A stretch of 64,000 nucleotides of DNA from Butyriboletus loyo. Taxonomy: Eukaryota; Basidiomycota; Agaricomycetes; Boletales; Boletaceae. Location: NCBI GenBank assembly GCA_038093515.1, contig JBBPSI010000084.1:1-64000 (forward strand), read 5' to 3'. The notes beneath the pieces were generated by a model. That model was not told the DNA's origin, made no database searches, and was given only the letters and a program-made list of their open reading frames with translations. Position 1 is the first letter of the stretch, and each line of letters opens with the position of its first letter. Positions 1 to 64,000 of this stretch are shown piece by piece. The position numbers and the translations under genes were made by a program.

Positions 1-1591
1 GGCAGGAGGTTTAGGCTGTAGTATCTGATGAGTTCCTGTATACAAATCCGAGAAATAGTAACGAACCTGTCGGTTTCTGGCATATCCTGTAGTCGTTCGC
101 TAATATGAAATGTTAGATACTGCACATCCGATCGTCTAGGCAAGGAAGAATACTCACTCGCTTACGTTTACCCGCAGCCATCCACGAAGGGCCCTCGGTT
201 GTGGTATCTACTCTCGTTGGGGAGTGAGATCGATGAGCGGCGGGTTGGCGTGACTTTCCGAAACGTCGACCTGGCTTGTGTGAAGTGGCGTCTTTCTTGC
301 TTTGCTGCAGTAGCAACTTTTGAAATATCGAACGACCCAGCGATGACTGGGCAGTATCAAAGTTTTTCTCGGGACATGCCTCTGCAGGCGAGTCGAGTGG
401 CAATAGCTGATCCTCCTGGGGGTCGTGGGCGGAGGTCGGGGATGGTGGCTCCAGTAGAGTCAATATAAAAGCAAAAAACAGAATGAGGTGGCCACGAACC
501 TCATCAAAGTTGAATTCGGCAGCCAACGGACTCGGTCCGGGGACCTCGTGCTATGTCATCATGAGAACTCACGTCGAATGGGAATAGAATAAGTGGATAC
601 CTCAAGATCACCAGTTGATGTCTAATAGCGAGTGTGATGAGATGGATTGATAAGCTAACACGGCGAATCTTACGTGGAAAGGGCCGTATGACTCTGGGAG
701 AATATGACCGAGGTCACGCACAAAGACTTTCCCGACATCTCGTCCAGTTGCCAGATATGTGTCATCTGGGGAGAGGGCGATTGAGCGTATCCATTCGCTG
801 TCCTCGATGGCAGAGCCAATCTGAGTCAGAGTCGATGTGTCCAGGAAGAAGATGAAAGAGAATCCATATGTGGCAATGAATTTGCCATTTGCTGCTAGAG
901 CGATGGACTCAACTTTGCTGTCAAAAGCCAGTGACTCAGCGACCTGGGACCCCGTGGACACAGCAAAAGACGTGATTTTGCAGTCACTGGTTGCCACAAA
1001 GATTTGCTGGCCATCATTGGACCACACGAGTGGAGTGGCTATGTACAATGTCGCTGTAGTTTCGATTGTGACGAGTTCATCACCGTTGCGACTGTCGAAA
1101 ACGTGAATCGAGCCTTGCAAGCAGGAAGTGGCGATGTGCTCGCCATTTGGGGAAAATTTGATTCCATTGACCCAATTGTCTTGTCGGAGCGGGCCGACGA
1201 GTCTCTCCCCCGTCCTTATGCTCCAGATGTTCGCTGTCTTTTCTCCAGTTCCAGTGGCAAACCTGGTCGAATCTGCTGAGACATCGACCGCATACACCTG
1301 CTTTCCGCCCTCCACTTCGATGGCCTTTGTATGCAGCTCTGCATCCCACACACTTGCGCCCTGATTGGCCCCGCACACCACCCATTGGTGATCTCTTGAC
1401 ACACTGATGGCATTCATGTCCATTCCCATTTGGTTTCCAACCTCTTGATTGTCTTCAAGTCGCCATCGTCGAATTCCATCGCTACTCCCACCCAAAAGAT
1501 GTTTTCCATCAGACTGGAACGTGACTGCCCACACTTGATCATCGCGACCGGTGTCGAGTACTATTATTGGGTCTGGCTGGATTGTTAACAT
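1..1591 (-). CDS. WD40 propeller + basic tail protein, array copy 1 (type I tail, cut by window edge)
   Basis: Exon 1 (674-1591) encodes about 306 residues forming seven WD40-like blades, seen as repeated FSPNG/SPDD turns followed by a GS-DG-IRRW type strand. The start is ATG at 1591 (MLTIQ), because all seven copies begin there. GT..AG introns then join 601-621 (7-codon microexon), 500-550 (ending EFNFDE), 158-448 (Pro/Ser/Arg/Lys-rich tail ending GKRKR), 67-99 (11 codons) and 1-15, all in phase; the last exon leaves the window. The 51 bases at 449-499 are either an intron or 17 hydrophobic codons. No enzymatic domain is seen, so a protein-binding scaffold or recognition role is inferred from the fold. 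There is no NACHT or other N-terminal domain on this exon. Confidence is high for the fold and moderate for the splice model. Confidence 0.8.
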
Positions 1592-2240
1592 GCAACACTA
1601 TCACTGTTCAGAGCTGCTACATACTGGTCTTTGTCGACGACATCCTCACCGATGGTACACTGTCGTGGAGTTTGAAGAGTGCAAGAAAGATGGTTTCGGT
1701 TCATTCGTGGGCGCGCAAAGCTGCTCCATCATCATGTTTCCTTGTTCTCTATATGGGTCACAACCGCCTCGTGTCTTTGGCGCTTATTCTTACTCCCACC
1801 CGTTCCATCACCCTCCCGAACAGCCTACAGGGAGCACTCTCATTCCGTACCACCCGAACCCGAATCGCGTCACACTCACATTTGATCGCACAGCCTCCAC
1901 GTTTTCGCGTTCGCTGCTCGGATAGGTGGAGGTTACATGTACGTACATCTCGTTCCGGACCTCGAACGATTGCGCTCACATACAAGCCCTGTTGACGCCA
2001 ATATTGTGGGTAAACTGTACTATAGACACCCGCATGTAAGCCAGATATGCTCTTGATGTCTCTTGAGCACCGTACTAAAATATTGCTCCGCGTTCTACCA
2101 ATGCAGTATGCGGCACAGTGCAATCAACTGCATGTTTTCTCATACTTTTCCTCCCAAGGCAATTTTAAACTGCCACATGTCGATACTCCGACCAACAGGC
2201 AAGATCGACAGCCGTTTTTACCGTATCTCAGCTTTTTATA
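1592..2240. repeat. Conserved 5' flank of the WD40 gene (copy at c1)
   Basis: This segment lies immediately upstream of the minus-strand WD40 start. It recurs, with small changes, upstream of c2 to c7 and in several places without a WD40 gene. It presumably holds the promoter and 5' UTR. Plus-strand reading frames across it (EFEECKK, FGAYSYSHP) recur in the copies but shift and stop from one to the next, so a plus-strand gene, if there was one, has decayed. Confidence 0.6.
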
Positions 2241-2700
2241 CTGATGACTGAAAGGTTGGTCTGAGCTGTGCAACGTGTGACCCAGTATGCTTTCATCCTT
2301 CATGATGATCGACGCTGACGAATTGGCTAGACATGAGTGCTCCCTGCAACCATGGATCCACCTCGACTTGCTCGCACCATAACACACATGCTACGTCCTG
2401 CGGGCGGTGGAAATTGCTTCCACGGCCGTTCAGATTTATTTACTTTGATTCTAAATGACCTCGCTGTCATCATCGCCCTACATTAACGCCGGTCGTCCGA
2501 TCAACTGGCCCTTTTTGCGTCTCCCTCGCTATCAATATTATTATAATACTCCTCATCATCATCTGGTTGTCGCTCTACAGACACACCATGGTCGAGCTGC
2601 TTCGATCAGCTCATGTAACGGAGTGTACGACCGTCGTCGCGATGTCTTTATTATTTTAGGTGTTTGTCGGTGTACCCTCCACATCTAGTTATATACCCCT
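2240..2700 (+). pseudogene. Relic of an unidentified membrane-protein gene (copy 1 of 5)
   Basis: The plus-strand reading WLSLYRHTMVELLR preceded by a run of Ile/Leu/Val, and upstream text of the LADIDAASNEYA type, recur at about 8.2, 16.95, 23.4 and 29.6 kb. Each copy carries different stops and shifts. A hydrophobic segment suggests a membrane protein. I do not recognise the family. Confidence 0.4.
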
Positions 2701-2719
2701 AATGGTGAGCTATCGAAAT

Positions 2720-3180
2720 GATATCTAGATGCCTTCCACCATGTTTCTCACGAGATGGAATCAAGTCGTCACTTTGCCGACAACTAATCAGATCTCCTTG
2801 ACAAAAATAACCTTTACCCTTCCCGAGTTCTGGACGACGACTATTTCTCCCGCAAAGTGCTGCTCCGTGCAGACAAGCTATCAACCCCGCCACATTGAGT
2901 TGGATCCCACCTCGCAATGACATCGACGGTAACATTGATCAAGGGTCGGTGTTCTTGTGGGATTCATCTCGTCGATCGCACAGTTGTCTGACCGTGGTCC
3001 CAATCGAAAACGGAACGGATCAGAAGTTCGGATGTATCAGGAGACCCGATCCCACTGACCGATCCGCCATACCTCTACTCTACCCTCCCAGTTGGCGTTC
3101 AGGGAGAGGTCTGTCCGGTGCTGAGATACACCAGAAAGAATGGTGTGGCCGAGTACGCTGTATTCGCAAGCAAGGGCGAA
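2720..3180 (+). pseudogene. Relic of an unidentified gene (LDDDYFSRKVLL type), copy 1 of 2
   Basis: Plus-strand fragments reading LDDDYFSRKVLLRADKL and later DPIPLTDPPYLYSTLPVGV look protein-like but lie in different frames with stops between them. The same block, about 90% alike by eye, occurs at 24.13-24.60 kb, again just before a YTM1 relic. Family unknown. Confidence 0.35.
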
Positions 3181-3430
3181 TGGACGTCAAAGAGGGAGAC
3201 GGTCCGGTGTGTCCGTCAGGTGTAACCACCAGTTCAAGTATTGGTTGTTCAAGCCTAGACGACGGAGGCGAAAATGAATAATTAGATTTTTTTTACATGA
3301 CATGCCACGCAAAAATGTAGTAGGGAACGGATGAAGGACGCACGATCGTGTCCACATACACCCGACTCGATGTCCCACGTCCGTACGGTTCCAATGTCGA
3401 TGTGCGAGTTCATCCTGTGCAAGTACAGTC
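3180..3430 (-). pseudogene. YTM1 relic a (middle of the gene)
   Basis: Minus-strand readings such as TVRTWDIESGVC and a degenerate LVVTPDGH match the intact YTM1 at 47.86-48.13 kb, including the position of its last intron. A stretch of roughly 30 bases of coding sequence is missing and frames are lost, so this is a dead fragment. Confidence 0.65.
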
Positions 3431-4270
3431 GATATAATGCATAACAACGGTTCCTAACGACCATTAAGCGAGACTAGGTTTGGTCAAGGTTTGGGTCACC
3501 CTGGGTGTAGGGTTTATGCATTATGAGCCTATGCATTATGAGCATATCGACTGTAGTAATACTAGGTCGGAAGAATACGCAGTTCAAAAGAGCGTGCACC
3601 AAATCCGATTCGTCGTCTGATGTAATACGAATGATGAGTCAGTTTAGTCCAAGGTTAGGGTTTTCTTTCAACCACTTTGACACGTATTCCGTAGACAACA
3701 TCTCACTCATGGTACGTTCCGAACACTGGCTCGTCGCTCGCCGCGTCCGTCTCACAGCATGCTCAGGGAGGCGGAGCGCGTTACCCATACCCCAAACATG
3801 TATGGTCGCCAGCAGGTGCGCGGGGTGGATAGTTCTCGCTACCAGCGTTAGTGACACCAACCGACAGGTGGATGGTGGACTCGTCCCGCGAATTGGGCAA
3901 GCAACACAGCGATCACCATGACTGGCATCCTTGCCATCGCATACGGCGTATGGTCTGTTAGCGCAGAACGAGAGGTGATGATCCATTTTTCGTCCCCAGA
4001 TGCGGTGCTCATCGTTCGCCTGCGGACAGACCCGGCACGTGCTTCCAGATCGTCCAATACCTTCCATGTTGGTACGCATAGTCGTCTTACTCCCTTGTTG
4101 TTCAAGGCTCATCTAGGAATTAGTGGGCAAAACAGTTTAGACAACAACAAAGCAAAGACGAGGCATGAATAGTCAAGACGCTCGCTTTCCCCTTGATGTA
4201 CCAATGTTTTCCGTCTGACTAATTCCATTCCAACCGAGATTTGGCCAGTAAGCCATATCTATTCGTTGTG
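3430..4270. other. No recognisable gene
   Basis: Open frames of 84-157 codons exist on both strands but none shows a domain or a splice-consistent extension, and I found no second copy of most of this stretch in the window. A short direct repeat (CCTATGCATTATGAGC type) lies near 3520-3545. Confidence 0.4.
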
Positions 4271-4880
4271 CTCGTGACGCTCATGAGAACTACAATTTGT
4301 ACGACCAACATGTCTCCTCAGATCAGTGTTTCATACGTCCGCCATCATTGGGCGCGGTGTCGCTGTAAATTGCTCGACTCTTTGAATCTCACTTTTTCGT
4401 AGCATTGCAGCGCTGGATGGAGGGATTACTGCTCGGAATACCGTATTCGCTGTTGTAACCAGCGGAGGCGAACAGTGTGCTGGGTTCTGCGACAGCCTCG
4501 CCATGTCTGGAAGATGTTTGTAAAACACATCAAGGCGCATGTACAGAGGAAAGCGCCCTCGAGAAATGCAGATGCTACACGGAGCGCAGACGACGGGGCA
4601 CAATCATCGGTAACTCAAACATTCGAATCAGCATTCAAAGGACCAACATCCTCGATTACCAGCGTTCGTCAATACCGCATAAGCCCCACCGCTACTTTCC
4701 GTCCCTCGTTGCTGCCCAAGGATCGTCGTTCAAACTTGACGAGTATCATCTCCCAATAGTTCCAGTCGAATCACCTCCGATTCATTCACGTCCCCTTCCA
4801 CGACCTGATCCTGCCCTGGGGCGACATCCGCAAATGCAATCGCGGACACGTAGGCCCGTCCATCACTAGTCCGATGAGGT
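4270..4880. repeat. Duplicated block shared with 8.83-9.33 and 17.69-18.22 kb
   Basis: Plus-strand text around DQCFIRPPS and minus-strand text LLGDD / NEGRKVAVGLMRY recur in the two other copies, where the block sits directly downstream (on the minus strand) of a DUF6533 C-terminal relic. Here the DUF6533 part is reduced to its last residues. Stops interrupt all frames. Confidence 0.45.
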
Positions 4881-5240
4881 CGGATGATTATCCTCAGGTC
4901 GGAAACTTTTGGAGATGACTATCCTCAGCACGGCACGCTCGCGTTTCCCACTCGCCTGTGCCTGTGCCCGGTTCCCTCTTCCTTCCTCCTGACCTCCCCA
5001 CCTGTCGTCGCTGTGTGGGCTCGTCTCCCCTGGAACACGAGCCGATCCTGCCTGCGACGCATTTCTCGGGTTGTAGCAAGTCTGATCAACATATTTCATA
5101 AGACGAATAACTCAGCCGGAATACGTGACGAACCCGCTAACGAGAGTGGTCTGGCATCGTAATCGGGCCCCCAGCCGCTCAACTCCATGTTGCCTTGCGG
5201 AATACCTGCTATCATATCTCGATGGAGAATGACCGAGCTA
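4880..5240. repeat. Module D fragment (shared with about 11.6, 19.65, 25.2 and 33.9 kb)
   Basis: A partial copy of the GC-rich block that starts near CACGCTCGCGTTTCCC and runs through CGGATAACTCAGCC. The fuller copies continue into module text with GATTCGAACC and end at an esterase relic or nearby. No intact reading frame. Confidence 0.5.
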
Positions 5241-5540
5241 CGAGGTACGGTGTTCCTAATGGCTCTGCGAGTGCGCATGGCGGAGCTCGAGACCTTGTGA
5301 TCGGATACGCGTTACCTTGGTCAACATCGTCAGGGCAACTTAACCTAGTAAACGACCGACCGGGAAAGGCCCAGCACAGAGTTGGGCACCACCACCGTCC
5401 AACTGGAGAATTGCCTACATGCTCTAGCTCGAGCTACGGTGTTCCTAATAGCTCTGCGAGCGCGCATGGCGGAGCTCGAGACCTTAGATCGGATAGGCGT
5501 TAGGCCTTGGTCGACATCGTTACTATCAATTATCAATTAC
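5235..5540. repeat. Local tandem duplication carrying an imperfect palindrome
   Basis: Two copies, about 190 bases apart (near 5240-5345 and 5430-5520), of a stretch starting GAGCTACG..GTGTTCCTAAT. Each contains AGCTCGAG on the right; in the second copy this pairs with CTCGAGCT on the left, and GAGCT/AGCTC pairs are nested inside. Further single copies lie at about 14,005 and 25,985. Confidence 0.6.
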
Positions 5541-5544
5541 AAAG

Positions 5545-5984
5545 TGTCCTACAATCCCAACCTCCGCATGTGGATAGACTTCGTTTATGACCATTGCGTG
5601 AATATGGCAAGCTCGATCATGGACAGGCTTATCATACTGATGTTACGAGGTGACACGAAATCAAAGAACTGCACGATGGATGTCCACATATTGTGATTTA
5701 GAATAGTATCCACAGGAACGGTCTGGATCAAGGTAAGTCATCGTGTGTACCTGAACGATTACACAACAACCACGCTGGCACGGTGACTCGGATCGCAAGA
5801 GTAGAGTACCTCGATCCTTGCTGATGCTGATCCACCGTAAGTATAATGGTGTAAGTGAAATAAAAGTTATGCGCACCGTTACACGGACCCCCGGGGCCGA
5901 GGGGTCAGATGGATCGTTCGCTGCCGGTGGTTGCGTCTAATAGGACGTGAGCTGTGGTGACGAGGCCTACATCGCCAGGAAGAG
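5545..5984. repeat. 3' flank of WD40 copy 2
   Basis: The stretch beyond the stop of c2 matches the 3' flanks of c3 (14.2-14.67 kb) and c5 (26.36-26.83 kb), the other type I units whose ends are inside the window. It probably contains the 3' UTR and terminator. No frame is conserved. Confidence 0.5.
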
Positions 5985-7632
5985 TCATACCGGGTCTGCT
6001 ACCGTTGGATCCGCAGCATGCTCCCCGCTACGCGAAGCATCTTTGTTCGGATGGTTGGGAACCGCAGCCTTGGCATGCGATTTACGCTGCGATATGTGAT
6101 GAGTGATGAGTGCCTGCATACAAATGCGCGGAATAGCGAACCTGTCGTCTTCTGGTGAATCCTGTGGATGTGCGCTAAAATGAAATATTAGACAAACCAC
6201 ATCCCATCGTGCATCAAGGACGAGTACTCACTGCTTGACGTTCAGCTGCAGCCATCCTCGAAGGACCCTCGTTCGTGGCACTGTCCACTCTCGCTGGGGA
6301 GCGGGACGGTGATCGATGATCGGCGGCGGGTTGGCGTGACTTTCCGGAACGTCGACCTGGCTTGTGTGAAGTGGCATCCTTCTCACTTTTTCGCGGTAGC
6401 AGCTTTTTAAATATTGAGCGAATCTGCGACTCGGGACGTGCCTCTGCAGGGGAGTCGAGTGGCGGTAGCTCCCGGGGATCGGCAGCGGAGGTCGGGGACG
6501 GTGGCTACAGTAGGGTCAATATAGAAGCCAAAATGAGGTGGCCACGAACCTCATCAAAGTCGAACTCAGGAGCGGGCGCGCTCGACGGCACGTCAACCTA
6601 CACCATCGTGAGAACTCGCGTCAAACAGGAACAGAATGAGTGGATACCTCAAGATCACTAGTTGATGTCTGATATTGTGTGTGATGAGATGGTTTGATAG
6701 AATAGCCAAATACTTACATGGAAAGGACCGTATGGCTCTGGGAGAATATGAGCGAGGTCATGCACAGAGACTTTCCTATCGTATCGTCCAGTTGCCAGAT
6801 ATGTGTCATCTGGGGAGAGCGTGATTGAGCGTATCCCGTCGCTGTCCTCAATGGCAGAGCCAATCTGAGTCAGAGTCGACGTGTCCAGGAAGAAGATGAA
6901 AGGCCCTCCATATGCGGCAATGAATTTGCCATTCACTGCTAGAGCGATGGAGTGGACATTGTTGAAAGCCGGCGACTCAGCGAGCTGGGACCCCATGGAC
7001 ACAGCGAAAGACTTGATTTTGCGGTCGTTGGTTACCACAAAAAGTTGCTGGCCGTCGTTGGACCATGCAAGTGGAGTGGCTACGTTATTTGAGATCGTTT
7101 CGGTCTGGATTGTGACGAGTTCATCGCCGTTGTGACTGTCGAAAATGCGGATCGAGCCTCGATAGCAGGAAGTGGCGATGTGCTCGCCATTTGGGGAGAA
7201 TTTGATTCCATTGACCTCATTGTCATGTCGGAGTGGGCCGACGAGTCTCTCCCCTGTTGTTATGCTCCGAATGCTCGCTGTCTTACCAGTCCCAGTTGCA
7301 AACGTGGTCGAATCTGGTGAGACATCGACCGCGTACACCCAGTTTCCGCCCTCCACGTCAATGGCCTTTGTATGCAGCTCTGCATCCCACACACTTGCGC
7401 CCTCACTGGTCCCGCATACTACCCATTGGTGATCTCTTGACACACTGATGGCATTCATGTCCATTCCCATTTGGTTTCCGACCTCTTGATTGTCTTCAAG
7501 TCGCCACCGTCGAATCCCATCTTCACTCCCACCCAACAGATGCTTTCTACCAGACTGGAATGTGACTGCATACACTGGACCATTGTGACCGGTGTCAAGT
7601 ACTGTTGTTGGGTCTTGCTGGATTGTTAGCAT
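5985..7632 (-). CDS. WD40 propeller + basic tail protein, array copy 2 (type I tail)
   Basis: Exon 1 is 6718-7632 (ATG at 7632, MLTIQQD), with seven WD40 blades. The microexon, a short exon ending in EFDFDE, the Ser/Pro/Lys-rich tail exon, an 11-codon exon and a last exon ending TVADPV then stop at 5985. Two apparent lesions are harmless if the small introns are real: a TAG in the hydrophobic stretch is the last three bases of a 45-base intron (6505-6549), and a 7-base duplication near 6099-6113 lies inside the last intron. Propeller residues next to the blade-start Val differ from the other copies (GPVY, NWVY, DGIR). Function beyond protein binding is not shown. Confidence 0.78.
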
Positions 7633-8200
7633 TCAATGCTATCACTGTTCAGAGCCGCTACATACTGGTCTTTGTCGACGACATCCTCACCGATGGTACA
7701 CTGTCGTGGAGTTCGAAGAGTGCAAGAAAAATGGTTTCAGTTCAACTCGTGGTGCGCAAAGCTGCTCCATAAACACGTTTCATTATTCTCTATATGGGTC
7801 GCAACCGCCTCGTGTCTTTGGCGCTTATTCTTATTCGCATCCAACCCAAGTCACCTCGTTGCGAAGACCCAACAAGCGGTCAACAAGACACTTTGCCTCA
7901 TTGCCAAGGGTCGTTCTACCCTGAGATTTGTGAGTGTTCATCATATCTTGACTCCAGCACTCATTTCACGACGGCTTTACAATCCACATCAAATGAGCGG
8001 TCTCACTCCAGAAGCATATGCATATTTACAACAATATGGGAGACGAATGATTGTACCACCCAAACCTGAATCAATTGTATGTCGCATCTTCATACTTTTC
8101 CTTCCCAGGCAATTTTAAACTGCCGTATCTCGATACTCAGGTGGATAACCAAGATTGACAGCCGTTTTCACCAACTCTCGCGGTACCTCGCCTTTTTATA
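7633..8200. repeat. Conserved 5' flank of WD40 copy 2
   Basis: Same upstream block as at c1, sharing the TTTGTCGACGACATCCTCAC stretch and the FGAYSYSH reading. In this copy it continues with a tract reading NPHQMSGLTPEAY, also seen upstream of c5 and partly c7. Confidence 0.6.
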
Positions 8201-8645
8201 CTGATGTCAAAGGTTGATCTGAGCTGGCAGACATTGGTGCAGTGTGTGACCCACTATGCTTTCATTCTTCGACGCTGACGAACTGGCTAGACATGAGTGC
8301 TCCCTGAAACCACAGATCCACCTCGTCTTCTACGGTCGTTCAGATTTACTCGCTTTGATTCTCGTAATCTCATGTCATCCGCCTACATTAAAGATTTGGT
8401 CGTCCGATCAACATTGCTTTTTGTCTCCTCGCTAGTATTAATAGCACTTTCTCATCGTCTTAGTTGTCTCCACGGGCACCATGGTCGAGCTGCCAGCCAG
8501 CTCATTTGTCCAGAGTGTACGTGACCAAATCGTCTGTCTCGTCAAGTCCGCGACGGTCATCACCTTTGGCTATCCCGTTTGCGTTATTTTCAGTTCCACA
8601 AGTCCTTGGGAGCTCAGGAATGGGGGTGATTTGGTGGTGGGGGCG
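8200..8645 (+). pseudogene. Relic of the unidentified membrane-protein gene (copy 2 of 5)
   Basis: A diverged copy of the block at 2.24-2.70 kb, with the CATGGTCGAGCTGC and CACAAGTCCTTGGGAGCTCAGG landmarks. Frames are broken. Confidence 0.35.
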
Positions 8646-8649
8646 TGTT

Positions 8650-9330
8650 CTCGCTTGATATATGCCTTTAGCTGCGGGCAGCAGCGGATCGCCGCTGTTG
8701 AGGGGTGTGTCAGCAGTGTGTCGTCGGTCACCTCGTCGACCGCGAACGGGGATAAGGATATCGATATCGGATGGTTCACCGACGTTCAATCTTGCGTTGG
8801 ACAGACCCGGCACCTTCTTCCTGATCGTCCGTGACGCTCATGAGAACTACAATTTGTACGACCAACATGTCTCCTCAGATCAGTGTTTCATACGTCCGCC
8901 ATCATTGGGCGCGGTATCGCTGTGAATTGCTCGACTCTTTAAATCTCACTTTTTCGTAGCGTTGCAGCGCCGGACAGAGGGATTACTGCTCAGATTATCG
9001 TATTCGCTGTTGTAACCAGCGGAGGCGAACAGCGTGCTGGGTTCTGCGACGCCCCGCCATGTCCGGAAGATGTTTGCAGAACAGATCAAGGCGCATGTAC
9101 AGAGGAAAGCTCCCTCGAGAAATGCAGCGGGACATGGATGCTACACGGAACTCAGATGATGGGGCATATTCATCGGTAACACAAACATTCGAGTCACCAT
9201 TCAAAGGACCACATCCTCGGTTGCCAGCGTTCGTCAATACCTCATAAGCCCCATCGCTACTTTTCGTCCCTCGTCCCTGCCCAAGGATCGTCGTTCAAAC
9301 ATGACGTGTATCATCTCCCAATGTTTCCAG
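8650..9330. repeat. Duplicated block next to the DUF6533 relic (copy 1)
   Basis: Plus-strand text ISISDGSPTFNLALDRPGTF followed by VRDAHENYNLYDQH reads like protein, as does minus-strand text further right, but stops interrupt both. It is nearly identical to 17.54-18.22 kb. I cannot name the source gene. Confidence 0.4.
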
Positions 9331-9945
9331 TCAAATTACCTCCGATTCATTCACGTCCCCTTCCACAATCCGATCCTGCCTCGGGGCGACGTACGCAGAT
9401 ACAATCGCAGACACGGCGGCGCTTTGAGGCTGGGCAACGCGCATCGAATCCGCCGGTGGTGCCACCTGCAGCAACCCACGGAGGTCACGGTCACACAGCT
9501 CTCGCACGCTGATGATGAACGAAGACATAATGGGGCACACAGATGTATAATAAAATGTGGCAATTAGGAAGACATGGTGACGTTTTGGTGTGAGCTTACC
9601 TGTTCGAGCACGGATGCGATGTTGAAAAATATGATCCTCGAAGTTGAGGGGAAACATTTGAGTGGACGGTTTCCCGCACACGGTCGGAAACAAGACGGGT
9701 GGGAGAAAGTGATGGTGGCGAACGGAAACGAGAGAGAGGGAGGGAAGCGAGACGTACGCGATGAAATAAAGGATACCGTCTCTCACGAATTGTTGCATGT
9801 ACTGGTTGGAGTGCCACTGTTTAGTCGCTCTGTACATCATGAGGCAGCGAGAACCAAAAGGGTAGTACTGAGAACAAACTGTGATACCTGAGAGTATTGG
9901 GATCGCTGTAATAACAATGTAACAGATAACTGTCCGCACGGTACG
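9331..9945 (-). pseudogene. DUF6533-type membrane protein, 5'-truncated relic (copy 1)
   Basis: Minus-strand exons read a hydrophobic segment (VICYIVITAIPILSGI), then KQWHSN and FVRDGILYFI, then after an intron FPTVCGKPS, then FIISVRELCDRDLRG and AVSAIVSAYVAP. This is the C-terminal part of the DUF6533 family common in Agaricomycetes (predicted multi-pass membrane proteins of unknown role). The N-terminal half is missing: at about 9,950 the sequence switches directly to a YTM1 fragment. The identical junction at 18,800 shows that this was duplicated after truncation. It is likely not functional. Confidence 0.6.
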
Positions 9946-9948
9946 GTC

Positions 9949-10610
9949 AACCCAAAACTATATGCCCGCTCGTTCGATCCAGGGGTAAGCCCGCCTTGGA
10001 TATTTGTTCCGCATGGGACTTGAGCATGGTCGTGGGAGCTTTGTGTCGTTCATGCCCCTGGCCAGCCTCGCTGACAACCCTGTGCCGTTTTTTACGCTCG
10101 GAAGAGGAAATCGAGTGCTACCTAGTCTTTCGCGGGGATGGCTGTGTCGCAGAAGCCGGTGAGGTGGTCCAAAGAGGTGGCAAGTCGGGACCCGGTGTCA
10201 TCGAAGAGAAGAGAGGTGCGGAATTCGAGCCAGGAGATGGTTTGGAAGGACAGGGGTGCATTGGGTATGGCCTGGACGCTCGCAATGGAAAAAGACTCGT
10301 TTGTTGATCCCGGGGACTAGATGAGTACGCTAGAATGTCGCGGACCAACTTTTCCGTGTATCGAAAAGGACGGATTTAACCAACATACAAACAAACCAGT
10401 GTTTGGAAGAAAGCGCATTTGAGCACGATGGGGGCACACGAGGAAAAGACGTACCTGCATATGCCAAAAGATCGTTCCACAAACAAGAAAGTCGAATGGA
10501 ATGAGTTTTGCGAGAGAAAGAGAGTTCACAGCAATTCCAGTCAAGCAGTATCATAAATTCTGAGATGGATGGGGGTTTTGGGAGTGAATAGGACCAGAGC
10601 AGAAGATGGT
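9949..10610 (-). pseudogene. YTM1 relic b (N-terminal half)
   Basis: Minus-strand frames reproduce the NLE region of the intact YTM1 in pieces (ILLDW in one frame, LIPFDFLVCG in another) and the loop around 48.14-48.60 kb. Stops and frameshifts lie throughout, and the ATG context is lost. It is the most complete of the YTM1 fragments. Confidence 0.7.
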
Positions 10611-11010
10611 CAAATCAATCCCTGCACTGGAGATTTCCGCATACATCCTTCTGCCCTTCGTCACCAACGCCGATCAGCACACGACCTCGTCGCTCAACCA
10701 CACTGTCAGAAAAACTCACCGACTCTGACGATGGCGCGACACCAGAGCTCACAAGTCACCGCACATCTGGTAACTCCACCTACCACAAACAGGCACAAAA
10801 CGGGCGATTTGAGGCTCGTTAAGTGGAGCGCAGAATTGACGCAGGCAAATGATGAACGTGCTGGCCCCCAAAAGTGGTTGGACCACAAAGCATGTGCCAA
10901 ATTCCCTATACATGTGTTTCTTTCGCTCATCTACAGCAAGACGATTATGGCTCGTGAGAGACGCTCTTGCTGCGGCTACAGGAGACCAAAATGCATGTTT
11001 CCTACTCACA
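10611..11010. other. No recognisable gene
   Basis: A plus-strand frame of 148 codons crosses this stretch but shows no domain. The right part (from about 10,840) recurs at 19.14-19.33 kb. Confidence 0.35.
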
Positions 11011-12285
11011 CATAGTTGACTACGACTAACCTTAGTTGCAATAGCATCATGCGAGACACCAGCAATGACAGCGCGCGCATGGCGAATCAAGTCTGGGGAC
11101 CTCAGGCAAGGGTAAGTGACAAAAGACTGACCTATCATTACTTCGAACTCATGGGTATACAGCAAGTAGGTGCGTGTCGAAATCAGCTCACGTAGCCTCA
11201 GGTAAGTCCCTCACATATACCCTGATGTATTACAATATATACAGGGAGTACAGACATCGAAATCAACGTGCGCAGCCTTAGGTAGGTCCCTCGCATATAC
11301 CACGAAGTATTACTAACAATGTTCGACAGTTGTTTTTGTCGATGACAACGAAATACTCGGCCAGCGATGGTAAGCCGCAGCGGTCGTACTGCTTCAGGTA
11401 AGTAAAACATTACGACGTCAATGTTGTATCAACTGGTTGGTTACAATGAGCATCATTGAGGACACCGATGACGTTGGCGACCCCGCAAATAAGCCCTGCA
11501 CCAGACCCAATCCAGCTGGCCTAGGCCTGGAATTTGACCAAGCCCGAGCCCTGGCTTTCAGGCCGGGCCCGTCCATCACTGGGCCGATGAGATCGGAGAC
11601 TTTCGGAGGTGGCTCCACGGCACGCTCGCGTTTCCCCGCTCGCCTGTGCTTGCACGCCCGGTTCGCTCTTCCCCACTTATCGTCGCCGTGTGGGCTTATT
11701 TCCCCCGGCACATGCTCGGATCCCTTGGTCCGTGCGAGCTAATCTTGCTTGCGACGCATTTCTCGGGTTGTAGCAAGTCTGATCAACATTTTCGTAAGAC
11801 GGATAACTCAGCCAGAATCCGTGACGAACCCGCAAGCGAGAGTGGTCTGGCATTGTAATCGGGCCCCCAGCTACTTGACCCCATGTTGCCTCGCAGAATA
11901 CCTTCTATCATATCTCGATAGAGAATGACCAAGCATCTCGAGGCGATAGCAAACTCCCCCAAACCCTCTGCATACAAACCGCATGCAGCTTTGGTGTCGA
12001 TCCATGGATCCATTCATGAATAAACTTGACTCGAGCGATTGTTGTCGAGATTCGAACCTACCTCGAGGGCAACAGAATGCAATGTCGAGAATCAGCCATG
12101 GTCCGCACGCCGCTGTGTTGAGATGCATTGACGTTGCTAGAGCGGGTAAATGGTCTTGGAACTCACCAGGCAAAAGAGGCATCCGGAAAGTCATCTTGTC
12201 GCCGGATTACCAAAAGCCGAGTCCGGCGAGTGCGAGGGGCCGGGATGGGCTCATTGTCGGGTCTGCAAGTAAATTTTGCTCTTTA
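11010..12285 (+). pseudogene. Modules C and D: multi-intron gene relic (copy 1)
   Basis: Module C (11.1-11.56 kb) has regularly spaced GTAAGT..CAG segments between short readings, best seen in other copies as LVDDDETTRPAMVAQAAAVV and SIIEDTDEVDDPVNK. Module D (11.57-12.29 kb) follows. The pair recurs at 19.3, 24.85 and 33.6 kb. The arrangement looks like a gene with small exons; no copy is open throughout and I do not recognise the protein. Confidence 0.4.
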
Positions 12286-12640
12286 CTCAGCGACGCTGAT
12301 CATCTCTTGCAAGCACCCCCAGACTTCCTCAACCTCCTAGGCGCTAAGTGCTTCTTCGTCACTGACGTGTACGGCCGTGATACCCAGGACGTCTGGGGTC
12401 AGGCCTCAGGCATGGATTCATCTGCGACCGACTCGCACAGTTCCACGTACAGAACACGCAGCAAAGATAAGGGATGGTGTACTTGGTCCCGATCCTGGGT
12501 ATCAAGCGTTTGGGTGCCATACGAACACGACCACTTGTGTTATCCGGAACGGAACGTCGACGGTCGGATTCTATATTGACCCGGATCATTATTTTCATGT
12601 CAGTGGCGCGTAATCGATCAGGTATTGGGTCTGACCATTT
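12285..12640 (+). pseudogene. GDSL/CE16 esterase relic 1 (3' half)
   Basis: Plus-strand text FFVTDVYGRDTQDVWG, then RDGVLGPDPGYQAFGC and later FYIDPDHYFH match the intact esterase (minus strand, 51.96-53.5 kb) at LVTDVYGRGTHDTWG, IWDGVLGLDPGHEAFGY and CADPDHHFEWF. The relic lies in the opposite orientation to the intact gene, lacks the catalytic GDS block and the C-terminal His block, and has frameshifts. Confidence 0.65.
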
Positions 12641-13100
12641 GTCGACGACATCCCCACCGATAGTACACAGTCATGGGGTTTGAAAAACGAAAAAGCGAGG
12701 TCCTTAGGTTCACTCGCGGTGCGGAAATTTGTTGCGATAATGTGTTCTGTTATTGTCGCTATCATGGCATCTGTTCACGCAACTTGAAGTGGCTCGTGGC
12801 AAGACCCTGCCTGGTTAGGCTTACCTGAGCATACAATCCGCCATTTGCCAACTCGCGACATTTCGCGCACAAACGTATGCATTCGAGGCCCTCCTCTTCA
12901 GGCAGTGATCAGAATGTTCACCACATGATCCGGGAGGCAAATGTATGCACCACCTCTTAGAAACAACGTTCATACTCACATTCATGTCAGACAATTTCTT
13001 TGTTTCCGCGTTCGCTGCCATAAATGTCGGACATGTGGACGCCGCACGTACATCATGTCTCTCTGTGCTTTGATTGGTTGTACCCGCGCTCATGCTTAGT
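12625..13100. repeat. WD40 5' flank without a WD40 gene (solo copy 1)
   Basis: From TTTGTCGACGACATCC onwards the sequence follows the 5' flank of the WD40 genes, including the TTTCCGCGTTCGCTGC stretch, but no propeller exon follows. The esterase relic occupies the place of the WD40 exon. The same arrangement is seen at about 41.0-41.42 kb and in part at 30.43-30.62 kb. Confidence 0.5.
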
Positions 13101-13129
13101 TGACAATAACAGTACTTCGGACGGCCAAC

Positions 13130-13350
13130 GTCACGTTACCGTCACCATGGGTAGACTGCATCACAGGCATCCGCTTGGAAGAGTGTTCCAACCATACGCA
13201 TGCGCGAGGATGAACGGAGGTCGAAGATGGGGACTGTGACGGCCTGGTCGGTAGATGATGCGGGCACGGTGACCGTCAGGTGTAACCACCAAACCGAGCA
13301 TCGGTCGTTCAGGGAGTCGGACAAAGATGAAAATAAATGAAAACGACATG
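13130..13350 (-). pseudogene. YTM1 relic c (C-terminal blades)
   Basis: The minus-strand reading LGLVVTPDGH followed by a shifted IFDLR-like text corresponds to intact YTM1 near 47.80-48.00 kb. Broken frame. Confidence 0.65.
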
Positions 13351-14215
13351 GTGACCAGCAAGAGCCTGTAGGCCGGCGACTTTGCACTCTCGATCAAGAT
13401 GTTCCTCGTGGTAGTCGATACGATCAATTGCCATCATTCCTAGTCGCACGTGGAGCCGACGTCTCTTGGGATCACCATGTATGTGGGCTCCTCGAGGGAG
13501 CAGCGTTTACCACGCATGGTGTATGAGACGCATCGTGCGCGATGGTCGGATTGCGACGAGATCTCCTCACTCCAAAAATCGTTGAGATGTTTTGATGAGC
13601 TTTTAACAGTGCGTTTACAGGTCGTGTATTCGAGCCCCGGTCAAAAGAGTGAGAAGATATGTTTGCTTGGGTCGAGTTCCTCAACGGAACAGCCGTGTCG
13701 CTTGTACGTTAGCATGTCGTCTACAATTTTCAGGGGAACCGTGGTGAGTTCTTTTTCGGCAGTCGAAGCCACATTGATTCCTGAGTAGGTCCACGAGCGC
13801 ATGACTTGCACAAAGCCACCACGCCCACCACTCCCGGGTCGATCATTCTAGTACCCACCTGTTATCTTTGCATTCGCAGGTTGAGCCTGACATGCTGTAC
13901 GAGGGGGTATCCTCGCCCCGCATACATGTTTAGTGCCGATCAGCAGCTCGTAGGGCGAATTTGGGGGTACTGGTGGCTGGGGGAGTGTCTACAAGGACTC
14001 CTCTAGCTCGAGCTACATGAGGAACAGTGTTCCTAATAGCTCTGCGAGGGCGTACGGCGGAGCTCGAGACCTTGTGATCGGATAGGCGTTAGGCCTTGGT
14101 CAAGATCGTCAGGGCAACCTAGTAAACGATCGACCGAGAAAGGCCCAGCACAGAGTCAGGGATTAACACCGCCCTGCTGGAGAGATGTTTGGTAATGTCT
14201 CATCTTCGTGTTTCC
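13350..14215. repeat. Inter-unit spacer with a palindromic block
   Basis: 13.38-13.50 kb matches 41.94-42.05 kb (CTCTCGATCAAGATGTTCCT landmark). 13.55-13.65 kb matches 42.10-42.20 kb. The palindromic block described at 5.24 kb recurs at about 14,005-14,165. No supported gene. Confidence 0.45.
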
Positions 14216-14670
14216 TTCTATGAATGATCAATTAGATACTGTCCTACAATTCCAGCCTCCATGTGTGAACAGACTTGGTTTATGACCATTGGGTGGATAT
14301 CCTAGCAAGTTCAATCATGGATAGGCTTATCAGGGCTCTTACTGATGTTGCGAGGTGACACGAAATTAAAGAACTGCACGATCAATGTCCGTATATTTGC
14401 GAATTACATCAAACGATATGGATCAAGGTAAGTCATCGTGTGTGCCTGAACGATTACACAGCAACCACGCAGGAAGGGTGATGGCAAGGGTAGAGTACCT
14501 CGATCCTTGCTCATGCTGATCCACCGTAAGTATAACGATGTAAGTCAAATAAAAGATATGCGCACCGTTACATGGACCCCCGCGGTCGAGGAGGGGTCAG
14601 ATGAATCGTTTGCTGGTTGCGTCTAATAGGACGTGAGCCGTCGTGACGAGGCCTACATCGCCAGGAAGAG
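14215..14670. repeat. 3' flank of WD40 copy 3
   Basis: Matches the 3' flanks of c2 and c5. No conserved frame; probably 3' UTR and spacer. Confidence 0.45.
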
Positions 14671-16317
14671 TCATACCGGGTCTGCTACCGTTGGATCCGC
14701 AGCATGCTCTCCGCTACGCGAAGGATCTTTGTTTGGATGGTTGGGAGCCGCGGCCTTGGCACGCGATTTACGCTGCGATGTGTGATGAGTGCCTGCATAC
14801 AAATACATGGAGTAGCAAACCTGTCGTCTTCTGGTGAATCCTGTAGATGTGCGCTACAATGAAATATTAAACCAACCGCATCCCATCGTATATCAAGGAC
14901 GAACACTCACTGCTTGACGTTCAGCTGCAGCCATCCTTGAAGGGCCCTCGTTTGTGGCATCCACTTTCGGTGGAGAGTGGGAAGGAGATTGATGACCAGG
15001 GGGCTGGGATGACTTTCCGGAACGTCGACCTGGCTTGTGTGAAGTGGCGTCCTTCTCACTTTTTCGCGGTAGCAGTTTTCTAAATATTGAGCGAATCTGC
15101 GACTCGGCACGTGCCTCTGTAGGGGAGTCGAGTGGCGGTAGCTCCCGGGGATCGGCAGCGTCGGTCGGGGACGGTGGCTGCAGTAGCATCAACACAGAAG
15201 CAATAAACAAAACGAGGTGGCCACGAACCTCTTCAAAATTGAATTCAGCAGCCGGTGTGATCGGTGGGACCTCGTGCTGTGTCATCGTGAGAACTCACGT
15301 CGAATGGAAACAGTACAAGTAGATACCTCTAGATCACTGGTTGATGTCTGATATTGTGTGTCATGAGATGGTTTGATAGAATAGCCAAATACTTACATGA
15401 AAAGGACCGTATGACTCTGGGAGAATATGACCGAGGTCACGCAGAGAGACTTTCCCATCACGTCGTCCAGTTGCCAGATATGTGTCGTCTGGGGAGAGGG
15501 CGATCGAGTATATGTCACTACTGTCCTCAATGGCAGAGCCAATCTGAGTCAGAGTCGACGTGTCGAGGAAGAAGATGGAAGCCGATCCATATGTGGCAAT
15601 GAATTTGCCATTCACTGCTAGAGCGATGGACTTGACAGCAATGTCGAAAGCCGGCGACTCGGCGACCTGCGACCCAGTGGACACAGCAAAAGACTTGATT
15701 TTGCAGTCATCAGTTACTGCAAAAAGTTGCTGGTTGTCACTGGACCATGCAAGTGGAGTGACTATGTAAAATGAGGTTGTTCCTGTCTCGATTGTGACGA
15801 GTTCATCGCCATTGTGACTGTCAAAAATGCGGATCAAGCCTTCATAGCAGCAAGTGGCGATGCACTCGCCATTTGGGGAGAACTTGATTCCATTGACATC
15901 ATTGTCATGTTGGAGTGGGCCAACGAGTCTCTCCCCTGTTGCTATGCTCCAAACACTCGCTGTCTTCCTTCCAGTCCCAGTGGCTAACCTGGTCGAATCT
16001 GGTGAGACATCGACCGCACACACATCGTTTCCGCCTTCCACCTCGATGGCCTTTGTATGTAGCCCTGCATCCCACACACTTGCGCCCTCCTCAGCGCCGC
16101 ATACTATCCATTGGTGATCTCTTGACACACTGATGGCCTTCACGTACATTCCCGTTCGTTTTCCGACCTCTTGATTGTCTTCAAGTCGCCATCGTCGAAT
16201 GCCATCGCTATCCCCACCCAAAAGATGCTTTCCATCAGACTGGAATGCGACTGCCCGTACTTGATCATCGCGACCGGTGTCAAGTACTACTGTTGGGTCT
16301 TGCTGGATTGTTAGCAT
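14671..16317 (-). CDS. WD40 propeller + basic tail protein, array copy 3 (type I tail)
   Basis: Exon 1 is 15397-16317 (ATG at 16317). The six-exon plan is fully open: 7-codon microexon, HEVPPITPAAEFNFEE, tail exon with KLLPRKSEKDATSH, an 11-codon exon (RTSTGFTRRRQ) and a last exon ending ADPTVADPV and TGA at 14671. The product would be about 450 residues, with the WD40 propeller first and then a basic, probably disordered tail. The hydrophobic 51-base stretch before PPSP is open here (EVRGHLVLFI), so it could be retained as a short hydrophobic segment. Variable propeller positions read NDVC, SDIY and GRR. It is the best complete type I reference copy. Confidence 0.82.
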
Positions 16318-16950
16318 GCAACACTATCACTGTTCAGAGTTGCTACACACTGGTCTTTGTTGATGACATCCTCTGCGATGGTACGCTGTCCGTGGAGTTC
16401 GAAGAGTGCAAGAAAGATGGTTTCGGTTCAACTCGTGGTGCGCAAAGCTGCTCCATAAACACGTTTCCTTATTCTCAATATGGGTCGCAACCGCCTCGTG
16501 TCTTTGGCGCTTATTCTTACTCCCACCCCGCTCCTAAAAATGCGTACATTTCATCACCCTCCCAAACAGCCTAACAGGGAGCCCGAATCGCGTCACACTC
16601 ACATTTGATTGCACAGCCTCTATGTTTTCGCGTTCGCTGCTCGGACAGGTGGACGTTACACGTACGTACATCTCTTTCCGGAACTCGGACGATTGCGCTC
16701 ATATACAAGCCCTGTTGACGCCAATGATGTGGGTAAACTGTACTATAGGCACCCGCATGTAAGCTACATATGCCCTTGATGTCTCTCGAGCACTATACTA
16801 AAATATTGCACCGCATTCTACCAATGCAGTATGCGGCACAGTGATACTTTTCCTCCCAAGGCAATTTTAAACTGCCACATGTCGATACTCTGATCCACAG
16901 GCAAGATCGACAACAAGGTTCACGAAATCTCGCGGTATCTCAGCCTTTTA
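16318..16950. repeat. Conserved 5' flank of WD40 copy 3
   Basis: Nearly identical to the flank of c4 (22.75-23.39 kb), including the TTTGTTGATGACATCCTCTG variant, so c3 and c4 share a recent common ancestor for this side of the unit. Confidence 0.6.
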
Positions 16951-17510
16951 TATTGATGTCAAAGGTTGGTTCAAGCTGGCGGACATTGATGCGACATCTA
17001 ACGAGCATGCTGCCATCCCCCATGACGGTCGACGCTGACAAACTGGCTAGATACGAGTGCTCCAGGCTGCAACTACCGATCCACCTCGCCTTGCTCGCAC
17101 TATAACACACGTTCTACGTCCTGTAGGCGGCAGAAACTGTTTTCACGGCCGTTTAAACTTGCTCACTTTGATTCTAAATGTCCTCGCTGTCATCATCGCC
17201 CTACATCAAGGCCGGTCGTCCGATCAACTGGCCCTTTTTGTGTCTCCCTCGCTATCATCGTCGTCGTAACACTCCTCATCGTCATCTGGTTGTCGCTCTA
17301 CAGACACACCATGGTCGAGCTGCTCCGACCAGCTCATTTGACAGAGTGTACGTACGACCGTCGTCGCGATGCTCGTCAAGTCCGCGACAGTCTATGCCAC
17401 CTTTTGACTCTTCTAATCCCGTTTGCGATTGTACAAGTTCCCACAAGTCCTTGGGGGAGCTCAGGTAGGTTGATTTGGTGGTGGGGCGTGTTCTCACTCT
17501 GATATCTCGC
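16950..17510 (+). pseudogene. Relic of the unidentified membrane-protein gene (copy 3 of 5)
   Basis: The most readable copy: LADIDATSNEHAAI, then LARTITHVLRPVGG, LLTLILNVLAVIIALHQG and, in another frame, WLSLYRHTMVELLRPAH and IPFAIVQVPTSPWGSSG. Stops separate these pieces. One or two hydrophobic segments suggest a membrane protein of unknown family. Confidence 0.45.
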
Positions 17511-17519
17511 CCTTATTGC

Positions 17520-18230
17520 CCATCGGCTGCGGGCATGTAGCGGATCGCGCCGCTGTTGAGGGGTTTGTCAGCAGTGTGTCGTCGGTCACCTCGTCGACCG
17601 CGAACGGGGATAAGGATATCGATATCGGATGGTTCACCGATGTTCAATCTTGCGCTGGACAGACCCGGCACCTTCTTCCTGATCGTCCGTGACGCTCATG
17701 AGAACTACAATTTGTACGACCAACATGTCTCCTCAGATCAGTGTTTCATACGTCCGCCGTCATTGGGCGCGGTATCGCTGTGAATTGCTCGACTCTTTGA
17801 ATCTCACTTTTCGTAGCGTTGCAGCGCCGGACAGAGGGATTACTGCTCGGATTATCGTATTCGCTGTTGTAACCAGCGGAGGCGAACAGCGTGCTGGGTT
17901 CTGCGACAGCCCCGCCATGTCCGAAAGATGTTTGCAGAACAGATCAAGGCGCATGTACAGAGGAAAGCTCCCTCGAGAAATGCAGCGGGACATGGATGAT
18001 ACACGGAGCTCAGACGATGGGGCATATTCATCGGTAACACAAACATTCGAGTCACCATTCAAAGGGCCACATCCTCGATTGCCAGCGTTCGTCAATACCT
18101 CATAAGCCCCATCGCCACTTTTCGTCTCTCGTCGCTGCCCAAGGATCGTCATTCAAACATGACGTGTATCATCTCCCAATGTTTCCAGTCAAATTACCTC
18201 CGATTCATTCACGTCCCCTTCCACAATCCG
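17520..18230. repeat. Duplicated block next to the DUF6533 relic (copy 2)
   Basis: Nearly identical to 8.65-9.33 kb, offset close to 8.86 kb. Confidence 0.5.
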
Positions 18231-18800
18231 ATCCTGCCTCGGGGCGACACCTGCAAATGCAATCGCAGACACGGCGGCGCTTTGAGGCTGTGACAACGCA
18301 TCGAATCCGCTCCCAGTGAGTGCCCTGCCAACGGTCACGAAGGTCACCATCATACAGCTCTCGCACGCTGATGATGAACCGAGGCATAATGGGGCACACA
18401 GATATGTAATAAAATGTGGTCAGGGAGAACGCCAAATTGTTGTTTGGTGTAGACACCTGTTCGAGCACGGATGCGATGTTGAAAAATATGACCCTCGAAG
18501 TTGAGGGGAAATATTTGAGTGGACGGTTTCCCGCAAACGGTCGGAAACAAGATGGGTAGGAGAAGATGATGGTGGCGAATGGAAACGACAGAGAGGGAGG
18601 GAAGCGAGACGTACGCGATGAAATAAAGGATACCGTCTCTCACGAATTGTTGCATGTACCGGTTGGAGTGCCACTGTTTAGTCGCTCTGTACATCATGAG
18701 ACAGCGAGAACCAAAAGGGTAGTACTGAGAACAAACTGTGATACCTGAGAGTATTGGGATCGCTGTAATAACAATGTAACAGATAACTGTCCGCACGGTA
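18230..18800 (-). pseudogene. DUF6533-type membrane protein, 5'-truncated relic (copy 2)
   Basis: Same exons as at 9.33-9.95 kb: KQWHSNRYMQ, FVRDGILYFI, FPTVCGKPS, then RFIISVRELYDGDLRDRWQG. The N-terminal half is absent and the same join to YTM1 text lies at about 18,800. The last exon has lost the AVSAI frame. Confidence 0.58.
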
Positions 18801-18804
18801 CGTC

Positions 18805-19145
18805 AACCCAAAACTATATGCCCGCTCGTTCGATCCAGGGGTAGGCCCGCCTTGGATATTTGTTCCGCATGGGACTTGAGCACGGTCGTGGGAGCTTTGT
18901 GTTGTTCATGCCCCTGGCCAGCCTCGCTGACAACCCTGTGCCGTTTTTTACGCTCGGAAGAGGGAGTCGGCTCAGATGTGAATGCTACCTAGTCTTTCGC
19001 GGGGATGGTTGTGTCGCAGAATCCGGTGAGGTAGTCCAAAGAGGTGGTAAGTCAAGACCCGGTGTCACGAAAGAGAAGAGAGGTGCGGAATTCGAGCCAG
19101 GTGATGGTTTGGAAGGACAGGGGTGCATTGGGTATAGGTTAGCAT
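18805..19145 (-). pseudogene. YTM1 relic d
   Basis: Minus-strand match to intact YTM1 around 48.13-48.45 kb (the loop between blades). Compared with relic b, an internal stretch of several hundred bases holding the N-terminal part is deleted at about 19,140. Frames are broken. Confidence 0.6.
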
Positions 19146-20345
19146 GTCATGAACGTGCCAGCCCCAAAAATGGTTGAACCATAAGGCAAGTGTCACATTC
19201 CGACCTAGACATGTGTTCCTTTCACTCATTTGACATCGTTATACAGCAAAACGACTATGGCTGATGAGAGACGCTCCTGTTAACGGCTACAGAAGACCAA
19301 GATGCATGTTTCCTACTCACCCATAGTTGACTACGAAATCAACGTGTAAGTCCCTTGCATATACCACGATGTATTGCTAGCAATGTTCGACAGTTACTTT
19401 GGTCGATGACGACGAATACAACTTGGCCAGCAATGGTCGCACAAGCCGCAGTGGTCGTACTGTTTCAGGTAAGTAAAACATATCGACGTCAATGTTGTAT
19501 TCACTGGTTAATTACAGTGAGCATCATTGATGACATCGATGACACGTAAATAAGTCCTGGACTAGGCCCGAGCCAGCCAGCCTAGGCCTGGAATTTGACC
19601 AAGCCCAAGCGCTGGCTTTCAGGCCAGGCCCATCCATCACTAGGTCGATGAGATCGGAGACTTTCGGAGATGGTCATGGCTCCCTCAGCGCAGCACGCTC
19701 GCGTTTCCCCCACTCGCCTGTGCTTGCTCGCCCCTCCCTCTTCATTCCTCCTGATCTCCCCACTTGTCGTCGCCGTGTGGGCTTGTCTCCTTTGGTCTGT
19801 GCGAGCAAATCCTGCCTGCGGCGCATTTCTCAGGTTGTAGCAAGTCTGATCAACATTTTCGTAAGACGGACAACTCAGCTGGAATCCGTGACGAACCCGC
19901 CGGCCATAATGGTCTGGTATCGTAATCGGGCCTCCAGCTGCTTAACTCCATGTTGCCTTGCGGAATACCTTCTATCATATCTCGATGGAGCATCTCGAGG
20001 CGATAGCGAGCTTTTCCTAAATCCTTTGCATACAAACCACATGCAGCTTTGGCATCGATCTATTGATCCAATCGCGAATAAACATATGACTCAAGCGATT
20101 GTTGTCGAGATTCGAACCTACCGCAAAGGGCGACGGAATGCAATGTCGAGAATCAGCCAAGGTCCGCACGCCTCTGTGTTGAGATGCATTGACGTTGCTA
20201 GAGAGGGTAAATGGTCTTGGAACTCACCAGGCAAAAGAGGCGTCCAGAAGGTCATCTTGTCGCCGGATTACCAAAAGCCGAGTCCGGCGAGTGCGAGGGG
20301 CCGGGATGGGTCTGCAAGTGAATTTTGCTCCTTACTCGGCGACGG
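19145..20345 (+). pseudogene. Modules C and D: multi-intron gene relic (copy 2)
   Basis: Same landmarks as at 11.0-12.29 kb. A 269-codon plus-strand frame (19648-20457) crosses module D here, but it is not preserved in the other copies, so I do not treat it as a gene. Confidence 0.4.
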
Positions 20346-20420
20346 TGATAATCTCTTGCAAGCACCCCCAGACTTCCTCAGCCTCCAAGGCGCTAAGTAC
20401 TTCTACGTCACTAGGCTCGT
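20345..20420 (+). pseudogene. GDSL/CE16 esterase relic 2 (stub)
   Basis: Only LLQAPPDFLSLQGAKYFYVT remains, matching the start of esterase relic 1 up to the VTDVYG block, where the sequence switches to the next relic. Confidence 0.45.
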
Positions 20421-21041
20421 TTCGTGTCCGTCAGAATGCCAACGAGGAGAATGTTGAATACATGATCGACGAGCCGTTTTCAATGGGTCGAGGACGAGTA
20501 GCGATCAGAGTTCCCCCCCTCCTTTGTATGAGCTAGCGTTTGGATCCGTGATGAACACAAAAAACAGGGACATGACATTCTTGCCTTGGCGAATATTCTT
20601 TGGGTTTGCAACAGCTCGAATCAATTCCAACCTTTTCGCGCATATTCCCCTTCTCAGCGGCCATAAAGTAAATATCCTAGCGAGGCTCGGGCTTATCGAG
20701 AGTCATACGTGATAGCGCTGTGAGGCGACACGAAATCATCCTACATACTCATGATTGAGAGGTGCCTACATGCATTATATCAAATCAGGTGGATCCATGC
20801 GTCCCATCTCTGGTGCCTGAGCCGCAACACATCCATAGGGGAAATGCGAGTCGGATCGAAAGCCTCAAGTTGAGGATAGCCCTGCCTGACTCTCGCTATT
20901 GCAATCCAGCGTGAGTCTATGAAGTAATCGTAAGGAAAGCAGGCGCACCGTCAGATGGACCTCCCCTGCGGATGATTGAGACGGATCGTTCGTTTGTTGT
21001 GCCTAATATGGAATGAGCTTTTATAACATGGAACACAATAA
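20410..21041. repeat. NANEE relic and 3' flank of WD40 copy 4
   Basis: Plus-strand text FRVRQNANEENVEYMIDEPF opens a block that recurs at 30.8, 42.8 and 45.5 kb (with a shorter form at 35.2 kb), always beyond the 3' side of a type II unit. The remainder to 21,041 matches the 3' flanks of c6 and c7. No intact gene. Confidence 0.45.
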
Positions 21042-22744
21042 TCATAAAAAACGGACCGAGGCTCTTTGCGTGTGATCTCCAGAGCCTTGTCCGCTAGGAG
21101 ACGCATTTTTATTTGGATCGTGGGGGTCAACAGCCTTGGTAGTACTAGATGCTTTGTCCTGTAACGTCTGATGAGTCCATGCATATAATCTCGAGGATCA
21201 ACGGAACCTTTGGTTTTGCAGGATATTTTGCGACCGTTCGCTAAGATGATGTGTTAAACGCACGGGATCCGAATGTCTATCAAGAGCACTCACTCGCTTC
21301 CGTTTACCTGCAGCCATCCACGAAGGACCGTCATTTGCGACGTCCACTCTCGCCGGCGACTGAGAAAGAGATTGATGATTGGCAGGCGCGTTCAACTTTC
21401 TGGCAACAGGACTGGACGGATGCAAAGTGGGGCCCTTCTTGCTCTTCTCAATCCTCGTATGTACCCACTTTTTAAGCTTTGGAATGCCACGAGACAACTG
21501 GGTGGTGTCGAGGTGTTGCTCTGGACGTCGCGATGGAGGGTAGGTCACTGGTACATCCGATGACTGCTCTACGTCAGAGGCTGCTGGAGATGGCGGCTGC
21601 AGCAGTGTCAACACGGAAGTAAGAGGAGAATATAACGACCACTGACCTCATCAAAGTTGAATTTGGCAGCTGGCGTGCTCGGTCCAGGGACCTCGTGCTA
21701 TGATGTCGTGAGAACTCGCGTCGAACAGGAACAGAACAAGTGGATACCTCGAGATCACTGGTTGATGTCTAATATTGAGTGTGATGAGATGGATTGATAG
21801 ACTGAGATGGCGAATCTTACATGGAAAGGACCGTATGACTCTGGGAGAATACGACCGAGGTCATGCACAAAGACTTTCCCATCCTCTCGTCCAGTGGCCA
21901 GATAGCGATTATCTGGAGAGAGGGCGATTGACCATATCAATGTGCTGTCCTCAATGTCAGAGCCAATCTGAGTCAGAGTCGACGTGTCCAGAAAGAAGAT
22001 GGAGGACGCTCCATATGCGGCAATGAATTTGCCATTTGCTGCTAGAGCGATGGACTGGACCCTGTCAAAAGCTGATGACTCAGCAACCTGGGACCCTGTG
22101 GACACAGTGAAAGATTTGATTTTGCGGCCATTGGTTGCCACAAAAAATTGTTGGCCATCATTGGACCATGCAAGTGGAGTGGCTACATAAATTGAGGTTA
22201 TTTCCGTCTTGATTGTGACGAGTTCATTGCTGTTGTGACTGTCGAAAATGCGGATTGAGCCTTGCAAGCAGCAAGTGACGATGTGCTCGCCATTTGGCGA
22301 GAATTTGATTCCATTGACCCAATTGTCATGTCCAAGTGGACCGATGAGTCTCTCCCCTGTCCTTATGCTCCAGATGTTCGCCTCTTTTCTTCCAGTCCCA
22401 GTTGCAAACCTTGTCGAATCTGGTGAGACATCGACTGCAAACACCCGGTTTCCGCCCTCCACCTCCATGGCATTTGTGTGCAGCTCTGCGTCCCACACAC
22501 TTGCACCCTCCTCAACACCGCACACTATCCACTGGTGATCTCTTGACACACTGATGGCATTCATGTCCATTCCCATTTGGTTTCCGACCTCTTGATTGTC
22601 TTCAAGTCGCCATCGTTGAATGCCATCGCTACTCCCACCCAAAAGATGCTTTCCGTCAGACTGGAATGTGACTGCCCATACTTGATCATCGCGACCGGTG
22701 TCAAGTACTACTGTTGGGTCTTGCGGATTGTTAGCATGCAACAC
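21042..22744 (-). CDS. WD40 propeller + basic tail protein, array copy 4 (type II tail, chimeric)
   Basis: Exon 1 is 21821-22744 (ATG at 22744). Propeller, first intron and third exon (HEVPG type) resemble c1, but from the third intron (21597-21646, 50 bases) onward the tail is type II: PPSPAASDVEQSS, GIPKLKKWVHTRIEKSKKG, GPSWMAAGKRKR, then RTVAKYPAKPK and a last exon ending QRASVRFL with the stop at 21042-21044. The hydrophobic stretch contains an in-frame TGA here and must be spliced out. Variable blade positions read NRVF, TLIW and GRE. The switch between families lies near 21,647, consistent with recombination or gene conversion. Confidence 0.8.
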
Positions 22745-23390
22745 TACACTGTTCAGAGTTGCTACACACTGGTCTTTGTTGATGACATCCTCTGCGATGG
22801 TACGCTGTCCGTGGAGTTCGAAGAGTGCAAGAAAGATGGTTTCGGTTCAACTCGTGGTGCGCAAAGCTGCTCCATAAAGATGTTTCCTTATTCTCAATAT
22901 GGGTCGCAACTGCCTCGTGTCTTTGGCGCTTATTCTTACTCCCACCCCGCTCCTAAAAATGCGTACATTTCATCACCCTCCCAAACAGCGAGCGCTCTCA
23001 TTCCATACCACCCGAACCCGAATCGCATCACACTCACATTTGATTGCACAGCCTCCACGTTTTCGCGTTCGCTGCTCGGACAGGTGGACGTTACATGTAC
23101 GTACATCTCTTTCCGGACCTCGAACGATTGCGCTCACATACAAGCCCTGTTGACGCCAATAATATGGGTACCCTGTATTATAGGCGCCCGCATGTAAGCT
23201 ACATATGCCCTTGATGTCTCTCGAGCACCGTACTAAAGTATTGTACCGCGTTCTACCAATGCAGTATGCGCATGGCGTGTTCTCATCATTTTCCTTCCAA
23301 GGCAATTTTAAACTGCCATATTTCGATACTCCGATGCACAGGCAAGATCGACAGCTATTTTCACCCACTCTCACGGTACCTCGGCTTTTT
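22745..23390. repeat. Conserved 5' flank of WD40 copy 4
   Basis: Near-identical to the flank of c3. A 191-codon minus-strand frame (22973-23548) overlaps its right part but is interrupted in the other copies. Confidence 0.6.
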
Positions 23391-23910
23391 ATACTGATGT
23401 CAAAGGTTGGTTCACGCTGGCGGACATTGATGCGGCATCTAACGAGTATGCTGCCATCCACCATGACCATCGACGCTGACGAACTGGCTACATAGGAGTG
23501 CTCCTTCCAACCACTGATCCACCTCGTCTTGCTCGCACCATCACACACGTTCTACGTTCTGCAAGCCGCAGAAACTACTTCCACGGCCGTTCAAACTTGC
23601 TCGCTTTGATTCTAAATATCCTCGCTATTATCATCGTCCTACATTAACGCCAGTCGTCCGATCAACTAGCCCTTTTTGTGTCTCCCTCGCGATCGATATC
23701 GCCGTAATACTCCTCATCTGGTAGTCGCTCTACAGACGCATCATGGTCGAGCTGCTCCGCCCAGCTCATGTGAAGGAGTGTACGACCGTCGTCGCGATGC
23801 TCGTCAAGTCCGCGACAGCCTATGCCACCTTTTGACCCTTGTTTGCGATTGTACAAGTTCCCACAAGTCCTTGGGGAAGCTCAGGTTCATTCGAGCTCGC
23901 TGATCGCGAC
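23390..23910 (+). pseudogene. Relic of the unidentified membrane-protein gene (copy 4 of 5)
   Basis: Carries TDVKGWFTLADIDAASNEYA, then LARTITHVLRSASR and LLALILNILAIIIVLH, each interrupted by stops, as in the copy at 16.95 kb. Confidence 0.42.
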
Positions 23911-24130
23911 GGGTGGCTGCGGAGGTGGTGAGCAAGGGCAGGTGAGAGGAGATCGTTCTGTCCGGGTTGTGATGCGGCATCCATCGTTCGTCCATTTATC
24001 TCTATCCCTCCCCTGGCCATGGCTCCGCGATGACCTCATTTCGTTTTTGGTTTTCGCTTTATTCTTTTAGGTGTTTGTCGGTGTACCCTCCACATCTCTA
24101 GTTATATACCCCTGGTGGTGAGCTATCGAA
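23910..24130. other. Spacer
   Basis: No gene seen. The right part (GTGTTTGTCGGTGTACCCTC) matches 2.66-2.72 kb. Confidence 0.4.
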
Positions 24131-24590
24131 ATGATATCCAGACGCCTCGCACCATCAATGTTTCTCACGAGATGGAATCAAGTCGTCACTTTGCTGACAA
24201 CTAATCAGATCTCCTTGACAAAAATAACCTTCACCCTTCCCGAGTTCTGGACGATGACTATTTCTCCCGCAAAGTGCTGCTCCATGCAGACAAGTTATCA
24301 ACCCCGCCACAATGAGTTAGAACCAACCTCGCAATGACATCGACGGTAACATTGATCAACGGTCGGCGTTCTTGTGGGATTCTTCTCGCCGATCGCACGG
24401 TTGTCTGATCGTGGTCCCAATCGAAAACGGGACGGATCAGAAGTTCGGATGTATCAGGAGACCCGATCCCACTGACCGATCCGCCATACCTCTACTCCAC
24501 CCTCCCAGTTGGCGTTCAAGGAGAGGTCGGTCCAGCGCTAAGATACACCAGAAAGAATGGTGTGGCAGAGTACGCTGTAATCGCAAGCAA
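24130..24590 (+). pseudogene. Relic of an unidentified gene (LDDDYFSRKVLL type), copy 2 of 2
   Basis: Same readings as at 2.72-3.18 kb, with GDPIPLTDPPYLYSTLPVGV in one frame and stops elsewhere. Also directly precedes a YTM1 relic. Confidence 0.35.
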
Positions 24591-24845
24591 TTAAAGGGCG
24601 AACGGACGTCAAAGAGGGAGACGGTCCGGTGTGTCCGTCAGGTGTAACCACCAGTTCAAGCATCGGTTGTTCAAGCCTAGACGACAAAGGCGAAAATGAA
24701 TCATTAGATTCTTTATAAGTGGCGATGGAAACCAGCTTCAACATGCCACCCAAAAATGCCGTAGGGAACAGACGATCGTGTCCACACACACCCGACTCGA
24801 CGTCCCACGTCCGCACGGTTCTAATGTCGATGTGCGAGTTCATCC
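24590..24845 (-). pseudogene. YTM1 relic e
   Basis: Minus-strand readings TVRTWDVESGVCGHDR and LELVVTPDGH match intact YTM1 on both sides of its last intron. Downstream frame is lost. Confidence 0.65.
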
Positions 24846-25950
24846 TTCCCTCATATATCCTGATGTATTACTCACAAATATAATGTATACAGCGAGTACA
24901 GGCATGTCGAAATCAACGTGCGCAGCCTCAGGTAAGTCCCTCGTATATACCACGAAGTATTACTAACAATGTTCGACAGTTACTTTGGTCGATGACGACG
25001 AAACAACTCGGCCAGCGATGGTCGCACAAGCCGCAGCGGTTGTGCTATTTCAGGTAAGTAAAACACTACGACGTCAATGTTGTATTCGCTGGTTAACTAC
25101 AGTGAGCATCATTGAGGACACCGATGAGGTTGACGACCCCGTAAATAAGCCCTGGTTTTCAGGCCAGGCCCATCCATCATTAGGCCGATGAGATCAGAGA
25201 CTTTCGGAGATGGCTCCACGGCACGCTCGCGTTTCCCCACTCGCCTGTGCTTGCACGCCCGGTTCGCTCTTCCTTCCTCCTGACCTCCCCACTTGTCGTC
25301 GCCGTGTGCTCGTCTCCCCCGGCACATGGTCGGATCCCTTGGTCCGCGCGAGCCGATCCAGCTTGCGGCGCATTTCTCGGGTTGTAGCATGTCTGATCAA
25401 CATTTTCGTAAGACGGATAACTCAGCCAGAATCCGTGACGAACCCGCAAGCGAGAGTTGTCTGGCATCGTAATCGGGCCCCCAGCTACTTAACTCCATGT
25501 TGCCTCACGGAATACCTTCTTTCATATCTCAATGGAGAATGACCAAGCATCTCGAGGCGATAGCAAACTTTTCCTAAATCCTTTGCATACAAACCGCATG
25601 CAGCTTTGACGTCGATCTATGCATCCATTCGTGAATAAACGTATGACTCAAGCGATTGTTGTCGAGATTCGAACCTACCGCAAAGGGCGACGGAATGCAA
25701 TGTCGAGAATCAGCCAAGGTCCGCACGCCTCTGTGTTGAGATGCATTGACGTTGCTAGAGAGGGTAGGTGGTCTTGGAACTCACCAGGCGAAAGAGGCGT
25801 CCGAAAAGTCATCTTGTCGCCGGGTTACCGAGTCCGGCGAGTGCGAGGGGCCGGGATGGGCTCATGGTCGGGTCGATGTCGGCTGATCTCTCCTGCGCGT
25901 CGTCTCGATTATGGGGCGGGGTAAAGCATCATCGTAGCGTCGCGACGAGT
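24845..25950 (+). pseudogene. Modules C and D: multi-intron gene relic (copy 3)
   Basis: Contains the clearest module C text: LVDDDETTRPAMVAQAAAVV, a GTAAGT..ACAG intron, then SIIEDTDEVDDPVNK. Module D follows to about 25.9 kb but the esterase stub is missing here. Confidence 0.42.
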
Positions 25951-26830
25951 GTTTACAAGGACTCGTGTGAACCCGCATCCTCTAGCTCGAGTTCCTAATA
26001 GCTCTGCGAGTATGCATGGCGGAGCTGGAGACCTTGTGTTCGGATAGGTGTTACATTGGTCAACATCATCAGGGCAACCTAAACGACTGACCGGGAAAAG
26101 CCCAGCACAGAGTCGGGGACCAACACCGCCGAACTGGAGAGACGCCGGGTAATGTCTCATCTTCGCCGTACGCAGTTCGCTGCCCCTCGCCCCCATTCGC
26201 TCTCTGTCTTGGTTTCCGTGGACCAACACCGCACTCGTAAGGTGTCGATTCTTGCCGCAACGACTCACCACTCGTTTCATGATCTTATGTTTCCCCCCAT
26301 TACTTGACATCCCTTTTTATATCCTTATTGACTTCTCTCGCTTGCTTGTTTCCTCGTCTGTTATTTCTATGAATCATCTATTATATACTGTCCTACAATC
26401 CCGGCCTCCGTGTGTGGATGGACTTCGTTTATGACCACTCGGTGAATATCCTGGCACTTGAAGCTCGATCAAGGACAGGTTTATCAGGGTTCATACTGAT
26501 GGTGCGAGGTGACATGAAATCAAAGAACTGCACGATCGACCGTAGTATGCATAGGTATTACATCAAACGATTTGGATCAAGGCAAGTCATCGTGTGTGCC
26601 TGAACGATTACACAGCAACCACGCAGGAAGGGTGATGGCAAGGGTAGAGTGCCTCGATCCTTGCTCACGCTGATCCACTGTAAGTATAACGATATAAGTC
26701 AAAGAAAAGTTACGCGCACCGTTACACGGACCCCCGCGGCCGAGGAGGTGTCAGATGGAATGTTCGTTGCAGGTGGTTGCGTCTAATAGGACGTGAGCTG
26801 TGGTGACAAGGCCTACATCACCAGGAAGAG
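25950..26830. repeat. Palindromic block, spacer and 3' flank of WD40 copy 5
   Basis: The CTAGCTCGAG block recurs at 25.98-26.1 kb in shortened form. 26.36-26.83 kb matches the 3' flanks of c2 and c3. No supported gene. Confidence 0.45.
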
Positions 26831-28502
26831 TCATACTGGGTCTGCTACCGTTAAATCCGCAACACGCTCAGGCTCTCCGCTACGCGAAGCATCTTTGTTT
26901 GGATGTTTAGGAGCAGTAGTGGCCTTGGCAAGAGGTTTAGGCTGTAGTATCTGATGAGTTCCTGTATACAAATCCGAGAAATAGTAACGAACCCGTTGGT
27001 TTCTAGCATATCCTGTAGTCGTTCGCTAGCATGAAATGTTACATACTGCACATCTGATCGTCTAGGCAAGGAAGAATACTTACTCGCTTACGTTGACCCG
27101 CAGCCATCCATGAAGGGCCCTCGTTTGTGGCATCCACTCTCGGTGGGGAGTGGGAAGGAGATCGATGAGCAGCGGGTTGGCGTGACTTTCCAAAACGTCG
27201 ACCGGGATTGTATGAGGTGACGCCCTTCTCACTTTTTCGCGGTAGCAGCTTTTTTAATATTGAGCGAATCTGCGACTCGGGATGTGCCTCTGCAGGGGAG
27301 TCATGTGGCGGTAGCTCCCGGGAATCGGCAGCGGAGGTCGGGGATGGTGGCTGCAGTAGTGTCAATATATAAGCAAGAAACAAAATGAGGTGGCCACGAA
27401 CCTCGTCAAAGTCGAACTCAGGAGCAGGAGCGGGCGCGCTCGACGGCACGTCAACCTACACAATCGTGAGAACTCGCGTCGAACGGGAACAGAGGGAGTG
27501 GATACCTCGAGATCACTAGTTGATGTCTAATATTGTGTGTGATGAGATGGTTTGATAGAATAGCCAAATACTTACATGGAAAGGACCGTATGACTCTGGG
27601 AGAATATGAGCGAGGTCACGCACAAAGACTTTCCCATCACGTCGTCCTGTTGCCAGATATGTGTCGTCTGGGGAGAGGGTGATCGAGTATATCGTTGTGC
27701 TGTCCTCAATGGCAGAGCCAATCTGAGTCAGAGTCAACATGTCCAGGAAGAAGATGGAAGAGAATCCATATGCAACAATGAATTTGCCATTTGCTGCTGG
27801 AACGATGGACTCGATATTGCTGTCAAAAGCTGGTGACTCGGCGACCTGCAACCCCGTGGACACAGCAAAAGACTTGATTTTGCGGTCGTTGGTTGCCACA
27901 AAAAGTTGCTGGCTGTCACTGGACCACCCAAGTGGAGTGACTATGTGAAACGAGGTTGTTTCGGTCTCAATTGTGACAAGTTCATCACCGTTGCGACTGT
28001 CGAAAACGTGAATCGAGCCTTGAACACAGGAAGTGGCGATGTGCTCGCCATTTGGGGAGAACTTGATTCCATTGACCTCGTTGTCATGTCGGAGTGGGCC
28101 GACGAGTCTCTCCCCTGTCCTCATGCTCCAAACACTCGCTGTCCCTTCAGCCTCTCCAGTCCCAGTGGCAAACCTGGCCGAATCTGGTGAGACATCGACC
28201 GCAAACACCGGATTTCCGCCCTCCACCTCGATGCCCTTCGCATGCAACTTCACATCCCACACACTTGCGCCCTCCTGAGCGCCGCACACTATCCAATTAT
28301 GATCCCTTGATGCACTGATGGCGCCAATGTACATCCCCATTTGGTTTCCGACCTCTTGATTGTCTTCAAGTCGCAATCGTCGAATGCCATCGCTACTCCC
28401 GCCCAAAATATGCTTTCCATCAGACTGGAATGCGACTGCCCACACTGGACTATCGTGACCAGTGCCAAGTACTATTGTTGGGTCTGGCTGGATTGTTAGC
28501 AT
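26831..28502 (-). CDS. WD40 propeller + basic tail protein, array copy 5 (type I tail)
   Basis: Exon 1 is 27576-28502 (ATG at 28502). The spliced model stays open through VDVPSSAPAPAPEFDFDE, the tail exon ending GQRKR, an 11-codon exon (RTTTGYARNQR) and a last exon with KHPNKDASRSGE, ending TVADPV with stop at 26831. Blade 3 has a two-residue insertion relative to c1 (GEAEGTASVW). Variable positions read NPVF, TTIY and GRR. The hydrophobic stretch is open (EVRGHLILFLAYILTLLQ), about the length of a short membrane segment, if it is not spliced. Confidence 0.82.
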
Positions 28503-29580
28503 TCAACGCTATCACTGTTCGGAGCTGCTACATACCGATCTTTGTCGACGACATCCTCTGCGATGGTACACTGTTGTGGAGTTCGGAGAGTACAAGAAAG
28601 ATGGTTTCGGTTCACTCGTGCGCAAAGCTGCTCCATAAACACGTTTCCTTATTCTCTATATGGATCACAACCGCTTCATATCTTTGGCGCTTATTCTTAC
28701 TCGCACCCAACCCAAGTGACCTCGTTGCGAAGACCAGACAAGCGGTGACATTTGCCTCATTGCCAAGGATCATTCTACCCTGAGATCTGTGAGTGTTCAT
28801 CGCATCTGGATTGCATTGCTCGTTTCACGACGGCTTTACGATTCCCATCAAACGAGCGGTCTCACTCCAGAAGCATATTTACCACAACGTGGGAGACAAA
28901 TGATTGTACCACCCGAACCCATTTTCGTGTTCACTGTTCGGACAGGTAGACGTTACACGTATATACATATCTTTCCGGACCTCGAACGATTGCGCTCATA
29001 CACAAGCCCTGTTGACGCCAATAATGTGGGTACACTGTATTATAGGCATTCGCATATAAACCACATATGCCCTTGATGTCTCTCAAACATTATTGCCCCG
29101 CGTTCTACCAATGCAGTATGCGGGACAGTGTGCTCAATTGCATGTTGCGTTTTCGTATCTTTCCTTCCCAGGTAATTTTGAACTGCCGTATTTCGATACT
29201 CCGATGGATAACCAAGATTGACAGCCGTTTTCACCAACTCTCGCGCTGCTCAGGCAGGTGGACGTTCAATGTACGTACACCTCTTTCTGGACCTCGAACG
29301 ATTGCGCTCATATACAAGCCCTGTTGACGCCAATAATATGGGTAAACTGTACTGTAGGCACCCGCATGTAAGCCACATATGCTCTTGATGTCTCTCGAGC
29401 ACCGTACTAAAATACTGCACCGCGTTCTACCAATGCAGTATGCAGCACAGTGCGATCAACTGCATGTTTTCTCATACATTTCCTCCCAAGGCAATTTTAA
29501 ACTGCCACATGTCGATACTCCGATCCATAGGCAAGATCAACAGCCGTTTTTACCAACTCTCGCGGTATCTCAGCTTTTTA
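28503..29580. repeat. 5' flank of WD40 copy 5 with an internal tandem duplication
   Basis: The flank is longer than in other copies because about 320 bases are present twice (about 28,925-29,240 and 29,245-29,560). Both halves contain CCTCGAACGATTGCGCTCAT and TACCAATGCAGTATG. Confidence 0.6.
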
Positions 29581-30060
29581 TACTGATGACTCAAAGGTTG
29601 GTCTGAGCTGGCAGACATTGGTGCAACGTGTGACCCAGTATGCTTTCATCCTTCAAGCTTCATGACGATCGACGCTGACGAATTGGCTAGACATGAGTGC
29701 TCCCTGCAACCGTGGATCCACCTCGTCTCGCTCGCAACATAACACACATTCTACATCCTGCAAGCGGTAGAAGCTGCTTCCACGGCCGTTCAGATTTACT
29801 CGTTTTGATTCTAAATGTCGTCGCTGTCATCATCGCCCTACATTAACGCCGGTCGTCCGATCAACTAGCCCTTTTTGTGTCTCCCTCGTTATCAACTTCG
29901 TCATCTGATTGCTGCTCTACAGATGTACCATGGTCCGGCTGCTCCGACCAGCTCATGTGACGGAGTGTACGGTCGTCGCGGTGCTCGTCGAGTCCGCGGC
30001 AGTCTATGCCACCTTTGGACTCTTATTCTGATCCCGTTTGTGATGGACACTGCCATCTTG
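29580..30060 (+). pseudogene. Relic of the unidentified membrane-protein gene (copy 5 of 5)
   Basis: Same block as at 2.24 kb, with a deletion in the hydrophobic stretch. It then runs into a short tract shared with the intron of the DUF6533 relics (GTGGGAGAAAGTGATGGTGG). Confidence 0.38.
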
Positions 30061-30134
30061 TTCAGGAACAGGATGGGTGGGAGAAAGTGATGGTGGCGAA
30101 TGGAAACGAGAGAGAGGGGAGGAAGCAAGACGTA

Positions 30135-30400
30135 CACGATCGTCACCGACGTGTACGGCCGTAGTACCCAGAACGTCAGACCCCAGGCATGGATTCATCT
30201 GCCACGGACGTATCACGCGGCTCAATGTTGCCTTTCCAAATCGCAGCAAAGTTGGTGGGATGGTGTGCTTGGTCCTGATCCTGGGTATCAAGAGTTTGGG
30301 TGTACGAACACGACATCGTTTGTCATCCGCAACGGAACGTCGACCATTGGATTCTATGTTGGCCTGGAAAATTGTTTGCATTGGATCCCAGGGTTAGTGG
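30135..30400 (+). pseudogene. GDSL/CE16 esterase relic 3 (3' half)
   Basis: VTDVYGRSTQNV, then WWDGVLGPDPGYQEFGCT and IGFYVG..HWIPG, in the same order as the intact esterase. Frameshift between the first two blocks. Opposite strand to the intact gene. Confidence 0.65.
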
Positions 30401-30419
30401 TGCGTAATCGATTGGGGAT

Positions 30420-30810
30420 AGGGTCCGACCATTCGTCGACGCCATCCTCACCGATGGTACACAGTCGCGGGGTTCGAAAAGCGAAAAAGCGAGGTCCTTA
30501 AGTTTACTCGCGGTGCGCAAAGTTGATATGTTCTGTTGTTGTCGCGATGTGTCTGTTCACGCAAGTGATTCGTGGCAAGACCCTGCCTGCTTAGCAGAAT
30601 GGGAATCGATCGACTTTTGCTGTTTGTCAATTGCGATATTGAACACGGCCGAAAAAGGCTGGTTAAATTCCCTCCAGAAGGATCACACCAACGATGACGC
30701 CAAACAATGGGTCGGACCGACGAATGCAAGCTGGGATGGGCTCGTCGACGTCAGAGCTCTCCTGTGCGTCACCTCGATCCTGGAGCGGGGAGAAGAATCA
30801 TTGCAGTGTT
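30420..30810. repeat. Short WD40 5' flank piece and unidentified tract
   Basis: 30.42-30.62 kb follows the WD40 5' flank (GACGCCATCCTCACCGATGG). A plus-strand frame around 30.6-30.8 kb (CLAEWESIDFCC, KQWVGPTNASWDGL) reads protein-like but is short and without a recognised domain. Confidence 0.35.
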
Positions 30811-31638
30811 CCGACTAGGGTCGTTTCGTGTCCGTCGGAATGCTAACGAGGAGCATCTTGAATACATGATCGACGAGCCGTTTGCAGTGGGTCGTGTAGG
30901 GTGTCATGGAAGTGCCTCCGGTGAGTGTCACGTAGACTCCAACATGATAGTTGATCGGGTCGCTTCAGGCCGTCCAAACGTGCTGTTCCCGAAATGTCGT
31001 GTGATGATCAGGAGAGCGGAATCCTCATTGGTACCATCATCACTGGCAGAGATATCCTCGATGTAGGTGGTTTCCCAGGATGAGTAGCGATCAGAGTTCC
31101 CCCCCTCCTTTGTACGAGCTAGCGTTTGGATCCGTGATGAATACGAAAAACAGGGACATGACATTCTGACACACATTCTTGTCTTGGCGAATATTCCTTG
31201 GGTTTGCAACAGCTCGAATCAATTCCAATCTTTCCGTACGTGTTCCCCTTCTCAGCGGCCATGGAGTAAACATCCTAGCGAGCTCAATCTTATCGAGAAT
31301 CATACATAATAGCGCTGTGAGGTGACACGAAATCGTCCTACATACTCACGATTGAGAGGTGCCTACATGCATTGTATCAAATCAGGTGGATTCGTGCGTC
31401 CCATCTCCAGTGCCTGAGCCGCAACACATCCATAGGGGAAATGCGAGTTGGACCGAAAACCTCAAGTTGAGGATAGCCCTGCCTGACTCTCGCTATTGCA
31501 ATCCAGCGTGAGTCCATGAAGTAATCGTAAGGAAAGTAGGCGCACCGTCAGATGGACCTCCCCTGCGGATGATTGAGATGGATCGTTCGTTTGTTGTGCC
31601 TAACATGGAATGAGCTTTTATAACATGGTACACAATAA
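30810..31638. repeat. NANEE relic and 3' flank of WD40 copy 6
   Basis: Plus-strand FRVRRNANEEHLEYMIDEPF and DSNMIVDRVASGRPNVLFPK are followed by a tract identical in layout to 20.5-21.04 kb and 35.25-35.97 kb. No intact gene. Confidence 0.45.
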
Positions 31639-33335
31639 TCATAAAAAACGGACCGAGCCTCTTTGCGTGTGATCTCCAGAGCCTTGTCCGCTAGGAGACA
31701 CGTTTTTATTTGGATCGTGGGGGTCAACAGCCTTGGTAGTACTAGATGCTTTGTCCTGTAACGTCTGATGAGTCCATGCATATAATCTCGAGGATCAACG
31801 GAACCTTTGGTTTTGCAGGATATTTTGCGACCGTTCGCTAAGATGATGTGTTAAACGCACGGGATCCGAATGTCTATCAAGAGCACTCACTCGCTTCCGT
31901 TTACCTGCAGCCATCCACGAAGGACCGTCATTTGCGACGTCCACTCTCACCGGCGACTGAGAAAGAGATTGATGATTGGCAGGCGCATTCGACTTTCTGG
32001 CAACAGGACTGGACGGATGCAAACTGGGGCCCTTCTTGCTCTTCTCGATCCTTGTTTTTACCCACTTTTTAAGCTTTGGAATGCCACGAGACGGCTCGGC
32101 GCTGTCGCGATGTTTCCCTGGACTCGCCTCTGGAGGATAGGTCACTGATACATCTGACGACTGCTCTACCTCAGAGGCTGCTGGAGATGGCGGCTGCAGC
32201 AGTGTCAACGCGGAAGTAAGAGGAGAATATAGCGACCACTGACCTCATCAAAGTCGAACTCGGGAGCGGGCGCGCTCGACGGCACGTCAACCTACATGAT
32301 CGTGAGGACTCGCTTTGAACGGGAAAAGAACGAGTGGATACCTCGAGATCACTAGTTGATGTCTAATGTTGTGTGTGATGAGATGGTGTTGATTTGATAG
32401 GTTGACATGGCGAAGAGACAAATACTTACATATGACTCAGGGAGAATATGACCGAGGTCACGCACAGAGACTCTCCCGTCATCTCGTCCAGTGGCCAGAT
32501 AGTAATTGTCTGGAGAGAGGGTGATCGACCATATCGCTGTGCTGTCCTCAATGGCAGAGCCAATCTGGATGAGAGTTGACGTGTCCAGGAAGAAGATGGA
32601 GGATGCTCCATATGCAGCAATGAATTTACCATTCACTGCTAGAGCGATGGACTCGACCCCCCAGCGGAAAACCAGCGATTCAGTGAGCTCAGACCCAGTG
32701 GACAGAGCAAAAGCCTTGATTTTGTTGTTGTTTATTACTGCAAAGAATTGCTGGCCGTCGTTGGACCACGCAAGTGGAGTGGCTACGTAAAATGAGGTTG
32801 TTTCTGTCTTGATTGTGATGAGTTCATGGCCGTTGTGACTGTTGAAAATGTGGATCGAGCCTCGATAGCAGGAAGTGGCGATGTGCTTGCCATTTGGTGA
32901 GAATTTGATTCCATTGACCCTATTGCCTTGTTGGAGTGGGCCGACAAGCCTCTCGCCAGTCTTTATGCTCCAAATGCTCACTGTCTTACCAGTCCCAGTG
33001 GCAAACCTGGTCGAATCTGGTGAGACATCGACTGAATTCACCTCATTTATCCCCTCCACATCGATGGCTTTTGCATGCACCTCCGCGTCCCACACGCTTG
33101 CGCCCTGAGCAGTACCGCACACTACCCACTGGTGGTCTCTCGACATGCAGATGGCATTCAAGTACATTCCTGTTTGCTTTCTGACCTCGTGATTGTCTTC
33201 AAGCCGCCACCGTCGAATCCCATCGTCACTCCCGCCCAAAAGATGCTTTCCGTCGGACTGGAATGCGACTGCCCACACTTCACCAGAGCGACCGGTGTCA
33301 AGTACGATTGTTGGGTCTTGCTGGACTGTCAGCAT
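31639..33335 (-). CDS. WD40 propeller + basic tail protein, array copy 6 (type II tail)
   Basis: Exon 1 is 32430-33335 (ATG at 33335) and ends at LPESY before the first intron, four codons earlier than in c1 to c5. Then follow TSTSDLE, VDVPSSAPAPEFDFDE, a roughly 50-base intron with an in-frame TGA if unspliced, the tail exon (PPSPAASEVEQSSDVSV, GIPKLKKWVKTRIEKSKKG, GKRKR) and a last exon ending QRASVRFL, stop at 31639-31641. Variable positions read NEVN, TAIW and GRD. It is the best complete type II reference copy. Confidence 0.82.
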
Positions 33336-33600
33336 TCAACACAATCACTCCTCGCAGCTACCACGCACCTGTCTTTATGGACGACATCCTCACTGTCGTG
33401 GAGTTCGAAGAGTGGGAGAAATATGGTTTCAGTTCACTTGTCACAAACATGTTTCCTTATTCTCCATATGGGTTGCAGCCGCCTCGTGTCTTTGGCGCTT
33501 ATTCTTACTCGCACCCAAGCCAAGTCACCTCGTTGCGAAGATCAGACAAGCGGTCAACATCCGTGACATTTTGCCTCATTCCCAAGGGTCGTTCTTCAGG
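33336..33600. repeat. Short 5' flank of WD40 copy 6
   Basis: Only about 265 bases of the usual 500-600 base flank remain before the sequence joins module C at about 33,605. If the promoter lies further out in other copies, c6 has a different one. Confidence 0.55.
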
Positions 33601-34550
33601 ACGAGCTCACGCGGCCTCAGGTAAGTCCCTCGCATATATGTACCACAATGTATTACTCACAATGTCGAGAGCTACTGGGTTGATGACGATGAATACAGCT
33701 CGGTCGCACAAGCCCCAGCGGTCGTGCTGCTTCAGGTAATTAAAACATAAACATAACGATGTCAATGTTATATGAACTAGTTAATTACAGTGAGCATCCT
33801 TGAGGACACCGATGAAGTCGAGGACCCCGTAAATAAGCAAGCCTGCTTGTTGGGCCTGGCCTAGAATTAACCAAGGCCAGGCCCGTCCATCACTAGGCCG
33901 ATGAGATCGGAGGTGGACATGGTTCCCTCAGCATGGCATGCTCGTGTTTCCCCACTCGCCTGTGCTTGCGCACCCGGTTCCCTCTTCCCTCCTCCTGACC
34001 TCCCCACTTGTCGTCGCCGTGTGGGCTCGCCTCCCCTGGAATACCATCGGCTCCCTTGGTCCGTGCGAGTCGACCCTGCCTGCGACACATTTCTCGGGTT
34101 GTAGCAAGTCTGAACAGCATTTTTCCTAGGACGGATAACTCAGCCGGACTCCGTGACGAACCCGCCAGCCAGAATGGTCTGGCATCGTAATCGGGTCCCT
34201 AGCTGCTTGACCCCACTTGCCTCGCAGAATACCTTCTATCGTATCTTGAGGGAGAATGACCGAGCATCTCGAGGCGACAACAAAATTCTTTGAATAACAA
34301 ACCGCATGCAGCTTTGCCGTCCATCCATGCGTCCATTCGCGAATAAGCATGACTCGAGTGATTGTTGCCGAGATTCGAACCTACCGCAAGGGCAACAGAA
34401 TGCAATGACGGGAATCGTCCGCACGCCCCTGTCTTGAGATATATTGACGTTGCTAGAGACGGTACATGGCCTTCGAACTCACCAGGTGAAGAAGGCGTCC
34501 GGAAAGTCATCGTAGCGCCGCGACGAGGCTTGTCTCCTGTACGTCGGAAT
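33600..34550 (+). pseudogene. Modules C and D: multi-intron gene relic (copy 4)
   Basis: Module C and D landmarks in order, ending near 34.55 kb without the esterase block. All frames broken. Confidence 0.4.
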
Positions 34551-35968
34551 GCGAACGAGAGGAAGTCTTGAATCATAGGGCTGATCTTATAATCCGTCAT
34601 TCTTCGAGTCACGTCAGACTCTCCGTGAAGGGTCACCAGGTCATACATTGGACAGCTATATCGTGTTGGGTCAAACCATCGACTCGGCGCCAGTGACTAG
34701 CCGATTCGGGGTATATTAGACGACCAGAGGGTTCATGGCCAGGCTCGAATGCGCATCGAGTGTTTATTGTCCGACTCTTGTCCGACTCTGGTTATCCCAG
34801 TTTCAGGTACGGTGTTCGGATTCTTCACTGGAGACGAAATGAAAATTTGGCGGGAACCGTGGTGAGATCTTTTTCTGCAGTCGACGCCACGTTTGATTCC
34901 CGAGCAGGTCCTCGAGCGCACGATTTGCAGAGTCACCACCCCCGCACCAATTATTCTAGTGCCCCTCTGTTATATTTGCATTCACTCGCAGGTTGCTCCG
35001 CCCCGAACCTGACGTGCTGTTCTAGGGGTATCGTCGTCCCGCACACATGTTTAGCGCTCCAGCCAGCACTCCAGCTCTCTGCAGAACAAGCATAACTCGT
35101 CCATGTCAATGAGATCAAGAATGTGCCTTGTCTTTGCGAATTGGCTGGCCGACTTTGTTGCTGGTATGCCTCTCGCTCAGCGTTGGATCCCCAAAGGCGT
35201 GCTCACACGTTGATCACGACAACGGGGCTCCGGCGAGCGTTGTGTAGACTCCAACATATAGTTGATCAGGTCATTTCAGGCCGTCCGAACGTGCTGTTCC
35301 TGAAATGCCGTGTGCGATGATCATAGAGGGCCCCGGTATAATCAATCTCATTGGCGTCATCACCACTGGCAGAGAGGGATCATCGGTCATCAATGTGGGT
35401 GGTTTCCCAAGACGAGTAGCGATCAGAGTTCCCCTCCTCCTTCGTACGAACTAGCATTTGGATCCGTGATGAATACGAAAAACAGGGACATGACATTCTG
35501 ACACACATTCTTGTCTTGGTGTATTCCTTGGGTTTGCAACAGCTCGAATCAATTCCAACCTTTTCATGCGTGTTCCTCTTCTTAGCGGCCATGGAATAAA
35601 CATCCTAGCGAGCTCAATCTTATCAAGCATCATACATGATAGCGCTGTGAGGCGACACGAAACTGTTCTACATACTCATGATTGAGAGGTGCCTACATGC
35701 ATTGTATCAAATCAGGTGGATCCATGCGTCCCATCTCTGGTGCCTGAGCCGCAACACATCCATGCGGGAAATGCGAGTCGGATCGAAAACCTCAAGTCGA
35801 GGATAGCCTTGCCCGACTCTCGCTATTGCAATCCAACGTGAGTCCATGAGGTAATCGTAAGGAAAGTACGCGCACCGTCAGATGGACCTCCCCTGCGGAT
35901 GATTGAGATGGATCGTTCGTTTGTTGTGCCTAATATGAAATGAGCTTTTATAACATGGTACACAATAA
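34550..35968. repeat. Spacer, shared fragments and 3' flank of WD40 copy 7
   Basis: 34.83-35.05 kb resembles 13.73-13.95 kb. 35.09-35.25 kb (CELAGRLCCWYASRSALDPQ) matches the tandem units at 42.52 and 45.2 kb. 35.25-35.97 kb matches the 3' flanks of c4 and c6. No intact gene. Confidence 0.45.
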
Positions 35969-37644
35969 TCATAAAAAACGGACCGAGCCTCTTTGCATGT
36001 GATCTCCAGAGCCTTGTCCGCTAGGAGACGCATTTTTATTTGGATCGTGGGGGTCAACAGCCTTGGTAGCACTAGATGCTTTGTCCTGTAACGTCTGATG
36101 AGTCCATGCATATAATCTCGAGGATCAACGGAACCTTTGGTTTTGCAGGATATTTTGCGACCGTTCGCTAAGATGATGTGTTAAACGCACGGGATCCGAA
36201 TGTCTATCAAGAGCACTCACTCGCTTCCGTTTACCTGCAGCCATCCACGAAGGACCGTCATTTGCGACGTCCACTCTCGCCGGCGACTGGGAAAGAGATC
36301 GATGATTGGCAGGCGCGTTCAACTTTCTGGCAACAGGACTGGATGGATGCGAAGCGGGGCCCTTCTTGCTCTTCTCAATCCTCGTATGTACCCACTTTTT
36401 AAGCTTTGGAATGCCACGAGACGACTGGGTGGTGTCGCGATGTTCCCCTGGACTCGCCTCTGGAGGGTAGGTCACTGGTACATCTGACGACTGCTCACCT
36501 CAGAGGCTGCCGGAGATGGCGGCTGCAGCAGCGTCAACACGGAAGTAAGAGTAGAATACAGTTACTGCTAACCTCGTCAAAGTCGAACTCGGGAGCGGGC
36601 GTGCTCGACGGCACGTCAACCTACACGATCATGAGAACTCGCGTCGAATGAGAAAAGAACGAATGAATACCTCGAGATCACTAGTTGATGTCTAATGTTG
36701 TGTGTGATGAGATGGTGCTGCATGGCGAATAGACAAATACTTACATACGATTCGGGGAGAATCTGACCAAGGTCGCGTACAAAGACTTTCCCATCAAATT
36801 GACCAGTGGCCAGATAGCGATTATCTGGGGAGAGGGCGATCGAGAATATCGAATCGCTGATCTCGATGGAAGAGCGAATCTGGGAGAGAGTTGACGTGTC
36901 GAGGAAGAAGATGGAAGACATTCCATATGCAGCAATGAATCTGCCATTCGCTGCTGGAACGATGGACCAGACCTTGCTGTGGAAAGCCGGCGACTCGGCG
37001 ACCTGGGACCCCGTGGACACAGCGAAAGACCTGAGTTTGGCGTCATTTGTTGCCGCGAGGATTTGCTGGCCATCGCTGGACCATGCGAGTGTCAGAATTG
37101 TGTCGGTCTTGATGGTGATGAGTTCATCGCCAGTGCGACTGCTGAGAACACGGATCGAGCCTTGAAAGCAGCAAGTGGCGATGTGCTCGCCATTTGGTGA
37201 GAATTTGATTCGATGGAGTTGATCATCATATTGAAGTGGGCCAACGAGTCTCTCCCCTGTTGTTATGCTCCAAATGCTCAATTTCCTGTCATCATTTGCA
37301 GTCCCAGTAGCAAACATCGTCGAATCTGGGGAGACATCGACTGAAATCACCCAGTTGTTCCCATCCACCTCGATGGCCCTTGTATGCAGCTCTGCGTCCC
37401 ACACGGTTGCACCCCGATTGGTCCCGCATACTACCCATTGGTGATCTCTTGACACAGAGATGTCAAGCACGTTCATTCCCGTTTGGTTTCCGACCTCTTG
37501 ACTGTCTTCAAGTCGCCATCGTCGAATCCCATCGATACTCCCACCCAAAAGATGCTTTTCGTCGGACTGGAATGCGACTGCGTGCGCTACACTAGAGCGA
37601 CCGGTGTCAAGTACTATTGTTGGGTCTTGCTGGATTGTCAACAT
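35969..37644 (-). pseudogene. WD40 + tail gene, array copy 7 (propeller open, tail frameshifted)
   Basis: Exon 1 (36745-37644, ATG at 37644) is fully open and is the most diverged propeller of the array, with variable positions SVAH, NWVI, DSIF and GQF. In the type II tail exon one base is missing at about 36,496 compared with c4 and c6 (GAGGTGAGC against GAGGTAGAGC on the minus strand), which shifts the frame after PPSPAASEV and gives an early stop. The original frame resumes open at MTYPPEASPG and runs to QRASVRFL (stop 35969-35971). A truncated protein with a complete propeller is still possible, so whether the gene is dead is open. Confidence 0.7.
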
Positions 37645-38290
37645 TCAATACAATCATTCTTCGCAGCTACCACGCACCTGTCTTCGTCGACGACATCCTG
37701 AACGATGGTCACTGTCGTGGAGTTCAAAGAGTGGGAGAACGATGGTGTCGGTTCACTCCTGGTGCGCAAAGCCGCTCTAGAAACTCGTTTCATTATTCTC
37801 CATATGGGTCTTATCCAAGGGTCGTTCTACCCTGGGATTTGTGAGTGTTACCATATCTTGACTGCAGCACTCGTTTCACGACCGGTCTACAATCCCCATC
37901 AGACCCACTCGCGCCACCCCGCTCCTAAAAGAATTCAATCACCCTCTCGAACAGGGAGCGCTCTCACTCCAGAAGCATCTTTTCCATAATGTGGGAGATG
38001 AATGATTGCACCACCCGAACCCGAACCGCCCGAACCTGAATCGCATCACACTCACGTTCAAGGAACAGCCTCTACGTTTCGCATTCGCTGCTCGGACAGG
38101 TGCACGCTGCACGTGCGTCCGGAAGTCGAACGATTGCGCTTACATATAGCCTTCGTTGACGCCAATAATGCCTTCGGGCGACAGATTTATCGTGGGTAAA
38201 CTGTATTATTGGCATCCGCATGTAAGCCACAATGTCTCTCGAGTACTATACCAAGCTGTTGCTGCGGGTGCGGTATGCGGCCAGTGTGAT
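37645..38290. repeat. 5' flank of WD40 copy 7
   Basis: Diverged copy of the common flank, with TTCGTCGACGACATCCTGAA and a CGACTGGTCTACAATCCCCAT-like tract. No gene. Confidence 0.5.
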
Positions 38291-39250
38291 CAACTGCACG
38301 ACGCGTTCTCATGTTTGTTTGTTTTTCAACCCATTTTTAGCAGCCCCGTATTTACACAGAACATGCAAGATCGACAACCCAGTTGGTGGACTCTTGCGGA
38401 ACCTCGATACGTTCTATCTATACCGGCGTCGTTTCGCGGATAGATGTTGACCAGTGGTTCTTGATCAACTCTTCGTATAGATACGATAGGGCATTTCTCA
38501 AATGTGTTACCGAGATGATGGCGGTAAAAGCCGAGTCCGACGAGAACAATAGGGGCGGGCCCTTCGATGAGTCTGGTCTTCTCCTACGCGTCGTCTCGAT
38601 CGTAGACTATCATCGCACCGTGCGAGGGACCCTCGTCACGTTTACGTTGAAGTGTGCATGAAAGAACGTCTCCAACACACGACCGAGGAGCCCCTCAACA
38701 ATCGTTCAGCGATGCGCCTTGGGAAATGTCTCCACACGTGTTACATATACTCCAGCATAGTATTTGATCGAAAGGTCCTCTGAGCGTGCTGCCGTGTAGG
38801 GTGGTCGGGGAGAGTAGCGTTACCAGGGATGGTGGAGCCAGCCCCTCGATGCGCATGATGGGCCGCTGGAACGAATCTGAGCGGCATCAATGTATTCGAT
38901 CACCTATTCCCTATTCACAAACCTTCCGCGATAATCCCGCGTTTCGAGCACTCACAAGAAAAACATCGAGGCGGGAGGAACGCGACATAATCCTAACGCA
39001 TACTCTCATCTTGCCAATTTTCAAAGCTTCAGGTTTGTGCTGCAACAGCTCGAATCACTCAGAGAGGAGGGGCTCGGCCGGATTTTGCCGGATTAATCAG
39101 TGGAGCGGAGTAGACCAAGGGACTGGCGTGCATGTAGGAGTGAATAACCAAGCGAGCATGGGTTTACCAGAACTTATACTACTAATAGTGATGCAAGACT
39201 CAAACTCGTACACATACTCCGAACGATTCAGCAATGTATCAAGTACATCA
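38290..39250. other. No recognisable gene
   Basis: Plus-strand frames of 92 (38383-38661) and 187 codons (38786-39349) are present, without domains. The right end overlaps the 3' flank of the WD40-less unit that follows. Confidence 0.35.
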
Positions 39251-39805
39251 AATCACCTGGATCAATGCGTCCCGTCTCCGGTACCTGATCCACCACATAT
39301 CCATGCGCGCAATCTTCTCGAAAGGGTAGGTTTGTTTGGTTCTTCCTGATGATGCTCCACGGTGAGTGAGTCTCACGATATACGTTCGAGGGAAGGCACG
39401 CGCACCGTCATCGCACCGAGATAGGTGGTAGCTTGAGCCGGAGCTCTCGGATGTTGTGCCTAATAGAAAATGAGCGATCACTACGAGAGAGACGATCAAA
39501 AGAAGAGACGGACTGAGGTTGCAGATGGTGGTTCCGAGTTGCGACGGGTATTCGGATGCCAAAGCAGCGACGTTCGATGCTGTCACGTCTAATGAGTTCC
39601 GCGTGCACACACTCACGCTCGAGGAGCAACGGGCGCCGAACCTTTGGTGTCACATTAATGTGTTTCTCGACCGTTCGCTAAAATGACAACGATTGTTCGA
39701 CACGCCGCATCGGACCTTCTATCAAGGCAGAACCACTCACCGGCGGGCGTTTACCACCCATCCTTTCGTGCAGCAACAAGTACAAGTTCAACTCGAGTCA
39801 GTGGA
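39250..39805 (-). pseudogene. Tail-only remnant of a WD40 unit (c8)
   Basis: Minus-strand sequence corresponds to the last exons of the type II tail (CGTTCGCTAAAATGA junction, SERSQN-like text) and to the end of the tail exon, here ARKDGWVVNARR in place of GPSWMAAGKRKR. At about 39,800 it joins WD40 5' flank text directly, so the propeller, microexon and most of the tail exon are missing. Confidence 0.5.
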
Positions 39806-40660
39806 GTGGGTCGAACTAGAAACAAGGGCCAGAGTACGCTGTCGTCGGCGGCTTTCGAAGAACGAAAAGAAAGAGGTGTGTCGCTTTTTCCGCGTGGTGC
39901 ATCGCTTGGTGACCACGTTTTTTGTATTCTCGATATGGGTCCTTCAGGGCGCCTCGTGTCTTTTTGGCCTCTACTCAAATTCCAGCAAGCCGACCTCGCT
40001 GCGACGACCAAGCGATGACGTTGTGGAATAGCAAAGCAGTCGTCGTCAATATCGGCGAGGCCTTTCCAAGGCTACGCTTCCCATACGAATTTCAAGTGCG
40101 CGTGCGCTTCATATCATAGCCTGGCTGCGAGACTCGGTTCACGACGAGCAGGCACCATCCGCATTAGACCCGCTCGCAACACAGGTCCCACGTGTATAAT
40201 TCTCGGACCCGCTCTCTCTGACAGGGGGGGACGGGGGAAAACGGAACGCGTCGTACTCTGGAATACAATGAATGTTTTCGACAAGGTAGGAAAACGAAAT
40301 GTGTATATATACGTACCCCGCTCGCACTCGCACTCGCTGCAAATAGTATTGATAGGTTGGACCAGGTGGACGGCGCGCGCGTCTCGTCTCTCCGGATTCG
40401 AATGGTCGCGCGCTCGAAAGATGTTCTCGAACAAGATGGTAGACGAATATGTGTACCACCCCGAACACGGAGACCACGTCACATTCACATTCACATTCAC
40501 GTCCATCATCATATATATATGTATAATCGCCGCTTCAGAACAGCCCTCCGGGCTCGCTCGAACGATTGCCTGCCTCGTTGGCACCGGCCGTGCTTTTAGA
40601 CGCCCAAACGACGACGCATACAAGTATTGTGTCGTATGTTCTAATATATAGAAGCCACGG
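39805..40660. repeat. Diverged WD40 5' flank and extension (unit c8)
   Basis: FFVFSIWVLQGASCLFGLYS corresponds to the FSIWVATASCLWRLF reading of the normal flank. The rest matches 44.0-44.65 and 46.6-47.22 kb. It carries a hexamer repeat (ACATTC, about four units) at about 40,480 and a short AT dinucleotide run. Confidence 0.45.
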
Positions 40661-40704
40661 AAGTGACTCGACGACGCCGGAGATATCATCTCTTACAAGT
40701 CACC

Positions 40705-41000
40705 CAGACTTCCAAAAGCGTCACGTACTTCCTTGTCACCGACGTGTACGGCCGTAGTACCCAGAACGCCTCGGGCGTGGATTCACCTGCGACGGACTCG
40801 CACAGTTCCACGCATAGACCACGCGGCTCAATGTTGCCTTTCCAATCGCAGCAAAGTTAGTCCCGGGTATCAAGCATTTGGGTGTACGAACACGACCTCT
40901 TGTGTTATCCGCAACGGAACGTTGAACGATCGGATTCTATGTTAACCCGGAAATTTGTTTTCATTGGATCCCAGGGTTAGCGGCACGTAATCGATCGGAT
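40705..41000 (+). pseudogene. GDSL/CE16 esterase relic 4 (3' half)
   Basis: FLVTDVYGRSTQNASG, then SPGYQAFGCTNTTSCVIRNG, as in relics 1 and 3. The DGVLG block is deleted. Dead. Confidence 0.62.
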
Positions 41001-41004
41001 ATCG

Positions 41005-41425
41005 GGTCTGACCATTTGCCGACGACGTCCTCACCGATGGTACACAGTCGTGGGGTTCGAAAAGCGAAAAAGCGAGGTCTGTAGGTTTACTCGCGGTGCG
41101 CAAAGTTGTTGTTACAAATATGTGTTCTGTTATTGTTGCTATGCGTCTGTTCATGCAAGTGGCTCGTGGCAAGACCGTTGGCCAACTCGCGACGTTCGAT
41201 GCACAAAACGCATGCATTCCGGGTCCTCCTGTACAGGTAGTGCTCATAATCCTCACCACATGATCTGGGAGGCGAATACATGCACCACCTGAACCCCAAT
41301 AACGTTCACACTCGCATCCATATTCCGCGTTTCCGCGTTCGCTGCCATAGGCGTCGGACACGTGGACGTGTCTCTCCGTGCTTTGATTGGTTGTACTCAC
41401 ACTCATGCTTCGTTGACACTAGCAG
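41005..41425. repeat. WD40 5' flank without a WD40 gene (solo copy 2)
   Basis: Same arrangement as at 12.63-13.10 kb: esterase relic, then flank (GCCGACGACGTCCTCACCGA), then a YTM1 relic. Confidence 0.5.
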
Positions 41426-41429
41426 TACC

Positions 41430-41860
41430 TTCGGACGGACGTCAGATTACCGTCAGCATGGGCAGACTGCATCTCAGGCATCCACTTGGAAGAGTGTTCC
41501 AACCATATTCATGGGCGAGGGTGAGCGAAGGTCGGAGATGGGGACTGACGGCCTGGTCGGTAGACGACGCGGGCACGGTGGCTGTCAGGTGTAAGTACCA
41601 GACCAGGCATCGGTCGTTCAGGGACTCGGACAGCATACATGGCAAAGATAAAAATAAATGAAAACGACATGGGGAAGCTTGAAATCGATTTTCCATACGC
41701 TACCTAAAAATTCAAAGGATAAGGGAGGTGTGTATCCATACACACCGCCGGCTCTGACGACTCACGTTTGTACTGTAGAGTCAAACCCACAACTGCATAC
41801 CCGCTCGTTCGATCTGGGCGCAGAGTCCGTCTTGGATACTTGTGCCATGTGGGACGTAAC
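41430..41860 (-). pseudogene. YTM1 relic f
   Basis: The minus-strand reading LVWYLHLTATVPASSTDQAV corresponds to the LDLVVTPDGH region in a shifted frame; the right end (CCCGCTCGTTCGATCTGGGC) matches intact YTM1 near 48.14 kb. Internal deletions relative to the gene. Confidence 0.62.
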
Positions 41861-42250
41861 CCTCTCCGCAATGACCCCCTTTCTCACACCACAAAACCCA
41901 TTCTACGTCTAATTGCAAGCGGCAGAAACGGCCATGTAGGCCGGTGACCTTGCACTCTCGATCAAGATGTTCCTCGTGGTAGTCGATAAGATCGACGACG
42001 ATCATTCCTAGTCCCACGTGGAACCGACGTCTCTTGGGATCAATTTATGCGTTTACCACGCGTGGTGTAGGAGATGCATCGTGCGCGATTGCACGGATTG
42101 TGACGAGATCTCCCTCCAACATCCTTACTTCTGAAACACGTTGAGATGTTTTGACGAGCTTTCAACGGAGTGTTTACAGGTCGCATATTCGCGCCCTAGT
42201 CAAAAGGAAAAGGGTGAGAAGAGATGTTTGCATCCACGGGGGAAATGTGA
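41860..42250. repeat. Spacer shared with 13.38-13.65 kb
   Basis: Direct match to the spacer beyond YTM1 relic c. No gene seen. Confidence 0.45.
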
Positions 42251-44923
42251 TCGAAAACCTCACCCTGAGGATACGTGCCTGACTCTTGCTGTTGTAGTCG
42301 AGAGTGAGTCCACAACATAACCGTAAGGAAAGGATGCGCACCATCAGATGGACCGGCCCCCGCCTCAAATATTCTAGTCCCCCTCTGTTATCTTTGCATT
42401 CACTCGCAGGTTGCTCTGTCCTAGGCTTGATATGCTGTAACTGGGGTATCCTCGCCCCGCCCACATGTTTAGCGCTCCAGTCCAACTCTCTGTAGAACTC
42501 GCCCATGCCAATGAGATCAGGAATGTGCCTTGTCTTTGCGAGTTGGCTGGCCGACTTGTTTGCTGGCATGCCTCTCGCTCGGCGTTGGATCCCCAAAGGC
42601 GTGCTGACACGTTGATCACGACAACGGGGTTTGTACTAGGTCTGGCGGTGTCATTGTCTATCGCGATTTGGGGGCTCACTGTCGTGGACGATCGTCCTCG
42701 CCGTCACGGGGCTCATGCAATTTGCATCTTGTGCCAGCGACCATCGATTTCGGGGTGGGGTAAAGCTTCACTGGAGTGTCGCGACTAGGCTTGTTTCGTG
42801 TCCGTCGGAATGCCAACGAGAGTGTCTCGAATACATGACCGAGGAGCGTTCGCAGTGGGTCGTGTAGGGTGTCTTGGAAGTGCCTCGGGTGAGTGTTACG
42901 TAGACTCCAATATGATAGTTGATTGGGTTGTTTCAGGCCATCTGAACGTGCTGTTTCCGAAATGTGTCGTGTGCGATGATCAGGAGAGTAGAATCCTCAT
43001 TGGTGTCATCATCACTTGCAGAGAGTGATCATCGATCATCGATGTAGGTTTCCCAGGACGAGTAGCGAACAGAGTTCCCCCCCTTCTCAGCGGCCATGGA
43101 GTAAATATCCTAGCGAGGCTCGAGTTCAAGCATGGACGAGCTTATCGAGAGTCATACATGATAGTGCTGTGAGGCGACACAAAACTGTTCTACATACTCA
43201 CAATTCAGAACGGTATACATTATATTGGATCAGGTGGATCAGTGCGTCCCATCTCCGGTGCCCGGGCCTGAGCCACAACACATCCATGCGGGAAACTTCC
43301 TGCCTGACTCCCGCTGTTGCAATCCAGCATGAGTCCACGACCCAATCGTAAGGAAAGTACGCGCACCGTCAGATGGACCCCCTTTGCGGAGGATTGAGAC
43401 AGATCATGTGTTTGTTGTTCCTATCATGAAATGAGCTGTTATAACATGGTACATAACAATCAGAAAAAGACGGACCGAGCCTCCTTGGGTTTGATCTCCA
43501 GTGCCTTGTCCGCGATGAGAAGCATTTTTGCTCGGAGCGCCAGAGTAAGGATGCTTGTATATTTGCACCTGTAATGTGTGATGAATGCCTGCATTCAAAC
43601 TCGAGGAACGACGAACATCTGGTTCCACATAAGTGGGTTTTGGAACCGTTCGCTGAAACGACTTGTTCGACACGCCGCATCGGACCGTCTATCAAGGTAG
43701 AACACTGACCCAGACCATCCTTTCGGTGCAACAACAAGTACAAGGTCAATTCGAGTCGCTGAAGTGGGATGAACTAGAAAGTAAAGGTACGCTGTTCGTC
43801 TGCTTTCGAAGAGCGAAAGGAAAGAGGTATTTCGGTGGTGTATCGTGGTGACCACGTTTTTTGTATTCTCCATATAGGCCCTTCAGATGTGAGGCACAAG
43901 CTTACCTACATTCCTGTGTATCTAGAATGACAATCGTTCGGGTATTTCTTCTACGGATGGATCATGGCGGTGAGTCTGCTTACATCAGGGCATCTCGTAT
44001 CTTTTTGGCCTCTACTCGAATTCCAGCAAGCTTGACCTCGCTGCGACGACCAAGCAATGGCAAAGCGGTCGGCGTCAGTATCGGCGAGGCCTTTCCAAGG
44101 CTACGCTTCCCGTGCGAATCTCAAGTGCGTGCGCATGCGCGTTCACATCATAGCCTGGCTGCAAGACTCGGTTCGCGACGAGTAGGCACCATCCACATTA
44201 GAATTAGAACCCGCTCGCAACATACGGTATACCACGCAGAAAACACGTGTGTAATTCCTGGACTCGTGCTCTCTCTCTCTGATAGGGGGGGACACGTTCT
44301 CGACAAGATGGGAAACCCGGACTCGGACAAGCTGCAGATAATATTGACGACACGCGCGCGTCTCGTCTGTCTGGACTCGAATGGTCGCGCACTCAAAGAA
44401 TGAGACCACGTCACATCAGAACAGGAACGACTCGCGCTTGCTGTCCCATATGGATGTAGGGATGGGTTGGACATCGCACACGTCACGATACGCATGTCCT
44501 CCGGGCTCGCTCGAATGGTTGCCAACTTGCGCGCCCTCGTTGACACCGGCCGTCTTTGGATACCCCAACGACAACTTCCCGGGCTCACCACGCATACACT
44601 GTGTCGCGCGCATCCCTAATATATGGAAACCACGAAAGCGACTCGACGCCGGAGATGACTCTCAGGTACTACGCCGAGCTGTTAGTGCAGGTTCCCGTTT
44701 AGATGATCGATATTTTACATCATCCATAGACGTTTGCATGCAGATCCACCATGTAGCATGCTTTTATTACTTTCCTCTCTGTCCTCCCTCCACTTTTTTT
44801 CTTCATCTGTCGCACCCTCACATCTCTATGGAAAACCCGTCCCTCTATGCAGCACCTGCCGCGTCCTCCACGCCTCCATAAATTCGAATCAGATGCGCAA
44901 ACCAACGGTTTCACTTGGTCAAC
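42251..44923. repeat. Tandem duplication, left copy (2.67 kb)
   Basis: Matches 44,924-47,518 base for base over long stretches, offset 2,673-2,674 up to about 43.5 kb and about 2,659 further right. It contains the CELAGRLVCWHASRSAL tract, a NANE-type relic, a type II tail remnant (minus, 43,369-43,760), WD40 5' flank text and, at its right end, the last bases of a YTM1 3' end (TCACTTGGTCAAC). Confidence 0.8.
43369..43760 (-). pseudogene. Tail-only remnant of a WD40 unit (c9)
   Basis: DCYVPCYNSSFHDRNNKHM corresponds to DYCVPCYKSSFHIRHNKRT in the 3' region of c4, c6 and c7. SERFQN matches SERSQN across the intron. The tail exon ends in a degenerate form and then joins 5' flank sequence: the propeller exon is absent. 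Confidence 0.55.
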
Positions 44924-47518
44924 TCGAAAACCTCACCCTGAGGATAGGCCTGCCTGACTCTTGCTGTTGTAGTCGAGAGCGAGTCCACAACATAACCGTA
45001 AGGAAAGGATGCGCACCATCAGATGGATCGGCCCCCGCCTCAATCATTCTAGTCCCCTTTGCATTCACTCGCAGGTTGCTCTGTCATGGGCCTGACATGC
45101 TGTAACTGGGGTATCCTCGCCCCGCCCACATGTTTAGCGCTCCAGCCAACTCTCCAGTCCAACTCTCTGTAGAACTCGCCCATGCCAATGAGATCAGGAG
45201 TGTGCATTGTCTTTGCGAGTTGGCTGGCCGACTTGTTTGCTGGCATGCCTCTCGCTCGGCGTTGAATCCCCAAAGGCGTGCTGACACGTTGATCACGACA
45301 ACGGGGTTTGTACTAGGTCTGGCGGCGTCATTGTCTATCGCGATTTGGGAGCTCACTGTCGTGGACGATCGTCCTCGCCATCACGGGGCTCATGCAATTT
45401 GCATCTTGTGGCGACCATCGATTTTAGGGTGGGGTAAAGCCTCACTGGAGTGTCTCAACTAGGCTCGTTTCGTGTCCGTCGGAATGCCAACGAGAGTGTC
45501 TCGAATACATGACCGAGGAGCGTTCGCAGTGGGTCGTGTAGGGTGTCATGGAAGTGCCTCTGGTGAGTGTTACGTAGACTCCAATATGATAGTTGATTGG
45601 GTTGTTTCAGGCCATCTGAACGTGCTGTTTCCGAAATGTGTCGTGTGCGATGATCAGGAGAGTAGAATCCTCATTGGTGTCATCATCACTTGCAGAGAGT
45701 GATCATCGATCATCGATGTAGGTTTCCCAGGACGAGTAGCGAACAGAGTTCCCCCCCTTCTCAGCGGCCATGGAGTAAATATCCTAGCGAGGCTCGAGTT
45801 CAAGCATGGACGAGCTTATCGAGAGTCATACATGATAGTGCTGTGAGGCGACACAAAACTGTTCTACATACTCACAATTCAGAACGGTATACATTATATT
45901 GGATCAGGTGGATCAGTGCGTCCCATCTCCGGTGCCCGGGCCTGAGCCACAACACATCCATGCGGGAAACTTCCTGCCTGACTCCCGCTGTTGCAATCCA
46001 GCATGAGTCCACGACCCAATCGTAAGGAAAGTACGCGCACCGTCAGATGGACCCCCTTTGCGGAGGATTGAGACAGATCATGTGTTTGTTGTTCCTATCA
46101 TGAAATGAGCTGTTATAACATGGTACATAACAATCAGAAAAAGACGGACCGAGCCTCCTTGGGTTTGATCTCCAGTGCCTTGTCCGTGATGAGAAGCATT
46201 TTTGTTCGGAGCGCCAGAGTAAGGATACCTGGATCTCTGCGGCTGTAATATGGGAATGCTTGCATTCAAACTCGACGAACAACGAACCTTTCGTTTCATA
46301 CAAACCGCTCGCTAAAACGACTTGTTCGGTACGCCACATCGGACCGTCTATCAAGGCAGAACACTGACCCAGACCATCCTTTCGGTGCAACAACAAGTAC
46401 AAGGTCAATTCGAGTCGCTGAAGTGGGATGAACTAGAAAGTAAAGGTACGCTGTTCGTCTGCTTTCGAAGAGCGAAAGGAAAGAGGTATTTCGGTGGTGT
46501 ATCGTGGTGACCACGTTTTTTGTATTCTCTATATAGGTCCTTCAGATGTAAGGCACAAGCTTACCTAGATTCCTGTGTATCAGGGCGTCTCGTATCTTTT
46601 TGGCCTCTACTCGAATTCCAGCAAAGCTTGACCTCGCTGCGACGACCAAGCAATGGCAAAGCGGTCGTCGTCAATATCGGCGAGGCCTTTCCAAGGCTAC
46701 GCTTCCCGTGCGAATCTCAAGTGCGCGTGTGCGTTCACATCATAGCCTGGCTGCAAGACTCGGTTCGCGACGAGTAGGCACCATCCACATTAGAATTAGA
46801 ACCCGCTCGCAACATACGGTATACCACGCAGAAAACACGTGTGCAATTCCCGGACTCGCGCTCTCTCTCTGACGGGGGGGGGACACGTTCTCAACAAGAT
46901 GGGAAAGCCGGACTCGGACAAGCTGCAGATAATATTGACGGCACGCGCACGTCTCGTCTGTCTGGACTCGAATGGTCGCGCGCTCAAAGAATGAGACCAC
47001 GTCACATCAGAACAGGAACGACTCGCACTCGCTGCCCCATATGGATGTAGGGATGGGTTGGACATACATCGCACACGTCACGATACGCATGTCCTCCGGG
47101 CTCGCTCGAACGGTTGCCAACTTGCGCGCCCTCGTTGACACCGGCCGTCTTTGGACGCCCCAACGACAACTTTTCGGGCTCACCACGCATACACTGTGTC
47201 GCGCGCATCCCTAATATATGGAAACCACGAAAGCGACTCGACGTCGGAGGTGACTCTCAGGTACTACGCCGAGCTGTTAGTGCATGTTCTCGTTTAGATG
47301 ATCGATATTTTACATCATCCATAGATGTTTGGATGTAGATCCACCACGTGGCATGCTTTTATTACTTTCCTCTCTGTCCTCCCTCCACTTTTTTTCTTCA
47401 TCTGTCGCACCCTCACATCTCTATGGAAAGCCCGTCCCTCTATGCGGCACCTGCCGCGTCCTCCACGCCTCCATAAATTCGAATCAGATGCGCAAATCAA
47501 CGGTTTTACTTGGTGAAC
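44924..47518. repeat. Tandem duplication, right copy (2.6 kb)
   Basis: The second copy of the unit starting at 42,251. Its right end is the intact 3' end of YTM1 (stop at 47,506-47,508), so this is the original and the left copy the duplicate, or the two arose by unequal exchange at this point. It lacks about 15 bases in the middle relative to the left copy and more near 46.55 kb. Confidence 0.8.
46043..46435 (-). pseudogene. Tail-only remnant of a WD40 unit (c10)
   Basis: Copy of c9 with a diverged stretch at 46.22-46.31 kb. Same lack of the propeller exon. Confidence 0.55.
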
Positions 47519-49119
47519 ACCCGATCCCCCTGACCAGCCCGCCATATCTCGACACCACCTTCCCCACCGACGCCAACGACCTCGCCCGCCCAATCAACGC
47601 TCAGAATCTTTTTGGTGGTACCATCCCATGCTTTGATACTCGCAACGGCGCTCTTGAGACTTCGGAGATCCCAGAGACGGGCGATCCCGTCGTAGGCGCC
47701 CGTCAGGACTTGGTGTGCGCTCGGGGTCGAGGGGGGCAGAGGCAACGGTTCGTTGGCGTTGGCACTTGGGGTACTAGTAGATATCGGCGCGGCGCTGGGA
47801 TAGACTAGACTGGATGGCGTAGCGGGGTGTAAGAGTGTCCCTGCCGTACTCGCGAGCGAGGGTGAACGGAGGTCAAAGATGGAGACGGTCCGGTCAGTAG
47901 AGCACGCGAGGACGTTGTGTCCGTCAGGTGTCACCACCAAATCGAGCATCGGTCGTTCAGGGACAGTCTAGACGACAAAGATGTAAATGAGAATGAAACG
48001 GATCGCGTTTTCTACATGCCACCTGAAAGAAGAAAACGGCAAGGACAAGAGATAAAAAAGACATACGATCGTATTCACACACACGCCCGACTCGACGTCC
48101 CACGTCCGCACCGTCGAGTCAAACCCACAGCTATACGCCCGCTCGTTCGATCCGGGCGCAAAGTCCGCCTTGGAGACCCGTGCCGTGTGCGACTTGAGCA
48201 CGGTCGTGGGAGCTTTACGTTTTCCGCGCCCCTGGTCAGCCTCGCTAGTAGTCTTGCGCCGTTTGTTACGCTCGGAAGAATCGGCCAGGTCGGACATGGG
48301 TGCAACTTCGTCTTGCGCTGGGATGGTGGTGTCCCAGAAGCCGATAAGGTGGTCCCAGGATGCGGTGAGGAGATGGGACCCGGTGTGATCGGAGGAAATG
48401 GAGGAAAGAAGGGATGTGTGGAGGTGGAGCGATGCGAGGGTTTGGGAGGACAGGGATGCATCGTGTACGAGCGAGATGCGAGTCAGAGAAGCCGTCAGAT
48501 CGTGCGAGGCGCTCGCGATCAGAACTGACTCGTCGTCTGTTGATCCCGGGGACGGGACGACACAGACAGAGGTGATGGGTGCCTGGTGCGCCGGAACGTC
48601 CTGGACCAACTTTTGCGCGTAATCAAAGAGACGGATGTGACCGTCGTACGAGCCGGTTAGGAAGTGTCTGGAAGAGAGCGCGTTCGGGTGTGATGGAGAT
48701 AGACAAGGAAAAGGAAACGGCGTACTGGGGGATACGACACGAGATAGAGGAGACCCAATCCTCGTGCGGAAGCGTCGTCATACGCTGTGGTGGTAACACC
48801 GACTCGAAATACTCGACCTCGAGTGTCTCTTCCTATCCTGTCCATCAACGAGGTTGTCGTGCACACGATCTATACTGCTCTCTGATTTGATGCGTACCTC
48901 ACTGATACCATGTTCTGCGCGACATTCACCAAGATTGGTACGTAGGATCGCGCCACGAACGAGAAAGTCGAATGGGATGGGCTTTGTGAGAGAGAGGGCT
49001 TTGTTGATGAGTTGCGAGAGTTGGTAGCGTTTCCAGTCAAGTGGAATCATAAACTTTTGGGAGGGGATAGCATAGGGAGTTTGGGTAGTAAACAGGACCG
49101 CAGTGGACGAGGACGCCAT
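47506..49119 (-). CDS. YTM1: Ribosome biogenesis WD40 protein Ytm1 (WDR12 family)
   Basis: Ytm1 binds Erb1 and Nop7 in the nucleolus to form the complex needed for 27S pre-rRNA processing and 60S subunit assembly; the Rea1 ATPase removes it through the N-terminal NLE/UBL domain. Four exons are seen on the minus strand: MASSSTAVLF..IPLDWKRYQLSQLIN (NLE domain) to GISE, then EVEYFESVLPP to CRIP, then the first WD40 blades (HFLTGSYDGHIRLFDY, TASWDHLIGFWD, VRTWDVESGVC), then TVPERPMLDLVVTPDGH, TDRTVSIFDLR, GAYDGIARLWDL and VEIWRAGQGDRVFTK. A Lys/Arg-rich loop (NKRRKTT) after blade 3 fits the family. All junctions keep frame. An in-frame ATG lies 12 codons upstream, but MASSS fits better. Confidence 0.93.
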
Positions 49120-49334
49120 GGTCAAACCAAAGTGACAGAAATTATTGGTTAGCAAGGCAAGCTTGATCTTTTGTCTGTGGCTGTGTCAATATGTTCATCT
49201 TCCGACACTCCAGCGCTTGAATTGTGTGGCTACATTAATGAACAAGATCGAGGCTCCCTTGAAACCACACCACGACGTACATCACTAGCGCCACAGACCA
49301 GTAACTTCCAAACCGACCTCGTCAACTAGCGTGT

Positions 49335-50562
49335 TCAACATATCTTGCGAATCGCATACATCCATAGTGACACCCTCGACGGCGAGTCGTTCAGTGAGAC
49401 CTTGCTCTCAGCGGATCGAGAGCGCCTTGTGAAGCCTATGAATGTCCTGCACCCCATCAATCCAACATGAACACATTCCAACTCCCTCAAATGTGGCGCA
49501 CAAAGCAAATGTTGACCAGCGTATCCATCCTGATTCTCCGTGTCGTCCCACGAGACGGTGACAATTGGGAAATCTTTTGAGAATGCAATGCAACAATTGT
49601 TACTTGCGATGCAATCTTGTTCCGGGTGCGTTGATACAAACTTGATTCCGAGTTGAAAGGGGGCATTACGATTCCAGGGTGAATCAGATTCAAAAATCAA
49701 AGGGGGACAACGACCATCGCGTTCAGATGAACTAAAGAAAAGATCCCTGGGGGAGTAACGAACACTGAATGTGCGGAAATGCAATCATAGATGAAAGTGG
49801 AGCCGCAATTGAAAGGCGAGGGAGATGGGTAGGTCGAGCCTCGGAGAGGCATCAAAATTGACCTTGGCCAGAAATGAAGGACTATAAGAAAGGGCATCCC
49901 GAAGATGTAGATGCACGGGATCGTGCATACCACTTAAAAAGGACTGAAGCTCCACCATATTTACTCGGGGTCGAGTATGCTCCACGCTGAGATGTCAAAC
50001 CACGCACTTGACATGGATTACACGGCATGCAATGGTGGGTGAGTTTCATTTTACGAAGCATTCCCGCATCAGAGATTACCGATCCTGAGGTGCAATGTCC
50101 TCGTCCCTCAACCTCCAGGACTTGCAAACGAGGAGTGAGTTGGATCGGCTTACAAGACCCGTCGAATTCTGGCGTACAAAGAAGCCGTAACTCTTGGATA
50201 CGTTCAGCGTGATTCTTGAAGAATTTCGAATACTTTTCCACAGGGTGATAAACGCGCGTGCGGATCTTCAATGACACTTGTTTCGATCTAGCTAGAAACA
50301 CCTTTGTCCACTGCTGCGATGTGTCGTAAACGTAGCTCCAGAGAGTCGGGACGAAACGTTGACACAATCGGGTAGGCCGAGGATGGGTGAGGGGATGGGG
50401 GCGCACTCCGTAGTAGTGGCCCCGAGCACCATGGAGGAACACGTCCGCGAGGACTTCTGTCGGGAGACAGGAAATAGAGGACAAAACATTACATTGAGAA
50501 CAGGCTAGTAATTTGTGCATCAATGCGACGCTGTGCCTCGTTTTCCATGCTTGAAGTTGCAA
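49335..50562 (-). pseudogene. F-box / LRR-like protein gene, apparently frameshifted
   Basis: The 5' part (50562 downward) reads LSSISCLPTEVLADVFLHGA, an F-box (Skp1-binding, SCF ubiquitin ligase adaptor), followed by leucine-rich text (IQELRLLCTPEF, LTPRLQVLEVEGRG) as in the large Agaricomycete F-box families. Near 49,990 the frame moves: after RGLTS the continuing text EHTRPRVNMVELQSFLSGM lies in another frame, and no normal-length intron explains the change. Another stop interrupts near 49,785, and the C-terminal part (FFSSSERDG, APHLRELECVHV) lies in a third frame. I infer a decayed gene; sequencing error or unusual introns remain possible. Confidence 0.55.
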
Positions 50563-50564
50563 GA

Positions 50565-51160
50565 GACAAGGCCCAGTTGAGGGGTGTTCTTGCTACCTGA
50601 GGTGGGATTTATAAACAGGGGACACGAGCACCGTGGCGAGAGACTCTTCGGTGAGCTCACCACCCCGCAACAAAATTTTTACTCGATAATTACTCACGTT
50701 ACGTTGTGTAGAATGCAGGTGTCGGACGAATTTCACGACGTCCGGGTGCAAGATCGCAAGGGGGCTATCATGCCAAGTATCATGTCATCCTGCTGTCTCG
50801 CACTGTGACAGGATCGCTTGCAAGCTGCTCTATATGTCCTTTGGGACCGCACTATGTTTAGTTAGACTGGTGACCAGTCGTCTAAAAGAGGCAAACCCCA
50901 TCGGAGAAAAACTGACCGCGTTCAGAGACGCCTCGTTCTTCCTGCATTTCCATTGGATGGACCTTGCCAGCATCCCGCCTTCAATTTACACGGCCGGGTG
51001 ATCGTGGACCTGAGGGTGGGGGGGTCAAAGCCTTTCTGAATTAAAAGAACCTAGGCACGTGCAATCCCATCGGATAACGCTCACCGAGTCTCTTTTCACC
51101 GCCTCGTGCTCCGAGGGATCGACGAGCCACACACGGGTTACAATATTATGTAATATCATC
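50565..51160. other. Intergenic, nothing recognised
   Basis: A 74-codon plus-strand frame is present (50584-50808) without a domain. No repeat match to the array was noticed. Confidence 0.4.
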
Positions 51161-51164
51161 AACC

Positions 51165-51578
51165 ATGGTCGAGTGCCTGGCGAAAATTGATTATGTAAAC
51201 AAAACACTTACTTCATCTTCACACCCTATCTATCGCCTGTCGTCGCCGAGGAAAAAGGAGGCACACTTCAGCTTCAATATCCAATATCCATCATTTCCTC
51301 GGATCGAGGGACGCTTCGACTTCGGAAGCAGGGGCGCCTGCACGTCGCGTGAGTCGTTGGTGACGCGGATGTACGATGAAAAAAGTGGACGCGAGTTTTA
51401 TGTAAAGCTCCGACTTGATTCGCCTGCGAGTCGTCGTTCTTCCGCTTTCTACTTGCTAATCGGTGCGCCTCCTGGGTCTTCTCGAGGGGATCCTGAACGT
51501 CTGTCGCTTGCGGCGCCGAACACTATCGACGACGAGCGGTTCGGGGTTAGGAAAAACTCGATTCCGATAACCTTATAA
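51165..51578 (+). CDS. Hypothetical protein, 137 residues
   Basis: A single open frame from an ATG at 51165 (MVECLAKID) with balanced composition (GRFDFGSRGACTSRESL, YVKLRLDSPASRRSS). I find no domain, signal peptide or membrane segment. It lies between a decayed F-box gene and the esterase 3' end, so it could be a chance frame. Confidence 0.25.
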   Translation: MVECLAKIDYVNKTLTSSSHPIYRLSSPRKKEAHFSFNIQYPSFPRIEGRFDFGSRGACTSRESLVTRMYDEKSGREFYVKLRLDSPASRRSSAFYLLIGAPPGSSRGDPERLSLAAPNTIDDERFGVRKNSIPITL

Positions 51579-51956
51579 TCAGGAGAATCAGACAAGTTCC
51601 CCGTCGGTAACGCGAGGTAGTACATAATGCCAGGAACTCCTTATCGTTATTATTTGTACCGCTCTATCCGAAATCAGGATATGTTGAAGAGGGCCCTGAA
51701 TCGGCAAAGTGCTTACAGAGCTCTTTAGAACAAATTATTGGCGACGTTGAGCGGTCTGTGTTTCGAGTTCGTCCATCGAACGCATCCACCGATTATGATG
51801 GGGGCCCGATACGGACCGTTACAATACAATACAACATAAAACCAAACAGGGTGGGGGAATATGGGGTAAACGCATAATACAACATACGTTCGGTATCTTA
51901 ACTTGAGGTAGTTATCCAAAAACGAAGTGAAAGCAAGGCGCAGCACGAAACCATGA

Positions 51957-53512
51957 TCACGACACCTTGCAGTCGTCCAACACCTCCCAGACGTAGTCTG
52001 CCATGATTTTATGCGTCGCTGCTGATGGGTGCCTGTTTGTTTGGACATCACGTGTCAGCTCCACGACACACGGGCGATGAAACCTAAACATACCCCCAGA
52101 ACCATTCAAAGTGATGGTCTGGATCCGCACAAGACCCATGCGTCGTCGGCCCCGGGTTACACGCACTCGTACTCACATAGCCAAACGCCTCGTGCCCGGG
52201 ATCCAAACCCAACACCCCATCCCAAATCGTCGCAAAGTTGGCAAATGCGACATTGATTGGGGGGTCCTGTGCATGGAGCGCGATCAGCCCGTCAAATATG
52301 GATTGGAGCCAGGCTTCACCCCAGGTGTCGTGGGTGCCTCGACCGTAAACGTCGGTAACGAGGAAGTTGCGGGCGTTGGTAGGGGGTTGGGAAAGGCGGG
52401 TTATTTGGCCGAGGAGGTCTCGGACTGCTTGTGGAAGGTGGTTTCCGTCGACTAGACATAGAGACGATTGTTCATGAATGAGCGTTCTGATACCGCCTTG
52501 AGCACGCTTACCAAAGGAATCACCCCAGTCACTGTAGATTGTCGTCAGTCATAGCGAGTTAACCTCAAAAAGGAAGCTGACTTGATACCAAAAAAGACCG
52601 TATAAAGCGTGGTCTCTGGGTCGAGCTGGTTCGATTGTTCAAGGAACGTCGTCGCTGGGACAAGCCTCAGTCGAGTATACACAATTGGTTACGGTTCCAA
52701 CCTACTTTGCATGATAAAGTCCCTTGGGTAGGGGTTGGATGGCCACAGGGTGATATTGGTCACCGCACTGGACCACTTGCAAGGGAATCAATAAGACGAT
52801 AACATCATCTACTATCAGCAAGAGAACATACGGCGTAATCCATAAGCGTGGCGTCGATGCTATCCGCGATATGCTCGACCCAAATCTTTCCGTTCGTCGA
52901 GCGATCGCCCGCGAACGGATTGGGAGGGATCACAACGGCTGGCGCGAGCGGCCCGCCATCGTGCCTTCCGCCGTCCGTAAACGAGTCCTATACACATGCA
53001 AAACGCTAGTCAGCGCTCTTGCGAACACGAAGATGAACCACGCGCGTACGTACACCAAAGGATACGATCGTCTTGATGTTTGCAAGGTCGAGCCCCGCGT
53101 TCACGTCGGAGACAGTTCCCCAGAGGGATCCGCATTCAGGATGAACGGCGAGGTGGACATCCGTCTCGTTGGGTCCTTGACGGGATACACACCGCCGCTT
53201 CAGTAAATGCACGCAACAAGAATGAGAGTGAAAATCAAATAGGCTTTCCATCGATGCAAGATCCTTGATAGAGAAAAATGCGACAAGAGGAAACGTATTT
53301 CGGTACACATAGATGTCCAAGTCGAGTGTGACCCGAAATGAAGAACATGGGGAAGAAAAATAACGAAGCCTACGAATACCCACACAGAAATGACAAAAGA
53401 AGCAAAGCTCACCAGTTCCTGGCCCTATGAGAACGCGTATGAGTACAATGAAGAGCTTCTGAAGACCGAAGAACGCGAGGAGGGGGGAGACAAGCCCCAG
53501 AGCGACGATCAT
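51957..53512 (-). CDS. SGNH/GDSL hydrolase, carbohydrate esterase family 16 type
   Basis: Minus-strand exons, each bounded by GT..AG, read IKTIVSFG then DSFTDGGRHDGG (block I, nucleophile Ser in GDS), NPFAGDRSTNGKIWVEHIAD, AVTNITLWPSNPYPRDFIMQ, LDPETTLYTVFFGINDWGDS (block III G-x-N-D, oxyanion Asn), LVTDVYGRGTHDTWGEAW, IWDGVLGLDPGHEAFGY, CADPDHHFEWFWG and HPSAATHKIMADYVWEVL (catalytic His block), stop at 51957. CE16 enzymes are secreted acetylesterases acting on acetylated sugars from plant cell walls. The start is uncertain: ATG at 53512 gives a hydrophobic leader (MIVALGLVSPLLAFFG) that could be a signal or anchor, but the splice into the second exon is not clear. Degenerate 3' halves of this gene lie in the array. 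Confidence 0.8.
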
Positions 53513-53559
53513 CGGGGGTGATCACGGATGGTATGACTGCGCGCTCGAACGCGGTCACA

Positions 53560-54440
53560 GCGCAAGTGGAAACGAGATGCTTGTGCTAGAGCTCTGAGTT
53601 GACGGATTGAGACGAGCCAGGCGTTGACGGGTCTCGGGGGGCGGGCGATACAAAGACGAACTGTGCAGAGGAAGTGATGTGCAGAGCAAGACAGATGCAG
53701 CAGCAAATAATCCGGTGACCAGCGACTCGCGAAACAAGAGCCGAGCTGTGGGGTGAGGATGGATGATTACCGACGGCAGTGGTTGCGATCAAGGATGGGA
53801 AAAGGAAAAAGCATGAGAACTTCGACTCTGACCACAACTGCAGGCACTGCGGGTCCTGTGCGGGATCATGGGTTTGGCAAGGTCTGGAAATCGCCCGATT
53901 AGAAGTTCTCCGTTCCGCTTGGGCTTCGAAGAAGTGTCTATATGCACATGCGATGGCGGCGCACAGCAAACATCTGCGTTAATTCTACTACGTGAATAAA
54001 TAAAAATTATTTTTTACAAGCTGTGCAACTTGAAGACATTCGATTAATCACATTTCTGTCAGTCTGATCCGCGTTGTGACAGAGCCGCTTGACAACCGCA
54101 CGGGCATCCGCCATCATTTCAGACAAGAAATAATGATTACCACTGCCCTGAGACCAGTTGCTTTGGATATTCTGCCAAGAGTGAGATCGCGTTGGGGTGC
54201 TCGATACCCACGACAGTGGTCACAGTCACCGATGGCAGCTATTGCGATCACGAGTGGGTCGACAACCGAGCCAATAAGAACCTCAATGTTTCAACCTTGA
54301 CCACGACTACACATACAATGTTCATGAATGGACGGACTCGTTTCGACTTGAGAGCCCACGATCGTAACGATCGCTGATCATCGCAAACCGCCGTTGCCTC
54401 CTTTCCTAAACCATCAGACTCACCTTCGACCTCTCGGTTG
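53560..54440. other. Intergenic region with a weak internal repeat
   Basis: Two stretches near 53,770 and 54,215 share CGACGGCAGTGGTTGCGATCA-like text. They may hold divergent promoters of the esterase and the first RBR gene. A TTATTTTTTACAAG AT-rich stretch at about 54,005 stands out. Confidence 0.35.
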
Positions 54441-54462
54441 TGCACTATCATATCATTGACGG

Positions 54463-56518
54463 ATGGAGATACACAAACTCATCTCGGACACCTTGCAAGG
54501 TAAGACCTGTGTCCTATCCTTCGACAATGTGGCCTTTGGTCCCGACGAGGACGCCACCGCCGGCGTTCTTTCCGCGCTTAACTTTTCGAGACTCGCTTTT
54601 GCGGCAGAGGGGAGTACTCCTCTCTTATCCAAAATCATCGCGTTGTTGTGCTCGAGGACGATGGTCGAGGTATGTAGAACCTCTCTCAAGGATCAATCTA
54701 CCAATTCACTTATGGCCCCCAGAATGCCCTTGTGATCTGTCGTGAATGGCCTAGTGGTGTTCACTTGGAAGTCGAGGACGTGTATCACATCCCTCTATTC
54801 GAAGTGTCGCTCAAACTTGTTTCCACGGACTACGATTTACCAAGTCCTGATCACATCGCACGTTTGTTAGAGTATGTAGACTGCGTCACTTTCCCTCTGT
54901 TCCCTGCGCTGATGATGCGGACATTAGAAATCAACGCGCCCTTGGTTCATCGACTGCTATCCTCATCACTCGCTCTCCAGAGGTCATCACATGCTTGCGA
55001 TTGCGAGTATCTGGACAAGACCTTTTCGTCCTCTTTAATCCACGAGTAACCTCAGAGCAGGGACGAGTCGCAAGCCTGACCTTCAGTACATCTCTTCCGC
55101 ACATCGTACGTCAATTGTGTGATATGTTCCACTTGGGCAAACCTCCCCTTGCTCTTGATCGGCAAGCAAAATTGCTCCAAAAATATACTGGACACGTGTT
55201 TGTTCCCAGGGCCACTTCTCACGATGCTTGCACAGGGGAGGAATGTCTTCTGGTGTCCAGTCTAACACTCCTCACGTTGAGGGCAGAACTAGAGGAACTC
55301 ACCCACGACAATGGCAATCTGAAAAAAGAGAAGCAACTATTGGAGAAAAGCGTCGCGGACCTTGAAGCTAAACTAGAGGAAGAAAAGACCAAAACGAAAC
55401 GTGCTCAGTCTTTCAAGTCATCGGTAGCGAGGTCCACTCGCGGCACTTTTGGCGCCCGCAGCCGAGGTCCCCAGCCTTCTCGTTCTGTGGGAGTGCGCGA
55501 AAACACTTTCGATAGCGATGACGAGATGGACCCCAGTATGATGATTGCGCTTCAGCTGCAAGCCACGTTCGACTCTGAAAACGACTTGCTCCTAAAGCAA
55601 AAACACGAGCTCATGCAGACCGCACAACGCCAGTACCACTGCGGCGTCTGCCTAGATGATTTCCCAGAGGATGATGCCGTTCACATTGGCGCGTGTGGAC
55701 ACGATATTTGCAGAGATTGCGCGCGTGGACATGTTTGCGTCAAGATCGAGGAACATCGTTTCCCGGTACTCTGCCCAGTTTGTATGGCAGACCACAAAAA
55801 TCAAAATCCTGGAAGTGAGTCTCGGGATTGTTTGCCTGTGCCTCTGACTCGTGTTCACCGCACTCAGCCATTCCGGGTGCGTTGGTGCAGTTGCTTGGCG
55901 TCTCTGAGAAACAATGGGAGATCTGGGTAGAGATGGAAATCGCCCAATTCTCTATCCCATTCGATTGTCGCAAGTGCGTCTTACATGTTTCTCTACGCAC
56001 CCTCATGTTGATCCTGTACTCGAGATGTCATCATTCCGGCTTTGTCGACAGACAGGATCTAGAAGCTCAGTCTGAAATTCACTGCCCTTTTCCGGCATGC
56101 GACCACGTATGGTGCAAAACGTGTCAACAGACGATCGACCCGGGTGGACCGAAACACTCGTGCGATGGAACTTCGGAGTTGGATCATCTCATGAAACAGC
56201 AAGGATGGCGGTACTGCCCCAGTGCGTTGAACCCATGCTACCCGCCGCCTATCAACACTGCCTCATGACACTTATAGACTGCAAGACGCCCATTCAGAAA
56301 TCCCAAGGTTGCAACCACCTCTCGGTACGTCGCATATTTCCTTGAGAGTTGCCATTAGCACGGGCCCTGATAAAACTTGCTGTGGCTTCTAGTGTATCGC
56401 GCCTGGCTGTAATACCCACTTTTGTTATCGCTGTGGTGAGACGATCAACCGAACTGCTATTCCTCGGGAAATACAAGAAGGCAAAACGGCGCACTTTCGT
56501 ACTTGTACTCTCTTTTAG
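54463..56518 (+). CDS. RBR (RING1-IBR-RING2) E3 ubiquitin ligase, copy A
   Basis: RBR ligases take ubiquitin from an E2 at RING1 and pass it through a RING2 cysteine to the substrate. Exons join in phase: MEIHKLISDTL to CSRTMVE, NALVICREWPSG to LLE, NQRALGSSTAILITRS to HKNQNPG, and shorter exons to the end. A coiled coil (RAELEELTHDNGNLKKEKQL) precedes RING1 (YHCGVCLDDFPEDD, CGHDICRDCARGH, FPVLCPVC). The IBR reads HCPFPACDHVWCKTCQQ, and RING2 reads CKTPIQKSQGCNHLS then CIAPGCNTHFCYRCGE, with the expected catalytic Cys in CNHLSC. The stop is at 56516-56518. The N-terminal region is shared with copy B. Substrate unknown. Confidence 0.85.
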
Positions 56519-56967
56519 GCTACATATTTTCCCGATGGCTTCAGCCGCTGTGGAAGGTCCTTTGGCATGGGGTCTAGTGCGGGGGGTGGCTATCACGCTT
56601 GATAGACATGCATGGATCAGTCGTTGTAACCAGATGTGTGAATCTGTCTTGTTCTGTTCGCAGCTTCCTAACCTCCAACGTGGTAATATCCTCAACAAGC
56701 GGGAAAAAAACGCTCCGAAGGAGTCAACTCATCGACCGAAGCCACGCTGAGCGCACGCAGGCTTGCTGTCGAAGTGCTGGTGGCGCTGCAGGCGTCATTA
56801 ATGCAACGTTTCTCGCCCCTCTTCCACGAGGCTGCACGGTGCACGACTATAGAAGTTGTCTGTGCCCATCGAGTGACAGTGACAACGCTATATGAAGCAC
56901 ACACACGCCCGGGCGGGGGGGTTCATCTCTTCCTTCCAGCCCTCAGACCTCCAAACCTCCAAACCTC
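56519..56967. other. Intergenic between the two RBR genes
   Basis: About 450 bases with no supported gene. It presumably holds the terminator of copy A and the promoter of copy B. A run of G lies at about 56,912. Confidence 0.4.
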
Positions 56968-59209
56968 ATGCTTACCGAACGCCTGTCCGCATGGTTCGGT
57001 GCAGATCACGGTGGTGTCGTCAAAGACGTGCTCTCAGGGAAGGAACGCATCCTCCCGCTCCTGGACGGCGTTCGACGGTACCCATGTCAAACCCTTTCGG
57101 CATGTCATTTTGCCGCATTGAATTTCGTGCGGGTCGCGTTTAAACATATACACATGCATCGTGCGCGAGGGAACTCGAGCCAGAGCATGAGTATGGTGCG
57201 ATGGTTGAGTGCCATCATGGAGCGGCGTGTCCTCGAGGTACGTATGTGGGTCAAGGGGGGTTGGGGGGGGGGGGATGTTTCACGTGGGGTTTGATCATCG
57301 AGACGGTCGTCGGTGCTGACGATTCGTTTCGTGGCATTGTAGGATATGTTGTCTCCGTGCGAGCAGTTGACCGGCGAGCAGGCGATTCGATTGGATGAAA
57401 TGTGTCGCGTACCTTTATTCGAGGGTACGCTCGTGCACGTTGCGACCAAGCATGGCCCTCCGAGTATGATCCTCCTCAAACAATCGTTGCGGTTAGTCGT
57501 TTTCTCTGATTTTTCATCCTTAATAAACGGGACTAACTCACTTTTTTTTATGGGGGCAGGCAAATGCAATTATACGCATCCCCCGTCTCAGCCATGGTCG
57601 TGAGCCGCAATGCGAGCACGATGGTATGTCTGAAGCTCCGCGAAAATTTCAAAGACGTCTTTTTTGTACTCGATTTCGCTCTCGCTCCGTCAGAGCGCGG
57701 CCACAGCCACGGCAATACACTCGCCCTTGTGATCAGCACGTCCTTGGAGCAAACAGCGGCCCGCATGTCGGGGATCTTGCCGGTGGACAACCGCTTGGTC
57801 ACACGCGATAGGCAATGGCAAGCGCAGCTGTTTACGAGCTGTACGATATGCATGTTTACCCCTGCGGGAAGGGCTGCATTGTTGTCAGAGGCCGAGTCGT
57901 TGGCGGTCGACGAGAGCATTGGGTTGTTGAGGGCCGTGGGGGAAATAGATGATCGAGGACAGGATTGGGAGAGCGAAAGAGAGACGAACAGAGGCCGAAA
58001 TCCGACCCAACGCCAAGGTGATCAACCCTCCGGACCAAGTGACAGAGAACTGTGGGAAAGGACTCCGTTGGACGTTGGTGGGGCTGTGCCAACGATGCAG
58101 AGCCATAGGCACGCTGGACGTGTCGGCGTTGGGCCGTTGGGAGAAGGGTCAAGTGCACGCATGGCGGAACTACAGCCGAAGACGACATTCATACCGTACG
58201 AGCGGACCAAACGACACTGCCGAATATTCTTCCAAGACGATGAATCGTCTGCCTCGATAAGCCCGAGCCCGAGCCCGAGCCCCATCTCGCTCTCGTCTGA
58301 AGAAGAAATGTGTTTTGAATGCGTGGTTTGTTTTGAGGACATACCTGAGAAGGAAGGGATCCATCTTCTTCCTTGTGCTCACGGATTCTGTAGAGGTTGC
58401 CTTGTGGGACATGTCTGCTCAAAGATCGAGGAGCGCAAGTTCCCTGTGTTCTGCCCTCTGTGCATGGTGGAACAGGGAAACGCCAATCCTTCTGGTGAGC
58501 AGTAGCCCCCGATGGGATCGTTAGGTAGTTGCTGATGAAGATCACGAACAGTTGTGTCCGGATCCTTGGTTCAACGACTCGGGGTATCCGAGGAACAATA
58601 TACGATCTGGTCTGAGCTCGAAATGGCACATTTGTGTGTGCGGGTACATTGTCGCAGGTGATCGACGCATAGATCTGCATGTTTCCTGTCCCTGGAACTC
58701 ATAGTGGCGCAAGGTGCAATCGCTCGGCGTTCGTCGACAAGGAAGACTATGAACAACTTGAACAACTCAATTGTCCGTTCCCAGGGTGCAGACATACCTG
58801 GTGCAAGAACTGTCAGCAGAGCCTTTCGAGAGATAGACCGAAACACTCTTGTGACGGAACGGAGGAACTGGGGTTTCTCGTGAAACAGATGGGATGGAAG
58901 TACTGTCCAAGTAAGCGCGTTTCTCACCTTGAAGAAAACACGAGTTGGTGATCTTTGGTCACAGAATGCCGCACCCCGGTTCAGAAGAATGGGGGATGCA
59001 ATCATATGGCGGTGAGTTGAATGTATAACGCATGCCGTCTTGGACCGTCGTTGATGGTACATTCGCTTTGCAACACCGATGCTCAGTGCGTGACTCCGGG
59101 GTGCAACACGCATTTTTGTTACAGGTGCGGGAAGCAGATCACAAGGGCATCTATCCCGTTCCTTGTGAGGTCTGCTGTGAACGCGCATTTCAAACAATGC
59201 ACGCTTTAA
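56968..59209 (+). CDS. RBR (RING1-IBR-RING2) E3 ubiquitin ligase, copy B
   Basis: Paralogue of the upstream gene in the same orientation. Exons: MLTERLSAWFG to IMERRVLE, DMLSPCEQLTGEQ to LKQSLR, QMQLYASPVSAMVVSRN to NANPS, then SLVQRLGVSEEQYTIWSELE, CNRSAFVDKEDYEQLEQL to YCPS, ECRTPVQKNGGCNHMA and CVTPGCNTHFCYRCGKQIT, stop at 59209. RING1 reads CFECVVCFEDIPEKE, CAHGFCRGC, FCPLC; the IBR reads NCPFPGCRHTWCKNCQQ; RING2 keeps the candidate catalytic Cys after CNHMA. A low-complexity Ser-Pro stretch (SPSPSPSPISLSS) lies before RING1 where copy A has its coiled coil. The first intron holds a long poly-G tract. The start is the first suitable ATG and is only moderately certain. Confidence 0.83.
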
Positions 59210-59229
59210 GTTATCCGGAGACGTAGCAC

Positions 59230-59645
59230 CATAGGGCCGTTTCGGAGCTCGACGAGCCTCCTATAATTCTCTGTAGTACTAGGTCAGCCTCACCAGTGGG
59301 TCGGCAGTGGCTAGGACTGGTTCTGGCCACTCGGTTATAACTGTAACCCTACTAAAAGCCGTCAGTCTGGGACTCACTGGACCACGACACACTGACCAGT
59401 TTTTTACAAGTAACACTTTTCATTGTATTGTATTACAAGTTGTGTTGATATCTTATATCGCTGTAGAACTGGTAGTTAGTACAGTACGGGTGGTCGTTTC
59501 TTACGTATTTGATTGGTCGAGGTGGCTGTGCTCTGCCAAGTATTTGTACATGTTTTGATATTGCCACGTCCGTTAACGACTTCGTGTCAAATCCTAACAA
59601 GCCAAACGTTGTCTTTCTACCTTCTGCCTCCTGGGCTCCTTCGTA
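59230..59645. other. Intergenic / SEC61 promoter region
   Basis: No gene seen. This should include the 3' UTR of RBR copy B and the promoter of SEC61. Confidence 0.4.
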
Positions 59646-59647
59646 TA

Positions 59648-61409
59648 ATGAGCGGGTGTAAGTTATCCTCTTCTGTTCCACAGCTTCGAGCCGCCAACTC
59701 TTTCCCTTACAGTTCGGTTTTTAAATCTCGTCCGGCCTTTCCTTCCACTTCTGCCTGAAGTCTCTTCTCCAGACCGCAAGGTGCGTGGCCAACAGCGTTC
59801 AATGACACCATTCCTCATTCTTCTCCAGGTGCCATTCAACCAAAAACTACTATGGACGGCGGTAACGCTCCTTATTTTCTTGGTTTGCTCCCAAGTCCCG
59901 CTCTACGGAATCATGTCCTCCGATTCGGCTGACCCTCTGTACTGGATGCGTGTCATCCTCGCTTCAAACCGTGGTACTCTCATGGAACTCGGCATCAGCC
60001 CAATCATCACTAGTGGAATGATCATGCAACTATTGGCTGGTGCAAACTTGATTGACGTCGACTTCAGCTTGAAGGAAGACCGCGCTCTTTTCGGTGGTGC
60101 ACAGAAATGTAGGTCTTTTACCTTGGGCGGCCTTCAACACCGCCAATGCTTTTGCTGACCGACGTTTTAGTGTTCGCTCTCATTATTTCTCTTGGTCACG
60201 CCACTGTCTATGTCCTCACGGGTCTCTACGGGCAGCCCAAGGATCTGGGTGCCGGTATTTGCTTGTTGCTCATTATTCAGCTTGTCGCCGCAGCTCTTAT
60301 CGTCATTTTACTTGATGAGCTCCTCCAGAAGGGTTATGGTCTTGGTTCCGGTATCTCCCTTTTCATCGCTACCAACATTTGTGAAACCATCATCTGGAAG
60401 GCATTCTCCCCGACGACTGTTAACACTGGTCGTGGTCCAGAGTTTGAAGGTGCAATTGTTGCTTCTTTCCACCTCCTCTTCACCTGGAACGACAAGGGCC
60501 GTGCGCTGCGTGAGGCCTTCTGGCGAGACCGTCTCCCGAACATCATGAACTTGATTGCCACAGTTGTCGTCTTTGCCGTTGTCATTTATTTGCAAGGCTT
60601 CCGCATCGAGATCCCTGTCAAGAGCAACCGCTTCCGTGGGCAACGCGGCTCGTACCCCATAAAACTCTTCTACACGTCCAATATGCCCATCATGCTCCAG
60701 TCTGCCCTTACTTCCAACGTGTTTATCATCTCTCAGATGCTTGCTTCGCGTTTTCCCTCCAACCTTTTGGTGAAGCTCATTGGTGTGTGGGAGGTGCGTC
60801 TTGATGTCGAATGCGTCACGGAAGTTTATTAATCACGTGAACACATAGCCCCGCGAAGACTCACCGCACCTCCATGCTATCTCCGGTATCGCTTACTACA
60901 TGTCTCCCCCTCATACTATCAAAGAGGCCCTCCTTGATCCCATTCACACCGCTCTCCATGTCGCCTTTGTTGTCTCTGCCTGTGCTCTCTTTTCCAAGAC
61001 TTGGATTGAAGTTTCAGGAAGTGGTCCTCGGGACGTTGCTAAACAACTCAAGGATCAACAGATGGTTAGTGCCCATACCGGAACCTGTTCTTGTGTGGTG
61101 CTGACTATGTATAGGTCATGGCTGGTCACCGGGAAGGTTCAATGTACAAGGAACTGAAGCGCGTGATCCCAACTGCCGCTGCTTTCGGAGGGGCCATCCT
61201 TGGTCTCGTGTCCGTCACTGCTGACTTGATGGGTGCTATCGGTAGCGGAACCGGTATCCTCATGGCAGTCACGATCATCTACAGCTGTATGTGTTCGTTC
61301 TCTCGTCGTTCTGTGGTGCACCGTTGATGACATGCACCGCACAGATTGGGAGATCGGCATTCGGGAGTCTGGCGGCCCCGAGATGGCTGCGCTGGGTGAC
61401 CTATTGTAA
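59648..61409 (+). CDS. SEC61: Sec61 alpha, pore subunit of the ER protein translocon
   Basis: The channel subunit of the endoplasmic reticulum translocon, moving secretory proteins through and membrane proteins into the ER membrane. Seven exons: 59648-59657, 59713-59780, 59829-60117 (about), 60171-60794, 60849-61064, 61115-61286 and 61345-61409, all joining in phase. Recognised text: [29 protein letters not shown], the plug region [104 protein letters not shown] and [12 protein letters not shown] before TAA. The length of about 475 residues and ten membrane spans fit the family. It looks intact and is a strongly conserved housekeeping gene, useful for placing the species. Confidence 0.96.
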
Positions 61410-62247
61410 AAAAGCAAATAGATTTTCTTTCATCTCGACGTGCTTGGCCGTCTTTTCCATGAGCTAGGTAACATAGATGGAGGGAAGGGAATATAAAATA
61501 GCATAAAAGAGATCACGATGGGTTGCGAACTTTATACTGTTAGCAGTGACCGTCTTCACCAGCGTCTCAAGGGCCTCTTGGATATTGTGGTAGTACGTAT
61601 GGTATGATCATCTGAGGGGGCGTTGAAGCACGCACAGACGCTGTTCCAGACCAAATGTGAGTCCTTTGCGGAGAGATCTCTTTCCAGTTGAGTTTGGCAG
61701 GAACGTCACATGTCTACATGATTCACGCCCACGGTCGCGGTCCGCCCAGGGGTGAGATTGCTGCCCCTGAGGCTGGCCGAACTTTAGCTGCACGAGCGAG
61801 GATGCTACTTCGGTACCAACAAGCTGCTTGTTCGTCTAGGTGTCTTGTCGGTTCAAGAACAGCCCAATCTGAACTTCTTGTCAAACGCAAAACGGTTGGC
61901 TTTGCAAGCTTACAGGTATGTCAGGTTCACAATGCGCAATGATGTTTCATGTACTAGAACGGGTACTACTACCGCTTTTCCGACTCCACAGCGTGTCATG
62001 TGTCCTCAATTATCTATTCCCATCGTCTTTGCCAGGAAAGGCAACAATGGTCTCAGGCAATCAGGACGGTTTCATCACGTGGGTTCCCCTCCATCCCATC
62101 TGGAGACAGTTACTGACCAGGATTACGTAGATTCGGTTCCCATGGATATATTGAGATACACAGGTTCATTAGCTGGCTTCCAGATCCCAAGGCCTAGTTG
62201 TCTTTTGCCTCCCTCTCCCCCCAACACGCAGAGGCATCGTACCCATC
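61410..62247. other. Gap between SEC61 and the MFS gene, possible small unrecognised gene
   Basis: A plus-strand frame starts MGCELYTVSSDRLHQRLKGL (ATG at about 61,528), and a second piece at 61.8-61.92 kb reads CYFGTNKLLVRLGVLSVQEQ after a TAG acceptor-like site. The pieces could be exons of one gene, but I could not join them confidently or recognise a family. The rest looks like 5' UTR of the MFS gene. Confidence 0.25.
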
Positions 62248-64000
62248 ATGTCTACCACACCCAAGAATATTCGCGATGGGAGTCTTGTCGATAAAGGGAC
62301 GCTCGAGGCCGAGATCGATCGAGCTTCCTCTGCAGACGACGACACACCCCGTGCACTCAGCCCTGAGGAGGAGAAACGACTTTGGCGCAAGGTCGATCTA
62401 CGGTTGATGCCAATTTTAAGTTTGATATACCTTCTTTCTTTCATGGACCGAGGTAGGCTAGACAAGTTTTAGTCGGATTCACAAGCTGAGAGCCGATGCG
62501 TTCTTCTATTATTATTCCGATCGGACAGGCAATATTGGTGCGTTTACTCGTCGCTTGGCGTGCTTGGTCTACCTTTGGCAGACTCACTTTGAGCAAAGGA
62601 AATGCCAAGCTCGATGGTCTCTTGACGCAGCTTGACCTCACTGGAAACAGATACAACATTGCTCTCGTGCGTTCATATCTTCCTTCTTGTGCAGGTGCCT
62701 CTTATAATTCGAATTACAGACCATGTTTTTCATCGTATGTACTCTGCGCTTGTCTTTCAAGCGCGCATGCCTCAGCTCGTTTTCTTACTAGTCGTATTGC
62801 ATATTTGAATGTCCGGCCAAGTGAGTGCCTTGGTTCCCGAGATCATTCTCCGAGCTTATGCAGCCCTTCAGTCTCGTCTTAAAGGTGTTTCGTCCATCGA
62901 GGTAAGCTAATCCGAGGTAGCGCATACGTATTGCTGATGCACGAGGGGGGTAAGATGGCTTCCGGGTATCATGGTGAGTTGGATGCCTTGACCCATTGGT
63001 ATTTGTTGCTGATGACGCTCAGGTGTTGTGGGGCATTATTATGTACGCTACTCTAGTATCCCATAATTTGGGCGCAACACTCACCCCATTTCTAGGACAC
63101 TGATGGGTCTCGTGAAAACGTAACGCGTGTTTATTGTTGGGATGTCTCGAGATTGATAAACGTGATTGGCAGATACCCTCAATTGATTGGTGTTCGCTTC
63201 TGTCTCGGCGTCGCGGAAGCTGGCCTTTTCCCTGGTGTTACCTACTAGTTTGTTGTGAGCTGACGAATTATTCGTGAACTGACGTGCAAACTATAGCCTC
63301 ACATTATGGTACCCAAGACATATGCTTCAGTACCGCATTGGTCTCTTCTTTGGAGCAGCAACAATAGCAGGTGAAGAACATGGAGACTCATGCCCTTCCC
63401 ATTCTAAAACGTAATTGAAGGTGCTTTTTCTGGCCTCTTTGCATTTGGGTTAGGTTACATGGGTGGAGTAGGACACTTAGAGGGTTGGTCGTGGATATTT
63501 GTGAGTTACGTCCGAGTGCCGTGATTTATTGTTCTAATAGCCACTTTAACAGATCATCGAAGGACTGCTGACCGTGGTTGTTGCGCTTGTTGCTTTCTTC
63601 GGTGAGTTCAGAGTTCTCTTGATCATCAACATTCGGTTTCGATACCTTTGTCAGTGATCGTCGATTTCCCGTCAACTGCCACTTTCCTGACTCCGGAAGA
63701 ACGGGCGTACCTTGTATGGAGGAAAAGTGTGTTGACCCTGTTTCTTAAGATGCATAGGGACTGATATATGATAGAATACGATAATTCGACCGTTGGGGAA
63801 GAGGAGCATTTTGCTCTCCGCCATGTCATAGCTCCCTTTATTGATTGGCAGGTCTATTTGCATCTGCTTGTCTACATGTCGATCGTTGCTCCTCGTGCGT
63901 GACGGGTTACCCTCTTCATATTTGGTAATGCGAGGCTCACCGCTCCGAACCCAGTGTATGGCATCACCTTTTTCCTTCCGTAAGTTATTTCATTGTTGGT
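62248..64000 (+). CDS. MFS transporter, anion:cation symporter type (allantoate/nicotinate permease-like), 5' part
   Basis: A twelve-span permease of the ACS family, which in fungi imports organic anions such as allantoate, nicotinate or vitamins with protons. The ATG at 62248 gives MSTTPKNIRDGSL, then KRLWRKVDLRLMPILSLIYL and LSFMDRGNIGN. About a dozen small introns follow, all in phase: ALTMFFISYCIFECPANLVL, FRPSRWLPGIMVLWGIIMTL, LVKTYPQLIGVRFCLGVAEA (the conserved motif before the fifth span), GLFPGVTYYLTLWYPRHMLQ, GLFFGAATIAGAFSGLFAFG, WSWIFIIEGLLTVVVALVAF, FLTPEERAYLVWRKKYDNS and the seventh-span region ending YGITFFLP. The window ends in an intron. It looks intact so far; the substrate cannot be told from this part. 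Confidence 0.85.

Follow-up and report, generated by a model that had tools for sequence, protein, structure and literature searches.

The seven WD40 genes on the minus strand of a Butyriboletus loyo contig belong to a family of seven-bladed propellers in which positive selection appears to be focused on one predicted face, the top face. These genes probably represent an expanded, NACHT-free recognition family, likely intracellular, whose top face would bind rapidly changing protein ligands. To our knowledge, few of the genes that mediate innate immunity and somatic non-self recognition in mushroom-forming fungi have been identified, and this family of more than 100 propellers, with apparent selection on one face and a conserved C-terminal module, provides a concrete candidate set for fungal non-self recognition.

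A sequence-only reading of the window (the whole stretch of 64,000 nucleotides analysed) had described seven tandem WD40 genes. All seven are real and lie where it had placed them, whereas the family is larger: at least 122 propeller matches were found in the genome, and 114 once three near-duplicate contigs were left out. All copy counts are lower bounds because 122 of the 332 first-look candidates were scored; some of the 122 matches are partial (e.g. C224:204-881), and the 114 may still hold redundant matches. The contig pairs C224/C343 and C232/C245 showed 99.7-100% identity where they were compared (only 2,600 of 3,972 bases in the alignment of one pair) and may be haplotypes or assembly redundancy. 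C232 carries a collinear gene pair resembling window copies 2 (93.3%) and 3 (98.7%, covering 2,766 of 3,978 bases). Two fetched copies were frame-broken (L030/L044 and the first match of L040). Scanning of 10 and then 10 further ORFs gave RING-like, SecY, and one WD40 match and nothing else; the RING-type ORFs of the window (54995-55930 and 57564-58505) had best scores slightly below the Pfam cut-offs.

The propeller ORFs, which had been taken as exon 1, are most likely exon 2: in all seven copies, a 19-nt exon encoding MSS[T/I]K[T/I] would join the propeller exon in frame after an intron of 50-52 nt, leaving about 7 residues ahead of the propeller in this splice model. MLTIQQ was rejected as the start: in 7/7 copies it lies downstream of the 19-nt exon and ahead of the propeller, in sequence that looks like an intron. 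In the database, protein P0057 carries an annotation that follows the MLT reading, which speaks against an intronic MLT. By eye, the MSSTKT N-terminus that leads into the propeller holds no signal-peptide-like stretch, which makes conventional secretion unlikely. The features are listed in Table 1; among the seven, the propeller of copy 7 is the least like that of copy 1.

Table 1 Features of the WD40 gene copies in the window (exon structures are predicted).
Feature	Position	Strand	Remarks
Copy 1 exon 2 (seven-bladed propeller)	674..1572	-	Exon 1 at 1625-1643; AlphaFold2 model made of this copy
Copy 1 gene end	would fall past contig start	-	
Copy 2 exon 2 (propeller)	6718..7613	-	Exon 1 at 7666-7684
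Copy 2 C-terminal module region, VPAWLLC	5731..5856	-	Includes 3' part of preceding intron
Copy 3 exon 2 (propeller)	15397..16298	-	Exon 1 at 16351-16369
Copy 3 C-terminal module region, LPAWLLC	14426..14548	-	Includes 3' part of preceding intron
Copy 4 exon 2 (propeller)	21821..22719	-	Exon 1 at 22770-22788; listed GTG start intronic in model
Copy 4 C-terminal module, type FPxWMCC	20794..20892	-	
Copy 5 exon 2 (propeller)	27576..28483	-	Exon 1 at 28536-28554
Copy 5 C-terminal module region	26580..26702	-	Genome-search query; includes 3' part of preceding intron
Copy 6 exon 2 (propeller)	32430..33316	-	Exon 1 at 33369-33387
Copy 6 later exons	about 32244-32291, 31891-32193, 31805-31837, 31654-31755, 31546-31599	-	Inferred from splice sites
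Copy 6 C-terminal module, type FPxWMCC	31388..31489	-	
Copy 7 exon 2 (propeller)	36745..37625	-	Exon 1 at 37678-37696
Copy 7 C-terminal module, type FPxWMCC	35721..35819	-	
Orphan C-terminal module without listed propeller	43236..43298	-	
Second orphan C-terminal module	45910..45972	-	Translation same as orphan at 43236

The product of exon 2 is predicted to be a propeller with seven WD40 blades. The AlphaFold2 model of copy 1 (pLDDT 94) showed seven sets of strands, its best PDB match was 5yzv (TM 0.87), and Pfam WD40 scored above the cut-off in all three copies scanned. THOC3 (PF25174), the best Pfam profile, was rejected as an assignment with 96.5-143.7 bits in these three copies against a curated cut-off of 305. 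The blades of one propeller are well diverged from each other (mean identity 0.18, maximum 0.38).

The residue strings on which the sequence-only reading was based (KQVY to NWVI, EWIR to DSIF, and GRD to GQF) are all present in the alignment. Numbered from the first Val in each blade, the positions -1, +1, and +17 (21 in total) had a mean amino-acid identity of 0.25 across the seven copies, versus 0.78 at all other positions. Codon analysis was conducted mainly with 29 of 47 full-length exon-2 sequences, after nine duplicates with the same or almost the same sequence (L013, L016, L021, L023, L024, L038, the second match of L040, L047, and L050) and nine divergent sequences (in L051-L058) were dropped; the frame-broken copies and end-cut pieces in L055 and L056 were also left out, and the window copies are among the loci as L009, L010, L026, L029, and L037. 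The 29 aligned copies had 29 different 21-residue face combinations. A FUBAR-like run assigned a posterior above 0.9 to 36 of the 303 codon columns. Among loop residues, selected codons accounted for 21 of 57 on the top face and only 1 of 64 on the bottom face; the differences are thus uneven and lie on one face, as had been claimed. HET-E-equivalent codons were selected in 13 of 28 cases and the others in 23 of 272 (Fisher P 1.3e-6), the posterior exceeding 0.9 at offset -1 in 3, +1 in 4, and +17 in 5 of the 7 blades, and at offset +19 (HET-E codon 27) in one blade only. Among the positions singled out beforehand, codons 92, 94, 260, 261, 263, and 279 were selected (posterior 0.95-1.0), whereas residues 91 and 278 were not; at the places considered equivalent, codons 134, 110, and 196 were not significant in the single-tree FUBAR-like run, although 134 was called under M8 with one and with three trees.

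The comparison of M7 with M8 gave a 2dlnL of 373 with one tree, 257 with three trees, and 242 with six segment trees, and the window copies alone gave 91.2. With six trees, M8 called 15 sites, of which 12 were in top loops, none in bottom loops, and 3 elsewhere; the positively selected class had an omega of 4. The divergence at bases 1, 2, and 3 was 0.43, 0.40, and 0.36 in the hot codons, the reverse of the pattern outside the hot set (0.10, 0.10, and 0.17). The pooled NG86 dN/dS of the 21 hot codons was 1.5 with a bootstrap interval over sites (0.83-2.6) that spans 1; in the bottom loops, dN/dS was 0.26. Synonymous divergence (pS) over the 29 copies was 0.34 in top loops, 0.25 in bottom loops, and 0.17 in strands, so that part of the face pattern may come from a local increase in diversity; when the seven window copies were taken alone, top and bottom loops had equal values (0.33-0.34). 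The same face varied in database proteins, the mean entropy being 2.31 on the top and 0.95 on the bottom face in an alignment that included 73 of 120 listed proteins (with a one-codon shift at the ends of rows 3 and 4 and one codon lacking in row 6), and this variability correlated with the within-genome rates (Spearman 0.56). These results indicate that, on the modelled structure, positive selection is concentrated on the top face, largely at sites that also vary in HET-D/E.

The copies are in-register mosaics. The six longest shared runs were 302-631 nt, and outside them the agreement at polymorphic sites was 74-95%, which points to paralogues swapping blocks of sequence in register. The M8 test is inflated by recombination: all 12 null simulations with recombination on six segment trees, fitted with a coarser omega grid, gave a 2dlnL of 17.6-48.4, and in one of these runs 32 sites were called. 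An origin of the selection signal in recombination alone was nevertheless rejected (maximum of 48.4 in the nulls versus 373 observed). RIP or C-to-T hypermutation was likewise rejected as the source of the variation, the Ti/Tv ratio being 0.82 at the hot codons versus 2.39 elsewhere.

A C-terminal module was found 0.8-1.5 kb downstream in 99 of 114 propellers, and the search, whose query contained some intron sequence, found none for the other 15; modules without a listed propeller also occur in the genome. The dN/dS of the module was 0.18 (27 segments of the AWLLC type only, some being one gene fetched twice), indicating that the predicted module is under purifying selection. The stretch LTYIVILTVDQ ahead of the module was rejected as coding; indels across the copies together with splice sites indicate that it is an intron. 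The ends of the database proteins P0010 and P0011 match the module. When the C-terminal part of P0010 was used as a query against the database, it matched P0010 alone, and among the 120 listed proteins, most of which are incomplete in the database, the module was seen in just these two.

WD40-repeat proteins of Boletus edulis, Imleria badia, Butyriboletus roseoflavus, and Lanmaoa asiatica belong to the same family, with 56-61% identity over the propeller, and their source entries assign them no function. A Pfam scan of four long relatives gave propeller-type families only at E <1e-10. Our literature search by title or abstract found no description of such a propeller family. In the bolete relative Phlebopus portentosus, 237 WD40 genes are reported (PMC12028679).

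We infer a recognition function of the propeller family from these sequence features. The proteins would consist of the propeller, a long tail, apparently disordered on inspection by eye, and the short conserved C-terminal module. The top face may bind fast-changing proteins, whether these are non-self proteins of the same species or come from microbes, viruses, or the plant partner. The C-terminus, which stays constant, may pass the signal on or anchor the protein. Tandem duplication and gene conversion would make new face combinations, of which useful ones would be kept by selection. More tentatively, the Boletaceae might have a NACHT-independent receptor repertoire in which more than 100 stand-alone propellers, with a diversified binding face and a dedicated C-terminal module for signalling or anchoring, arrived at the face solution of HET-D/E in the absence of the NLR switch and supply most non-self recognition of the fungus.

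The signature would be much the same if the copies had diverged toward different endogenous partners. WD40 propellers commonly act as adaptors, and RING-type ORFs lie further along the window; the family might accordingly comprise adaptors or substrate receptors, each with its own endogenous partner (e.g. a ubiquitin-ligation substrate), the selection reflecting paralogue specialisation. We consider this unlikely: that all 29 faces differ and the same sites are hypervariable in the 73 database proteins is more in keeping with an arms race than with each copy keeping one fixed partner, and repeated exchange between copies would disrupt stable partnerships. Less likely again is a face aimed outwards, at host-plant or soil-microbe proteins at the symbiotic interface rather than at fungal self and non-self; the named relatives belong to the Boletaceae, a family with many ectomycorrhizal members, but the N-terminus lacks a signal-peptide-like stretch by eye, and a possible intracellular immune role would overlap with the recognition function favoured here. 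A decaying repeat family of no selected function, shaped by relaxed constraint, RIP, or assembly artefact, is very improbable despite the two frame-broken copies, the near-identical contigs, and the modules without a listed propeller, in view of the low dN/dS in the bottom loops and the module, a Ti/Tv at the hot codons opposite to a C-to-T process, the module's regular place downstream, the same variable face in database relatives, and the purifying selection seen outside the face in intact copies. The open frames of the 29 copies, which were picked as unbroken, are no evidence against decay.

The nearest known systems are the NWD/HNWD genes het-d, het-e, and het-r of Podospora anserina, described as NACHT-WD40 NLRs in a family of 10 (PMC1805685, PMC2873952), and the sequence-only reading had likened the bolete genes to this HET-E/NWD type. 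Membership of that type fails. About 7 residues precede the propeller in the splice model, with no NACHT among them, and none of the NACHT matches of a whole-genome Pfam search was on C84, the contig of the window; exon 1 of the model encodes only MSS[T/I]K[T/I] in 7/7 copies, without an N-terminal effector domain (HET or HeLo-like); and the seven diverged blades (mean identity 0.18, versus 0.57 in the repeats of a NACHT-WD40 gene on contig C148 of the same genome) differ from the near-identical repeats of variable number in Podospora. Lacking all three features, the genes are not NWD genes. Canonical NACHT genes look few in the genome, with four Pfam matches, including those on C148, C29, and C50.

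The likeness lies in the variation. The WD40 propeller is the variable domain in both, and in HET-D/E, repeat codons 7, 9, 25, and 27, on the top face, are reported to be under positive selection (PMC1805685); the hottest bolete positions, -1, +1, and +17, correspond to codons 7, 9, and 25, whereas codon 27 is mostly conserved. The C148 gene, which unlike the propeller family described here has a NACHT match and repeats 57% identical to each other, varies on the same face, its 12 repeats differing most at +17, -1, +19, and +1, all four HET-E positions. Both systems exchange sequence within the family; Podospora mutants are reported to show reshuffling within the repeat array, with interlocus exchange over longer time (PMC1805685, PMC2873952), whereas the bolete exchange appears to be in register and between genes. 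In contrast to the Podospora family of 10, the bolete family has more than 100 copies and its own C-terminal module. This comparison suggests that fungi can diversify the WD40 face as a recognition surface outside the NLR architecture.

The seven tandem WD40 genes claimed for the window by the sequence-only reading were present at the coordinates given, as minus-strand ORFs of 318-342 aa each, and a WD40 profile match above the cut-off was obtained for all three copies scanned. Its label of exon 1 for the propeller was, however, not retained. A 19-nt stretch with an ATG start, encoding MSS[T/I]K[T/I], lies upstream of every propeller and is linked to it in frame by a predicted GT-AG intron of 50-52 nt in all seven copies, including the one with a listed GTG start. 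Ten database relatives were examined over their full length: in P0088, P0108, and P0112 MSSTN likewise stands at or near the N-terminus and is followed by the propeller, whereas the annotation of P0057 follows the MLT reading. Given the in-frame joining and the MSSTN relatives, exon 2 is the most likely identity of the propeller, with the MLT ATG inside the intron. Five of the seven copies have a GTAAGT donor after the propeller, and the tail downstream, with many Ser, Pro, and basic residues, comprises several further predicted exons.

The AlphaFold2 model of copy 1 showed seven blades (mean pLDDT 94), and its closest solved structures were ordinary WD40 propellers. In the WD40 fold, the top face is made up of the d-a and b-c loops. 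Faces were assigned from the DSSP strands of the model rather than from coordinates; in blades 5 and 6 the first strand, being short, was lengthened by homology, as was the last strand of blade 6. On this predicted structure, positively selected residues accounted for 21 of 57 in top-face loops vs 1 of 64 in bottom-face loops (Fisher P 2e-7), which bears out the expectation that the differences sit on one face. Counted from the first Val of each blade, entropy peaked at offsets -1 (2.37 bits), +17 (2.19), +1 (1.45), and -2 (1.37). The most variable offsets were the same in 73 database proteins (-1, +17, -2, +1), with a mean entropy of 2.31 bits in top loops vs 0.95 in bottom loops.

Selection was examined with 29 copies from the genome. 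A purpose-written FUBAR-like grid analysis on one tree gave a posterior above 0.9 for positive selection at 36 of 303 codon columns and negative selection at 82. M8, among the tests proposed earlier, was favoured over M7 with 2ΔlnL of 373 on a single tree, 257 on three segment trees, and 242 on six, and placed about 8-9% of codons in a class of omega 4; the seven window copies by themselves gave 91.2. Going from one to six trees raised the log-likelihood by more than 1,200 units, indicating strong recombination; therefore, 12 null data sets without positive selection were simulated along the six trees and analysed with one. Their 2ΔlnL reached only 17.6-48.4 with fitted omega ≤2, with the caveat that 32 sites were called in one of the 12. 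The NG86 dN/dS at the 21 hot codons was 1.5 (bootstrap 0.83-2.6, an interval that includes 1) and 1.97 in the window copies; over the 29 copies, bottom loops gave 0.26, strands 0.49, and the top loops taken whole 0.71. In top loops synonymous divergence was also somewhat higher over the 29 copies, which is explained only in part. Diversifying selection on one face is well supported for this large propeller family.

With regard to the origin of the variation, bases 1 and 2 diverge above base 3 at hot codons and transversions predominate, the opposite of the rest of the gene. This pattern favours selection on amino acids and counts against RIP, which was rejected as the source. Alignment comparisons show the copies to be mosaics. 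Copies 6658 and C349:14390 have all ungapped polymorphic sites in common over 631 nt vs 78% agreement elsewhere, and C224:25400 and C171:22830 share 427 nt vs 74%. The six longest runs spanned 302-631 nt with 74-95% agreement elsewhere, although in some of these pairs, e.g. C84:98816 and C232:35404 (95%), the likeness may just reflect close relatedness or allelism. An identical run exceeding all 500 permutations occurred in 52 of 406 pairs; since the short ones partly reflect conserved protein stretches, weight was placed on long runs only.

The genome contained at least 122 propeller matches, every one with E 1.3e-105 or better; 114 were left after removal of contigs C343, C245, and C367 (which match C224 or C232 at 99.4-100% in the regions compared), and six further places lay beyond the main search (five on C69, one on C32). 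The genes are arranged as tandem arrays, as 63 of 65 neighbouring pairs less than 20 kb apart are on the same strand, with a median gap of 4.9 kb. Because of the plus-strand propellers beyond the window, its contig bears two arrays in opposite orientations. C232 carries two adjacent copies (L015, L034), separated by 8.7 kb, that correspond in the same order to window copy 3 (98.7%) and window copy 2 (93.3%); they may represent the other haplotype with block exchanges. Named relatives were from Boletus, Imleria, Butyriboletus, and Lanmaoa, and the three species checked were all Boletaceae; these, together with the Ytm1-like match, mark the source as Boletaceae-like.

Features located in the window and elsewhere in the genome
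Feature	Position	Strand	Basis or remark
C-terminal module	window 43236-43298	-	translation identical to next; no propeller among matches listed
C-terminal module	window 45910-45972	-	as preceding
Ytm1-like ribosome-biogenesis gene (housekeeping WD40), array flank	window 47500-49120	-	database match; best named, Butyriboletus roseoflavus protein, 88% identity
ORF with C-terminal RING-type sequence	window 54995-55930	+	slightly under Pfam cut-offs; with next, possibly a second small family
ORF with similar RING-type sequence	window 57564-58505	+	as preceding
SecY/Sec61-type ORF, ordinary gene past array	window 60146-60832	+	profile match
Four further propeller genes	C84 76222-99787, outside window	+	genome search
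NACHT match, then at least 12 similar WD40 repeats	C148 46770-51434 (L003, L006)	same strand	profile and repeat comparison

A last exon lies about 0.8-1.5 kb 3' of most propellers and ends ...LAITLPAWLLCNRSGTHDDLP or ...VQLAFPLWMCCGSGTGDGTHEST, its limits being inferred from splice sites and indels; the ends of P0010 (Boletus edulis) and P0011 (Imleria badia) are similar. Two genome searches for this C-terminal module, of a first (AWLLC) and a second (FPxWMCC) type, gave 120 and 33 matches. By these, 99 of 114 propellers (79 + 20) have the module downstream on their own strand; at least three of the other 15 lie at the end of a contig. Of the modules, in turn, 34 of 113 of the first type and 13 of 33 of the second had no propeller among the propeller matches listed. 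The two such modules in the window appear to be remnants of copies that were deleted or duplicated. The dN/dS over the last 21 codons was 0.18 (27 first-type segments). A conserved module together with a varying face would suit a receptor whose output end is constant. With moderate confidence, the diversified face most likely serves to recognise varying ligands, although this is not proven.

According to Paoletti and colleagues (PMC1805685), codons 7, 9, 25, and 27 of the repeats in HET-D/E, NWD (NACHT-WD40) proteins of Podospora anserina, are positively selected and lie on the propeller top. When these were equated with offsets -1, +1, +17, and +19, 13 of 28 equivalent positions were selected vs 23 of 272 others. 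Sliding the pattern by -2 gave 14 of 28, because adjacent loop residues vary as well; the claim therefore concerns the face, not the exact four codons. The whole genome held four NACHT profile matches. The gene on C148 is probably a basidiomycete counterpart of het-e, and 12 of its repeats, most variable at +17, -1, +19, and +1 (+27 tying with +1), provide a good internal yardstick for face variation. The proposed HET-E/NWD-type reading holds in part: the same face varies, and the family appears to resemble the HET-E recognition domain in its working, but NACHT, effector domain, and conserved repeats, each tested in the propeller family, were all absent, so that it does not belong among the NWD families. 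New alleles in Podospora arise through reshuffling inside repeat arrays and, over longer time, inter-locus exchange, as described in PMC2873952, whereas exchange here is in register and the blades of any one gene share only 18% identity.
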